Shown in pieces: positions 1 through 64,000 of a stretch of 64,000 bases of DNA. This DNA is from Diphasiastrum complanatum (taxonomy: Eukaryota; Streptophyta; Lycopodiopsida; Lycopodiales; Lycopodiaceae), in contig CM055109.1 of assembly GCA_029204225.1 (NCBI GenBank), forward strand, positions 45,942,966-46,006,965, given 5' to 3'. Numbering within the stretch: the first letter of the stretch is position 1; each line of letters starts with the position of its first letter. The position numbers were made by a program, and so were the translations under genes. The notes under the pieces are model-generated. The model was not told the origin of the DNA. It saw nothing but the letters and a program-made list of their open reading frames with translations, and made no database searches.

Positions 1-96
1 GAGCTGCGCAATTAGTACACAACTAAGGTACAGAGAAACTCACCTTCGAGAACAGAGAATGGGCTGGCTGTAAAGGTAGATCCAACCACATAGGCG

Positions 97-1020
97 GTGA
101 GACCTATTGCACCCAAAGCTGATGACAGATCATCCACGACAAATCATACGATTGACCGCCCAAGGCCAGCCAAGGGAAGTTACTATCATTCAGAGATGGA
201 TGTCATGAGATGGACGGATGCATTAGCAACTATTGACTGCCAGGCATGTCAATATGAATCAGATCCAGAATCAAATACATCTTCACCCAAATGTTACACT
301 ATGGACACACCAATCACATTTGGGGTGAATATGATAAACGTAGCATGGCTGTCAGCGAAGACGATTGAGAACCCAGTGGACGATGATCTAGTCCCTTGGC
401 AACATGCTCTAACTTATAATAAGGAGATTGAGCTGACTGATGAACAAGTCCTACACCACATGGACCCAGATCGTTACGGAACCAAGAAGGTACCAGCTCA
501 ACCACCACAAAGGTCTGCTATGGCAAAAGTCTCAAGGATCGATCCACCCAAGGCACCTGCGAATAAGAAGAATCAGTTGAAGCAACGCTACAACCAGGTG
601 ATCCGATGGAGTGACCTACCCGAAGAGGCAATAGCTACAGTAGACGTTGATATTCGCAACCATGAGGCGAATGTCACAGTAGTCCCGAAGAAAGACAACA
701 AGGATGAACCCACCAAAATGACATAAAAGGACAAAAAAAAGGTGTTGGATTTCTTGAAGTCAATCAAGTTGGACTTAGATACAGCGTCATCTTCTACACT
801 GGTGACAGAAAATAAAAAAATGACCAGTCGGGCCAAGATCAATATGCTGAAAGAGGAATCTCGACGAGCTCCAGTTCACGAGATGCCTGATACTTTCAAG
901 AATTATACATTGGACAACGTGGTAATCATGATGCCGCAAGCCCAATGAGAATCTGATCAAAGTCAGGCACCAGCGGAACAAGTCTTCGAGGGACCTGCAC
1001 GAACACAACCGATGAATCTT
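97..1020 (+). pseudogene. Unidentified retroelement-like protein fragment
   Basis: A 209-codon ORF (97-726) is followed after a stop by a second open stretch (742-948). The product is hydrophilic and rich in Lys, Asp and Pro, and contains VLDFLKSIKLDL. The order of a charged linker and then an LDFLKSIK-type segment recalls the region before the protease in some plant Gypsy polyproteins, but I see no protease DSG motif, zinc knuckle or RT. It ends just before Copia integrase sequence begins near 1066, so it belongs to a different element or lies across a breakpoint. It could also be an unrelated hypothetical gene. Identity is uncertain. Confidence 0.3.
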
Positions 1021-1065
1021 GCGGAACCATGAGAAGAAGAAAGGATAGTGCATGTGGGAGAGCAG

Positions 1066-1560
1066 TTAACACCCATGTAGTTATGAAGTATTGTATGGCA
1101 AAAAGCCAAATCTTAGTGATTTGAAAGTTTTTGGATGTACTTGTTATGTACATATCCCTTTAGAAACAAGGAAAAAGGAAGATGCCACTTCATTCAAAGG
1201 CATCTTTGTTGGTTAAAGTGAAAATAGTAAAGCGTAAAGGATATTTGATTCTATTACCAAGAAAGTTGTTGTAAGTAGAGATGTACTTTTTGATGATTCT
1301 CTCCAAGCCAAAGGAAAGGTGACTTCCAACAACACTTAACTTGTCAAGGATCATGCTATGGCCGAGGAGGAGCTTCATGAAGATGAAGACCAAGAGGAAT
1401 TTACTCAAAGTCCAAGGGTGACAAGAAGATCAACAAGGACAAGGATTGAGCCATCAAGGCTCACTTTTAGTGACAAAGGGGAGCAAAGGGAAGATTCTTA
1501 ACTACTCAACTCTTATACTTTCTTGACTACTATGCTTGATGAACCAACTAGTTTTGAGGA
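1066..1560 (+). pseudogene. Copia integrase C-terminal fragment and linker
   Basis: The translation contains YGKKPNLSDLKVFGCTCYVH followed by a segment equivalent to FVGYSENSKAYRIFD, with one stop where Tyr is expected, and then VVVSRDVLFDDS. These are the standard conserved blocks at the end of plant Copia integrases. An acidic linker with SPRVTRRSTRTRIEPSRL follows, leading toward the RT. At least three in-frame stops interrupt it. The left edge near 1066 is abrupt. Confidence 0.8.
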
Positions 1561-1578
1561 AGCAAATAAGTCTCAATA

Positions 1579-2301
1579 TTGGAGGAAAGCTACGCAAGTA
1601 GAGTTGCATTAATGGAAAATCAAACTTGGAAGCTTGTTGATCTACCTTATGGAAAGAAGCCTCTTACTTGTAAATGGATATATAGATTGAAATATAATCA
1701 AGATGGTTTCATTCATAAGTATAAACCTAGACTTGTAGCAAAAGGTTTTTTGCAAGTCAAAGGCATAGATTATGATGAAACCTTTGCACCTATTGCAAAG
1801 CTTGTAACCATTAGATTAATCATATGTCTTGCTACTTCTTTCAAATGGGAGCTCTTCCAACTTGATGTGACAAATGCTTTCTTGAATGGATTCTTGGAAG
1901 AGGAAATCTACATGTGCCAACCCGAGGGCTTCATCAAAGATGGAGAAGAAGAGAAGGTGTGTTTCTTGAAGAAGAGTCTTTATGGACTCAAGCAAGCACC
2001 AAGAGCATGGTACTCTAGGTTGCATTCCTATCTTATTTCCATTGGATTTGTTGTAAGTTCTTATGAGCCATCATTGTACTACAAATGTAATGATGGGAGG
2101 ATCATTATCTTAGTTTTATATGTTGATGACATTATACTCACAAAAAAAGATCTAGATGGCATCAAAGATGTAAAAATTACCTTGTCTAGTGAGTTTAAGA
2201 TGGTAGATCTAGGACTTCTAAAAGTTATATTTGGAACAGAACTCACTAGAAGTAATGATTTACTTTCATATGTCAATCTAAGTATGCTAGTTCAATCCTA
2301 G
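1579..2301 (+). pseudogene. Copia reverse transcriptase
   Basis: This 240-codon ORF carries the RVT_2 signature of Copia RT: CKWIYRLKYNQDG, YKPRLVAKGFLQVKGIDYDE, the palm motif QLDVTNAFLNG, KSLYGLKQAPRAWY and the catalytic box LYVDDIIL near 2117-2137. The Asp residues needed for catalysis are present. The frame is lost near 2280, where the sequence equivalent to SKYASSILAKFGM continues in another frame into the RNase H part. A functional polyprotein is therefore not made. Confidence 0.9.
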
Positions 2302-3086
2302 CAAAATTTGGCATGATTGATTGTAAAGGAGTTGAAATTCTCATGGAACTAAGTGTAAAAGTTTCTAAGGAAAGTGATGAAGCATCCTTTGAGGACATTA
2401 CTACCTATAGAATGCTTATTGGTTCCTTGATATACTTAACCATCACTAGACCTGATCTTAGTTTTTGTGTTGGCAAATTGAGTCGATACATGCAAAGTCC
2501 ATTAATATGTCATTGGAAAAGTGCCAAAAGGGTGTTAAGGTACATCTCGGCTACAAAAGACTTTGGCATAGTTTATGAAAGGACTAATATTTGTTTGAGA
2601 GAATACTCGGACTCAAGTCTTGCAGGTGACAAGATGGATAGAAGATCCAGAAGTGCATTTGCTACATTCTTATGTGGAGGAGCTATATCTTGGCTTTCCA
2701 AAAAGCAAGATACCATCTCTCTTTCATCAACAGAATCTGAGTATAAAGCTATGACAACAACAACAAAGGAGGTTCTTTGGATTAAAAGGCTTTTGGAGGA
2801 GCTTCATGTGATCAAGGATGAAGACATTCCATGCATATATTGTGACAATCAAGCAGCTCAACAACTTGCAAACAATCCAATCTTCCATGCTCGAACAAAG
2901 CACATTGAGATTTCACATTATTTTGTGAGGGAGAAAGTGCAAGCAAAGGAGATCAAGCTTATTCATGTTTCATCATCAGATTGCATTGTTGATATACTCA
3001 GCAAGGCATTGTCCAAAGATCCATTTGTAAAATTAAGATTGGCTCTTGGAGTTATAGATAGATCTATGCTAGATTTACCAAGCTAG
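2280..3086 (+). pseudogene. Copia RNase H domain
   Basis: A 257-codon ORF starting at 2313 contains YRMLIGSLIYLTITRPDLSF, the RNase H block REYSDSSLAGD, the Glu-bearing motif SSTESEYKAM, the Asp-bearing motif YCDNQAAQQLANN, then HARTKHIEISHYFVRE and a C-terminal tail ending at a stop. The three acidic catalytic positions (D, E, D) are visible. It is separated from the RT by one frameshift. A short purine tract (gaggag, 3093-3098) precedes the LTR. Confidence 0.88.
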
Positions 3087-3098
3087 AATTTTGAGGAG

Positions 3099-3846
3099 TG
3101 TGAAAAATGCGAAAATTATGCTTGGTCAAGGCCAAATCTATGTAAATAGGATGATTACACATGTGTGGAGCCTGTTCCCACGTGTGAAATAAATGTACAT
3201 GACATGTACCATATTCATATAGGTTGTACATTTGATTTAATTCAAGCTCTAGTGGCTAAAAAGGCCAAAATCTAGTTTTCTAGTCATATGACACATGGCA
3301 TCAATCTATTGATTGCATGAGCCACATCATTAGATTAGGTGCTTCATATAGTAGGAAAATGGACCAAAAGTGCTCAAAATAGAAAGTCTGATCCAAGTGT
3401 CAATTTTGCATGATGATTCATCATATGACAAAGCATCCTCACATGTGTGAGATCTGATGCATGATCAGTACCACGAGCTCCAAGAAATGTATATATAGAG
3501 GCATATTTGGCCATAAACAACAAGCAACACCAATCTTGATTTTGGAAGCAATTTTGTGTCAATCTCTCCATTTGTCTTCAATTGTTTTGATTGATTTGAG
3601 TTTCTATCATAGTGTAACTTGTTTTTAGGCTGGAGTCCGCCACCGTACTCTGACAAGTTTTCACACGTGTGAAACCAGGAAGTACATTTACCTTCATTAA
3701 TGATTGTTCTTGCTAGATTTTCATGCCTAGAATTGATCTAGATTGATCTAAATCTTGTGTAGATTGATAGATCAATTGTATCTAACATCCAATCTTTGTC
3801 GATCATTTTAGAATCCATTCTTGGTCCTATTTTGCAGATTTCCACA
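3099..3846 (+). repeat. Copia 3' LTR (748 bp)
   Basis: It begins TGTGAAAAATGC and ends GCAGATTTCCACA (TG...CA). It matches the reverse complement of 54240-55070 over nearly its whole length, apart from an ~85-bp segment missing here around 3340. It contains a TATA-like tatatata near 3491. CACGTG-like palindromes occur at 3157-3166, 3177-3186, 3440-3449 and 3661-3672. The next five bases are ACATC. Confidence 0.9.
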
Positions 3847-3933
3847 ACATCTACATTTGATGCATGGCAAAATGGAGCCTGTTACTGGATGCGTGTCTTG
3901 ACTCAATAATTGTACGTGCCTAGAACTTGGAAC

Positions 3934-5060
3934 TCATATCTGCTGCATAAACATAATAAAACACAAAAATGCTAAAATAGAAAATTCATGTCCAGTGTCA
4001 AATAAATAGGACTTACATATTCTAACAAACGAAAGTGACAATTGATTAATTTTACAAGTATCCTCCATAATAAGACATGGTGAAATAGGACTTGAAAGCA
4101 ATGGAGATTCATGTTCGAAAACATTTGTATATTTATGTAGGCTAGTATCCAACTTGGTATAACCAAGGATGGAATAAGATTGAAGATCATTTGTTTGAGA
4201 TGTCTCAAATGGTTGAAAATCATAGTCCTTTGAGTCCTCATAGGTCTCAACACTTTTATTCTAGGAATTAGTAGTCCTCTTATGGCACTGAAACCCACGA
4301 TGATTAACTTTGGATATGGTGCAAAGCCCCATATTTGAACCAAAAGAATTAGAGTGTTTGGTAAGTTTCAAATTATGAGGCCAATTATTCTTGAAAGAGT
4401 GTGAGTTGCTCGAGTGTTGGAAAAATGATGATTGTCTTTGATCTTCAGGGGGCAATCTATGGTTTGTGGATTTTTAGTTGATAATTAACATTTCTCTGAT
4501 TCCCGAAATCTTCCAATTGAATTTTGTTGGGAGGACGTTCATTATAACTACGCTAGGTGTTGGAATTGGAACTTGAAAATCGAGAAATTGAATTGAATTT
4601 TGTAGATGATCCGTTTAACCTTGGTTTATTGGAGAATGGTACAAGGTCAATAATGTATTCAACATAGCCAATTAATTCGTGGCTTGCAAATCTTTTGGAT
4701 CGTATTTGAGAATGTCAACGTGAAGTTGAGGTTCAAGTCCAAATATGAAGGCATGTGATTTTTCCGAAGATGACATGTCATCAATTTCAAGTATTAAAGA
4801 TTGAATTGAGTGATGTGGGCTGTAAGGGAACTAATTTGCTCAAGATGTTGAAGATTAGAATGTGCAAAATCAACATTACCTGGGATAAATTATTTTCTAA
4901 ACGCTTTTTCAAAGCATTATGAAGTTATGACTCCCTTGCCTTCCTTGAATTAGCTTAGAGTCCTATTGAAGATTTATAACATACGTATATGATAGTATGT
5001 GGTTCATTGTTGTTCTCGACTTGTCTCCAATCGTAGCCAAGTTGCCTAACAATGGTACCC
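3934..5060 (-). pseudogene. Degenerate Gypsy gag
   Basis: Read on the minus strand from ~5060 downward, the translation gives LEQISSLTAHITQFN followed by a segment like MSSSEKSHAFIFGLEPQLHV and DILKYDPKDLQ. This is the recognisable Retrotrans_gag pattern (a helix, then F..GL.P.....V, then the P..L motif). A basic, Ser/Asn-rich stretch follows and then LCTISKVNHRGFQCHKRT, a decayed CCHC-like zinc knuckle. Stops and frameshifts are frequent. No protease or RT was found next to it. Confidence 0.6.
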
Positions 5061-5079
5061 ATGGGCAACAAAGGCCCCA

Positions 5080-5880
5080 AGCCCTAATGTTGATTTACAT
5101 GGGAAGTGGACATGTAAGAGCCCATTGTGCCCTGACCAAAAATGTGGATACCTATAGGCTCTAATCTTGTTATGTGTGTTGGTGGACATTCAATAGCGTG
5201 GGTGAAAAATTGCATTGGCCTACAATTTGGATATATAAAGCATTATAATGCTATTGAAACCACTGCCATAAACAGATCTATATGTGCCTCTCTTGGGAGT
5301 TGTATCCTTAAGGCATTCTCCCCAAAGATTTGGTTCACATTGCAAACCTTTTTCCATTGAGAGGGTAGTGACTCCAAGGGGACACGAAGGTCCCCATTTG
5401 AGGTGCTTCCACCTGAGGGTGGAAGGGCTTGAAGATGGGACCTTCATTTCATGACGTGAAATCAATCACTACTTGTTTTTGTCGTAACTTTTTTTTACGC
5501 GCATCTTCTATAAATTCCATTGTTTTTCAAAAAATCGGATAGATTCCATTGTCTTTTTTAATAGCCAAAAGTAATTTTGCTTTCGACGAAGAGCGGCGGG
5601 TGGGAGTATTTTGGCTATCCACATAAATATTTTGTCATAAAATTTTATGGTCATGTGTTAATCTTGGCATTGCTTATCTACATGAGAAAATTTTGGTGGA
5701 AGGTGTAAATGGTTGGCCAATTAGTAAGTTTGGCATTTCAATTGATTAACAGCTCAATACCGTTGGATTTAGTGATCCACGTTCAGAATTTGCCACCTTT
5801 TCTCACTTTCAACGATCCAAACGTGCCCAAGTGGCAGTTGTGCTTCGTGGCGAAAATCTAAGTGGTCCAGCGTACAATTT
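5080..5880. other. Intergenic stretch, nothing coding recognised
   Basis: Between the Gypsy gag remnant and the probable RSH leader I see no ORF with a recognisable motif and no RNA gene. The sequence is AT-rich and diverged. Confidence 0.5.
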
Positions 5881-6700
5881 ATAGTGCCATTACGGCCCTT
5901 CGATCGCGCGCAAGAGCGCCACAGGCTGAGATGTCAATTTATCGATATTTGGATCGATCGATCGATCGAGAGATCGAGAGAGAGAGCCAGAGATGATGAT
6001 GGTGATGGTGGAACGGGCCAAGTCTTAGTTTCTGCGATTGCTCCTTTATCATTCATTGTACTTCGCATGTATCTTACGGAAGCACCTTTTGTTTGAGCAG
6101 GACAGGAATCTTGTTCTGAAAATATTGAGAGCTTCTGGTGGTAAGGTGCTGAATTTGAGTCAATTTGGTTTCGACTCTTGCTTCGAAGATATTTCCAAGC
6201 TATGGCATGAATTATAATAGATAGCCGAAACGTTGATGAATGCGTTTTCAAGCTGTGCCGTAATAGATAGCAAAAACATTGACTGCGTTTTCAAGATATG
6301 GCGTATTCGATAGCCAATATTTGAATGCGTTTTCAGTTTTGTAAGTTGTGGTTAAGCTGAGTGTCATTTAGGCTGGTTGTATTTGCTATTGTTTGGTCAT
6401 TCGTAGAGCTTAGGAGAATAATCCTTACCTTGTTTGAGCGAATTCGCTTTATGTTGACATGAGAACATACGATAGTTTTAGATCTGTGGGAGCAGGCCAC
6501 AGATAGAAAGAAAGTTGTGATTTTAAGCAGTTGTTTTTTCCTCCAGATGTAGCTCTTCAAAGTTGTTTATCCACTCGCATATGGAGTTTACACTGGTCAA
6601 TAAAGAAGTTGAAAGATTTTGAACTGGTCTATGGCCCTCTGCCATTCAATTCAAGCAGGAGATACAAATTATTTACAGAAATCAACAAACACACCAGTTG
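5880..6700 (+). promoter_or_regulatory. Probable promoter and 5' leader of the RSH gene
   Basis: The local GC content rises at 5890-6030. A (GATC)n/(GA)n tract (about 5950-5987) sits here, as in many plant 5' leaders. A possible donor (GGTG|GTAAGG near 6139) and a possible acceptor (atttacag, ending 6678) could frame an intron in the 5' leader before the ATG at 6701. All frames are closed upstream. This is inference from position and composition, and the transcription start cannot be placed from sequence alone. Confidence 0.3.
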
Positions 6701-7289
6701 ATGAGGCAGAAATATAATAATGGTCTGCTTGGCGTCACCGTTGACAAAGTAACGTTTAGGATGCAGCAACAGCGGTTTGCTCGTGCATCGGACGTTGCCA
6801 CCGTACCCCTCAACAAAACAAGGTCTATATTGCAGCTGTCAAAGTATCGTGTGACAACTTCTAACACCTACAAATCAGTCAGTGTCAATATTTGCTCAGC
6901 GGAAATATCATCGTTAAGATCTATTCGGTACTCATCACGTCACTTGGAGGAAAAGCGGTTTCGGCAGTTCCTTCATCAGGCAATACCTCCTCACTCTTGT
7001 GGCAGAGTATGGGGGTCAAAGCAGCTTTACGAGGGAAAAATCAGAAGATGCCCCGGAGCTACAACATGTGGCCTTCAGTACGTAGGTCAGCTCGCCATAA
7101 TAAGGGAGCTCATTGCTGCAGGCACAGCAGCTGTAGCAAAATCAACCTCCACTGGTTCGCCTCACGGTTTAGTGCTAGCAACCATTACACAAGCGGCAGT
7201 TGCAGCTGCTGCAGTTGTATATGGTGCTTATATGTCACCGTATGCCGATAATATCATGGGACGAGGGCGAAATCCCTCTGAACAACAAG
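6701..7289 (+). CDS. RSH: RSH exon 1: N-terminal extension
   Basis: Residues 1-196. The ATG at 6701 is the first in frame, after a stop at 6620. A second in-frame ATG lies at 6761 and could be the true start. The first ~85 residues are basic and rich in Ser/Thr, as in a plastid transit peptide. An Ala-rich hydrophobic stretch follows ([14 protein letters not shown] to [16 protein letters not shown], residues ~134-176). I chose the donor AAG|GTTTTT at 7289 because it alone gives phase 1, which exon 2 needs. The donor is weak, so this boundary is less sure than the others. Confidence 0.7.
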
Positions 7290-7463
7290 GTTTTTCTTGA
7301 CTGCCTTCTTAGTCTTTGTTAATGACGCATAACAGTTTTTGAGAATTTTACTTGAAATCATTTACCATCAGCACAGTTTGTAAACTGAAAGTAAAGGTTT
7401 TGAAATTGGTAACAATCTAAAATTTGCATATTAAGGAACCGGAAGGAATTTATTTAAACGAAC

Positions 7464-7512
<49 letters not shown>

Positions 7513-10500
7513 CCCTCCCCCCCTTCCGAAATTGCTGTGGCTGGCGAGGATGTTTAGAGGGTCAACAACAGTTGGCGACTCGTTCGTCTGCCTGTGCTTC
7601 AGAAGCTTTTCTGAGTCTAACTAAAATATGACGTTATCAATCTTAGCGCCTGTTGCAGACAAGCAGCTACCAGAACTAGAGCATGACTAAGTTTGATGCA
7701 TGTTTCTCGGCAGCTTTGGGGGCAAGGTTTTGGTCTTTGTCCGATGCTCCAGTTTGACGTCATTTCTCATGCCTACTTAGCCGTCTCTTTAACATTCGGT
7801 AAAGAATATGGTCCCTGCTCTCAGACACGAAAATTTGAAACCATACAGTTTCTCTTATTAAAGAGGCTTTGCTGTGTTATGAGAAAATTAAGACTTATTG
7901 GTACAAAAAAGCTAATAGAGGAAGTTGAGGAGTTTTGTGATAACGTTCAGAGTTTACAACAACTATCAATCACAGCAGAAGTCCCATCTTGCTGAATTTT
8001 TGCAGTGTGATATTTAGTCATTCATCCTGTACAATGTACATTGACATGAGCTGCGTTGCAATTTGTGAAACATCATAGAATCTATGCAGGTTTTGCATGC
8101 TTACAGATATTGTGTGGTTTTATTATTCTTGTAGTGTTTTGAACACTTGGAAGCTACCACAGTACAATTGCTTTCAATTGTTGTTGTCATATTTGAAAAC
8201 TTTTGTGAGTCATTGCTTGTTGAACAATTGTGTTGTAACCATTGGACTATATTGTCTTCCTTTGTTTGTTCAAATAACATTTTGCTAGGAAGTGAGAAAG
8301 AGGATCGTAGATGGAAAAGTTCTTTTGCTAATTCTATGGGTTACACTAACTTATAGGAAGGGAGTCGTGTTGCATATGAACACCTTTGGAATTTGTCTCC
8401 AACTTTGAGAGAACATGTGTTATTTGCAAATAGAAAAATGAGTGATCTTTTTAAAGAAGAATTATCAATTATCTAAAAAACTGTAATTGCTAGTGGAGGA
8501 TGAGAAAGATAAGATTCCAAGAGAGTCACTATACTCGCTTGTGCCCTAAGCTATGTTACAACATAGAGGACTTTCCTTGGTTTGATTGAATTCTAGTCTC
8601 TAAGACAAACGTACCAATGACATGTATTGGCATTCTTTCATGTCACTTGTCGAAAGTTATTGGTCTTCTTGTTTCTTGTATCAAAGGTCAATCCCATCTT
8701 CTTGGCCATGGTAATAGTTATGTAATATGGACTAATGAATCCCTAGACTTGGGGCCTATATTAATTTGTTGGCCACAAGCCCTTTATTCATGAACCGGCC
8801 AAAAACATTTTTTTTATGCATTTATATTAGAGTAGTCTCTCTAGCAATTGGAAAGACGTCAATTTTTTCCAATTTTCTCTCTCTCGATGCTCTCTCTGGC
8901 CGTTTCTGGCAACCTTTACATTTTTGGGAACGCAGGATTATAGTGCACCTACAAAAGTAGACATGACATCGATCAAAGTTCTCTTTCAAAAGTATTTGCC
9001 TTAGGAAAAATTTTGGGTCAAAAGGGGATATTTTTTTATTCAATGGATGACACCTTTTTGTTCAACATTTGAGTGAATCTCAGTGCTCTATGTTGTCATA
9101 CATGTTTAAAGATCCATTTTTTGTACTTTTTTACTTGCTAGAAATGAAGCCATTGCAAAGTCAAACTTTGGTCAAAATGGAATATTTCGTTTTATGCTCT
9201 ACAAGATTTTGTTTTAGATTCCCTTTGGATCTTTATATTTCATACTTGATGATGAGTTCATAGTTCGACAACGGGAACTTTCTATCAAAAGGTTTTGAAG
9301 GTCAAAGCTTGGTCAAATTAGGAACATGTTTTCCTTTCTGTAGACAATTTTTCTCTTGGCGTGACGTGGATTTCAACATTTTTTTGTTGAGCAACAAGTG
9401 CCAAATTGTATGGCTCATCGATAGGACATCTCTATCTCAGAATATCTCATGTTTAAGTTTCTGCATCTATGAGAGGTTGAATGACAAAGGTTAGCTACTT
9501 ATGGTCATTGTTACCAAGTTTTGGAGGTACTATCACACTTTTATTTTTTTTGCACGTTGTTTATTTTTACAACATATGTGAACAACCTTCATTGCCATCT
9601 AGTGCCTATATTGGAGGCCTCATCTTTACAAGGATTTTGCTTCATATACATTTGGTGATTTTTACTATACATTTCTCACTTTTATAACAATCATTTTCAG
9701 CCTATTGGTATTCTTGTGTGGACATAAGATCTACTTGGGGTGATGACAAGAGTTTGCTCCTCAATAGCTTCTTATCACATACTTTTTCACTAGTTGTGCT
9801 TGAAGCATTCTTATTGCAATTCTTACTTACTATCATGGATGACCTATGAGATTCATGGTTATGACCACGTCCTTCTATATGCCCATGCCCTTGGTTGGGC
9901 TCTCTTGGAGTCAAACTAGATTTGTATAGAACACATTTTTTGGACCTAGATGCGGGAAACTTCTCTACACTGCCCTCCTACTTGGATTCTGGGCTATGTC
10001 ATAGTCTTTGTATTGCATTAGGACAATGTCGAGTATCATCACACTAGCTACGGGTCAGGTAGGACAAATTTAGGGGGAGTCCACGTGAAGATAGGATTTG
10101 GGGCTTATAGGTCAGAGAAACCTTTAATCTTTTAGTGTCCTCTCTACCACAATATTTGCAGGAGATATTATTGCCTCTTTCGGCATCAGCCAATGACTTA
10201 CCACTCCTTGATCTCCTATTCAGACCAAAGATGTGTCTCTATGATGATCAGAGAGATGTCACCTCATACTTCCATTGTTACCCTTTGCGAGAGGATTTTA
10301 CTGTAGAGGATGGTTTGGAGGATGAGGCAGACAAAGCACCCATAGACAATGCAGATAGCATGCTCATGTTATTTGTATTTGATTAAGTTTCAAGATGCTA
10401 GCAAGTTGACATAATAAAGGCTGATAAACTGAGGAATCAAAACGTTCTATAAAAGCAGTATATTGGATGTTTAACTAGCTTCATTTTTTGGGTTGCATCT

Positions 10501-13500
10501 TATGCAAGCATGAAGTATGCCAGCAGAGTAATGGGTATCTAGATATCTGTTGCTTTTGTTCAACTTATACCATCTAATATAGACTTTTTGTTGTCTTGCA
10601 GTTACCCTTATATTTGATGAAGTCGATGTCACTGGCTACACAATCTTTGAGGACCCCCAAGTATATCTATGCTCACACATCTATTCAAAACTCTGACATT
10701 GCTATTTCTTGCATTTGATATGCTAGCTACATCTAAAATGTGGAGATGTTCTAAAAGGCCAAATATTTGTATATTTCCATTTTCAGGTTCAAAGGGCAAT
10801 CACATATGCTCGGGAGGCTCACACTGGCCAGATGCGATTGACAGGAGAGCCCTACGTGACCCACTGCATCCATACGGCTAAGATTTTGGCTGCACTGGTC
10901 CCATCTCATGGAAAGCATGTAAACATTCTTCTTGTTGGCCTGTCTAGAATCAGGGATGCTGTGATAATAATACCTTTACGGATTTACTTGGCTTCTGATT
11001 TTAGTGAATGCTGATTTTAACAAAGAATGATGAATGTGACTTGCAAAAAGTCTTTTACATGTTTATAAGTGCTGGGACTTTTTCTTTGTAAAAAGGATTG
11101 AATAACTTTAACCATTATACATAGTATCCAGGATTCAAAATCTTTTGATACACCTTTCCGTATGTTATCTTGTCTTATCTAGTTGTAAGTATCAATAGCT
11201 TTTGGATGGATTTCATATGGTTGTTCTAATCAAGTTCCTATTGTATGAGGAAACATCTGTGGATATTGTTTTACAGAGCATGAAAGATCGTTAATGCTGG
11301 ATTATTTCAGTCCTGTAGTTTGATATTGTGAAAACATATCTTTTACTTGTATCTTCAATATCAAGTTTTAAATGTGCATAAGTGGTTGGAGTTTCTCTTG
11401 GTAAAATTGTTTGAGCAACTTTAACCATTATACATACTACCATTGATGGTATATGGTTAAGTAACAAACTAGAGGCTCAGAAGGTCATTCGCTATGTTTC
11501 AGGATTTAAAATATTTCGATACACCTTTGTTTACCTTATTTTATCAATGGTATCTTGCCTTATCTAGTTGTGAATGTCTATAACTTTTGGATAAATTTCA
11601 TACGGTTCTTTCAATCAAATCCTGTTGTATGAGGAGGTAGCATCTGTAAATATTGTTTTAGAGCATTAAAGATCGTTAATGCTGGATTATTTTAGTCCTG
11701 TAGTGTGATATTGTGATAATGTGTCTTGAATCCTTTGTTATGACAGAGGAGAGTCTAGATACTAATGGTAGCAAAGCAACTATTTCAAGCAGACTTTTGA
11801 CACGCAAAGTTTGTATAGCTACTCCTGTGAGTTTAAGGATTGCGGTATCATAAGGGGGGCCTTTATATTACATTGTTTGGTTACTGGTTGTCATGATCAG
11901 GTGAACGGCAGTGCTAAAACATGCAAAAATTTCCAGTAACCTAAGATCAGCTAACTATTGCCTTTATTATGTTTGTTTATGTGCTGTCCTTGATGTTGTA
12001 CATTCATACAAATGTGGATCTTATAATTTCATTATAACTACAGGCTGTAGACACGGTAGTCGCAGGAGTTTTACATGATGTCGTTGATGATACTGGCCGA
12101 AATTTGAAAGATGTCCGTGAGCATTTTGGAGATGATGTTGCAAAGCTTGTAGCTGGTGTCTCAAAACTAAGCCACATTAACCAAGTAAGTAATATTCCAA
12201 TCATTGAATGCGAGCTTTGGTTTGGACAGCTCCACTTATGTGCTTTGTCAGACCATTTTTCTGTTAGCAATGTTTTTTGCTAGTGACTACGCTCATCTTC
12301 TTTATCAATGTGTAGGAATGTGCACTCAAGAGTTTAATCTTTATGAAATTGGCAGTGCTCATCACTCACTGGTTAATTGGTATTGCCTTTGTTTCCATAT
12401 TATTTGCCTATCTAGCCTTTTAGTGTGCAGCTTGCCTTGACAACCTTACAATATTTTGATGTCATGTAGGGGGGCTATGGTTTCCAAGAATATTGACCAA
12501 AACTAGTTGATATAAGCTGGTCACATGATTTGTAAGGCAGCAGTCTTTTGTTGCATCAGCCGTGGTTACCCTTGTGTTTGCCAACCAACTCCCTTTTTAA
12601 GGATTTTGCATGTATTTTCTTTTTGAGCTATCTTATGTGATGGGTAATCTTCACATACAATCTGAGGATAATGTAAGAGCATGTCTTTACTATTTAGTGC
12701 TAGCAGTCATCATCACTGAATCTGCCCTACGCTTTTGGACGTCATCATGTTGGTCTATATGTGAACATTTTCACCGGTTGCACTTGCATCAATACTTGAT
12801 AAGGTTGTCATAGCAAAGTCACTTCACAGTATGCATGCAGATGGTAGTCCATAGTGTTAGCATTTTGAACATAATAACATGTTTTTCATGAGTTCTGGGA
12901 TGGCCATTTGGCAGCATTGCAAATACCATGTCACTAGAAATAAGGAGTGTGTATTGCCAACTTTATCAGCTAGTAATAAGTGTGCAATATAACTCAAATA
13001 CTAAGCTAAAAAATGGGCCTTATGTGCCTCATGTAGTTTAAGTCATAATAATTGGTCCTTCACGTATCTAAATGGACTTTAGGAGGTGCACCGGATATGA
13101 ATAGGCACCAATAACCTACATCTCTCCCTCTGCTCTTTCACATTATATCATTGTAGAGAACTTTCAATACTCTTTTTTTTGTTGTAATGTAGAAACTAAT
13201 GAGAATCTAGTGCTTTTTTATTCTCTCTTATATTTTTGTGTGGTTATCTTTCAATGTCATAATGATTGGCTCATGAAAGCTTCCCCTATTGATGACATTA
13301 AAAGGATGTCCTCGAAATTTATCAGGATATAACAAAAAATCCTGTTCCGTATCTTTTGGTACGGAAGTACTGATATTGAGGGCAGGGTTCAAAACAGGGC
13401 ACACTTTTAGGTTTAAAAAGATTAAGAACATTGAAGGGGGTGCACTTTTAGGGTTTTGGAAATCTGCTAAGCTGGAAACTGGCTGGACATCAATGAACTG

Positions 13501-16500
13501 ACATGGACTTATGTAGTTAGCACGGGAACTAGCGAACTGATAGGGGCTTACCCTAGTCTTGAGCACCCAACGTTTTGAAAATCCAGCATCCATGGTGGAG
13601 GAAATCCAGCAGCCATCAGAGCAAATTGTTTTGAGAAACTACCCTACAAGGGATTTTCAATGATTCTTGAAACAAGAAACAAAAACAGAATGTATCTTCT
13701 ATTTAACGCACAGAATGTTGTTTGTAAGTGCTTGAGAAACAAAAACAGAATATATCTTTTATTTAACGCACAGAATGATGTTTGTAAGTGCTTGTTCTGT
13801 ATGCTATGGAACTATGTATAAGGTGCTTGGTTCGTTGTCAATACTTGTGGCTTCCAGTTGTTTCTCCAACAATTTTGTTGCCTTTTGGCTTTAATATGGT
13901 CTATTTGGTGTTTGGAATATTGAGCATATATCTACATTTTTATGTTCCCACTATAAAGCTTTTGTTCACTTTATTTTCTTGCTCCTCTTGCTACTTCTTA
14001 TGCTTTTCAGTTTGAAGGGTTAAATTTGATTGTTTTCTCCATTAGCAATACCTGCATAGTTTCTCTGGTTGAAGATGTTGCTATATTTGGTTTGCGGCCT
14101 TTTTCGAACTTGGTGGCATTAAATACAGCACTATGTTGTCTTTGCAGTTGTTGCGGCGACACAGGCGACTCACAGCACATCAAAATGCATCAAGCAGTGA
14201 TCTTAATCCTGCTGAGGTATCATGATGTTTACTTTGGGAACAAACAACAGTTTGCTGGTTTGGATTACGTATATGAAAACATAAATTTGTCACTTGACAT
14301 TCATTTTTCAAAACAATCATATGCTTGTAGCTGGAAAGTTATGGGGTACAGTTTGTGAGCTTAATGTATTGAACCATAAAGAACCTCTTTAACATGTTTG
14401 TGCATAAGATAAAAGTTTCTTTTCTCTATAAAAATGTGAGCTTCTTTCTTGGGCTCAGAACTTTCAGATTTCTCATGAGGTCATCCTACGTAATTCGAAT
14501 AATATTTAAAAAAAATTGAATGCCAGATCATAGTAAAAAGCTTCAAGCAGTTTCATCTTTCATAGCTTTTAGGGTCACATATTTACATTCTAGCTGTCAT
14601 ACTGCTTATAACTGTTGAGATACTATGACTATTGAGATATAAGTTAGTATGACCAGCTCTTTTCCTTTTCTTGTAGCAACAAGGTAGATCTTGCACTGGT
14701 GAAGGACTGTGCATGAACCACAATTTCTGACTGTTGTAAGCAGTCTAATTCTGAAGCCACGCCAAGACAGTATTTCTATGGCTCAGCACCATTCACTTGG
14801 AAACATCTGGCTGACTGTTGAATGTTGATATTGACTTTGAGAGTACCACTAACTGGAATACTTGAAATTGAGTTCCTCTTCAGATAATCAAAAGGGAAAA
14901 GATCATATTTGAGCAACAAGAATGAAGTAGAAGTTTAGTAAAATAAAAACGTTCTAATATCCAAACTAAGGGCACACACACAACTAATCTAGTTCTGACC
15001 GACTGCATCTACCTGCATTTGATACCTCAGTTCCTGCGCAGGATTGCTCCACTTTGGCTTGTGAGCGTAATTGGGGTACGTCTATCTTATACACACAAAG
15101 AGACGCAACAGACTTCCTGTGGGGCAATGTGAGCAATTGGTGTATTCCAACACCAACCTCAAGCTAGTGACACATGCAAAAGGATGGCCATCCATCGTGG
15201 GCGAACCTAGATGGTTGCACTCTTACTTCTAACATTACAACAACTACGACATGCACTAAAGTTCATGTAGACGAAGAGATGTTTGCAAAGCTTCATTGTG
15301 AGATGACATATGAGAAGGAGAGGAGGCAGTGTAGGATAACGAGGGCTAAGTATTGGAGGTAATGTTTAATGATTACCCCTGAATGTCTAATTAGGACATT
15401 TAAGGCCATTGGGCCAAGCTTGTGTGCTATGACTAGAAGCTTATTTTTGGTAATGATAGTCTATGTTAGAGTTTGACTCTAGTCAATACTATATGTGCAT
15501 GAATATATGTACTATTTTGGTAGTGACTACTATCTAGGATGAATATAATCCATTTTATTGAGAGCTAGTAATCTTGGGAAATAACAATAGATCCAAGGTC
15601 GGCTATGTTGATTTTTTGGCAATGTTTGATGGTCCAAGGCTAACTCCCGAATACCCACAGTGAGGGTCCTATGGTGATTGTGTATGATGGATATAGCTAT
15701 CTCAATTACTATCCTCTAGATCAAGGGAGTATCAAAGGAGCCACATGATTGTGATCCTAATTATTGTGCTTTTTAGGTCCATGATCTTTTACCTCTAGCA
15801 GGCTAGATCCTCCATTTCACTAAAATCACATCTATGTAGTGTAGGGATCCTATTCACAGCTCCATCGCTTTCTCATCTGCCGTTGAAATGAGACTTAAGA
15901 ATCTCAAGGCATGAAGTATGAAGAAGGCCTTCTAAACACCATATATGGCTCTTTAAATGGTTTGATCAAGTTGAAGGTTGACTTCTCCCATAAGTTTGCT
16001 TATTCTTTGGGTACTACCCTTCTTGAGAATTGGACTCATCCAAGATGTGGGGTTCATGGTGTGTTTTTACTCTAAAGGTTTTGATAGATTCTCGTGTCAA
16101 CCATATTATATTGACATGATATGGTTGGTACCCATGGAGTGGTTTTGTGGTGTCCCTAATGCCCTCGTTACTTGCCTATAGAGAGGTGTCAAAGCACAGT
16201 TGGGGAATTCTTTGGGGTCTTGAAATGCCCTCAAGAGGTTGGTTTTCATTGGAACCTATCATGAGGCCCAAATTAACTTGATTTCAAGCTTAATAATGAG
16301 CTCTAGTTGATGTTTCTTGGGGGCCCCAGGGCTCTTGAGGTAGCACACTCTAGGTGATTACAATGGGCTTGATAATCGGACCGACTAAAGATATTGCCCA
16401 AAATAGTCCATTCGGTTATATGTGAAGCCTTCGATGATTAATTCATAAAGCTTTATTGGGCCTCCTATTAATGATCGTGCGTGCTATATGATAATAGTTC

Positions 16501-19500
16501 AGTTATCATTTTGTTAAAGCTTTAGATGTAAGGTACTAGTTCGGCATGAAACCCCTCATATTTCATTGCTTGCCAGATTAGACTTGATGCAATATCCCAT
16601 TGTATTGTTCTTTGAGGTTTGGGCAGTTATTGTTTGTAGCCCAAGGTCTTGGCTCTAATAGATTGAAGATTTTTGTCTTGGGATTCCATACATCTGAGAT
16701 AATGTTAGGCCCAACATGTTTTTCCTAAATAGTGTTATGCTAAGGGGGGTTATGATACTCAACATTGAACACATTCTTATTACTACAGTGTTCATGGTAC
16801 CTAGAATTTAGATGCCTAACCCTTACCCAAATTTGAGTGATTTCTCAGACCATCACACAATGAAACAAGGTATAAAGAATGATATGTGACGGTACCAAAA
16901 GTGCTTCGATGGAGGCTATTACGTCCATGTCCTGCATGAAGGATTATTCCGAACTAAGTCAGTAATATAATTAATAACCTTGTGAGAGCCCAGATGCTGT
17001 AATTGGACCTATGGAGCTAGTGCATGGTGATTGACAGCTTTTGGTGCAAGAATAGGAGGTCAAATGCTTTTGGCGTGGTCTAGAGGGAATATTCCTCTGA
17101 TTTTGGGGCCTATATCCCTTGTAAGAACTTGCCCATTTCCTCATTCAAATTTCTATTTTCTAGAGCTAGGATCCTCTCCTCTCTTGTACTCAGTCACTGT
17201 GGCTCGGGGGTGAAGCGGTTAGGGATTTGACTATCCGTTTCCTGTTGGTTGGGTGGTTTGTCTCCACCGGCATCACGGTTGGTTGCATGCAACAGGATTT
17301 TGAGAGATTTTCACTTGGTGATTGTTATAGTGGTATCAGAGCAAGGCTTTGCATCAATCAGAAGGTGGAGTTGGGATTTTTGCTTTTTGCAGCTTTTTGG
17401 TAGGATCTCCTTGCTCTTTACTTGTTGGTGGTGGAATTGACCTCCAAGTAAGTGGCTTCTTTGATTTTGATTTGCTTTCAGCCTAATGATCGTTATTATG
17501 GAAATGAATCTCCGTGTGTGTAGGACCTCATCTATGAATGTCTCTATTTTTCAAGATCATGCAAAACAACAACATTTTCACAAAGAATCCAAATAGCTTA
17601 ATAGGTGGCATAGATGTAGCGGATCACAATCCACTGCATGTGTGAGCTGGAAATTTTAACTTTATTTATTATTGACACTAAAAAACCAAAGCAACTCAGA
17701 AAACTCCCTCCCTCCCAAAAAAAACAGCAATCTGGGAAGCCCTGCTGCATCTATGATAGGTGGGCATATTGAAGTGGAACATTCTTGGAGATTATAAGCT
17801 GCGCATTGCAAGATCTGGATAACTTTTCACATGGTGCAAGAGAAATTTGACGGCATAAGAGCTCCTGGAAAAAAAAGGAAAGAAAAATTACTGACCAATA
17901 TATCATCCTAGAAGTGTCATCCAAAACTGGATAGCCAATATCTGCTTACATGGTATAGAAGTTGCCGTATTCTTGGATGAACTGGCACCAGCCCCGGGAA
18001 CTGGTTCTGGAGTCTGTAACTGTCTGCTCTGGACTGAGTTCCACATAGTAGAGAAGAATGCATCATGCTGGCATTTCCCTCTCAAGGACTCAAGTAACTC
18101 ATGACGAATCTGAGTAAAACTCAGCTCGTTTATCATAGGCATTCTACTAAGGGCATCTGCTACTGTATTCAATTTCCCTCGTCTATATCTGATAGACATA
18201 TCAAACTCTTGCATCAACTCTACCCAACGAGCTTTCCGACCTCTAAGCTTTGGTTGATTGAAAAGGTATCTGAGACTTTCATGGTCTGTCAAGACCTCAA
18301 AGTTGGCACCATACAAATAATGCCTCCAAGTCTTAAGGGCATGAACTATAGAAAAGAGTTCCTTTTCATAGGCACTGTACCTAGTCTGAGCTGGCTCGAG
18401 TTTTTTACTCTCGAACAAGAGAAACAAGCAGACATTTAACAGTAATAAAGGAAGAGCAAATAAAAGAGAGTCAAAGTGATGTATTTCAACTTTCAGTTCA
18501 GAGAAAGAGAGGCAATATATGGGACAGAAGAAAGAACTCCATAGAGTCAGACTTTGTGTGGACTTTTTGGTTTATGCATTATCCTAGACTTAACAACGAT
18601 GTGTTGTAATCTAGCTTTTACCTTACAAACTGAGTTTTAAACATTGGTATTCGGACTAAATCTTCATTTCTTATTCTACTGTTATCCATGGATCTTTTCC
18701 TTTGCGTTTTACGAGTTCATTTCTTGGTTGTGCATTTAGCTTGATATAGAAACCGTATCTTTTGGGCTGATATTATTTTGCAGGTTGATAGCTTAAGACT
18801 AATGCTGCTTGGGATGGTAAATGATCCACGAGTGGTACTTATCAAGCTTGCAGATCGTCTTCACAATATGAGGACAATGTAAAGAAACTAAACCACATCA
18901 ATGCAGTTAGTAGTTAGTGGGGAAAAGTGTATCTTAACAGAATGATGCTGTTAGATTGTCATGAGTTCCTTTTGTTGCCAAGTTTTGGTTCATCAAAGAT
19001 AAAGCTGGAAGTGGAAGGGCGCAACCTTTTTTTTGAACTCTGGAGTAACTATGCATTTTTTGTTGATTCACGAAACAAAGAGAGAGGATACCCCTATCAG
19101 TAATCACCATGCAAACAGCAACTTACAATGAAAGCAAAAAAAATACTTGTTATCTTGAACTCATATATATGTCTGCAGTTTTTCTGTATCTTTAACAAAC
19201 TGACCTACTACAACACCATTTATCACGTTACTTCAAGGTTTCTCCAGGACACTATTTGCTTCTCAGTTATGTATCCCTCAATCTTTTGCTAGTTCCTTAA
19301 ACACACACACCTACAAATTTCTCATATCACATGAGTAGTTGAAGCAGAATTTGCAAGAAGAATTTTTTTCACTTACAAGAAAGTAGTTGGACTGATAGTC
19401 TAGACCTCAGTGAGCTTGCTATCCTATGCACCTCATTGATAACAGCAAGATTCTTGAGTTGACCAATAACTTTGACTGACTCTTAAATTGCAACCTGCAC

Positions 19501-22500
19501 TAAGGTTTGGAAACGTGTTTCTGAATTGCGTTTCTGGTTTTGGACAGCGTTTCTCAGAAACGTTTTTTTTTATAAGAAAATTTCAGGCAATATGGGTATC
19601 AAATTAAAGCTCTGATCAAGGGCATTGCATTTTTATAGGTAAGCAGGTGTTATGGTTACAATTGGGTCCAGTTTAGGGAAATTTTAGGTCTCGTTTCATG
19701 CAATTTCAGGGCAAAATAAATATACAATTTGTTTTCTTTTTCTCAGCACTTCTGGTGCCCGAAACGCGTTTCTGGGAACGATATTGCCCAGATTCTAAGC
19801 AACTATGCTTTTAAGTTCTAAAATTAACCTCTTTGACTTCTGTCTCGGGCATCAATGGACACAGTTTCTATAGCTCTAGGCAATTTTGTCAGAAAACCAT
19901 CAGCGCTGCATTCCCCAGTCAAATGCTGATTTGAAGTTTGATTACATGTACATCCTACAAGAGATCTTGGAATGCATAGTATGTCTATCATTCAATTTGA
20001 TTGCTTGTATCAAACAAAATTGGAGTCAAGATTGTCCTTGTAATTGTATATAAAACAGAAAGCGGTTGCTGTATGTGGTCTGAGAAGCTGAACTTGGGTG
20101 ATTGGTTGATCTAAAAGGAAGGCTAGATACTTTGTCTGTCATTACCTTATAGCAGCTTCCCTGTCATATTTGCTCAAATTCGGTCTGGCACAACAAACTT
20201 TAACCAGCTTCTTTACCATCTTGTGTCTGGTACAGCTTTGCTTTGCCTCGTGCAAAGGCATGTGCTGTAGCACATGAAACTTTAGCTGTTTGGTGCTCAT
20301 TGGCTTCTCGATTAGGAGTTTGGGCAGTCAAAGCAGAACTGGAGGACCTCTGTTTTGCAGTTCTTCAAGTATTCCTCCTAAGTTCCTTTCTGATTTTCTG
20401 CAGGCATGTTAAGAAAATATGATGCAGGTGCTATGCTCTTTCATTTTTGCTAAGGCTGCATCCATTGTTGTTTGACAGCACTTTGCTAACTTTCTTATGA
20501 ATGAGATACAAAAGGGACTAATTGTTTGTTATATTCTGGTCTACAGCCACAGATGTTTCGCAGATTACGTGCAGAGCTTGCTGCCATGTGGTCTCCGAAG
20601 AAGGATTGGAGGCACACAAGGAGGATTACTAAGAGGGCTAGAAGAAGAGCTTTACTTTATGGTGACAATGTGGAGCAAGAGTCGGATGTCGAATGTAATG
20701 AGACAGATGAAGAGTTGACAATGACGGTAGAGAATTTTGATATCAAATTTAGGTTGTTTTCTCGAGTCTGCAGGATATTTGAACAAAGTGTCAGCAAGCT
20801 TGATAAAATGATCTATAGATTATATATTTTTGCAACTCCAGTCATGCATTTTGACCACCACAACCTGTCCTATGCAGACCAAGACATAATAACAAACTGT
20901 GGACAGACAATCACTTGATTCATGGTTTTAAGGAAACCAGCTTTTGCAGCCTCGTTTCCTATGTTGGGAAATGCCTCAACATGGGGAAAACACTTCAGAT
21001 GGATAGTGGCTAACTTCTCTAGCATTTCCACTTGGAAAACAGTGTTTATCAAGAACATTAAACTTCTTACTCAACACCCAACACTAGTAAACAGAGGTTT
21101 GTTTTCCTTATTGTGCTTCAGCTCCCCAAAGGTTTTAGTTTTGTTGTTCCTCTATGCACAGATACCTTGCATTCTGGTGCAAAACAAGTATCAGATCGAT
21201 TTCTGCTAGCAGGTGCCTTTGCTTGCTGCTTCTCCTGATATTGTGTGATTTAGGGGGCATTTTTTGATTTTTTCTACAATCATCAAGACGTGCTTAAATT
21301 TTCAGCTGGAACATTGTGCACTGTTAGGTCTTCTACAACTTAGTTAAAACTTAGTTTCAGTCCTTTTTTTTCCAGTTTGGCTAGTGAAACTGGACATAGC
21401 CTAAACTGGGGGAATGGGGCTGTGGGAGAGCAATAGAAGTGTTAGAAATTTATCGTGATAGTCAATACTTGCGAAACCCTTTTTGTGTGCATCCTGATTC
21501 CTTGCTGGAACTTTAGGTGGGGATTGGGCCCAAACGTTTTTATGTTTATTCAAATCAATTTAACATGTGACCTAGCCAGAATTTGAACCTGTTCAGACAT
21601 GTTTTTATAGGATGCTACACTATAGAACATGTGAGAGGTGACATTGAAGTCTCCTTGGAAAATATATGCTAATATCACAGAATCTTTTGAGTTCATTTGA
21701 ATTTTACATTTAAGTACTTTGGTCAATTCAAATATTTCAAAAAGTTTCCAGATTTACAAATCTAAACTTCAATTTTTTTTTTGTAAGTTACTCAATTTGA
21801 AGTTTGAACCTAGCTAAAACTATATTCAATAGTTATTTGGCTCTTAGGTTCACAATGCATGTAGCTGCTTCTCGATTTGTTTTTTAGATCCTCTTTTCCC
21901 AGTTAACTGCTGGGAAATGTTTTCCAGATTTATGCAATGTAATTTTTTCCTCCAACTATCTTGTGATTGAACACCAGCCAGTATGATCCTTGGTGTACCT
22001 TGTTTCTTTGTGCATGTGATAGGATTATTACACTCTTTGATGAAAGTGGTTTTATATAGTAGAGCTGCATGTGATGGGCATTTTATTTGTTGGTTGGTTC
22101 TCCATGTTGCCTGATGTTGGGGAATGCAAGGAAAGATTGATAGTTACTGAACTCCTTTCTCTAGTGTTTCCACCTAGAAATAGTGCTTCATAAGAACTTT
22201 GATTTTCTTTCTGACACAACCAACACAGAGCATAGTTGCAGCGAATCGCGATTCTGCCAATCGCGGTTCTGAACACAGAATCGCAATTTTTTTTTTTTTT
22301 TTTTTTTTGGAAAAATAGCTTATTGCTGAAATTTTTTAGGGGATCAATGGTCAAACCATCGTTTTGCCTCTCAGAAGTGCAGTAGATGAGGTACAAACAG
22401 ATCTTATTTTCAGTAGCTATCTGGTTGTCATTTGCTCTGGTTTTCAATAAATGTTAATCCTACAGTTTGGGCTATCAACTGTATGGATGATGATCACTTT

Positions 22501-25500
22501 CGCAATCGTTTCACTGGAGATGTGAGTGCAATGTGCATATAGTTGGGGGCATAAATATTTGGGGGGGTCGGTAGCATTTTTATCTGCAGTGTCTATACAG
22601 CAGGAAGTCCTAGGGTCTTCGGGGGGCAGTAGTCCCCCGGGAAATAGGGGGTTCGGGGGCAGTAGCCCCCCGAGAAACAGGGGGTCCGAGGGGCGGTAGC
22701 CCCTCGGTGGGGGGTTTGGGGGGCAATGCCCCCCAACGGCGGGGTCCGAGGGCTGCCGGTAGACCCCGGCCCCGATGGTAAGGCCTCTTCATGATTTGGC
22801 CTTCCAACTCCCTAAGTGAAAACACACTTTTTGGTGTTTCGCACCCAAAACAGTCGGCAAACTACACAGTCATAATGCTCTCAATCAGAGCTTTCATCTG
22901 ATACCCATATTGCCTAAAAACATTTCAAAAAAAAAAAAAACGATTCTGGGAAAATCCTGAAACGCGTTTCAGAATCGCAATTCTGAATCACGATTCAGAA
23001 TCGCGGTGCATCTATGACCCAGAGTGAAAAAACAATCTGTCTTCCTTATCGTGCTTTAGTTTCCCAGATGGTTTCAACTTGTTGCTCCTCAACACATGGA
23101 TACCTGGGATTGTGCTGCAAACAAAGAATCAGAAAACTATTTGTGAGTGCTCCTGATAGCGTGCAGTTTCGGTGATATGTTTTGAGCTATTCCACAATTA
23201 TTAAGACATCCTTCAAGTGTCAGTTGAAAAATCCTGTACAACATATCTTCCATAGACTGGTTCGTCCTCTCTGTCTGACCATCCGATTCAGGATGATCTA
23301 ATGACCCCATACTTAGAGTGGTCTCTAATTTCTCAAAGATCGCTTGCCAGATTTTGCCAGTGAACTTTGGATCTCGATCATTAACAATGTCATTCGGCAA
23401 ACCAAATAACCTGAACAACTTTTCATTCAACGAAAACCTGAGCAAGTTCAAAAGCCTTGACAGTTTGCTTGGTTGGTATGAATTGCGCCATTTTAGAACC
23501 TGTCAACTAGTACCCAAATGGCATCATTTTGCTTCCCCGTCCGAGGTAGCCCAACCACAAAGTTCATGGAAATACTTTTCCACTTTCTTTCGGGAATTTC
23601 CAAGGGCAATAACAAACCAGCTGCCCTAAGTCTTTCAGCTTTGTTAACTTGGCATTGTGCACACTTGCGAACATATGCCTCGACTTGACTTTTTAAGTTT
23701 GGCCAGTAAAAGTTCCTTTTTACTAAGTCAAGCGTCCTTTGTGCGCCAGGGTGCCCTGCACACGGGCTGTCATGACATCCATGCATGATTTGGGCCCTTA
23801 TATCATCATTTTCTGGCACACAAACTTTTCAATTCCGGAAAAGTAACCCATTCCTAATGGAATAGTCTCTCTGTATCTTGTCCTAAGGATAAATCTTGGA
23901 ATCCTGGATTCCAAGCTCATCACTAGATCTAGAAGAACCTGCCAGGACGTCTAGCCAAATACGACCGAAGTACCTATCGGTCTTACACAAATCTCTTAAG
24001 GACAGATACAGCTCAGATTGGATCTTAGAAAAGCTTAACTGATTAACCTCTCCAATCCGGCTTAAGGCATCCGCGTCACTATTAGAAATTAGAAGTACCC
24101 TTCCGGTACTCAATGTCATAATGAAATTCTTGGAGCATCTCTGACCATCTGGCCTTACGACCCCTAAGGTCGACCACATCGTTAATATACTTTAACGCTT
24201 GATGGTCAGTAACTATGGTAAATTGGGAGCCATACAAATAATGTCTCCAAACTTTCAGGGCATGAATCACAACAAAAAGCTCCTTGTCGTAGGTGGAATA
24301 CTGCCTTTGAGTAGGATCTAACTTTTTGCTTTCAAAAGCAACCGGTCTACCATCCTGATATAGGACTGCACCTATAGCATAGTCACTGGCTTCCGTTTCA
24401 AGCACATATGGCTTGTTAGGATCCACATTGTGTAAAATAGGTGCTGTAGTCACACAATATTTGAGGTTCTCAAAACTCTGATTCAACTCTTCAGTCCAAG
24501 TAACCGGAGGACTGAACTTACTGTGCCGGCTAACTCTCTTAGCCCCTTTGAGGACATGCGTCAAGGCCAATGCAATTAATGCATAGTTCAAGATGAATCT
24601 ATGAACTCAATTGGTAGACGTGGGACTATCCGGTCCCATACTTGGCTTTCTGCTCCAGTTGCCAGCTTCACAGTGTATCGGTGGTCACTTTGCCTTGTTT
24701 CCACCTTTAGCTTCTGCAACAAATTAGCGTTATTAAAATTATGTGTGGAACCATCGTCAAATAAAACAGTTACGGCTTGGCCACCCACAACCCCCTTCAT
24801 CCGAATGAGGTCATGAGGGCCAAAAACAGCCGTATTGAAACAACAATGCTCGCACACAGAATCACTAGCAAAGGAAAGATCTACGCTAGATATGCTAGAG
24901 TTACTTGGCGTCTTAAAAGATGCCCCTTTAGCTTTCCGTTTCTTTGGACATTCCTTCACGACATGACCTGGTTCCATGCAATTCAAGCATAGATTGTCGC
25001 TTCTGGCTTTCATAAGGGTTTCCTGGTCCAAGGTAGATCTTTTCTTCGACTTACCTGAACCCGAAGACCCATCCTTTGCCTTGTCTTTCGATTTCTTTGG
25101 AAAGAAAGGCTTCTACCCTTTACGTCGGGCATGACACCAGTCTCAGGCTTAGCCATCATACGAGTATCATCGTAGATTTTGGCGAAGCGAACAACATCCT
25201 CGAGGGTAAGAGGCTGGTTCCTCCTGACCTCTAGCGGGTAATCTCTTGGCAACCCAAGTGTAAAATGCAACTTTACTAGCAAAGGATCTATTCTAGTTGC
25301 AAAACGAGAATAGACTTCCTGAAACTCTTGTAAGTATTGATTCAGGGGCTGGTTCCCCATATGGATTGTTGCATACTGACGGTAAAATTCAAAATCATCA
25401 AGAATAGGAAGGAAGGCCGCCTTAAAGGCCTTATAGAAATCCTCCCAATTCCTAGGAACTTCAGGCTTACCCCTTATATCTTGCCACCAGGTAAATGCTT

Positions 25501-26639
25501 TACCTCGCAGGTACATGACGACGAGATTGATCTTGTTATCCTCGGATGAATCGTGCATGGAAAAATGCGAATTCCATCGATCCAGCCATTGCAAGACCGC
25601 CTCCGGGGTTCTATCCTTCTTTTCCCCAGCAAAAACTTCAGGAGTGAACAAGGGTTGGTGCACCAATTGCCTTAGCTGCGCCAATTCCTTTCGACTGTGT
25701 TTAGATTGCATATCAACAATCTGTTGCTGTAGATTGTTAATTGCTAGCAACAAGGCATCAGGATCTAAAGTAGAGGTAGATGCAGTAACCTCCTTAGGAG
25801 GGGACATAGGCTGTGTGGTAGGAGTAGGCTCCATTTTTACAAGAAGAAGAGAGGTGAATTAAGAAAGAGATGATAGAAGAGAATCAAAAGCTACTCAAGG
25901 AAGGTAGATACAAAACTACTCTTGCTGCAACAAAAATATGACCTAGCAAGTGAGCTGGAGAAGTCCATTTGCACAAAATTTAGACATATGCTAATTAGTG
26001 ACATATCAAAGTGATTGGTGCCTAGAAAGTACCATAAAACATCATATTGAGCTTGTATGCCTCCTTATAGGACGAGCCTTGAAAGAGGAGGAAGTTTGAA
26101 GGATGTTGGAGGAGTATCTCAAGTTGGGGTACGTTCGTCCTAGTTATTCATCCTTCACCTCTCCTATTTTGCTTGTTAAGAGAAAGGATGGTAGTCTTTG
26201 AATGTGCGTTGATTACATGGGATTGAATAAAATTATTGTAAAGCATAGGTATCCAGTGCCCAAGGTTGATGATTTACTAGATGTGTTTTGCATTATCAAT
26301 TTTTGGTGATGCTGTTTGGGCTCACCAACGCTCTAGCCATGTTCATGATGCTCATAAACGATGTCTTGTGTGACTATATGGGCAAATTTGTTGTCAATTT
26401 TATTGGCAATATATTGGTTCTATAGTAAGACGGTAGTTGAGCATGAAGTTCATCTCCATATTGTATTTGGCATGTTACAAGCTTCTATATTGTATGCAAA
26501 TGCTCAGAAGATCGAGTTGTGTATGACTCGTGTCAAGTATTTGGGTCATGTAGTGATAGTTAAGGGTATTTCGGTTGACCCAGCCAAGGTGGTTGTGGTT
26601 AAAGAGTGGCCGAGACTTGCCGATATACGCCATATATAT

Positions 26640-26695
<56 letters not shown>

Positions 26696-29600
26696 ATAAT
26701 CTTTATTAAAGCCCATTATGTAGGAATCTCATCTAGAAATTCACTTCTGAAGAGGTAAGCAAAATGTGGTTGTTGATACATTATTGTGATACGCATCATA
26801 TGAGCTTTACTGTAGTTGACAGTGATCTCATTTGGAAATTCACTTCCGAAGAGGTAAGCAAAATGTGGTTGTTGATAGGTACATGATAAAGCAAAAGTGG
26901 GCTGTTTTTTGTTGCACCAAGAAATCACCCCGGAACCTAGGCTAAAGCAATAGCCTATCGTCGATCTTCGATTGTCTTTACCATGTGCCCAACTTGAATT
27001 TGGATAACCCTCCAATTGAAGATCACCATCATATCAGTATATCAAATCCCATAGGTCAAAGTCCCTCTCACATAATGTAGGATCTGCTTGGTTGCATTCC
27101 AATGTGATTCAGTAGGTTGACTGATGAATTGACTTGCAATTTCAACCACATAAGCAATGTTTGACTTGGTGTTTATAAGGTAAATCAAGCTTCCCACTAA
27201 TTGACAATAGAGTCTCGTTTGCAAATGAAGGATGATCATTCTTTGATGGCTTTTTGCTTGCATCCATTGGTGTGCTAATTGGCTTGCTTTCTTGCATAAT
27301 AAATTTTTTCAATATTTTCTGTGTGTACTGTGCTTGGGAGATAAAAAGACAATGCTTCCCTTTCCAAACCTCAACTCCTAAGCAATAGTGTAGCAAACCC
27401 AAATCTTTCATGTCAAACTCACAAGAAAGGATTTACTTAACACAAGCAATAAGTTTCTTATTGCTTCTTGTGATGACTAAGTCATCTGCATAGAGCAAAA
27501 CAACAACAGAGCCTTCAACGAAACATTGCATGAAACTTATGTATAAGAGATAAAATACTAACTTGTTTTGAAACTATTACTTGAAACTCACAAGGGAGTT
27601 GCTTCTGAAGTAAGTTTGCATAGTTTCTTATCATGGTGGCAAATGATAGGTTCAATGTTGTAGGTGGCAGCTGTAACAAGCTATCTGGGAAGTTCAATTC
27701 GGAAAGCAAGTTGAACTCCAAGAGGGAGATTGGTTCATCAACATATATTTTTGTACGTGGACACAACAAGCATTCTACTTTAAATCAACGTGTGTGGCCT
27801 AACGCACGCAAGATAGTTGACCAAACATAAGAGTCAACTACGTCTATCGCTTTGGTAGAGGCACAATGTCTAGCGTTGCATTGTTTTTGACAGATGTAGC
27901 AGAAGCTAGAAATGACAGGTGCTAATTTGTCTAAGGTAGTGGCTAGTGCAAAAACTTATGGTCATGAGAACCATATCTAGCAGGGATTTAAGACCGGAGA
28001 TTGGGTGTATTTACTAGTCTCTTCCAAGTGGAAATGCTACTAGCAAAAGCTTACATTTTGGTAGTTCTGGTGCGAGGTCAGACGTCTGTATGCTGGAGGG
28101 GCAGGTCTGAAAAATAAATGAAACCCCTGCAATAATTTTTAGACAACATATTTCAGAATGCTTGTGGCAAGGACCAAGGTCCTGCAATGTGGGTGAAACA
28201 GTGGTTTTTTTTTTAAACATGGTGTGCAATACTTGTTTGCAAAATAAAGTTCTACCCTTTTGCCTCAAAAGATTCCAAGTGAAAGTTGTCATGCTGACAT
28301 CATCACTGACTTGCTGCTGCATAAAATTGGGATGTCCAATGAGCTTTGTTTTCCAGACAAGTTCAAGTTGATTTTGACTGTTGTACAATTTTGGGTTTGG
28401 GAGGCCACCAGGCCACAAGGGAGGAGAGAATTTTACTACATTCATAAAGCTTTTACTCTATCGTGTAAGGGGATCTTGTTCATTAGCTAATTAACTCTTC
28501 TCTCAGTAGAAACTATGAAGTAGAGGCATGACATTTTTCTGATTAGGTTAGAAGTTGCATAAGTACACAAATCTTTGTTTTGAAAGAGTATCCAAGCGAA
28601 GGCTGGTTGACCTTCTTTCCTTTGATTTGAGTTTCAATATGGGGTTTTGATAATTTTTTGGGAGAAGAACTAGTGGGAATCAAGCTCAAGAGGACTAAAA
28701 TGATATCTCACACCGCTTAGGTGACGATGATTTGTCTGCACGCAATGCATCTTTTCTGTTATACAGATTGTCCATCATACTGCCAAATTGCATCTATCCA
28801 CTTGACTTCCATCTCTTGCACTGGCCTCTCTGCGTCATGTTCTTCTTCTGATATTTTATCTATGTGTGATACACGTTTGGAAGGTTCTTGCCTGCGTATA
28901 TAAGCTCCACATGACCATGCATCCCTTTCCCTTTTGACCACACTTTCCATCCCATTTGCTACAGTTATGGGCTACAAAGCCAAAGTCAAACTTGAAAAGT
29001 ATTATGGTACTGAGACACACAAAGCTTGAAGATTAGCTCTACAAGCTGGATTATCACTTCAATGTCCCCCCATTGAGGGAATGGAAAAGGTGCATTGTAC
29101 TATTTTCCTATATGGAAGGCCATACATGGACATGTTGGAAAAGCCCACAAGTGGTATGCAACATGTGAAGCCTTTTCAGTTGTTGACCAGAATATGTTCA
29201 GGATTAAAGTTCAATAGGCATGGTTAACCCCAGTTAGCATATGGACTAGTGCCTTTCTTAAAATCCCCTGTCCCTGTCTGTATGAAGAAGAAATATGCAC
29301 TTGCAAGAATGAAGATGAACTCTCACAAGCTAAAAAACTAGGGCTGGTGTTGTGACTCATTATAGGTATGAGTCAGATCAAAGATATACCTTGCCTGCTT
29401 AGTAGAGACACTGAAGCTGCATATGGTCATGCACTCGAATGTGCATTGTGTAGTGTTCCAAGAAGTGCAAGAGGCTTACAAAATGGTTTTTGCTCACTAT
29501 TATGCTACTTTGTCTAATTCCTCAAAGTAGATGAGGCTAGTTCTTTGGTTAGCTTTATTATACATGAACAGAAATGCTTGAAGAATAACTAAAGCAAGTA

Positions 29601-32600
29601 AATTTCGTTTTTTCAATCATCCATCATGAATTATCGTTATGATTTGTTCTTTAAATAGAAAATGCTCAGTATTTGTCACAAAATTGATGTGTAATGGTAC
29701 CCTAAACCATTGGTTTTTCGTGGATGTCGATAAAACATTTCTATTCTATTCATTTTGGCTGTTCTTCTCATAAATACTCAACAAGTGCCAAATTTCCACG
29801 GTCATGTTTTCTAAAGTGCCGGGATACATTTTGAAAAATCAAGATATGGTCATTCTTTAGCTCAATGTTCCTCCCAGACTGCTCTGTCTTTTTTCAATTC
29901 TGCAAAACAAGATGAGATGCAAATCTGTTGATGTTCAAGACCGAAGGAGCAAATAAGCATCTTTGTTTTTCCTTAATTATCTAGTCTAGTGCCCAAGTAA
30001 CAATGAGTTGGACATATGCAACCTGTGAATGAAAGAGTTAATATACTTTTCACATTAGTTTGGTGTTGCTTCTGTATTGCTGCACGATTTATGTGTTTAA
30101 AATTTAAATGTACAAAAAGTGGCAGTGGAAGCATGGTGGCCTCCATAACCAATGCTGGCCTGACCTTTTATAGTAATCTATTGTTCTTTTTGGCAGCATT
30201 GCTTGCTTTTTCCATTTCATTATTGTCATTAATTTAGTTCAAATGTTGTTTTTGGAATTATAATTTGTCGCTAAGGCAGTAGTTCTGATGTGTAGGAACT
30301 TTTGGAAGCTGTTGTACCCTTTGAAGTGGTACTTGATCGTAGACGACGAATGAATCGCTCTGTAAAAAATCGTGTTGGTGAAAAGCAGAAGTCTAAAGTT
30401 GTTCGAGATGCTGAAATTGCACTTGCTGCACTTGGAGCTTGTGAGGAGGCTCTGGGTAAAGAGCTTTTGATAACAGTACCGTGCGTATCTCCTTCCCAGT
30501 TGTTTACTTAACAGTGCGCTGTGCTACTTTCACTCATTAGAAAGGCCTTGAATATCTTCACACTGAAATGGTTTTTTGAGTATAACACCATAGGAACAAA
30601 ATGTAATATTGCTCAAAAACAGATGCAGGAAGATACTTATGGTGAATACTAATATTGCTGTTTTGGCAGCAAGAAAGATGCATAAACCAATTTCGGGGTT
30701 TGTGGTGGTTGAATTTGTTTTTCTGTTTTCTGATGGAACTGTTACTTTGAATCTGACTTTTCTGCAATACTTCAGCTCTCTCAGTGCTGGTTGGTATTAT
30801 GTAGGAGTTTCAGCTCAATCACATGGGTTCATGTTTTTAGGTTGATTCTGCTCCAATGGAGTTTATAAGTTCATGTCTGTAAGCACATAGTGAGAAATTT
30901 CTTTGTCAGACTACCATGGCAATGTTCTTTTCAAGCTGGATCTTGCAATACAGGATAAGACTTTTTTTAGAGATGAAAGTGACTGATGAAAGACCGTCCA
31001 GCCATATACTGATTCGTAATGGCTGAAGAGCAGCATTTTTTCAGTTTTCTATGCCTTGAAGTTGTCAACGAGCTGGTTTTAGAAATCAAATTTCCTACCA
31101 GCATGTCCAATCAAAGTACTGGCTCCCTTGGGCCTCCAGCATTAGGAAGGATTCTGTATTTTGTGTGTAAGCATGAACTCAATGGGTCCATTCAGAATCT
31201 ATGTTGCTGGATCGGCATAGAAACTTTTTAGCTTCTCCAACCCCTGTTCCATGATCCTCTCCTTCAGCCCATGTGCTTCCTGCCCTTCCTTTGAGATTTT
31301 CCACTGCCGGCATCTCGTCCACAGTCAGCTTCCTTCAGCAGGGGCCCCAGTGGTGTATTTTCACAGTCAACTTTCAAATTGATAGTTAGAAATGGAAGAT
31401 GGCTTTATCTGAAAGGTGTTCTCCAGTTTTCCAGCAAAAACATTTAATTTTCTCTCAGAAGCTCCCTTTTCTTTAGAAGCATCCAAAATTCCTTGATTCA
31501 CACTTCAAATGGCATTTACAGGCAAAGTGTTGTTGGTTTCAGTGCTGCACAAGCCTCAATGTCCTTTATGGACAGCCTTCAACGAGAAAAGCTCCTTGAA
31601 CCTTCCATGAACTGCCAAACATAAGAATTGAAAACAAGGAATTTCATGAATGGAGGATGCCCTTTTAGGCTCCTCATGTGTTCAATGGAACCAGATGAAA
31701 AGTTCATATGCATGCATCTACAAGTATTTCAAATTGGTAGATGGCCTTGCCCCTGTTACTTCTTCCAATGCCAAGAATATTTTGCAGCCAACTTGTCACT
31801 AGCTCATTAAGGTGCTGACCCACCCTAAATTGATCTCCCGCCCGTCAGGACTTATTTTACCTTGAATGCAGCATAATAACAACTGGCATCTTAGCCCATC
31901 TTGAGGTGTACTTACTGTTGAAATCAAGGAGCCTTTCAAAGACATGTATCCCCTAAGTCAGTTTGATGGTGGAACCCATGCTGATATAGGGAGTTACCCA
32001 CTAGCTTTCGTAGTTTAAGAGAAAACGTTTTGGATTCGGCAGGACCAGATCCATTAACCAACATCTATCTGACAAGTGTAGTTTCTGAATAAAATTTTGT
32101 CAGGCTCAGGGAATTATTAATATCTGAACTGTCCCAAAGTGAGACCGTGTGATAGTCTAGAGGACAAATAGCGAGGTAAAACTGGAAGACGAGTGGCATC
32201 CTGCTCCAGAAAATGAGTCCGATAGCAGTCAGGCTTAACCCCCAGCTGGTGACGCCAAGTACGGTCAAGATATGCTCTGTATAAAAAACGTCTAATGTAT
32301 TAGTGTGTACCCAAAGGGAGATCAGTGATAGTGATACCAAATGCTTCCATGAGGAAGTGTGATACCTGAGAGAACCATGATAGCCAATATCCATGTGTCC
32401 TCAAATACTGCTATGGTCACAGATAGATGTGATGGGGATAACACCAGGAGGTGGTCTCGATAAATGTTGCTGACGTCGCCAAGGAGGTTGTCTCTGAGTA
32501 GTGGCTTTGTGGACAATATGAGTATGTGTAGTACTCCGTCTCTGGTCTCTATATCGATAAAAGTCATTGTCGTCGCCGTTGTCATCCGATCCTGCGGGAG

Positions 32601-34373
32601 AAAAACGATGTGATCTAGAGCTATGTATTAGGGGGCATAGGTCTTGTCATCGTAAGAACATCTCTCTGATCATTAGTGCGACACATTGTGGATCATCATA
32701 TGATATAAGGGACCGTAGTCTGACCGGAGCATCTCGAAAGAGGCTATGGTATCTCCCTCTAATCTCATAGTAGACTGGACATTTAAATAAAAAATGCTCC
32801 TCGGACTCCACCTCAGACAGTGAACATATTTGGCAGATCTGCACCTCTCGTGGGGTACCATGGAACCCAACCGCAATCTCAAGTTGATGTGATGAGACTC
32901 GTAGCTAACCCAGTGTGAATCTCAGACCGTGGGATAATCCAGAGTCTAAATAGCGTGGTAGAACTGGGGTCCCCATAGCATCCATCTCCAAGAAGTGAGT
33001 CCTGTAATAGTTAGGTTTAAACCCTAACTGGCCCTGCCATGTACGATGAAGATATGCTCTATAGAGGAAACGCCTAATATAATCGTGGGTACTCAATGGA
33101 AGATCCGTAATAGAGATGCCAAAGGTATCCAGTAGACGTGATGCCTATGAGAACCATGATAAGTGATAGTCCAAACTATGAAGTTGTTGAGATGATATGA
33201 GTGCTGCTTGTGTGTATTTTTGTGCATTGGTGGGAAGCAGCCGTATATATGTATTATGTGATGAGACGGAAGATTGCATCAAGCTGTAGGGGTGGAACTG
33301 CAAACTCTGCTAGGATAATCTGGTGTGGGACAGAGGGCTTAGCCCGTATCATCCGTGATAGCATAAGAACCTGTAGACGTGAGATACTGGCCCAATCAAC
33401 TGAGGTGAGCCCTGGACACCATGCCTCTGTAGCATACAATGTTGTGGGGGAGACAAAAGTATCAAAGAGTTGACACTTACTCGGGGCGTCTCGAATAAAT
33501 CTCTGGAAGCAAACTCACTCAAGCTGGACCAAGGAGGCATGTCCCTTCCCAAGTCTGGCTGTAGCTACATGTCTCATACCAAATATAGGACCGGTGAAAA
33601 GAACCCCAAGATAGGTGTAGGATGACGCAATCTCCAATGGTTATCCATCTAGAATAAGCTCCTGTCTCTACATGAAGGCCTTGGATGTGTTGAAGAACAT
33701 ATCTTTGGTCTTCTCAATGTTAACTCTCAAGCCTCATCTGGTGCAGAAATCGTGGAGATTGTCCAGTTGCCTCTGTAAACGCTCCCTAGTTGAGGAAACT
33801 AAAGCTACATCATTTGCACATAGGAGAATGGCAGAGAGAGAGAGAGAGAGAAAATAGAGAATAGAATATATTAATGTCTATAGAGTGCCCTTCGGCACAT
33901 AAGACAAAGAAAAAGTACATCATAAAGGAGCATTGTCCAGGCCAGACTTATTTCTATCAGCTAAAACATAGAATAAAACAGAAATAAACCGGAAATAGAA
34001 CCAAAGCTTACCCTCCAGCTATGGTGAGGGTACAAAAGCAGTAGCTTAACCACCAGCTACGCGGAGGAATAAAACTTACTAACTGAGAGAGAAAAACTGT
34101 ATGATCTGGCGTGAGGTACATGGTGGCCTCAGGTGACGAACACTAGATCTGGATGGTTGAGGAAGACGCTGGAGCTTTGGTCGTCGAGCTGGAATGTCAA
34201 TCTCACTGTCCGAAGTATCCTCCCTAACTCTTTTCTGAAAGAAAAGTGTAATATGTGGCTGGCTGTGGTCAACATCCTGATCATTCGTCTCAAAGAGAAC
34301 ATCTCGCGTAATAGCAAACCAACACATCTCGCATCTGGATAGGCAAAAATTGAACCAAGTGTGAGTGGAATGT

Positions 34374-34447
<74 letters not shown>

Positions 34448-36751
34448 AGAAGAAGAAGAAGAAGAAGAAGAAGAAGAAGCTTAAGCTTTATTAATATCTT
34501 TTCCATGCCAAAAAAGCATACAAGATCGATAAAAGTACATGTCAACTGTGTGGTAACCATGGGAGCGTATATAAACGTCTCCAAGAAAAAAAAAACTATG
34601 CATAAAAGATGAACAACATAACTGTAAACTACAAACTGTCAATAAGTGGGAGCAAATTAGCTGCTAAGAATGAAATCATATCATCTGGCACTGCTGCTGA
34701 AAAAGGATGTGATGTCGAGCTATAGCAAGAGGTTATACGGATCGTCGCTGATGTCGTCTAAAGGGGTGGAAACTGTGTGCTCTCATGATAGGACGGGTAG
34801 TGCAAGTTGCCGCATGATTGTGAATGATGCACTGTCTCTATGAGAGAGTGCTTTATTAATGTCTATTGATGCCAAAAAGCATATAAGACAAAGTAGTACA
34901 TCTCAAGTGTGCAGTAACCAGGGAGCGTAGTAACTCCGCAAAACAGCTAAAGAAATATAATCTAAAATACATAATGTCTATCACTAAAAGAAACTACAAC
35001 AAATGAAAAACATATCCAGGAGATAGAGTTGTATGTGATATCAGTTGAGACTACTGAGATAGAGGTGTATGTGTTATCAGTTGAGACTACTGAGAAGTCT
35101 GTGATATGAGGTCCAGAAGATGATACTGTAGTAGAAGATGGACGTTGATGTCGTCCGTGTCGTCTCTGTGGACGTTGACTCTGACTACGTGAAACCTCTA
35201 AAGGCAAACTCTCCTGGTAACCGTAGGTGCCCGAGCTATGGTAATACCTGAGGTCAAGCACTGTCTCTGATCACGATGAACTAGATCAATATCTATATCA
35301 TCATCTGAATGTGAATCTGCTCAAGGACGGCGACTCCGTAATTTGAGGATGTGTATCACTATCCACTGGAGCCTCTCCGCAGCAAGGACATCTGATATAT
35401 CATACGGGCAACACATCTAGGATCCACATAAGTGACGAGAGAACGTAAAATGGGTTCATCTCTCGAAGGGCAATGATAATGCCCCCAGATCTCATAATAA
35501 AGGAAATGCTCCTCTGACTCAATCTCTCCCAAGGAACACATCTGACATAATCTGTCCTCACATGGAGTACACTGATAACGACCAATCTCAATAGCAAGCT
35601 GGTGGGAAGAAACCCGAAACTGTCCAAGAGTAAACCATAAACAATGTGAGAGTCCATAGTCAAGGTAGTGTGCATGTATAGGAAAACTTGCTCCATCAAA
35701 CTCCAAAAAATATGTCCGATAGAAATCTGGCTTAACGCTCAACTGTCCTTGCCAAGTATGTTGGATATAGGCCCGATAAATAAACCATCTAATGTACTCA
35801 TGAGTGCCTGCTGGGAGATCAAAAACTGAAATGCTCATGAGCTTCTTGGAAAGCTCTTCGACGTTCTTCCACCTGAATAAAGGTACGGTCATCGTCCAAG
35901 TAAATTTTGGTACCCTTGAGTTTGGATTTAAGATGGAGTACTAATCTGCGCTCTTCCAACGATGTGAAAAAAATGACAAGCGTGGCATTATCTTTCTTTG
36001 GACGCCAAACTTTATCGATTCCATTGCTATGATGAGACAACGTAGTGTTCAAGAAATTACTTGCTTCCTATAACGGATTTTGGGTGTCGGGAATGCTACG
36101 GACTTTAACATTATGCGATTTCTGTTCTCTCAATTTTTCTTCCGATAAAGTGGCAGCAATAAAACTTGACATGTGGTTACTTTCATTGCCGTTTTTGAGG
36201 AGTGATGCCCAGGCGTTGGTAGATTCCTTGTGTTGGGTTAGCTTTTGTTGTAATTCCTGGATCTTTGTTGCAGCCCCACCATTAAACGGAGGAATTACAC
36301 TGTATTCTGTAAATGCTGTCCACAACCGACTGTTTTCCTCTTGTGAGTAACTTCCAATCTCAATGATTGGACCTCAACTTTGAGTGCTTTTAGTTCACAG
36401 GCAAGAAAGTTTTCGAAGGCTTTGGTGCTAGAATAGTCCATTGTAGAAAGGAAGGGAGTAAGAGGGGCGGATGGGGTATAAGGATCAGTGATGTCTGAGG
36501 AGGGGTAAACAATAGGAATAGGAACCGGGGTTAGAAGAGGGCACGGGCCCAGCCTGCTGCTGCGCAGCAGGACGAGGGGAGTTGGCGGGAAATGAAGGAG
36601 GGGCGAAGGAGGAGGAAAAGTGGGGGGAGCGTGGGCTCCCCCTTACCTTCTTTGCCACTCCACTCCCCCTTACCTTCTTTTCCATGAAGGGGAAGGGGAA
36701 GGAGATGGAGAGGAGGGGAGGTAGTGTCGTGCCATAGCTGGAGGAGGGTGC

Positions 36752-36814
<63 letters not shown>

Positions 36815-39800
36815 GTTTCAGTTGTTTGCTATGGTTCTCTATTCATTCATTTACGAAGCAACAACTTGCCTTATCATGCCTTTCCCGTTGACACTGTGTA
36901 ATGGACTCATTTTTGTTGATCACATTGAGCTGATTCACATTTTTGTAACAAGCTATGAGATGGGAGCTTACGCTTCATAACCGTTGTCAAGTTTGATGTC
37001 GTTCAGTACAGTTCATATGATTTCATTTCACACAATACAGATTCAATTGAACACCAACATAGAAAATCACTTATTGGCCCAAAACTGGATGACACTGGTC
37101 GTGAAACTCTTGGCAAACTGGATAAATGAACTGCTCTCAAAAAAACCTTTCATTTGATACCCATTTTGGCACCAAATTCTTTTTTTCAATTTTTTTTTTT
37201 GGCGTTGCGGGAAGCCTTAATGGGAAATCCTGGATCGCGTTCCGAATCGTGGGGTGCAACATTGTGTGTAGGTAAGTCAGTTGTGGAGTTAATTGACAAT
37301 TAGTTTAATCAGAAAAGGATAGACCTGTTGGGAGTCGTCTCATGTGGGACAACATTACCCATCCTAGTTCATTACTATGACAAGATTGATAATAAAGAAG
37401 TCTTGCTAAAAAGGGAACTATATATCATCCATGATTTCCCTGACCCGAAAAATGAGCCCCGAAGTCTCACATGCTTGTTCTTCCCCAACAACTTTTTTAT
37501 CCTCAAGGATGTTTCCTTTTTCAATGGTTGCCCTCAGATACTTGATTTGATTACTCAAAACCTTGGTTATATTAAATCTGTGTTGCAGCGGATTGCGATC
37601 CGGAAGGATCTCGATCCGGATCGAGCGTTCCGGGACCAGAAACGCTGTCCCGGAATGCGAATAAAATTTCAAATTTTTTTATGTGGGCTTCAGTATGCTT
37701 TCGATGCTTTGCTTTGCACATGATTTCATTTCACACAATACTGTAGAAAATGATATAATAGTGAAAAATAACTTGATGGTAGAAAATCACTCAATGCTTC
37801 GAAAATAGACGACAATGGTCTTGAAATTGATGGCAAACTTGATAAATGAACTGCTCTTGAAAAAACCTTCCATTTGATACCCATATTGGCATTAAAAAAA
37901 TTTCAAAAAAAAAAAAAAGTGTTCCGGGAAACCCTAATGGGAAATCCCGGAACGTGATCTGGAATGCGATCCGGATCGCGTTCCGGATCGTGGCCTGCAA
38001 CTTTGTATTAAATTAAACGCGATCCGGATCGTGGCCTGCAACTTTGTATTAAATTAAACCTTCAAGCTGTTTTGAGAAAATTTTGAGTCCTTGAGACTCC
38101 AGAGGCATACTATCATTCAACAATAGTCTCCAATGAGAGTTTTTTTCCATGCATATTGAAAAGTTTTCCGACATGCAATGATGCTTGCAACACTTTGAAT
38201 CTATATTAAACGATTAGAATCTAAACAAGAAAGAGAGAGGAACTTTTATGAGAGAAACATTCCACTTATTCTAATTTGCTCAGTTATGGTTCATATTCAG
38301 TGGACGAAGACAAATCTAGGGGTGTTGATACACATTTATAAGGGAAGTGCTGTATAGCCACTTGTTTCATACCATGTAGGATATCTGTTAAACTTTACTT
38401 TCAATAGGAGTTCTTTTTCGTGCCAGAAGCGCAATTTGACTGAAGGGCATCCACCATCTGTGAAAGCACTTATACACTAAGCAGCTGTTTTTATCACATT
38501 TAAAGTCTTTTCAATTATGTTTCCATTGCTGGATTCTGCTTTCCAAGTCCCATGCAGCAATTTAACCATTCTGGAATGAAGTTGACAACCTTAGTATGGT
38601 TAAACATTTAATGGACCATCAGTTTTAGCTATGATCAGTTTTTACAGAAATTCAGTCAACTGTTTGTGATTTCTGCAGTAGCTTAGCACATTTCCAGATG
38701 ACATTTATCAATTTGAAAAGCTTATTTAGTTGAATCTGCATTTCCTTATGCCCCAAATTTACGTTTGCAGATATATTCCTGGAATGGAAATAACTCTCTC
38801 AGGACGACTTAAAAGTCTGCATAGCACATATTCAAAAGTAAGCATTTGAGCTCTTAGAGTTAATATTATCTGATGCTTGATTCCGAGTTAAGATCGAATG
38901 AACACACAAATATAAAATGGACTTGCAATCTCAAGTACATTCTCAACAGTAGAGTGCAATAGAGCTAGTTATGTGCAACATTTGCATTAGTCAAGAATGG
39001 TTCACGGGAAAGAACTGGTTTTAGATTTTGCCAGCCTTCAACCACATTTTCTTAGTACCTGATGGCCAGTCCCGCGAATCATTGTTGCTTGTACCTAAAC
39101 AGTGAAGGGTAAAGCCAAGTTAGTCTTCACTATTCACAAAAATTGGAATTTAGAATCACAAGTGCACATGACAATGTTGAATGGACACTGGAATTTGAAT
39201 TCGAAACACATAATTAAATTCAAACTTGTTAGTATCTACTTCACAAACAATACAAAAGATTCCCTGTTCCAACTTTGACTTAGCAATCATAAGCAATGAA
39301 TATTGTAATTTATGATTGATCCATGTGGCCACTGGCATGATACATCATCATCATTCGGACTTCAAAGATGAATAGTGAAGTTTCACGTGACCAAACATCC
39401 ATCACACATCAACGATCAATAAGTAATTGTCGCGAAAGCGAGAGTGTTTCGTTTTCTTCTTCTCTCTCTTCTCATTCGCGAATCATTTTGTGTCTTTGAA
39501 TTTTCCTTTGCGCGGAAGTGGTTTTCAGGATCCCAGACACGCGGCTACACATCATAGAACACATTCTATTCTAGCAATCAAGACAAATGATAGCACAAGA
39601 TAGGGAGATGCACGAAAAATAGATCGACTGTGTCTTGCTCGTTGGCGGAATGACACTCTGCTCTTTTGCTATGTTCAGCTCGTTGGCAGAATTTCATGCA
39701 CAACTATAGTTTCTAGTATTTTTTTTGCTCTACTCGCTACCTCTCTCTCTCTCTGTGTCTCTTACATATCTCTGTATTTTGTGATCCAGAGAGGATCATT

Positions 39801-41819
39801 TATACCTCCATTGTGTGGAGTCTTACAGGATAGCTAGATGTAGAATCACAAAACTAGTTAACGCTAATCAACTAGTTAGTCAGTCTCCGTCGTTGCTATT
39901 CGTTTCAGCTGGGCGTGAAGCCCGTTGAGCTGCCAGCGCGAAAGATTCTTCTTCGTTTGTTTCGTAGTTTTTCGTTTTGCGTCCCTTTGCGGTTTGCGGT
40001 CTTGGAGGTGTGCTTATGATCCACGAATAATTCACGAATCATTCGTGCTTCGAGTCAAGGGACGTTGACTGTCGTGAATTGTTCTCGTTCGACTTTCATA
40101 TCTTGTTTGTGCTGCGACAAAGTTGCAGGAGTTCACCATTTCTGACACTCCCTCTTGAACTGTGCAGCTTTGTTCGTTTAATCCAATTGCCCTTCTTTGC
40201 TTGGCAAAGAGTGGCTTGTCGAGCGGTTTCGTGAGCAGATCTGCAATCATATTTTTTTATTTAATATACTGGACCTGGAGCTCTCCTTTCGAAATTAAAT
40301 CTCGAATGTGATGGTACTTCAGAGGTATGTGCTTTGTCTTGGAATGGAAGACGGGATCCTGGGACAGATAGATGGCACTCTGAGAGTCCATTATCATCAT
40401 GCTTGGCCCTTCTTGTGGTATCTAGATTGCCTCCAACATCATTTGTAGCCACACTACCTCATTCGCCACTTTCGAGGTTGCGACATACTTAGCTTTGCAA
40501 GAGGATTGAGCTACCAAGGTTTGCTTTTTGCATATCCAGCTGATTGCAGCTCCGCACGCTATTGTACATCCTCCAGTAATGGACTTGCTGTCATCTTTGC
40601 AGCTCGCCCAACGCGCATCACTGTAGTGATGCAGCTCGAATTCTTTTTCTTCGTTTTCAGCTCTGTAGGTTAATCCAATATTCTGGGTACCTTGCAGATA
40701 CTGTAGGATTCGTTTGGCCATTTGCCAATGTGCCATACCAGGATTTGAAGAGAATTGGCTCAATGCATAAACAGAGAAAGCCAGATTGGGTCTGGTACAG
40801 ATTGTCAAGTACATCAGACTACCGATTAAGTTCTGGTAGGGTATATCTGCCATCTTTTGTTCTTCCTCTTCCGTTTTTGGGCAATCTTGTTTCGTGAGCT
40901 TGGCTCCAGCTATCATTGGTGTGGCTTTCTCTTTGCAGTCCATCATGTGGTACTGCTTCAGCACTTTTCTGGCATATTCTGACTGACTCGAGTGCATTTC
41001 GCCCTTTGTTCGATCTCTTCTGATCTCCAGCCCTAGGCATTTTGTTGCTTCTCGACGAAAATGGTCAGTATCACAAAATCCTTTCCTACTTTTTTGATGT
41101 AGACATTGCAGTCTGGCTGAGTAGGATTGAAGTCTAGAGACTTCAGAAGACCATCAAGCTTTTGTACCAGGCTCATGATGCCTGTTTTAGACCGTAGATG
41201 CATCTCTGCAATCGACAGACATATTGTTTGTTGTCGGGTACTTTTCTGTTTTCTGGCAGTGGCTCTAATGTCCATGCCTCGTTTCGCCTCATCGACTCGA
41301 TCTCCTCTGACATTGCCTGCTTCCAGAATTCTCCCTCTGGACTCTGGATAGCTTCCTGATATGTTGCTGGCTCTTCTGTGAAGCTGCAGTACTCGAATTG
41401 CATGTCTTCGCTCCATTGAAGATTGTCATAGTAGTGGTCTGGAGGTCTTCTTTGTCTCGTTGACCTTCGAGGTTCGTTTCGTCGCTACTCGAACATTTCT
41501 TGTTCGTGGGGTCGATCCTCTACTTCCTGCTGCTATGGAGTCTGGGGCTCTGCATTCTGATTTGATGTCTCTTCTCGATCTCCCTCTGGAATGGGCAGCA
41601 GTGTGAAGATCTCATGGCCTCTTTCACCTTTTAGTCCAAGAAATGTGGACTCATCGAACTTCACATCTCTGCTCTTTTAATGTTAGATCTCAATCTTGGA
41701 TGGGTATGTTAGAAATCAATGATAAACTTCATTGTTACATTTCTTAGTTACTATTCACGATGTACTTTATTATTGACAGTTGTAACTAGTCGTAGGCTAG
41801 TCTAGTAGTCTACTTCTAA

Positions 41820-41903
<84 letters not shown>

Positions 41904-44900
41904 GGTTCAGAATTAACAATCTTCTTCGTGGTTGGATCGTAGAGCCTGTACACATGTGTTCCGTTCGAGTAGTCGACCATGATTGTTTGCTCAGATTTGT
42001 CGTCGAGCTTGCTTCTCTTTTCCTTCGAAATGTGCTTGTATGCTGCACATCCAAACACTCGTACGTATGACAGATCAGGCTTTCTGCCTGTCCACATTTC
42101 GTATGGTGTTTTGTTTTCCAGCGCTGTCGTTGTAGATTTGTTCTGCAGGTGTACAGCTGCAGCTGTTGCCTCGGCCCAGAATTGACCTGGCAATTGAGCC
42201 TGTGCCATCATGCATCTGGCTCTTTCGACTAGCATTTTGTTTTTTCTTTCTGCCACACCATTGTATTCTGGTGTGTATGCAAGAGTGAACTGGTGTACGA
42301 TCCCCTGTTCTTCGCAGAATCTTGAGAATTCTGTACTTTTGTATTCACCTCCATTGTCATATCTAAGGATCTGTATCTTTTTCGAGGTGTGTCGCTCTGC
42401 GAATGCCACGAACTTCTTGAAGGAATCAAATACTTCGGATTTCTTCTTCAAGTAGTAGATCGTGGTCATCCGGTTGTAATCATCTATGAACGTTAGAAAA
42501 TATCTCGAACCTGAGAGCGAATCTGTTTTCATCGGTCCACAAACATCAAAGTGGACGAGCTCAAGAACTTCCTTAGCTCTTCTTCCCTCGTGTGTGAATG
42601 GATTCCGATGTTGCTTGCCTTTTTTACAAGCTTCGCAGGACTCAGCCTCGGGCCTTGAAATCTTGAGACCTGTGACAATGTCCTTTCTACTCATGTCATA
42701 CAGGCTCCGCATGTTCAGATGATACGTTCTCTTATGCCAGAGCTGATCTTCGTTTTCTGAAGCATTTAATATGCTATCAGAGTTGCTGATTATTTTGGTC
42801 TGGTAGAGGTTTTCGTCTTTGCATCTGACCGTCAGCAACTTGTTTGTCGTCTTCTCGATCATACGGCAAGTGTTGCCGTCGAATAAAACTCGAATGCCCA
42901 GAAAATTTTTTGCTCTACTTGCTACCTCTCTCTCTCTCTGTCTCTTACAGAACTCTGTATCCCGATTATTTTGTGATTCAGAGAGGGTCGTTTATACCTG
43001 CACTGTGTGGAGTCTTACAGGATAGCTAGACGTAGAATCACAAAACTAGTTAACGCTAATCAACTAGTTAGTTAGTCTCCGTCGTTGCTATTCGTTTCAG
43101 CTGGGTGTGAAGCCCGTTGAGCTGCCAGCTGGCAGCGCGAAAGATTCTTCTTTGTTTGTTTCGTAGTTTTTCGTTTTGCGTCCCTTTGCGGTTTGCGGTC
43201 CTGGAGGTGTGTTTACGATCCACGAATAATTCGCGAATCGTTCGTGCTTCGAGTCAAGGGACGTTGACTGTCTCGAATTGTTCTCGTTCGACTTTCGTAT
43301 CTTGTTCGTGCTGTGACAAAGTTGCAGGAGTTCACCATTTCTGACAGTAATATGTAGTAATTAGTAAGTTCTAAGTACAATGGATAAACATTTGAACCTT
43401 AATTTTAAAAGCTACAACTTAGTACTTACATTGAAAAGCAAAATCAAATAGGATTATAGTGAACAATTATCAATGAACTATAACATATATAGTGAATAGC
43501 TGGTATCAAAATGTACTCGAAATTCAAATTTCCTCTTCATTAGATGATAAATTGGACCGACTTGTGTGCACAGGGTCTTGTTGTTTTACATTTGTGGCAA
43601 TTTTGCTAGTTAACCCTATTACCTATTCAACTTATGACTGAATTGTGCCATGAATAGTAAACATGCACTGAAAACTTAAAGCTGTTCAACATGGAAACAA
43701 TATGCATGCAAATATAGTAAATTATGATATGCAGTATGGCATTGAAACCAATCACGCATGAGCCCGAATACATGCACAGAGAAGGGATATATTCGCCAAA
43801 GGTGATGGAAACTCAATATTTTAGTCTCTCTACAGATATATGGAAGCTCATGTGGACTTATGTTTGTGCATGCGACTTGCACCTACTCTTGGCCATTGAC
43901 GAACTAAGAAGGAATGTCATTTCATTTGGTCCATGCTACACATGATGGAGTTGACTGTTGATGGTTGGGGGCTTTGTGGGTGGATTCTATGAAGTTGTTA
44001 GATGAACAAATACAGTGCAGTTGTATTGCTCACATTCATGTCTTTCCTCTTCCTTTTTCTCTCCATGTTGTCTGTATATTCGATTGTCTAGTTCAATTCT
44101 ATTATTGTGGTTCATTGCTTGATCTAGAATCTGTTAAATTCATTGCAATAATGTTCATCATTTCTTTGTGGTTCATAGTTGCTTTTAGCTACTCTTTGAA
44201 GTTATGCACTTGAATTTCTGACTAGGTCTTTCTTTTATAATTAAAAAACTTTTTTATTGACTAACCTTATTCTCGTCGGTGAGACAGCACGTACAAAATG
44301 TAATTTAGAATAACATCGCCAAAATGTACCAGGATGTCTGACTGCTAAGCTATTGCATTTGACATGAGTGCCTACAGCTTATACAAGGATGTTATATTTA
44401 TCTCTTATTGAGCAATCTTATCTTGAACGTTTTCTTCCCAACAGATCCATGGTAGATGAAACTGTAGCAAATATCTTCTCTTGAGTCTGGGTAACTCTTC
44501 TCATCCACATAAATCATTTTGTAAGATCTGATCCTGGAATGTCCTTTTTCCCTGTGATCTGTATAGATGAGGAGGAAGGGTGTAGGAGTAGATCAAGTGT
44601 ATGATGCACGTGCCTTACGAGTGGTTGTGGGAGATGGAGGAGGAAAGCTTCATGTGGCTGCAGTGGAAGGATGCTACAATCTCCTTAGTGTTATACACAG
44701 GCATGTCTTAAAGAGTGTTTTACCACTTTACTGCCTTCTGCAACTGTTTCAAGAAGTCTTTTGGTAGATTTTGAACTTAAATTATTCAATTTCACCCTGT
44801 AGTATTCAATTTCAGTATCTTATTCCTACACCTTAAACCCTGTTCTTTTCACTTCAGTGTGGACAAAGAGTGGGATGCAACGAAAAATTATATCAGTTCC

Positions 44901-47900
44901 TAAGTCAAAATTTTTAACATCTTGGTTTTCAAAAACACACGTGCTTTGCAGAATTGTGACCAGCACTACAACAAATGTCTTGACCAGCTAGCTTGTATTC
45001 TGATGTCATGTAGCTCAATTGATGTTGGCATTCAAGTGAAACAGAATGTTTCCTAGCATTCAACTATGCTCCTTTATCCTTTAGTACCATTGTTTCTCCA
45101 GCATGCATACCTTCAAAAAGCACAGGACTTACAAAGAGTGTAAATTTTTACTTACAAAAACTCGAAGAAGGTGACACTACACTTTCATAACACTTGCGGT
45201 TAGTTTTAGCACTTTTTATAAGAAAATTATTGACTCTTCTGACAATGGCATGGTGTTCCTACAAGAATAAAACAAATAGTTGAAAGTTGTCAAGGCAATC
45301 AATTTGTCCAGTACAGGTTAGAAGTACTTGTGTAGTAAAGGTAAGATAATAAAGTCAACACTATTCTGAAACAAACCAAACACATGTCTCCAAGATGTCA
45401 ATGACACAGTGCTTGGGATTCAAACTTGCATCGGTTTGGTTTGAAGTTTCCTCTTTCCAAACTCAACATGTTGACCTTGACATTACAAGCAATTCAATCT
45501 AAGATCTGATAGATATAAGACTAGTTGGAATTATGGTAGATATTCTTGGAGCACATATTCTTGAAGAATAAGCAAAGTGGAATAAATAACTTTCACTATA
45601 ATTACTTGTTTACTATACTTGGTAAGCATTTTACCTTCAAGTGTAGCCCCATCAAGTGTAAGTACGGAAGACTTAGAAACAAATTTCTCCAAATTACCAC
45701 TGTCAAGTAGGATCTAAACAGTTTCTTGCTTAACTTTACCCAAGAGCCGGACCATTTTACCTTCAAACTGATCGTTGTGGACATCCATTTCAAATGTTAT
45801 GCAATAGCCAAAGTCACCTTTCTCTCTATGACATGCTCCTCTTTGTTCATGGCCTCTGCTTCCTATCTTCGTTTCTCGATGCACCTTGAAGCGTAGTGCC
45901 CTAGGTTGCCGCATCTGAAACAAGTAGTTATCCTCATCAACTTGCTTTTGTGTATGGCCTTTTCCTTTCTTCTTTAGATGCTCAGTCTTCTTCTGATTCT
46001 TTGTCTTTGTCGTTTAAAAGCTTGCCTTGTCCTGGGTACTTCCACATGCATGAACGCCTACCCTTGTTGCCTTCTTCCTTTTACCTCCACTCAAAGTGGA
46101 TTCCATCCTCTAAGCCACACAAATACCTTTCTCCAGATCTTGAGGATTGGAAAGCTTCAACTGAATTTTCATGTGAACGTTCTTCAGTCCATAAATGAAA
46201 TACTTCACCTGCATAGCTGCTCGCAAATCAGGAACATGGCTATAAAGTCCTCGAAGTTCTTGAGTGCAACATTTGTACACAGCTTCTGAGCTAAGGTCTA
46301 GCTTCCTTGATGTTGTACATGGGTGCAAACTTGTTCAAGAACAGCTCCTTGAACTTGGTCCACATCTCGATTTTAGGAACATCGTTATAGTAATCTGTTG
46401 CAACCACAACCGTGACCACCAATTAGACATGAGATCTGTACTTGCATCTGTGTTGCGTAAGCATTTAGCATTACATAAAGTACATGTCTAAGAAGAAGAA
46501 ATAGTCAGAAATTATACATTGCTCAATCAATATCTTTAGAATCTTTATCCTACCTAAATTCTTGTATGCTCTACGTCATGCAATTTTTGTCATCAATCAA
46601 CAACTTTTGTCATGACTCATTAATCAACAAACAAGGCTAGCTTGTGCTTTGCTATTCTTGGAGTTTCACATTTGGACAAAGTTTTTTAGGTGTTGACTTG
46701 CAAAAGATTGGAAGCTTTTTTGTTCGGAGTTGACCTAACAGTTAGTTTGAAAGCTTTGTTCATTATTTTGCCATCCATTTCGGGCCCATGTAGCAGTTAT
46801 TTCCCTCCAAAATTGAATCCTTGAGTTCTTTTTGTAGCATTAGCTTAGTGCTTAGTGCCATCTAGATTATGTCGCTTTCTTATGATTATGTTTCCTTCTA
46901 ATTGCAGGCTTTGGACTCCTGTTGCTGGAGAGTTTGATGACTACATTGTTAATCCCAAGCCAAGTGGTTATCAGGTAAAAGTACTTTGTTTTCATTAGAG
47001 CTTATATTGTTGTGTAATGGTACGTGGAACCTTATTGATTTTCTTACCCATTCAAATTGCTCAGTAGATACATACACTCAAAGTATCTCTTTCATCCTTT
47101 GATTAGTCCTTCCAGTGATCATCACATTCAAGATGATTGGAAGACCTAAAGCTTGGAGAGGTTTCTAACTTCAGTATTCTATCAACCAAAAGGGTATAGT
47201 GAATCGACCTTACTAGTCACTCGCCACATCACTAGGTAGTTCATAAAGTCCAACCATTCGCTCTACATAGGTCTAAGCTAGGTCAAAAGCTGTAGTTGCC
47301 ATCCTCAAGGTAGCAAATTTGGTCAATTAATCACCACAAGCCAAATTTCATCATTACCTTTGTGAGTCCTGGGAAAACCAACCACAAAATCTATCGAGAT
47401 ATTCTCCCATCTCTCATTGGGAACCTTCAACATGCCACTTGCTCTTAAGAGTTGCGCTTGATTGATTCAGAGGAATGCCAAGCCCCCATACTTGGGGCTC
47501 CTCTTCACAAGACAATCTTTAGCATGAGACTGAAAACTTCCAGTTGCTCAGGGAAAGGGTATTCTTCCCTAGTCAGCCTGGAGCAGTTTTGCTTCAGGAG
47601 GCACATAGGTGACACAAGGAGTAAGTGTCGTCTTTTTGATAGTTTGGTCAGTCCTGCAATTACCCCACAACTATGCATGTGGCAGAGGCACAGTGCACTG
47701 GGCTCACAATATCTGATTGGGATGTTGTCGGCTATGATATGTGGCCCATTTGTTCCAGATCAGATCATTTAGTTTAGTTTGTTATGCCTTCTCTAAAGTT
47801 GATAAGCCATCTTCAGGTTGATCATTTATGTTCAGAGAGTTATGGTGTTTGGTGACAAAATTGTGATTAGAAGAAGATATTCATGGTTGGCACTTACATC

Positions 47901-48827
47901 ATCTAAAGGGCTCCATGAGTAGGGACATCATATATCTTGGTATTCTTAGGCTTCACATCCACCAGATTTTCCATTGGCATTTCCTTCTCGGTTTCTTTAA
48001 AGAGGACTCTCTCTTATATATGGTAATGTATCTACATATCATATGTTCAGTGTGTCTGATCAAGCCCCTTGGCAAACAAACAAAGTCACCTCCTTGAGAT
48101 AGGAGCCATTAGAGACTTGATCTTAATGCAATAGAATCAGCGGCCGCTGTCACATAATCCATTGTGATAGCTCCAGGTTTCACACCTCTGGCAGGTGGAC
48201 ATAGGTTGCTTCCAGAGGATCCTCAGGAAGATACCATTTTCTTGATGAGAGACAAGTGAGCACTTTGTCTTTTGTTGCCCAATTTACTATGAGATTAGAG
48301 GGAGATATCATTGCCGTTTTTGAGACCAGCGAGTTATGGTTTGCTCCTTGATATTGCATGAAGAACAAAGATGTGTTGCCATAATGATATGAGAGATGTT
48401 GCACTTGAGAGGAGCGGAATGTTGCAATATCAGTATTGGCGACAGGGTGCAGTCTCACATGACATCCTTTTTTCCTAGATGGTGCTCCCATATTGAGTCA
48501 AATAAAGAAGTACGGGATGATGCGGCGAACATTGGAACTAGAGACCGACAGCAACTTGTGGGACAAGCATCTTTGCAAGCTGTCTGTCAATGCATACATA
48601 CTAGGGCGCACGCCCATTTTGAGCCAAGCATTTTGATCTGGTTAGTCTTATTTATTTGGATGGACAGCTCTAGAAGTTACTATCTTAAGATCTCGTTTTC
48701 CACTATTAGTTTCACTACTAGTTTCATTTTAGTTTTGTCAGGGAGATGTACTTCGCTCTCACAAGAAGATACACACTTGAAATGCACCTTTTAGTCTTAT
48801 GTACCTTTAGGTACCCAACATACATAA

Positions 48828-48881
<54 letters not shown>

Positions 48882-51800
48882 TGAGACAATTCTCAAGCAG
48901 ATTGAAACGAGAATGAATTTCTCCTTGGATAAGTTGTCCAAACTTTCAGTCAAACTATCATTCTAATGAGCCATTCTGTGGAATGTTTGAGTGGATGAAT
49001 CACTTTTTTCACGTGTACAAGTAAAGTTTTCTTTGCTAGAGCATGGTACTTGGAAGTAACTGGAACTGTAGATACCTGCTGCAATCAAATCCTGAATCCT
49101 GGCTCGTAAAGAAATTTTCCATTTCCAAACTATGTTTGGTGCAAACATTTGAAGCTAGTATGTTGCCGTATCATGTACAAAGCAATGAACTATTTGAGAC
49201 TCACACTGTTTTCAGCATTTGTCTTTGGAGATTTGTTATCTTGTTAGAGGCTCAATTTCTGCAATCCTAGAAACTGCTTTCAATGTCTATTGAGTTTGAT
49301 GTTGTGGTTTTTTTCTTCAGTCCCTTCATACGGCCGTCAGGGGGCCAGATGGAGCACCTCTAGAAGTTCAAATACGAACACAGGTATATTCCTAAACTCT
49401 CGATTAATAGACTTGAGGTTTGATTTTTCTTTTCAAGAGAGAATACAGAGTACAGACCAACGACGTTATAACTTCAACCATAGCATGTTGGTGGTGGCCA
49501 TTGATGTAGATTCAGAAAAAGGCCACTCCCCCCTTTCAGAATGTGCTTGAGTTGCCACTCCATGGCGCACAAGGTGGCATCCCAACCTGCCACATATGGG
49601 CAATTGAAGTGTAATTTGGGGTCCAAACACCTTTCACGGTAAGTTGGGATGTAACTAGCAACTCAAGATCCAACAGCCAATCCAAGCAAACTAGTAGAAA
49701 GATATCCAATAGCAAAGTGCAGTTCTAGTGGACTTTACATTTAACCTGCACAATCTGAAAGGGGGTGGTCTGCATGCAAGAACTCTTGGTTGTCAACAGA
49801 CCCAAAGCTCAGCTATGTAATAGAAGCCCAAAGGGAATGCTAGTTTGGAAGTTGGGACACCCCTAAAGTTCAAACCTTATCACCAGTGAAAGATTTCAAA
49901 GCAAATTTTCTGATGCTTAGCTCTTTGACAGGCTGTAATGGTTCACAGTGGAGTTCAGTACTTTAAAGTAGTACAATTTAAAGCTATGTTTTAAAGTTTA
50001 CGCAAGTTCTATGCCTAGTCAATGAAGGAAAGTCGGAGATAGTTTGGAGCTTCCTGTTTACTGACACTTCAATGATTATGTGAAGGGAATGCATGAATAT
50101 GCAGAATTTGGTCATGCTGCTCATTGGCTGTATAAGGAAGCTGGTGCAGCAAGAGAAAGTGCAGAAGTTCATAGTGTTCCAAGTATTGGAGTGAGAACCA
50201 AACCTGAAGATCCAGCTTGCAGCACACATGTTGACCAGCAGTCTGTTGGTAGCATTCAGATAGTCAATGGATTGCATGAAGATATGATGGCCCTCCCTGA
50301 GGCTTTGCAAGTTGGTCATCCAGCTTTGAGGATTGAGGATGGAAGGCTTCTTGCAGCTGTGATTGTGAGGTTGGCTATGACCTAAGATTGGGGAAATCTG
50401 TTCATTATTCATTCAGTTTTCAGTGATTTTTTGTGAGACCCATTTCAAAATCCACATTCAAGTAGAAAAGTTATTATGTGAAAAGGAGCAAGGTTTAATT
50501 GAATATATCAAAACACTAATCTACACACAGATGAATAATCGGTCACTGGAATATCTTTCAAAATAAAACTTATAATCATAGTTCACTGGAATTATTGCCG
50601 TGACACAGAATTGAGAATGAAGGACAGACTCTTTTGGTAGCCGTGAGTTTTGCTCTTCATGTACGCGAGGCTGTTGCTGCCGGTAGATTCGGTAATCAGA
50701 GACAACGATGGTTAACATATGCACGCTTATACCAGAAGGTATGATAAGTCAACAAAACAGTTAGGTGTAGGGCTTGCCCAATGGCTTCAAGTGCAAAGTT
50801 GGAAAAGATGTCATAAAGATGTGTTGTTGGTAGGCTTCAAACCAATGGTGGTTTGCACCTGGGCATGGTGATTGGAGTACCTGTCTGGAGAAGTACACAC
50901 TATGTCGAGATGGCATGTACCACAAGGTCTGTCATTATTATTTTCTAAAAAACTCAACTGTGTTCAACTCCTGCGTGCTTTTTGCAAGGTTCATTTAACT
51001 GTTTTGTGGCCTGTAGCATTCATGCTTATTGTACATGTGAGCACTGTGGCTTGTACATTAACTTTATCAGCTTTAGTCATACATGCTCTGCTCACGAATC
51101 AGTTGACCTCAATCTGATATTCTAGGGACTAGTTTGTATTCTAAGCTTCAGCTTTCTTTGGAAAAGCTCCAAGAACAACCTTGTACAGATTAAAGATAAT
51201 ACCTCCTTTCTATAATTAATTGCTTCATCACAGCTGCAGACAGTACCTTTTTGTCCATCCTCAAATGTCATTTGCTTGCACACTATTGCTCATTGTTTGA
51301 GTTGCTGAAAAAGCTTGAGCACATAGAAGCCGTTTACGATTGATCAAAGAAATCAACCTGTCTATTCAAGAAATCAACCTAGTTGTTCATATCCTAGTTG
51401 CTATGCAGCTGTGCGTCCAACCGTTTGTGCAATCAGGGATTGAAATGCTCTTAGTCCTTGTTCACTAGTCCTTTTCAAAGCCTGTAGTTAGGCTCTTCAT
51501 TGTAGAAGATCATGCAGATGAGTGATCACTGATATATGAAAATGACCTGGGCGCATTTATGGACCATTAGCTTCCTGGATGTACAATGGAGATTGCTAAT
51601 TAAGGTTGTTCTTGTAATCTAATTTACAGAATTTGTTGTAGGAGTTCCAGAACTGTTGTCATTTAGAATTTTGCAAATTCTAGAATTGTCAGATTTTGTC
51701 ATAGTACAGGTATTTTGGCAGGTGTTTAATAGGAAAACTGTAGGATGCTTCTCCAATGTATCATTTTAACATATTGATGGAGATTTTGTTCCCTTTCTGA

Positions 51801-52497
51801 TGGTTCTCAGCAAGATCAATTTGGACGATCACTTCCCACATTTATCCAGCTTTTGGACTTAAATGAAAGTGAAAAAGAGGAATATAGAGAAGTGATGTTG
51901 ATGGTGGAAGAAGGAAGACATGTTGAAGTAAAATCTGACTCTCAGTTGCATGGCCATTGTCTGGTCACTGATGATGGGACTGCTTTTTCTACAGTAGCAT
52001 GCCTTAACAATAAGGTAGTGTGTACATATTTCTGCAGCTCTATACAAATTTTCTTATATGAATCATTTAGAGTTTATTGAATTTGACAAAAGAAGCTTGC
52101 AACTATGCAAGGTGATCATGTTTGACATAAGCTTACTCTGCAAACAGTCAGTATTCAAAACACATTGGGGACTGTTTTAAATCTTATAGGCACATTCTTA
52201 GTGGTTGATTGACAGGTAAGGCTCCTTCGGTCAATGCTGCAGTGGGAACAAGAGCTTCGACAGGAAGCTCTTTATAAAAGCACCTCCCAACTGGACTCTG
52301 ATCATTCAGCAACTTTGAATGAAGTTCTCATTATACAGTGGCCAGATGGCGAGATAATGCGCATGCCTGCTGGTAGCACTGCTGGAGACCATGCTCGACG
52401 AATGGGTCTCGAGGGTCGATTTGTGTATATCAATGGCCAAGTTGCTCTTCCTCACATGAAACTCAAGGATGGGGACATAATTGAAATTAGAGAATAA
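6701..52497 (+). CDS. RSH: RelA/SpoT homologue (plastid (p)ppGpp synthetase/hydrolase), 18 coding exons
   Basis: RSH proteins transfer pyrophosphate from ATP to GDP/GTP to form (p)ppGpp and, through an HD domain, hydrolyse it. In plants they act in plastids. The exons, joined at 17 splice sites, keep one open frame of 968 codons. An S/T/R-rich N-terminus (probable transit peptide) comes first. The HD domain spans residues ~200-405: [29 protein letters not shown], then [11 protein letters not shown] and LEDLCF. The synthetase domain spans ~540-655: [65 protein letters not shown]. The plant-specific block is [17 protein letters not shown]. The C-terminal TGS-like end is [20 protein letters not shown]...[11 protein letters not shown]. 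There are no EF hands, so it is not the Ca-dependent CRSH. The C-terminal half differs from Arabidopsis RSH2/RSH3, and the subfamily is not decided here. No stop or frameshift was seen, so it is probably functional. Confidence 0.93.
7465..7510. repeat. (CT)n microsatellite
   Basis: About 20 CT units followed by short C runs (tccccctccccccctt), in RSH intron 1. It makes a spurious Leu/Ser ORF. Confidence 0.9.
7520..10050. other. RSH intron 1, no recognised gene
   Basis: AT-rich sequence. A 100-codon ORF at 7693-7995 and a basic Ser/His-rich ORF on the minus strand at 9702-9914 show no motif I recognise. No splice-supported exon fits between exons 1 and 2. Confidence 0.5.
10060..10386 (+). repeat. 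Dispersed repeat with open frame, copy 1
   Basis: An 83-codon frame from 10135 includes [20 protein letters not shown]. At first it looks like an RSH exon, because it lies just before exon 2. However, the DNA at 10155-10260 aligns with 48300-48410 in intron 12 (both contain gagatat.attgcc and an aaagatgtgt...gagagatgt block), so it is repetitive. It is probably part of an unclassified transposon captured in intron 1. Confidence 0.5.
10602..10660 (+). CDS. RSH: RSH exon 2
   Basis: It follows the acceptor tgtcttgcag and ends CCCCCAA|GTATAT. It encodes [19 protein letters not shown] (to residue 216), the segment immediately before the HD domain. The two leading bases complete a codon from exon 1. 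Confidence 0.85.
10787..10918 (+). CDS. RSH: RSH exon 3: start of HD hydrolase domain
   Basis: Residues 217-260, phase 0 on both sides, acceptor tttcag and donor GCAT|GTAAAC. It encodes [17 protein letters not shown] and [17 protein letters not shown], which carries the first metal-binding His of the HD fold. Confidence 0.95.
12044..12184 (+). CDS. RSH: RSH exon 4: HD motif
   Basis: Residues 261-307, between acceptor actacag and donor CAA|GTAAGT. It encodes [19 protein letters not shown] and [20 protein letters not shown]. The His-Asp pair of the HD fold is present. The following acidic pair is DD, where bacterial SpoT has ED. Confidence 0.96.
14148..14216 (+). CDS. RSH: RSH exon 5
   Basis: Residues 308-330, acceptor tttgcag and donor GAG|GTATCA. 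It encodes [20 protein letters not shown], a basic loop between HD-domain helices. Confidence 0.9.
15390..17330 (+). repeat. Candidate LTR region upstream of a primer-binding site
   Basis: The stretch before the primer-binding site at 17331 has no coding motif. Such a site normally lies directly after a 5' LTR, so part of this stretch is probably an LTR. Its left edge cannot be fixed because no second copy is in the window. Confidence 0.35.
17331..17342 (+). other. Retrotransposon primer-binding site (tRNA-iMet type)
   Basis: TGGTATCAGAGC is the standard plant LTR-retrotransposon site complementary to the 3' end of initiator tRNA-Met. The same string occurs at 60115 and 60967 beside LTRs. 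The gag/pol expected downstream is not recognisable. The Gypsy RNase H at 17903 lies on the other strand. Confidence 0.6.
17903..18427 (-). pseudogene. Gypsy RNase H fragment
   Basis: The minus-strand ORF reads [60 protein letters not shown], then [10 protein letters not shown] and VADALSRM. These are the end of Gypsy RT and the RNase H domain. Neighbouring RT, integrase and LTRs are absent. It sits in RSH intron 5, antisense to the gene. Confidence 0.88.
18784..18878 (+). CDS. RSH: RSH exon 6: HD domain, ADRLHN motif
   Basis: Residues 331-361, acceptor ttgcag and donor CAAT|GTAAAG, ending in phase 2. It encodes [20 protein letters not shown] and then DRLHNMRT, the conserved Asp/Asn-bearing motif of RSH hydrolases. 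Confidence 0.96.
19493..19807. mobile_element. hAT-like non-autonomous element, old copy (intron 6)
   Basis: The right end is GCAACTATG, the inverse of CATAGTTGC. The interior shows alternating GTTTC/GAAAC palindromes (gaaacgtgtttctg on the left, gaaacgcgtttctggg on the right). It resembles the better preserved copies at 22231-23016 and 37578-38005. The left end is approximate, and no target duplication is evident. Confidence 0.45.
20236..20368 (+). CDS. RSH: RSH exon 7: end of HD domain
   Basis: To residue 406, acceptor ggtacag and donor CAA|GTATTC. It encodes [39 protein letters not shown] and AVLQ. This is the typical junction between hydrolase and synthetase regions. Confidence 0.95.
20547..20726 (+). 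CDS. RSH: RSH exon 8
   Basis: Residues 407-466, acceptor ctacag. It encodes [17 protein letters not shown], then a very basic patch ([15 protein letters not shown]) and an acidic run. The open frame continues past 20726, but only the donor ACG|GTAGAG keeps phase with exon 9. The 9.57-kb intron 8 follows. Confidence 0.88.
20930..21340 (+). repeat. Intron-8 segmental duplication, copy 1
   Basis: This segment aligns with 22085-22230 plus 23017-23240. Shared blocks include tctctag.(a/g)tttccac, ttccttat.gtgctt.ag and ggtttcaac/ggttttagt. Copy 1 lacks the transposon present in copy 2 and therefore represents the empty site. Confidence 0.6.
22231..23016. mobile_element. hAT-like non-autonomous element with G-rich core
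   Basis: The ends are CATAGTTGCAGCG and (reverse complement) CATAGATGCACCG. The 8-bp flanks ACACAGAG and ACCCAGAG differ at one base. Next to each end lie palindromic GATTC/GAATC arrays (aatcgcgattctg and gaatcacgattcagaatc). A long T run (22282-22309) and an A run (~22928) lie inside. The 8-bp duplication and CA..G-type ends point to the hAT superfamily. No transposase is present. Confidence 0.7.
22557..22790. repeat. G-rich/C-rich tandem array
   Basis: Repeated units of roughly 35-40 bp combine a GGGGG run, gcagtag, a CCCCC run and a spacer (cgggaaatag). Successive units are diverged. The G-runs and C-runs can pair into hairpins, and the G strand has many runs of 4-7 G. Its spurious antisense ORF is Pro/Gly-rich. 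Confidence 0.75.
23233..23451 (-). pseudogene. Gypsy integrase core fragment
   Basis: Contains [29 protein letters not shown] and [20 protein letters not shown]. The second Asp (NDRD) and the Glu (TERTNQSME) of the D,D-35-E triad are visible. Homology to integrase stops near 23233. Confidence 0.88.
23493..24100 (-). pseudogene. Gypsy integrase zinc-binding region
   Basis: Two minus-strand frames: 24100-23883 with [20 protein letters not shown], then 23819-23493 with [40 protein letters not shown] and CQVNKAERL. The H-x3-H...C-x2-C pattern is the integrase N-terminal zinc domain. The integrase core start [20 protein letters not shown] follows and carries an Asn where the catalytic Asp (MDF) normally stands. 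Confidence 0.88.
24082..24591 (-). pseudogene. Gypsy RT tail and RNase H
   Basis: The ORF begins just after the deletion with the connection region ([20 protein letters not shown]), then [55 protein letters not shown] and [10 protein letters not shown]. Glu replaces the usual Asp in [10 protein letters not shown] (normally DTDASD). A frameshift near 24100 leads into the next ORF with [10 protein letters not shown]. Confidence 0.9.
24588..25031 (-). pseudogene. Gypsy zinc knuckle and protease fragment
   Basis: 147 codons. The knuckle [14 protein letters not shown] fits CX2CX4HX4C. The retropepsin-like part reads [15 protein letters not shown]: the expected active-site D-S/T-G is DDGS here, so the catalytic triad is altered. 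It stops at the deletion point before the RNase H. Confidence 0.85.
25010..25834 (-). pseudogene. Gypsy gag
   Basis: 274-codon ORF. Residues ~70-190 hold the Retrotrans_gag core: [58 protein letters not shown] and [12 protein letters not shown] short coiled-coil-prone segment precedes it ([18 protein letters not shown]). The last part is frameshifted relative to the zinc-knuckle ORF that overlaps at 25010-25031. Confidence 0.92.
26060..26640 (+). pseudogene. Gypsy reverse transcriptase remnant (sense)
   Basis: Broken frames read [49 protein letters not shown], then after a gap [26 protein letters not shown] (in place of YIDDILV) and RVKYLGHVV followed by [12 protein letters not shown]. The block between the VDDLLD motif and the FGLTNA motif is deleted. 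It is one of few intron elements in the same orientation as RSH. Confidence 0.8.
26641..26692. repeat. (CA)n microsatellite
   Basis: About 26 uninterrupted CA units between the Gypsy RT remnant and an antisense Copia remnant. Confidence 0.95.
26716..27530 (-). pseudogene. Copia RT/RNase H remnant
   Basis: The minus-strand frames read [71 protein letters not shown] and [20 protein letters not shown], then a broken RNase H. YADD-like sequence lies just upstream (near 27490). Several frameshifts. It lies in RSH intron 8, antisense to the gene. Confidence 0.85.
26730..26877. repeat. Short direct duplication (period ~93 bp)
   Basis: The segment from atctcatctagaaattcact to gtggttgttgata (26731-26777) recurs with a few changes at 26824-26870. 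It lies at the broken RNase H end of the Copia remnant. Confidence 0.75.
27560..30290. other. Remainder of RSH intron 8, no recognised gene
   Basis: A weak GDWVYLLV-containing stretch at 27900-28030 (+) may be a decayed Gypsy integrase C-terminus, comparable to the better preserved one near 56000. Otherwise I see only short ORFs without motifs. Confidence 0.4.
30296..30480 (+). CDS. RSH: RSH exon 9
   Basis: Residues 467-527, acceptor gatgtgtag and donor TACC|GTGCGT, ending in phase 2. It encodes [20 protein letters not shown] and [20 protein letters not shown], the helical lead-in to the synthetase domain. Confidence 0.95.
30490..32060. other. RSH intron 9, left part, no recognised gene
   Basis: Short ORFs without motifs. 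Composition matches the other introns. Confidence 0.4.
32075..32570 (-). mobile_element. LINE fragment D (ORF2 C-terminal region)
   Basis: The minus-strand translation gives [40 protein letters not shown] and [20 protein letters not shown]. It parallels fragment C ([38 protein letters not shown]). It is cut on the 3' side before the zinc-finger motif. Confidence 0.75.
32570..33832 (-). mobile_element. LINE fragment C (RT thumb to zinc-binding end of ORF2)
   Basis: From ~33830 downward the translation shows a degraded catalytic box [12 protein letters not shown] (normally YADD), [53 protein letters not shown], then [20 protein letters not shown] and a terminal CX2C...H motif ([20 protein letters not shown]). 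These are the standard blocks of a non-LTR retrotransposon RT and its C-terminal Cys/His domain. Several stops. The 5' edge meets the (GA)n tract at 33833. Confidence 0.85.
33833..34375 (-). mobile_element. LINE fragment B (ORF2 end and 3' UTR with TC tail)
   Basis: A GA tract (33833-33850), i.e. TC on the element's strand, is followed by tattaatgtctata and then the UTR. The C-terminal coding end reads [15 protein letters not shown], similar to [14 protein letters not shown] in fragment A and [15 protein letters not shown] in C. It is 5'-truncated exactly where the next (GA)n tract begins at 34376. Confidence 0.8.
34376..34480. repeat. (GA)n(AAG)n microsatellite
   Basis: 34 GA units pass directly into about 12 AAG units. 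The tract separates LINE fragments B and E, and is read as the 3' tail of E. Confidence 0.95.
34376..34842 (-). mobile_element. LINE fragment E (3' UTR with (GA)n(AAG)n tail)
   Basis: The tail is (GA)n 34376-34443 and (AAG)n 34444-34480, then ctttattaatatctttt.catgcc, the same 3' UTR end as in fragments A and B. No coding part remains. Confidence 0.75.
35359..35860 (-). pseudogene. LINE ORF2 C-terminal zinc-binding region
   Basis: Reads [60 protein letters not shown] and [20 protein letters not shown]. The Cys/His spacing fits the C-terminal domain of LINE ORF2. It joins ORF1 sequence at ~35850. Confidence 0.82.
35819..36441 (-). pseudogene. LINE ORF1 (coiled coil and RRM-like)
   Basis: Starts [20 protein letters not shown], continues after a frameshift with [20 protein letters not shown] (heptad-like), then [14 protein letters not shown], one in-frame stop, and an RRM-like stretch [37 protein letters not shown]. 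Order and motifs match LINE ORF1 RNA-binding proteins. Broken by one frameshift and one stop. Confidence 0.72.
36753..36809. repeat. (GA)n microsatellite
   Basis: 28 GA units immediately beyond the 5' end of LINE fragment A. Confidence 0.95.
36990..37269. mobile_element. hAT-like non-autonomous element, partial copy
   Basis: Shares with 37578-38005 the blocks tgatttcatttcacacaata, ataaatgaactgctct and catttgatacccat, a T-rich run, gggaaatcctgg and a palindromic right end with terminal GTGCAACATTG. The left end is not recognisable. Confidence 0.55.
37578..38005. mobile_element. hAT-like non-autonomous element with perfect 8-bp duplication
   Basis: Ends CTGTGTTGCAG and, inverted, CAAAGTTGCAG. 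TATTAAAT flanks it on both sides (37570-37577 and 38006-38013). Palindromic GATCCGG/CCGGATC arrays occupy both subterminal regions (gatctcgatccggatcgag; gcgatccggatcgcgttcc). There is no transposase. Confidence 0.75.
38018..38059. repeat. Tandem duplicate of the element's right end
   Basis: A ~41-bp unit containing ggatcgtggcctgcaacttt and gtattaaattaaac is repeated directly after the right target duplication, so the element end and its flank occur twice. Confidence 0.8.
38771..38837 (+). CDS. RSH: RSH exon 10: start of synthetase domain
   Basis: To residue 550, acceptor gtttgcag and donor AAAA|GTAAGC. It encodes [20 protein letters not shown]. The GR.K pair corresponds to the nucleotide-binding GR.KS/H segment of RelA/SpoT synthetases. 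This exon is too short to stand out as an ORF. Confidence 0.93.
39428..40147 (-). repeat. Copia 3' LTR (720 bp)
   Basis: On the minus strand it runs from TGTCAGAAATGG to TTTCGCGACA. The 39720-40147 part is a near copy of 42907-43346. Confidence 0.9.
40040..40997 (-). pseudogene. Copia RNase H region
   Basis: Minus-strand ORF from 40997: [91 protein letters not shown] and [20 protein letters not shown]. After a stop near 40420 it continues with [32 protein letters not shown] and [12 protein letters not shown]. Lys replaces the usual Glu of STTEAEY (KAKY), so the active site is damaged. Confidence 0.9.
41033..41416 (-). pseudogene. Copia RT fragments with deletions
   Basis: Frames give [40 protein letters not shown], then jump to [10 protein letters not shown] and [28 protein letters not shown]. 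The palm segment between EPLPENRKV and IYGLKQAS is lost, and so is the catalytic YVDD block after ILTIFV. Confidence 0.85.
41690..41900. repeat. Insertion with (CT)n tract inside the Copia element
   Basis: A (CT)n run of ~39 units (41823-41900) and ~130 bp of unrelated AT-rich sequence separate the end of integrase (KIVNSEP) from the sequence expected next ([19 protein letters not shown], 41690 downward). Confidence 0.75.
41900..42905 (-). pseudogene. Copia integrase
   Basis: 320-codon ORF. The GAG-pre-integrase zinc motif reads [18 protein letters not shown] ... CEACKKGK. The core has [53 protein letters not shown] and [18 protein letters not shown], so the D,D,E triad is visible. C-terminal blocks are [20 protein letters not shown] and [16 protein letters not shown]. 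It ends at an inserted (CT)n tract. Confidence 0.92.
42907..43346 (-). repeat. Copia 5' LTR, truncated (440 bp)
   Basis: Direct repeat of the outer part of the 3' LTR (shared ctagttaacgctaatcaact, tttcagctggg.gtgaagccc). Homology stops at 42907 with pol sequence on the other side. Confidence 0.9.
43352..44566. other. RSH intron 10, right part, no recognised gene
   Basis: Short ORFs only. No family motif. Confidence 0.45.
44567..44700 (+). CDS. RSH: RSH exon 11: synthetase catalytic Asp exon, GC donor
   Basis: Residues 551-594, acceptor tgtatag. It encodes [20 protein letters not shown] and [22 protein letters not shown] contains the conserved Asp and Arg of the synthetase. To join to exon 12 in frame, the exon must end CACAG|GCATGT, a GC donor. 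The nearby GT at 44705 would shift the frame. Confidence 0.93.
45590..46400 (-). pseudogene. Gypsy gag remnant with zinc knuckle
   Basis: Minus-strand frames give [20 protein letters not shown] and QDLEKG (end of Retrotrans_gag), then [14 protein letters not shown] (CX2CX4HX4C), then a protease-like stretch with [12 protein letters not shown]. Multiple stops. In RSH intron 11, antisense to the gene. Confidence 0.72.
46908..46974 (+). CDS. RSH: RSH exon 12
   Basis: To residue 617, acceptor attgcag and donor TCAG|GTAAAA. It encodes [20 protein letters not shown] and then YQ. FDDYI and GYQSLH (completed by exon 13) are strongly conserved synthetase motifs. Bacterial enzymes have NGYQS where this has SGYQS. 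Confidence 0.94.
47210..47455 (-). pseudogene. Gypsy integrase fragment
   Basis: Reads [40 protein letters not shown] and IN. The first catalytic Asp ([11 protein letters not shown]) is present; the sequence decays afterwards. It may belong to the same element as the gag remnant in intron 11, split by RSH exon 12, or to another element. Confidence 0.72.
48050..48500 (+). repeat. Dispersed repeat, copy 2
   Basis: Aligns with 10060-10330 in intron 1, most clearly at 48300-48410. The open frame of copy 1 is not maintained here. Confidence 0.45.
48831..48878. repeat. (CT)n microsatellite
   Basis: About 24 CT units in RSH intron 12. Confidence 0.95.
49321..49383 (+). CDS. RSH: RSH exon 13: catalytic Glu exon
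   Basis: Residues 618-638, exactly 21 codons in phase 0, acceptor ttcttcag and donor ACAG|GTATAT. It encodes [20 protein letters not shown] and Q. EVQIRT carries the conserved catalytic Glu of the synthetase. Confidence 0.95.
50086..50369 (+). CDS. RSH: RSH exon 14: end of synthetase domain and linker
   Basis: Residues 639-732, acceptor tatgtgaag and donor GTGAG|GTTGGC. It starts [20 protein letters not shown], continues with a low-complexity acidic/Ser linker, then [15 protein letters not shown]. An earlier GT at 50365 would put a stop into exon 15, so the donor at 50370 is preferred. Confidence 0.9.
50609..50738 (+). CDS. RSH: RSH exon 15
   Basis: To residue 776, acceptor tgacacag and donor GAAG|GTATGA. 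It encodes [20 protein letters not shown] and [14 protein letters not shown]. The frame is fixed by two bases carried over from exon 14. Confidence 0.9.
50834..50926 (+). CDS. RSH: RSH exon 16
   Basis: Residues 777-807, 31 codons, acceptor ttggtag and donor CAAG|GTCTGT. It encodes [20 protein letters not shown] and CRDGMYHK, a Trp/Cys-rich block characteristic of this class of plant RSH proteins. Confidence 0.9.
51811..52014 (+). CDS. RSH: RSH exon 17
   Basis: Residues 808-875, acceptor gttctcag and donor AAG|GTAGTG. It encodes [20 protein letters not shown] followed by an acidic helix and a less conserved stretch. Confidence 0.92.
52216..52497 (+). CDS. RSH: RSH exon 18: C-terminal TGS-like domain and stop
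   Basis: Residues 876-968, acceptor ttgacag. It encodes [20 protein letters not shown], then [40 protein letters not shown] and [11 protein letters not shown] with a TAA stop at 52495. The order W..G....P.GST..D.A...G.........V.....L..GD..EI is the ubiquitin-like TGS pattern, here placed at the extreme C-terminus. Confidence 0.95.
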   Translation, partial: VRLLRSMLQWEQELRQEALYKSTSQLDSDHSATLNEVLIIQWPDGEIMRMPAGSTAGDHARRMGLEGRFVYINGQVALPHMKLKDGDIIEIRE

Positions 52498-53400
52498 AGT
52501 CAAAATTGGAGAGTGATTATGAAGTCAGGAGAAGTCATGGTTACTTGGGGCTGAAATTGATTGATAGTTAACACTCTTTCCACTGATTTATCTGGCTACA
52601 TATGCATTGAATCTGAGCATAGTCAGGTTCTCACTGCCATGGCAAGCATTAGGTGATCGTGTTCTTGTCAGCTTCATGTTATCACACATTTAACCACTGA
52701 ATGCAGGCTCAAAACTTATAATTTTTTGGGTTAATCTGCTGACGTAAATTCTGTATAGTTTGTATTACATGAAGCTAGGGATGTTTACTCAAGGAGATGA
52801 GCATCTCAGTAGGTTTTAGTTCTGTACAGCTTGAACGCAAACTATCTGGGACATTCTAGCTGTTAATTTTAATGCTAGAGGGGCCGGATCTTATTTGTAA
52901 TTCAACGGAACTAGGAGTTATTTTTCCAAGCAATATCTCTTGTTTATGAATGCATTGCAAAAACAATAAACAAACTGATTTTTTGAAAAGACATTAGATT
53001 TTTGAATCAATTTGAACTGTTTCAGATGGCTTTGAATCACAATTTGCTGTAATCACAATTTGGAAGAGAAGCATTCTCATTTGCTATTCACTACTTGCTA
53101 TTGCTCTTGGTTGTGTTTTCTATTGCTTCCTATTTTCATGTTTATTGTTTGCCATAGTGAATGTTTTTCCATTAGCAAGCATAAGGAGCATTTGAGCTAA
53201 CCTCCACCCTCACTCTCTATCTCTCTCTTTCTCTTCCCTTCTCAATCTCTTCTTCTCCATTCCTTCTCTTCAACCAAAACTATGATGAATGTTAGTGTAG
53301 AGGAGTAGAGTTAAAGAGGAGTAGTATAGTGGTGAGTAGAGTCAAGGGAGAAAGTAGGAAATTAACTAAAAGTAGCATCTATGCATAGTTAGGTACCTAT
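52498..53400 (+). terminator. RSH 3' UTR and downstream flank
   Basis: AATAAA occurs across the stop codon (52493-52498) and again near 52966 (caataaacaaac). The second is the more plausible poly(A) signal by distance. No ORF is present. Confidence 0.35.
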
Positions 53401-53439
53401 CCAGTGATCTAACCTTTGTTGACAGGCGAAAGGGCTATA

Positions 53440-53649
53440 CTACGAGAGATCTTCAACCCCACAAACTCTACATCTCTTTTTGTACTTAACCAATTTAACA
53501 CCTCCTTGAGGTTCTACTTCCACCTCAAGTACTATGTCATAAAGATCATGGAGTACAAACAAAGACTCCATTCGAACTTTCCAAATAGCATAATTAGTGG
53601 ATGTGAGCCTTTCACTAGCTTCAGGCAAAAAACCACCCATTGATGCCAT
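53440..53649 (-). pseudogene. Copia gag N-terminus
   Basis: MASMGGFLPEASERLTSTNY, AIWKVRMESLFVLHDLYDIV and LEVEVEP. This is the usual Copia gag opening (L..NY..W...M...L....L...V). Homology stops near 53480. Confidence 0.8.
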
Positions 53650-54223
53650 TTTAAATGTGAAAAAACACTAGAAACTCTTAACGGTTTCTCTAAGAGATCC
53701 GAACCTATAGTCTTCTAGCAATTTGAAAGCTTATAGACACAATCCTATCACTCATGAACCAATCTAGAATGATGGAAATTTAGATTCTAGTCTCAATCTT
53801 GCAAAATCATTCCTTATGATTTTTGGCAATATCTCTCTGAACTTCAACATGCACTCAAAAAATAAGAGAAACTCATTTAATGCACCTGAATCAAGCTTCA
53901 AATTTAATTTTTTGTCTGATCTAATCCAAGAACAAATCATAGGAATAGAATCTCTATAGAAAAAGCTTGAATTTGCACTAAAAATCTCTAAATTTGGGTG
54001 TGTGAGTCAAATCATACATAAATTTAAATTTTTTCAACCAAAACCAGATCTGTACAGCCCCACGCATGTGAAATGTACTCCTATAGTCCACAATAAGTTC
54101 TGGTTGAAAAATTGTGAGTATACCTATCAAACTCGCCACATCAAAATTAGCTAGTTTCCTAAAACTTGCTAATTTGGGCTTAGTTTTGGATCAATCCCAT
54201 CAATATCAACAAATCCTCTTGTA

Positions 54224-54239
54224 CTTGGCTTTGATACCA
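54224..54239 (-). other. Primer-binding site (tRNA-iMet type)
   Basis: Directly inside the LTR, the element strand reads TGGTATCAAAGCC, one mismatch from the usual TGGTATCAGAGC. Confidence 0.75.
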
Positions 54240-55070
54240 TGTGGAAATCTGCAAAATAGGACCAAGAATGGATTCTAAAATGATCCACAAGAGGGATTGG
54301 ATGTTAGATACAATTGATCTATCAATCTACACAAGATTTAGATCAATCGAATCAATTCTAGGCATGAAAATCTAATAAGAACAATCATTAATGAAGGTAA
54401 ATGTACTTGATGGTCTCACACGTGTGAAAACCTGCCAGAGTACGGACTCCAGCCTGAAAATAAGTTACACTATGATAGAAACTCAAATCAATCAAAACAA
54501 TTGAAGACAAATGGAGAGATTGACACAAAATTGCTTTCAAAATCAAGATTGGTGTTGCTTGTTGATTATGGCCAAATATGCCTCTATATATACATTTCTT
54601 GGAGCTCGTGGTACTGATCATGCATCAGATCTCACACGTGTGAGGATGCTTTGTCATATGATGAATTATCATGCAAAATTGAAACTTGGATCAAACTTTC
54701 TATTTTGAGCACTTTTGGTCCATTTTTCTACTATATGAAGAATTGGTAAGAAATCTTCTAGAAGTCAAAACTCGCCTACTTTAGCCTTTTCCACACGTGT
54801 GAGCATACCTCTACACATGAGATGTGACACCTAATCTAATGATGTGGCTCATGCAATCAATAGATTGATGCCATGTGTCATATGACTAGAAAACTAGATT
54901 TTGGCCTTTTTAGCCTCTAGAAATTGAATTAAATCAAATGTACAAGCTATATGAATATGGTACATGTCATGTACATTTATTTCACACGTGGGAACAGGAT
55001 CCACACATGTGTAATTATCCTATATACATAGATTTGGCCTTGACCAAGCATAATTTTTGCATTTTTCACA
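54240..55070 (-). repeat. Copia 5' LTR (831 bp)
   Basis: TGTGAAAAATGC ... GCAGATTTCCACA on the minus strand. It has an ~85-bp segment (about 54742-54827) absent from 3099-3846. CACGTG-type palindromes occur at 54416-54427, 54632-54643, 54792-54801, 54981-54990 and 55003-55012. Confidence 0.92.
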
Positions 55071-55590
55071 GATGTCCTATATGTATTGTTTCCTTCTTTC
55101 AAGTCCTCCACCAAGATCCAAGACTAGAAAAGTGCAACAAGGAAATAATAGAAACCTGGATAGTGGATAAACCAACCCAACCGAACCTAGATCAATCAAA
55201 TTTAGCCCCCAAGCTATAAATCAATCACACTCAATAGGGTAGATGAATCACACCAATAGCATGTAACTACCAACACCAAGATCAAGCATACACTAGTGAG
55301 AGCCCTATGGTATGCTTATACCCTCCAAGGCCCATGCACCACTAGTAGTGCATTGTGACACCTCACTAGACACATCAATAGCCTAACTGGGCCACCTCAT
55401 CCACACCTCCTATGAGTTACTTTTAGACCCAAACAAATCCACCATCTTGAGTTTTAGGCCTCCAACCATTAATTATGACTTTAAATCCATGAGGGCCCAA
55501 ATGCATCATAATCATAATTAATTTATGAGTCAAGATAGGCTTATTGACCTCCTTACAAGATAATAATTTGAGATCAGTTTGAACATGGGC
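55071..55590. other. No recognised gene
   Basis: AT-rich flank beyond the Copia LTR. No motif-bearing ORF. Confidence 0.45.
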
Positions 55591-55596
55591 ATGATA

Positions 55597-55597
<1 letters not shown>

Positions 55598-55631
<34 letters not shown>
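55598..55631. repeat. Poly-C tract (34 C)
   Basis: Uninterrupted run of 34 C between atgatat and tttattc. Homopolymer C of this length is rare in plant DNA and also prone to assembly error. Confidence 0.9.
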
Positions 55632-55744
55632 TTTATTCAAGTTCTATCCTCATAACTTGAAGGTATGGAAACTTTCTTTTTAGACTACCCTGCTACTCCC
55701 AAGAGTCATCATCATCTATATGACTTTTCCATCAAATCAGATGC

Positions 55745-56990
55745 TCGGTAGCTATAAGATTTCACAATTGTTTAGTTCTGGTATCCAAGATCTCTTCAGG
55801 TTCAAATCGAGTCAGAACTGATGATTTTTTCAATAGGTTTAAATGATATCCATAAACAAGATGTTCTCCCTCACATAAACTTTCCTTGGGTCGACTACTA
55901 ACGTGAAACACCGTGTGTACTTGAGTTCCTTTTGGGAAGTCTAATTGGTAAGCTAAGAATCTCATCCTCTTATACAGTCTCCTATATTAAGAGGACAATC
56001 TGTAATGCTTGCCGGTACACATACGCTTGAATCTTCCAAAATTTGTAAATATACCCAATCTCCCTTTTGAATCTTGAGGCAATTTTTTCATATTAGCATA
56101 ATCTTTGTCCCTATCTTGAGCGCATTGGACATTCTCATGTGCTATTGTAGCATTTTTTGCATATCATGTAGAAAATTTGATAACTTCTGAAGTTTGTTTA
56201 TTCAAGTTTCAACTGTAATGGGCAATCTAGGTTCATAATCATACATAAGCATAAAAGGGGTATAACTTGTAGCCATTAGCTTACTACTATTGTACACAAA
56301 CTCAATCAAGGGTAAATACTTCTCTCAATGAGATTGTCGTTGGAAAACATATGCTCTAAGCATATGTTCCATTGTCTTATTAGTCTTTCCATTTCACCAT
56401 CTGACTCGGGATGATCAGAATAACTCAAGCTCAATGTCGTCTCTAGTTTAGGGAAAATGGTCTACCAAAAGTGATCGATGAACTTTGGATCGCAATTGCT
56501 CACAATGTCACTCGATAATTCGTAAAGTCTAAATAGATGCTCAACAAATATCTAATCTTTGGTCATGGTCCTTACCAGAATAAATGTAGCCAATTTGGTA
56601 AGATGGTCGACCCCACTACCCAAATTGTAACATTTTGTTTATTCATCCATGCGGTAGGAATTGGCCATTCCACTATTGTCTTTATCTTCTCTTCGTCAAT
56701 CTTGGTCCTCTGAGCAGGGATCTTCCAAGGTAAAGAAGTTTATTTTTAAAGAATGCACACTTAGATTCTTTAACAAAAAGCTTCTCTTATCTTAAGAATC
56801 TTAAGACAATATAGAGATGCTTTACATGCTCTTTTAGTGTTCTATTATAGATCAAAATGTCATATAAAAACACTACAACTAACTTCCCCAAGAAAGGACA
56901 AAACAAGTCATTCATCATTTGTTGGGAAGCTACGGGAGCGTTTGTCAAACTCTAGAATTCATAATGGCCAAATCTCATCCTAAAACTAGT
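55745..56990 (-). pseudogene. Gypsy RT end and integrase remnant
   Basis: From 56990 downward: SLTNAPVASQQMMNDLFCPF, VVFLYDILIYNRTLKEHVKH (one Asp of YDD lost), LFVKESKCAFFKNKLLYLG and EWPIPT-like sequence. Then, after loss of RNase H, the integrase blocks SYSDHPESDGEMERLIRQWN, LPLIEFVYNSSKLMATSYTP, FMLMYDYEPRLPI, and finally the C-terminal part MRFLAYQLDFPKGTQVHTVF and HVSSRPKE with EPEEILDTRTKQL. Multiple frameshifts. Confidence 0.82.
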
Positions 56991-56999
56991 TTTTGTTGG

Positions 57000-58320
57000 A
57001 TTAATCTCCTCTACTCTCCTAGATCCTATTTTAATCTGCCTTCATTCATGCTGCATTTTTACTCATGTTGTCGCAAACTCTGCATAAGATAGACAAATAA
57101 AACGCGACTGTCTGCATAAATACAAGTAAATTTCCACAGGCGAAAAAGGCGAAAAACGTGACACTGTGTTTTTACACGTGATTTGTGATAGGCAAAAAAG
57201 ACGACACTACTTTACAAAATGCCGAAGGTGCCCTAGGAAAAGCGAAGGCACAATGTAAATCAAATCCTACAGCATTTCGTCAGAGTGTCGCATTTTTCGC
57301 ATCTTCACCAACATTCATTTCAGCAAAGGCTAATGTCACGGCCTTTTTATGCTCATCCCATGCAACTGTGCTAACAGATTTGACAATGACAGCAGCTACC
57401 CACGATCTCCTACAGACAACACATCCACTTTGTATTTTCTTCATCTGCACACTTGTAAAATTGTGTACATATTGAATACCACTTGTGTATTCAGTGCGTG
57501 TGTAATATAAAGCATCAGAAGCTTATCAGAGATAGACGAAGTAGATGTCTTGCGCATTGATTCTGTTGTATTATCAGTAATAGGTTCATTCCTTTTACAG
57601 ATTGAATTAACTTTGTAGAGCATGCAGTTTCCTCCGCTATTGTCTTGTGCTCCACAACATTATTGACATGTATATTTCGCTATACTTAATTTGATAACAG
57701 CTCTGTTGTTCTGCGTTCATATTTGTGCCGATATTGCTATGCTTTTTCTTCATTCTGTCTGACTCTCTTGTTGCTCAATATGGTAATCTGTTCTTAGTGA
57801 ATTATTATTAGACTAGCTGTTGATGACTAATATTTAGTCTTGTGGACTAATTTGCGACTGATTATCAGTCGAGCTCAGTCTAGCTCTTCGCGATTCATTT
57901 GCGACTAATAATTTGTCTAGCTGTTCGCGACAAATTATTCTTCTGATATTTTGTTAATGTTTGGCTACTTAATCAGATCGACCATGATTTCTATCACTAA
58001 TGTTCTGTTCATTTCTGATAGGCATAGTCATGCTTAGGGAAAGAGTAATATAGCTCATTCCGCTGCGCACGAACACTTTCTGTTCGACTTCATTTCTCGT
58101 TCGAGTTTCGAGTTCGTTTTCTTTTCGAGCTATTTTTTGTTTCTCACACTTAATGACATGATCTAATGTTTTAAATGAAATTCTTCAATAATTCATACCT
58201 CTATTTGATCATTAGACTCTACTAGCCAATAGAGTAATTGTCTTCTTGTTGTAACTCAGTGCCAGATTTTCATACTTAAGTCACTGATAGTTTTTCCTAT
58301 CACTTAGACTAATCTTCCAC
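57000..58320 (+). other. Probable LTR/leader of the Copia element at 58321
   Basis: No coding motif. Contains short self-complementary units around 57825-57935 (GACTAATATTTAGTC, GACTGATTATCAGTC, GCGACTAATAATTTGTC). By position it should include the 5' LTR and leader, but I could not find a standard primer-binding site or the LTR limits. Confidence 0.35.
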
Positions 58321-59202
58321 ATGGATTTCCAAGGGAAAGCCAGTCCCATCATGGACAAGCTTGATGGAGCCAATTACCATATGTGGAAATTTAAGATGAA
58401 AACCGTACTAATGGCTAAAGAATTGTATGACGTTGTTACAGGTGTAGAAGGGAAACACGAAGCATACGACGCAGCAATCACCAGATGGAAGCTGAAGGAT
58501 GGAAAGGCTTTCGCGCTGATCATCCTCAACATTACAGATACCCAGATCGGCCATGTATCCGAGGCTCAGACATTGAAAGAAGTCTGGGACATCTTGAGCA
58601 CACTATACAAAGTGCGAGATATAGCTTCCAAGCTACATCTCAGGAAGAAATTATACTCCCTCAAGATGGCGAATGGTGATTCCCTGCAGAATCACATCAA
58701 TCAATTCAAGAACCTGCTAAGGCAAATGGCCGTTGTCGGATCTGTCATAGATGATCAAGACGCAGTGATGCAACTGCTTACAAGCTTGCCAAGCTCATAT
58801 GACAGCTGGGTGATATTTATCACGACTCATCCAGAATTGACTCTTTCGAGAGACATTATTATGTTGTTGCAGGAAGACACGCGGAGGAACGAAGCCTCAA
58901 GTTCCTCAGCTGATTCTCATGCTTTATACACCAACAAGAGCACGACTAAGCAGAAGAAGAAGAAAGGCCCAAAGCAATCAAAGCTAGACCAAAAACTAGC
59001 ACAGTACAAAGAACAGTTGAATCCGCAGACGAAAAAGATGATGTTCTGCAGATACTGCAAGCGAAATAACCACGAAATTCAAGACTACTGGATACTGCAA
59101 ACAAAGAACAAAAGCAAGGGGCAGTCGAATCAAGTGACAAATGCAGCTACAAAAGCTCTACTGCCTATTCAAGAAGCGGATCATGATGCCTTCATGCTGT
59201 AA
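58321..59202 (+). CDS. Copia gag polyprotein part, intact ORF
   Basis: 293 codons. It starts MDFQGKASPIMDKLDGANYH and then MWKFKMKTVLMAKELYDVV; the UBN2/Copia gag core follows with AQTLKEVWDILSTLY, KLHLRKKLYSLKMANGDSLQ, NHINQFKNLLRQM and LLTSLPSSYDSWV. A Lys-rich stretch and a single knuckle CRYCKRNNHEIQDYW come next. The knuckle has Tyr where the last Cys of CX2CX4HX4C should be. The ORF ends at a stop at 59200. Protease, integrase and RT do not follow; the next sequence is a Gypsy LTR unit, so the element is truncated. Confidence 0.9.
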   Translation: MDFQGKASPIMDKLDGANYHMWKFKMKTVLMAKELYDVVTGVEGKHEAYDAAITRWKLKDGKAFALIILNITDTQIGHVSEAQTLKEVWDILSTLYKVRDIASKLHLRKKLYSLKMANGDSLQNHINQFKNLLRQMAVVGSVIDDQDAVMQLLTSLPSSYDSWVIFITTHPELTLSRDIIMLLQEDTRRNEASSSSADSHALYTNKSTTKQKKKKGPKQSKLDQKLAQYKEQLNPQTKKMMFCRYCKRNNHEIQDYWILQTKNKSKGQSNQVTNAATKALLPIQEADHDAFML

Positions 59203-59267
59203 AGCTGACTCGGGTGCACCAAACGTGCCCTGTAAGACTCTAAGGGGTGACGTTCCCTAAGGTCTCA

Positions 59268-60114
59268 AAGCAATTTAGAATGTCAAGGACTGAGCCTCTG
59301 ACTTGTGGTGAGCTAGTCAAGTAGTCACAAAGTCATGAGCTAGCTCTGGAGCTCGAGTCATGGCCTAGTCAGGAAGCAAGTTGATTCTGTCACCGGGACG
59401 GCTCCCAAGACCCATGTCCGGGAGCCACACTGATTCTGCCAGGCTTGCCAGGCTTAATCAGCAAAATAAAAACTAAGTCCTAAAAAGCGTGCTTTACCAG
59501 AAAGCACTATATTCCAGGACAGAGGGGGTGTGCCGAATCACAATAGAACTATAGGGGGAGTCCGGTAGACAGAAACTTGGGTAGTTCAACCAACGCCAGG
59601 AATCCAGTCGCCAGGTCTCAGCTCCCTCTACCAGCACGAGGCAGGCACAATGCCCAGCACGTGTTGGTAGTCCCGAGACCAGTCAGTCTATGTATGAATG
59701 TAACCTCTTCCAAATTTAATAAATTGATCATTGGGGATGATTACCATTTCGGTTTTGCCTCTGGGACTGGTCCAAGTGGAAGGACCCTTACTACAACCTT
59801 TTTGCGTCGCCGGCGCCTAAGGGTCCACGTCACCGACGTGTGGCTCGCCGCTATGCCATTTGGTCAGTTTGGCGACCACTATGCCTTGAGTTCCATGTGT
59901 GGCTTGTCTTTGCCTTTGGTTACCTTTTGGAGACAGATTTAGAGTTGGCTTTCGGGTTGGTTGGGATTCCAGTTTTCTTAAGTCTAAATGGTTAAGCTTG
60001 TTACGTTTCTAAGTTGGCTTTTATGTAAGTGCATGATGGATGGATGTTAGACTTAAGCGTGTGTTGGGAAAACCACTCAAGTCTCAACGCTCTTTGAGGC
60101 GCCGGCGCAACATG
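59268..60114 (+). repeat. Gypsy LTR/leader unit 1 of a tandem pair
   Basis: Period ~852-855 bp relative to unit 2. Shared landmarks: gagctagctctggagctcga, ccaggcttgccaggcttaat, ccaagtggaaggacccttac. It ends gcgccggcgcaaca followed by a primer-binding site. Its left edge carries a decayed version of that site (tctcaaagcaatttag against tatcagagcaagttag). Confidence 0.85.
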
Positions 60115-60126
60115 TGGTATCAGAGC
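60115..60126 (+). other. Primer-binding site after unit 1
   Basis: TGGTATCAGAGC, complementary to the 3' end of initiator tRNA-Met, two bases after the unit's terminal CA. Confidence 0.8.
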
Positions 60127-60966
60127 AAGTTAGAACGTCAAGGAATGAGCCTCCGACCTGGGTGAGCCAGTCAAGTAGTCACAAGTCATGAGCTAGCTCT
60201 GGAGCTCGAGTCATGGCCTAGTCAGGAAGCAAGTGATTTTGCTGTCGGGACGGCTCCCGGGACCCATGTCCGGGAGCCAGACTAATTTTGCCAGGCTTGC
60301 CAGGCTTAATCAGCAAAATAAAAACTAAGTCCTAAAAAACGTGCTTTACCAGAAAGCACTATTTTCCAGGACAGAGGTGGTGCACCGAATCACACCAGAA
60401 CAATAGGGGGAGTCTGGCAGACATAAACTTGGGCAGCTCAACCAGCGCCAGGAATCCAGTCGCCAGGTCTCAGCTCCCTCTACCAGCACGAGCCAGGCAC
60501 AATGCCCTGCATGTGTTGGTGGCCCCAAGACCAGTTAGTCTATGTATGAATGTAACATCTTTCAAATTTAATAAAGTTGATCCTTGGGGATGATTACCAT
60601 TTCAGTTTCGCCTCCGAGACTGGTCCAAGTGGAAGGACCCTTACTACAACCTTTTTGCGTCGCCAGCGCCTAAGGGTCCATGTCACCGACGTGTGGCTCG
60701 TCGCTATGACATTTGGTCAGTTTGGCAACCACTATGCCTTGAGTTTCATGTGTGGCTTGTCTTTGCCTTTGGTTACGTATTGAGGATGGATTCTGAGTTG
60801 GCTTTTGGGTTGGTTGGAATTCCAGTTTTCTTAAGTCTGAATGGTTAAGCTTGTTACGTTTCTAAGTTGGCTTTTACGTAAGTGCATGATGGATGAATGT
60901 TAGACTTAAGCGATGTTGGAAAAATCGCTCAAGTCCTATTGCCCTTTGAGGCGCCGGTGCAACATG
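60127..60966 (+). repeat. Gypsy LTR/leader unit 2 of a tandem pair
   Basis: Second copy of 59268-60114, with scattered substitutions and small indels, ending gcgccggtgcaaca before another primer-binding site. Confidence 0.85.
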
Positions 60967-60978
60967 TGGTATCAGAGC
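60967..60978 (+). other. Primer-binding site after unit 2
   Basis: TGGTATCAGAGC again, now followed by a different leader (cgactagccggttaac) that leads to the Gypsy coding region. Confidence 0.8.
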
Positions 60979-61655
60979 CGACTAGCCGGTTAACTATGCA
61001 AGTCTCACAAGGATGGGCACCTTTTGGAATTCGTCAGGACAACCGTTGTGCAAGGTGCTACCCACAATGTAAGCACGAGTGCGTCCATGGTCGGGATGGT
61101 CGGCATAACGAGGGACTTGATGAGGCAAGATGTTGCCCTTGAGGTGTAAGCACGGTCAGTTCCCGCGGTTCGGGCCTGGCGCCGTCTGCAGGTGGGACAG
61201 ATGAGGTAATGTGCTGCCATTAGGTTGGTGAAAGCACGGTCTGTGCCTTGTGGGATGCAGGGTGACATATTCGAACCATACGGGTTAACCATTGATATAG
61301 AGATGCTTCTCGAATTCGGGTGTAAAGCATGGGTGGTTAGCTGCCGATGCGGGATAGTTGCCGATCGTTTAGTTATAAGGTCTATCGACCAGAGTTGGTG
61401 GGGCATGACTGAGGCAATGTGTTGCTTAATGGTGAAAGCACGGATGGTTGGATGGATGTTTCCCCGTGGGCTAATTCTGTGATAGAGTGTGGGCGCGGCT
61501 AGGCAAAGGTCCTACGTCCGGTCTCAAGGGGAATGTGGCTTGAGAGGGATCCTTTGTGTTTGCTTTATTGGTATGTTCGTTTGTGGTGTGCTTGTTTGGA
61601 CCTGAATAACCCCTGGTTGCTTAATTTCTTCCAGGTGATGTGATCTAGTTGGGAG
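60979..61655 (+). other. Gypsy leader/gag remnant with short internal repeats
   Basis: No clear gag motif. A loose unit with gaggcaa.gt.ttgc and a g(t/a)aagcacgg core recurs near 61115, 61203 and 61410. A gag gene is expected here and must be deleted or decayed. Confidence 0.4.
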
Positions 61656-62219
61656 TTGAAAGAGGAGTTTACATTTGTGGGTGGACGACACACAAGTATG
61701 GAACAGAGCTTCCATGGGGCAACCCCCAAGATTGGTTCGAGATTATTATTCCTATCCGGAAAGATCGCGGGGAGGAAGTCAGATTTCATGATAGACTCCG
61801 GAGCTTCACATAACTATATTTCAAGGAGCGTAGTGGAACAGTTCAGCTTGCCGACCAGGAATGTGACATCAACGCTCAAGGTAGAAACAACAAAGGGAGC
61901 ACTGGATGTAGACAAAGCAACATTGAACATCCCGGTGCAAATTGGGAGATGGAAGGCTAAACTTAGCTTTTTGATTTTAGAGATGGATGCCTCCGATGTA
62001 ATTTTGGGCCTCCCCTGGTTCAATGAACGCTATATTGCAGTTTTGGGTAGGAGCTCAAACTTGGTCCTCTTTTATTACAAGGGACAAATTTGTATGACAA
62101 AAGCTCTTCCTGGAGGGAACGCTAAGGGTACCGATATTGAACAAAATCTGGTTGCTGCATCTGTGATAAAAAAACATGGCGAAAGGGAAAAGGTCAAAGT
62201 GCTTTTTTTGTATCTGTAG
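61656..62219 (+). pseudogene. Gypsy protease
   Basis: The 187-codon ORF contains LLFLSGKIAGRKSDFMIDSG and ASHNYISRSVVEQF (active site DSGAS), and DVILGLPWF near residue 115, the usual ILG motif of retropepsins. A frameshift near 62180 leads into the pre-RT linker. The protease itself looks intact. Confidence 0.85.
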
Positions 62220-62934
62220 GGAGGTTCCAGAAGGGGAAAACGCACAACATAAAAACTTGCCAAAGGAGGTGACATATTTGCTAGAGAAATTTAGCGATGT
62301 GTTTCCAGAAGAACTCCCAGCTAAGTTACCTCCTCAAAGACCAGTGGACCATAAGATTGAGTTGGTACCAGGAACAGAACCAACTTCACGAGCACCCTAT
62401 AGGATGTCCCAAGAAGAGTTAGTGGAACTGAAATGACAACTTGGTGAATTGATAGACAAAGAATTCATTAGACCCAGTGCTTCGCCTTTTGGAGCCCCAA
62501 TGTTATTCATGAAAAAGACGGACAGGACCCTGCGGATGTGTGTGGATTACCGCTTGCTCAACAAAGGTACCATCAAGAACAAGTACGCCATGCCTAGAAT
62601 TGATGACCTGTTTGACCAGCTCAAACATGCCAGATATTTTAGCCAAATAGATCTTAGATCTGGATATTACCAAATTCGAATAGCTAAAGGCGATAAACAC
62701 AAAATGGCTTTTCGGACACCATATGAGAGCCACGAATTTAGGGTGATGCCGTTCGGTCTAACAAACGCACCAGCCACTTTTTGCACGTTGATGAACAACA
62801 TTTTTCAAGACTGCTTAGATGAATTTGTTATTGTATACATCGACGACATCTTGGTGTTTAGTCGTAGCCTCAAAGATCACATTTTACTGAGGAAGAACAA
62901 CTTGTTTGCGAAAAGAGAGAAATGTGAGACTTTA
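62176..62934 (+). pseudogene. Gypsy reverse transcriptase, broken
   Basis: The linker reads LLEKFSDVFPEELPAKLPPQ and VDHKIELVPGTEPTSRAPYR. A TGA stop lies at 62434. RT blocks: [80 protein letters not shown] and [14 protein letters not shown] (catalytic YIDD near 62836). After LKDH a short in-frame deletion precedes [15 protein letters not shown], then homology ends abruptly near 62930. Confidence 0.9.
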
Positions 62935-63835
62935 CAACTGGCTGCATGTAGCGCAGGTATCCCAAAGGGAACCGGGAGCCACGACTTAGCTTCCCAGCCT
63001 TCAACTCTTGCTGTCCAAGCCGACTTGACATACACGCAGCCAACTCGCCAACAACAATCAGACTTAACCAACTTGAAGTTCCAAACCAACATTGAGATCC
63101 AATTTGGCGCCATGCCAGATCGGGGGTCCTGATGTGGGTGACTTCCCTCCAAGCAAGCCGCCCGCCATACATCAAACTTAACCAACTCAAAGCTTCGTTA
63201 CAAACGAGTAACATCCATTTCAAGCAAGCGGTCTGACTTACATAAAACTTAACCGATTGAAGGCTTCGTCACGAGCGCTGAAAGCCAACCTGGCGCCACG
63301 CTAGACTGGACAGCCATAAACAGGTAACTTCCACCCAAGCAAGCCATCCAACTCAGCCGACAAGTTAGAGCCTATTCTCCAAGAGCTTAACCCATTCACG
63401 TTCATGCAAGGAACACTCAGAACCACAAGCCATGACAGATATGGAGACAACCAGTTCCTAGACCGAATGGTCCCGACAACATACCGCTGGTGCCATGGAC
63501 CGAATGGTCCCGGGGCGCTTTTACCGAACACTGAAACCTAGAAGGTAATCAGAGTCAGTTTGAGGATAATCCCACTTTATTGATAAATCTGAGAAGGTTA
63601 CATTTCAAGTGTGTGACCGACCCTAGTCTCCGGGGCACTGGCATGCCAAGGCGGGCGCCAAGACAACATTCCAACAAAGGAGGCTGAGACTTGGTTGGAG
63701 CTCGCCCTGAGTCGCAACCTGCGTATTGGTGGGATTCGCCACCCTCCCTCATACCAAGTGCTCTGCCCAGGCTGGTAAAGCATGTTTTCTCTCTCTAGAA
63801 TTTATTGATCCCCAGGCTTCCTTTAATCATGCTAG
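62935..63835 (-). repeat. Related LTR-like sequence, inverted
   Basis: The reverse complement of 63560-63615 resembles the tandem units around 59700 and 60560 (aatgtaacct, an AATTTAT/ATTTAT segment, then a gg(g/a)at.at block). Other blocks (ccattcggtcc, ggcgc runs) recur within this stretch at 63460-63515. It starts exactly where RT homology stops. Confidence 0.4.
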
Positions 63836-63940
63836 ATCGTGTGAGGTAATTGCACATCGATCTGAGCTCTTTGGACTTCGTTAGAACCGATCAAAGATTT
63901 TCAGCCATAGGAACTTGGCCCCTGCTGGATTCTGGTCACA

Positions 63941-64000
63941 ATGGCACCAAGAGAGGTGCCGGCGCCGGTGGCGCCGGGAGCAGCAGGGTCGCTGCTGTCG
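63941..64000 (+). CDS. Start of an ORF cut by the window edge
   Basis: An ATG in good context (cacaATGG) opens 20 codons reading MAPREVPAPVAPGAAGSLLS. The Ala/Pro-rich start, placed after an LTR-like stretch, would suit a Gypsy gag, but too little is visible to decide. Confidence 0.3.
   Translation, partial: MAPREVPAPVAPGAAGSLLS

Follow-up and report, generated by a model that had tools for sequence, protein, structure and literature searches.

The window analysed here, a stretch of 64,000 nucleotides from Diphasiastrum complanatum, carries an RSH (RelA/SpoT homologue) gene bounded by two pieces of Copia retrotransposon in opposite orientation. This arrangement had been claimed in an earlier note on this DNA and was recovered in our analysis, with the 3' piece on the plus strand, the 5' piece on the minus strand, and the RSH exons between them. 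From left to right, the features are as follows.

1..1075 (read to about 1077), plus strand: interrupted open frame, retroelement-like and by eye Gypsy-like, abutting junction J1
1066..1078, no strand assigned: junction J1, the broken inner end of the Copia 3' piece; the frame upstream stops at 1077 and the Copia frame is recognised from 1079
about 1076-3846 (inner end 1066-1078), plus strand: whole Copia 3' piece, from the SH3-like domain through the 3' LTR
1079..3086, plus strand: remainder of Copia pol (SH3-like domain, RVT_2, RNase H region), with stops and frameshifts
3099..3846, plus strand: 3' LTR, 748 bp, TGTG...CCACA, from sequence reading and self-comparison
3847..3851, plus strand: 5-bp flank ACATC outside the 3' LTR, putative copy of a target-site duplication
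10790..52494, plus strand: RSH gene (RSH1-like), inside the putatively inverted segment; this extent excludes the gene start
53430..53440, no strand assigned: junction J2, the broken inner end of the Copia 5' piece; the gag-like frame was followed by eye to 53439
55070 to about 53439, minus strand: whole Copia 5' piece, with LTR, primer-binding site, leader and gag start
53439..53649, minus strand: start of Copia gag, with one frameshift (DUF4219, E 2.1e-6), traced by eye
54220..54239, minus strand: primer-binding site TGGTATCAAAGCC and following bases, adjoining the 5' LTR
54240..55070, minus strand: 5' LTR, 831 bp, from sequence reading and self-comparison
55071..55075, minus strand: 5-bp flank outside the 5' LTR, ACATC on the element strand
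55076..55597, minus strand: probable section of a Gypsy chromovirus 3' LTR, the putative Copia target, directly after the chromodomain and a G run
55657..56951, minus strand: decayed Gypsy chromovirus pol (RT, integrase-like region, chromodomain), from Pfam and reading by eye

The RSH gene was traced by tblastn with RSH1-like probe sequences, which gave 18 rows. Of these, 17 follow the protein order along the plus strand within 10.79-52.49 kb, including one at 14.1 kb that covers just 8 residues. The out-of-order row, at 45.7 kb, is poor (27%) and contains a stop. Pfam placed TGS and DUF7589 above cut-off and HD_4 slightly below its own; comparison with the PDB gave a weak match (E 0.001) between one exon and GTP pyrophosphokinases. 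Junction J2 lies about 0.94 kb beyond the RSH stop codon, so that none of the exons found is broken. The gene spans at least 42 kb, with Gypsy and Copia remnants within its introns. A minus-strand Copia with LTRs in order, 91% identical, occupies 39727-43346.

The 3' piece begins just upstream of the SH3-like domain, which matched SH3_retrovirus in Pfam at E 1.4e-15, and its RVT_2 reverse transcriptase (Pfam E 1.4e-67) lies downstream of the integrase-side domains, as in elements of Copia type. A decayed RNase H region was named by eye; Pfam returned no family for 2259-3083, and a shorter piece of it gave chance-level matches only. Both LTRs have TG...CA ends, the 3' LTR being directly preceded by the purine-rich tract AATTTTGAGGAG and the 5' LTR followed by a sequence that resembles the usual initiator-Met primer-binding site; a search of viral contigs for the pattern of this site gave 0 matches. 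The protein evidence for gag of copia type applies to the gag start of the 5' piece (Retrotran_gag_3 reached only 0.13), which also matches a gag at 58354-58449 (37.5%, E 3.3e-6). In the same region, an open frame for 303 aa of copia-type gag (Retrotran_gag_2, 7.2e-37) occupies 58291-59202 and ends about 60 bp before two tandem units at 59261-60978. These units lie about 853 bp apart, are 91% identical and each end in a short TGTTGG...CAACA stretch followed by TGGTATCAGAGC; they have the look of a tandem TRIM-like element.

The inner ends of both Copia pieces are approximate, having been placed by eye from reading frames. The pieces are complementary and do not overlap: the 5' piece ends early in gag and the 3' piece starts past the integrase core, so that neither contains the integrase core, and the protease and the larger part of gag are also gone. 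From the general size of Copia elements, we assume that the missing interior amounts to about 1.8-2 kb.

Alignment of the two LTRs, proposed in the earlier note as a check, was carried out and gave 96.2% identity (713 of 741 ungapped columns, 28 columns differing; K2P 0.039); the 3' LTR lacks 87 and 3 bp relative to the 5' LTR, which in turn lacks 6 and 1 bp. The 87-bp indel may be a private deletion or a difference between two subfamilies. In a self-BLAST of the window (matches of at least 40 bp, E up to 1e-3), each Copia LTR paired solely with the other, and the two form the longest inverted pairs among the 25 listed of 153, aligning without gaps over 243 and 298 bp at 97%. Neither this comparison nor tblastn with the RT and gag fragments as queries found further copies of the family within the 64 kb; the non-self tblastn matches, at 27.5, 41.2 and 58.4 kb, were weak (33-44% identity). 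An 18-base LTR pattern gave three matches in genome contigs (Ligilactobacillus, Rickettsiales and a Marinomonas MAG), which were taken as chance.

The two pieces are also linked by the sequence immediately outside them. The same five bases, ACATC, are read on the element strand outside both LTRs, in agreement with the earlier note. The outer LTR ends were set by the primer-binding site, before which an LTR ends, and by the purine tract, after which one begins, and not by seeking a repeat, so that these flanks were not picked to match. Squaring and summing the 5-mer frequencies of the window gives a chance match of 0.00133, or 1 in 750; this is a little likelier than the figure of about 1 in 1000 in the earlier note, and an integration preference could raise the value somewhat. 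Checked in the same way, the Copia with in-order LTRs at about 39727-43346 has 5-bp flanks that differ at ends assigned by eye, and such footprints are therefore not always retained in this window.

The sequence beyond the 5' LTR points to the probable target. The chromovirus pol is decayed: RVT_1 was found at 56951-56790 on the minus strand slightly below the Pfam cut-off (E 2.3e-6), and the chromodomain matched Chromo at E 9.8e-6 when stops were entered as X. Three integrase-like pieces and a stop-free chromodomain piece gave no Pfam match. A run of 34 C bases at 55598-55631 (a G run on the minus strand) stands at the expected position of the chromovirus polypurine tract, just before its LTR, the start of which is assumed from the usual form of chromovirus LTRs. 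The Copia landing point appears to lie about 527 bases inside this 3' LTR. If there was a single insertion, the bases from 3852 onward should be the remainder of the chromovirus LTR, with ...ATAGGACATC running straight into TACATTTGATGCATGG in intact copies. Within the window, a second copy was found neither of the chromovirus LTR stretch (best non-self match 30 bp at 83%, E 0.008) nor of the flank at 3847-4100 (best non-self 16-18 bp, E 0.54). Likewise, the 254 bp that follow the 3' LTR do not match the Gypsy LTR stretch, a result that is uninformative, as a continuation and not a copy is expected there. A Gypsy gag seen by eye at 4800-4675 on the minus strand gave nothing convincing in Pfam.

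These observations are probably best explained by a single Copia insertion that was cut in two when one breakpoint of a later, end-joined inversion fell within it. The Copia would have inserted, on the minus strand in terms of the window, in the 3' LTR of the older Gypsy chromovirus, duplicating ACATC. Later, the Copia may have suffered a double-strand break somewhere from gag to the SH3-like domain; together with a second break about 50 kb away, this may have been rejoined the wrong way round by end joining, at the cost of about 1.8-2 kb of Copia and of further sequence at the distant break. Everything from 1066 to 53440, the RSH gene included, would thereby have been turned, carrying the Copia 3' half and its ACATC to the far side. 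When an element is broken internally and inverted in this manner, its 5' piece retains its outer flank and its 3' piece is moved, with the LTR facing inward and the broken end outward. The observed topology is as expected: the 3' LTR faces inward at 3846, the 5' LTR faces outward at 55070, and both broken ends point leftward.

The junctions fit this history less completely. The earlier note had proposed an insertion split by inversion, and the flanks, the complementarity and the topology fit that proposal; the continuity that would accompany it, from 1-1065 into 53439, is not visible. A clean inversion joins 1-1065 to 53439 on the minus strand, and three-frame readings of each junction showed no continuation of the left-hand frame there, so that loss of sequence must be assumed at that point. 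Four pieces of this frame, each of at least 25 aa, gave a best non-self E of 0.47 by tblastn against the window, and Pfam found no family in the longest piece (94-723), the Gypsy naming of which rests on reading by eye. The missing continuity would be explained if sequence had been deleted at that end, or if the frame had been truncated beforehand.

The weights that we place on the competing explanations are matters of judgement. Among the alternatives, separate insertion of two members of the same Copia family, which were later truncated by unrelated deletions and share their flanks by chance, would be the least implausible, though we consider it unlikely. J1 and J2 have no visible common partner and the LTRs differ by the 87-bp indel, both of which would be consistent with independent copies. 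Plant Copia families are often abundant, which also counts in favour of two insertions, and a priori two members of one family within 52 kb could be several times as probable as a split element. Against this, the flanks would match by chance at only the 1-in-750 rate, the opposite orientation and lack of overlap would be an additional coincidence, and the window yielded no family member beyond these two. In our judgement, the footprint outbalances the two-copy prior unless the family is very dense.

A homologous crossover that produced the inversion from two oppositely oriented copies, comparable to that described for Galileo, seems less likely still. The exchange could have occurred between LTRs, or between the interiors of two full copies that were later truncated. 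In the LTR-LTR variant, re-flipping 3847-54239 would produce a pol-LTR-gag join at the left end and, at the right end, a solo LTR flanked by a perfect duplication of ACATC. As long inverted repeats (the 243- and 298-bp blocks at 97%), the LTRs could have supported such pairing, and exchanged flanks are a signature of these events according to the Galileo report (PMC2775673). As described there, inversion 2z3 of Drosophila buzzatii arose by crossover with exchanged target duplications, and it resembles our locus in its oppositely oriented copies and in target duplications shared across the inverted segment. It differs in involving two chimeric copies of a DNA transposon and ectopic recombination, whereas the Diphasiastrum complanatum locus holds two truncated halves, probably of one Copia. 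The crossover would, moreover, require a second element, whether as a tandem join or a full copy, plus two separate truncations, and just one flank pair can be checked, the other ends being missing. An assembly artefact, with the segment flipped or misjoined at repeats, is very improbable: repeats do lie at both segment ends, but the window is free of any N, and unlike sequences meet at J1 and J2 with no visible overlap for misjoining, leaving the inverted LTRs as the remaining possible flip site.

Splitting of one Copia by an end-joined inversion, the reading that we prefer, has a precedent in the Orp region of African rice, where an inversion broke within the LTR retrotransposon R16 (Osr14), giving R16.1 and R16.2 (PMC3060143). 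About 4.3 kb was lost from the interior of R16, a 4.3-kb deletion flanks the inverted segment, and the authors were unable to order inversion and deletion in time (PMC3060143). On the preferred reading, the two cases are alike in a breakpoint inside an LTR retrotransposon, two fragments, the loss of kilobases from the interior and a loss at the far end, which in the present case is an assumed one. They differ in that the rice inversion was shown against an uninverted species, whereas the present one is deduced from target-site footprints alone, and in that the Diphasiastrum complanatum segment carries the RSH gene. The use of the footprint itself resembles that in the maize p1/p2 cluster, where distant Eninu LTRs were paired as one element by their identical 5-bp flanks (PMC2686159). 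Distant LTRs are assigned to a single element through the same 5 bp in both cases; the Eninu LTRs were parted by other insertions, and the available text reports no inversion there.

The anatomy of a split element is ordinary in kind, and since rice already shows one, the gain would be one further case. If the preferred reading is right, the inversion is younger than the Copia insertion, which would date to about 1.5 million years ago if the maize rate given in PMC2686159 is applied, a rate that may differ in Diphasiastrum complanatum. Annotation would then score two truncated elements where one existed. There is also a slim chance that the LTR inverted repeats (about 750-830 bp, 50 kb apart) could flip the RSH segment repeatedly, leaving its orientation polymorphic within the species. 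With one insertion split by inversion, the locus would represent a small inversion that carries a gene and is recognisable in a single genome without a relative, its footprint being the target duplication of the element that it broke.
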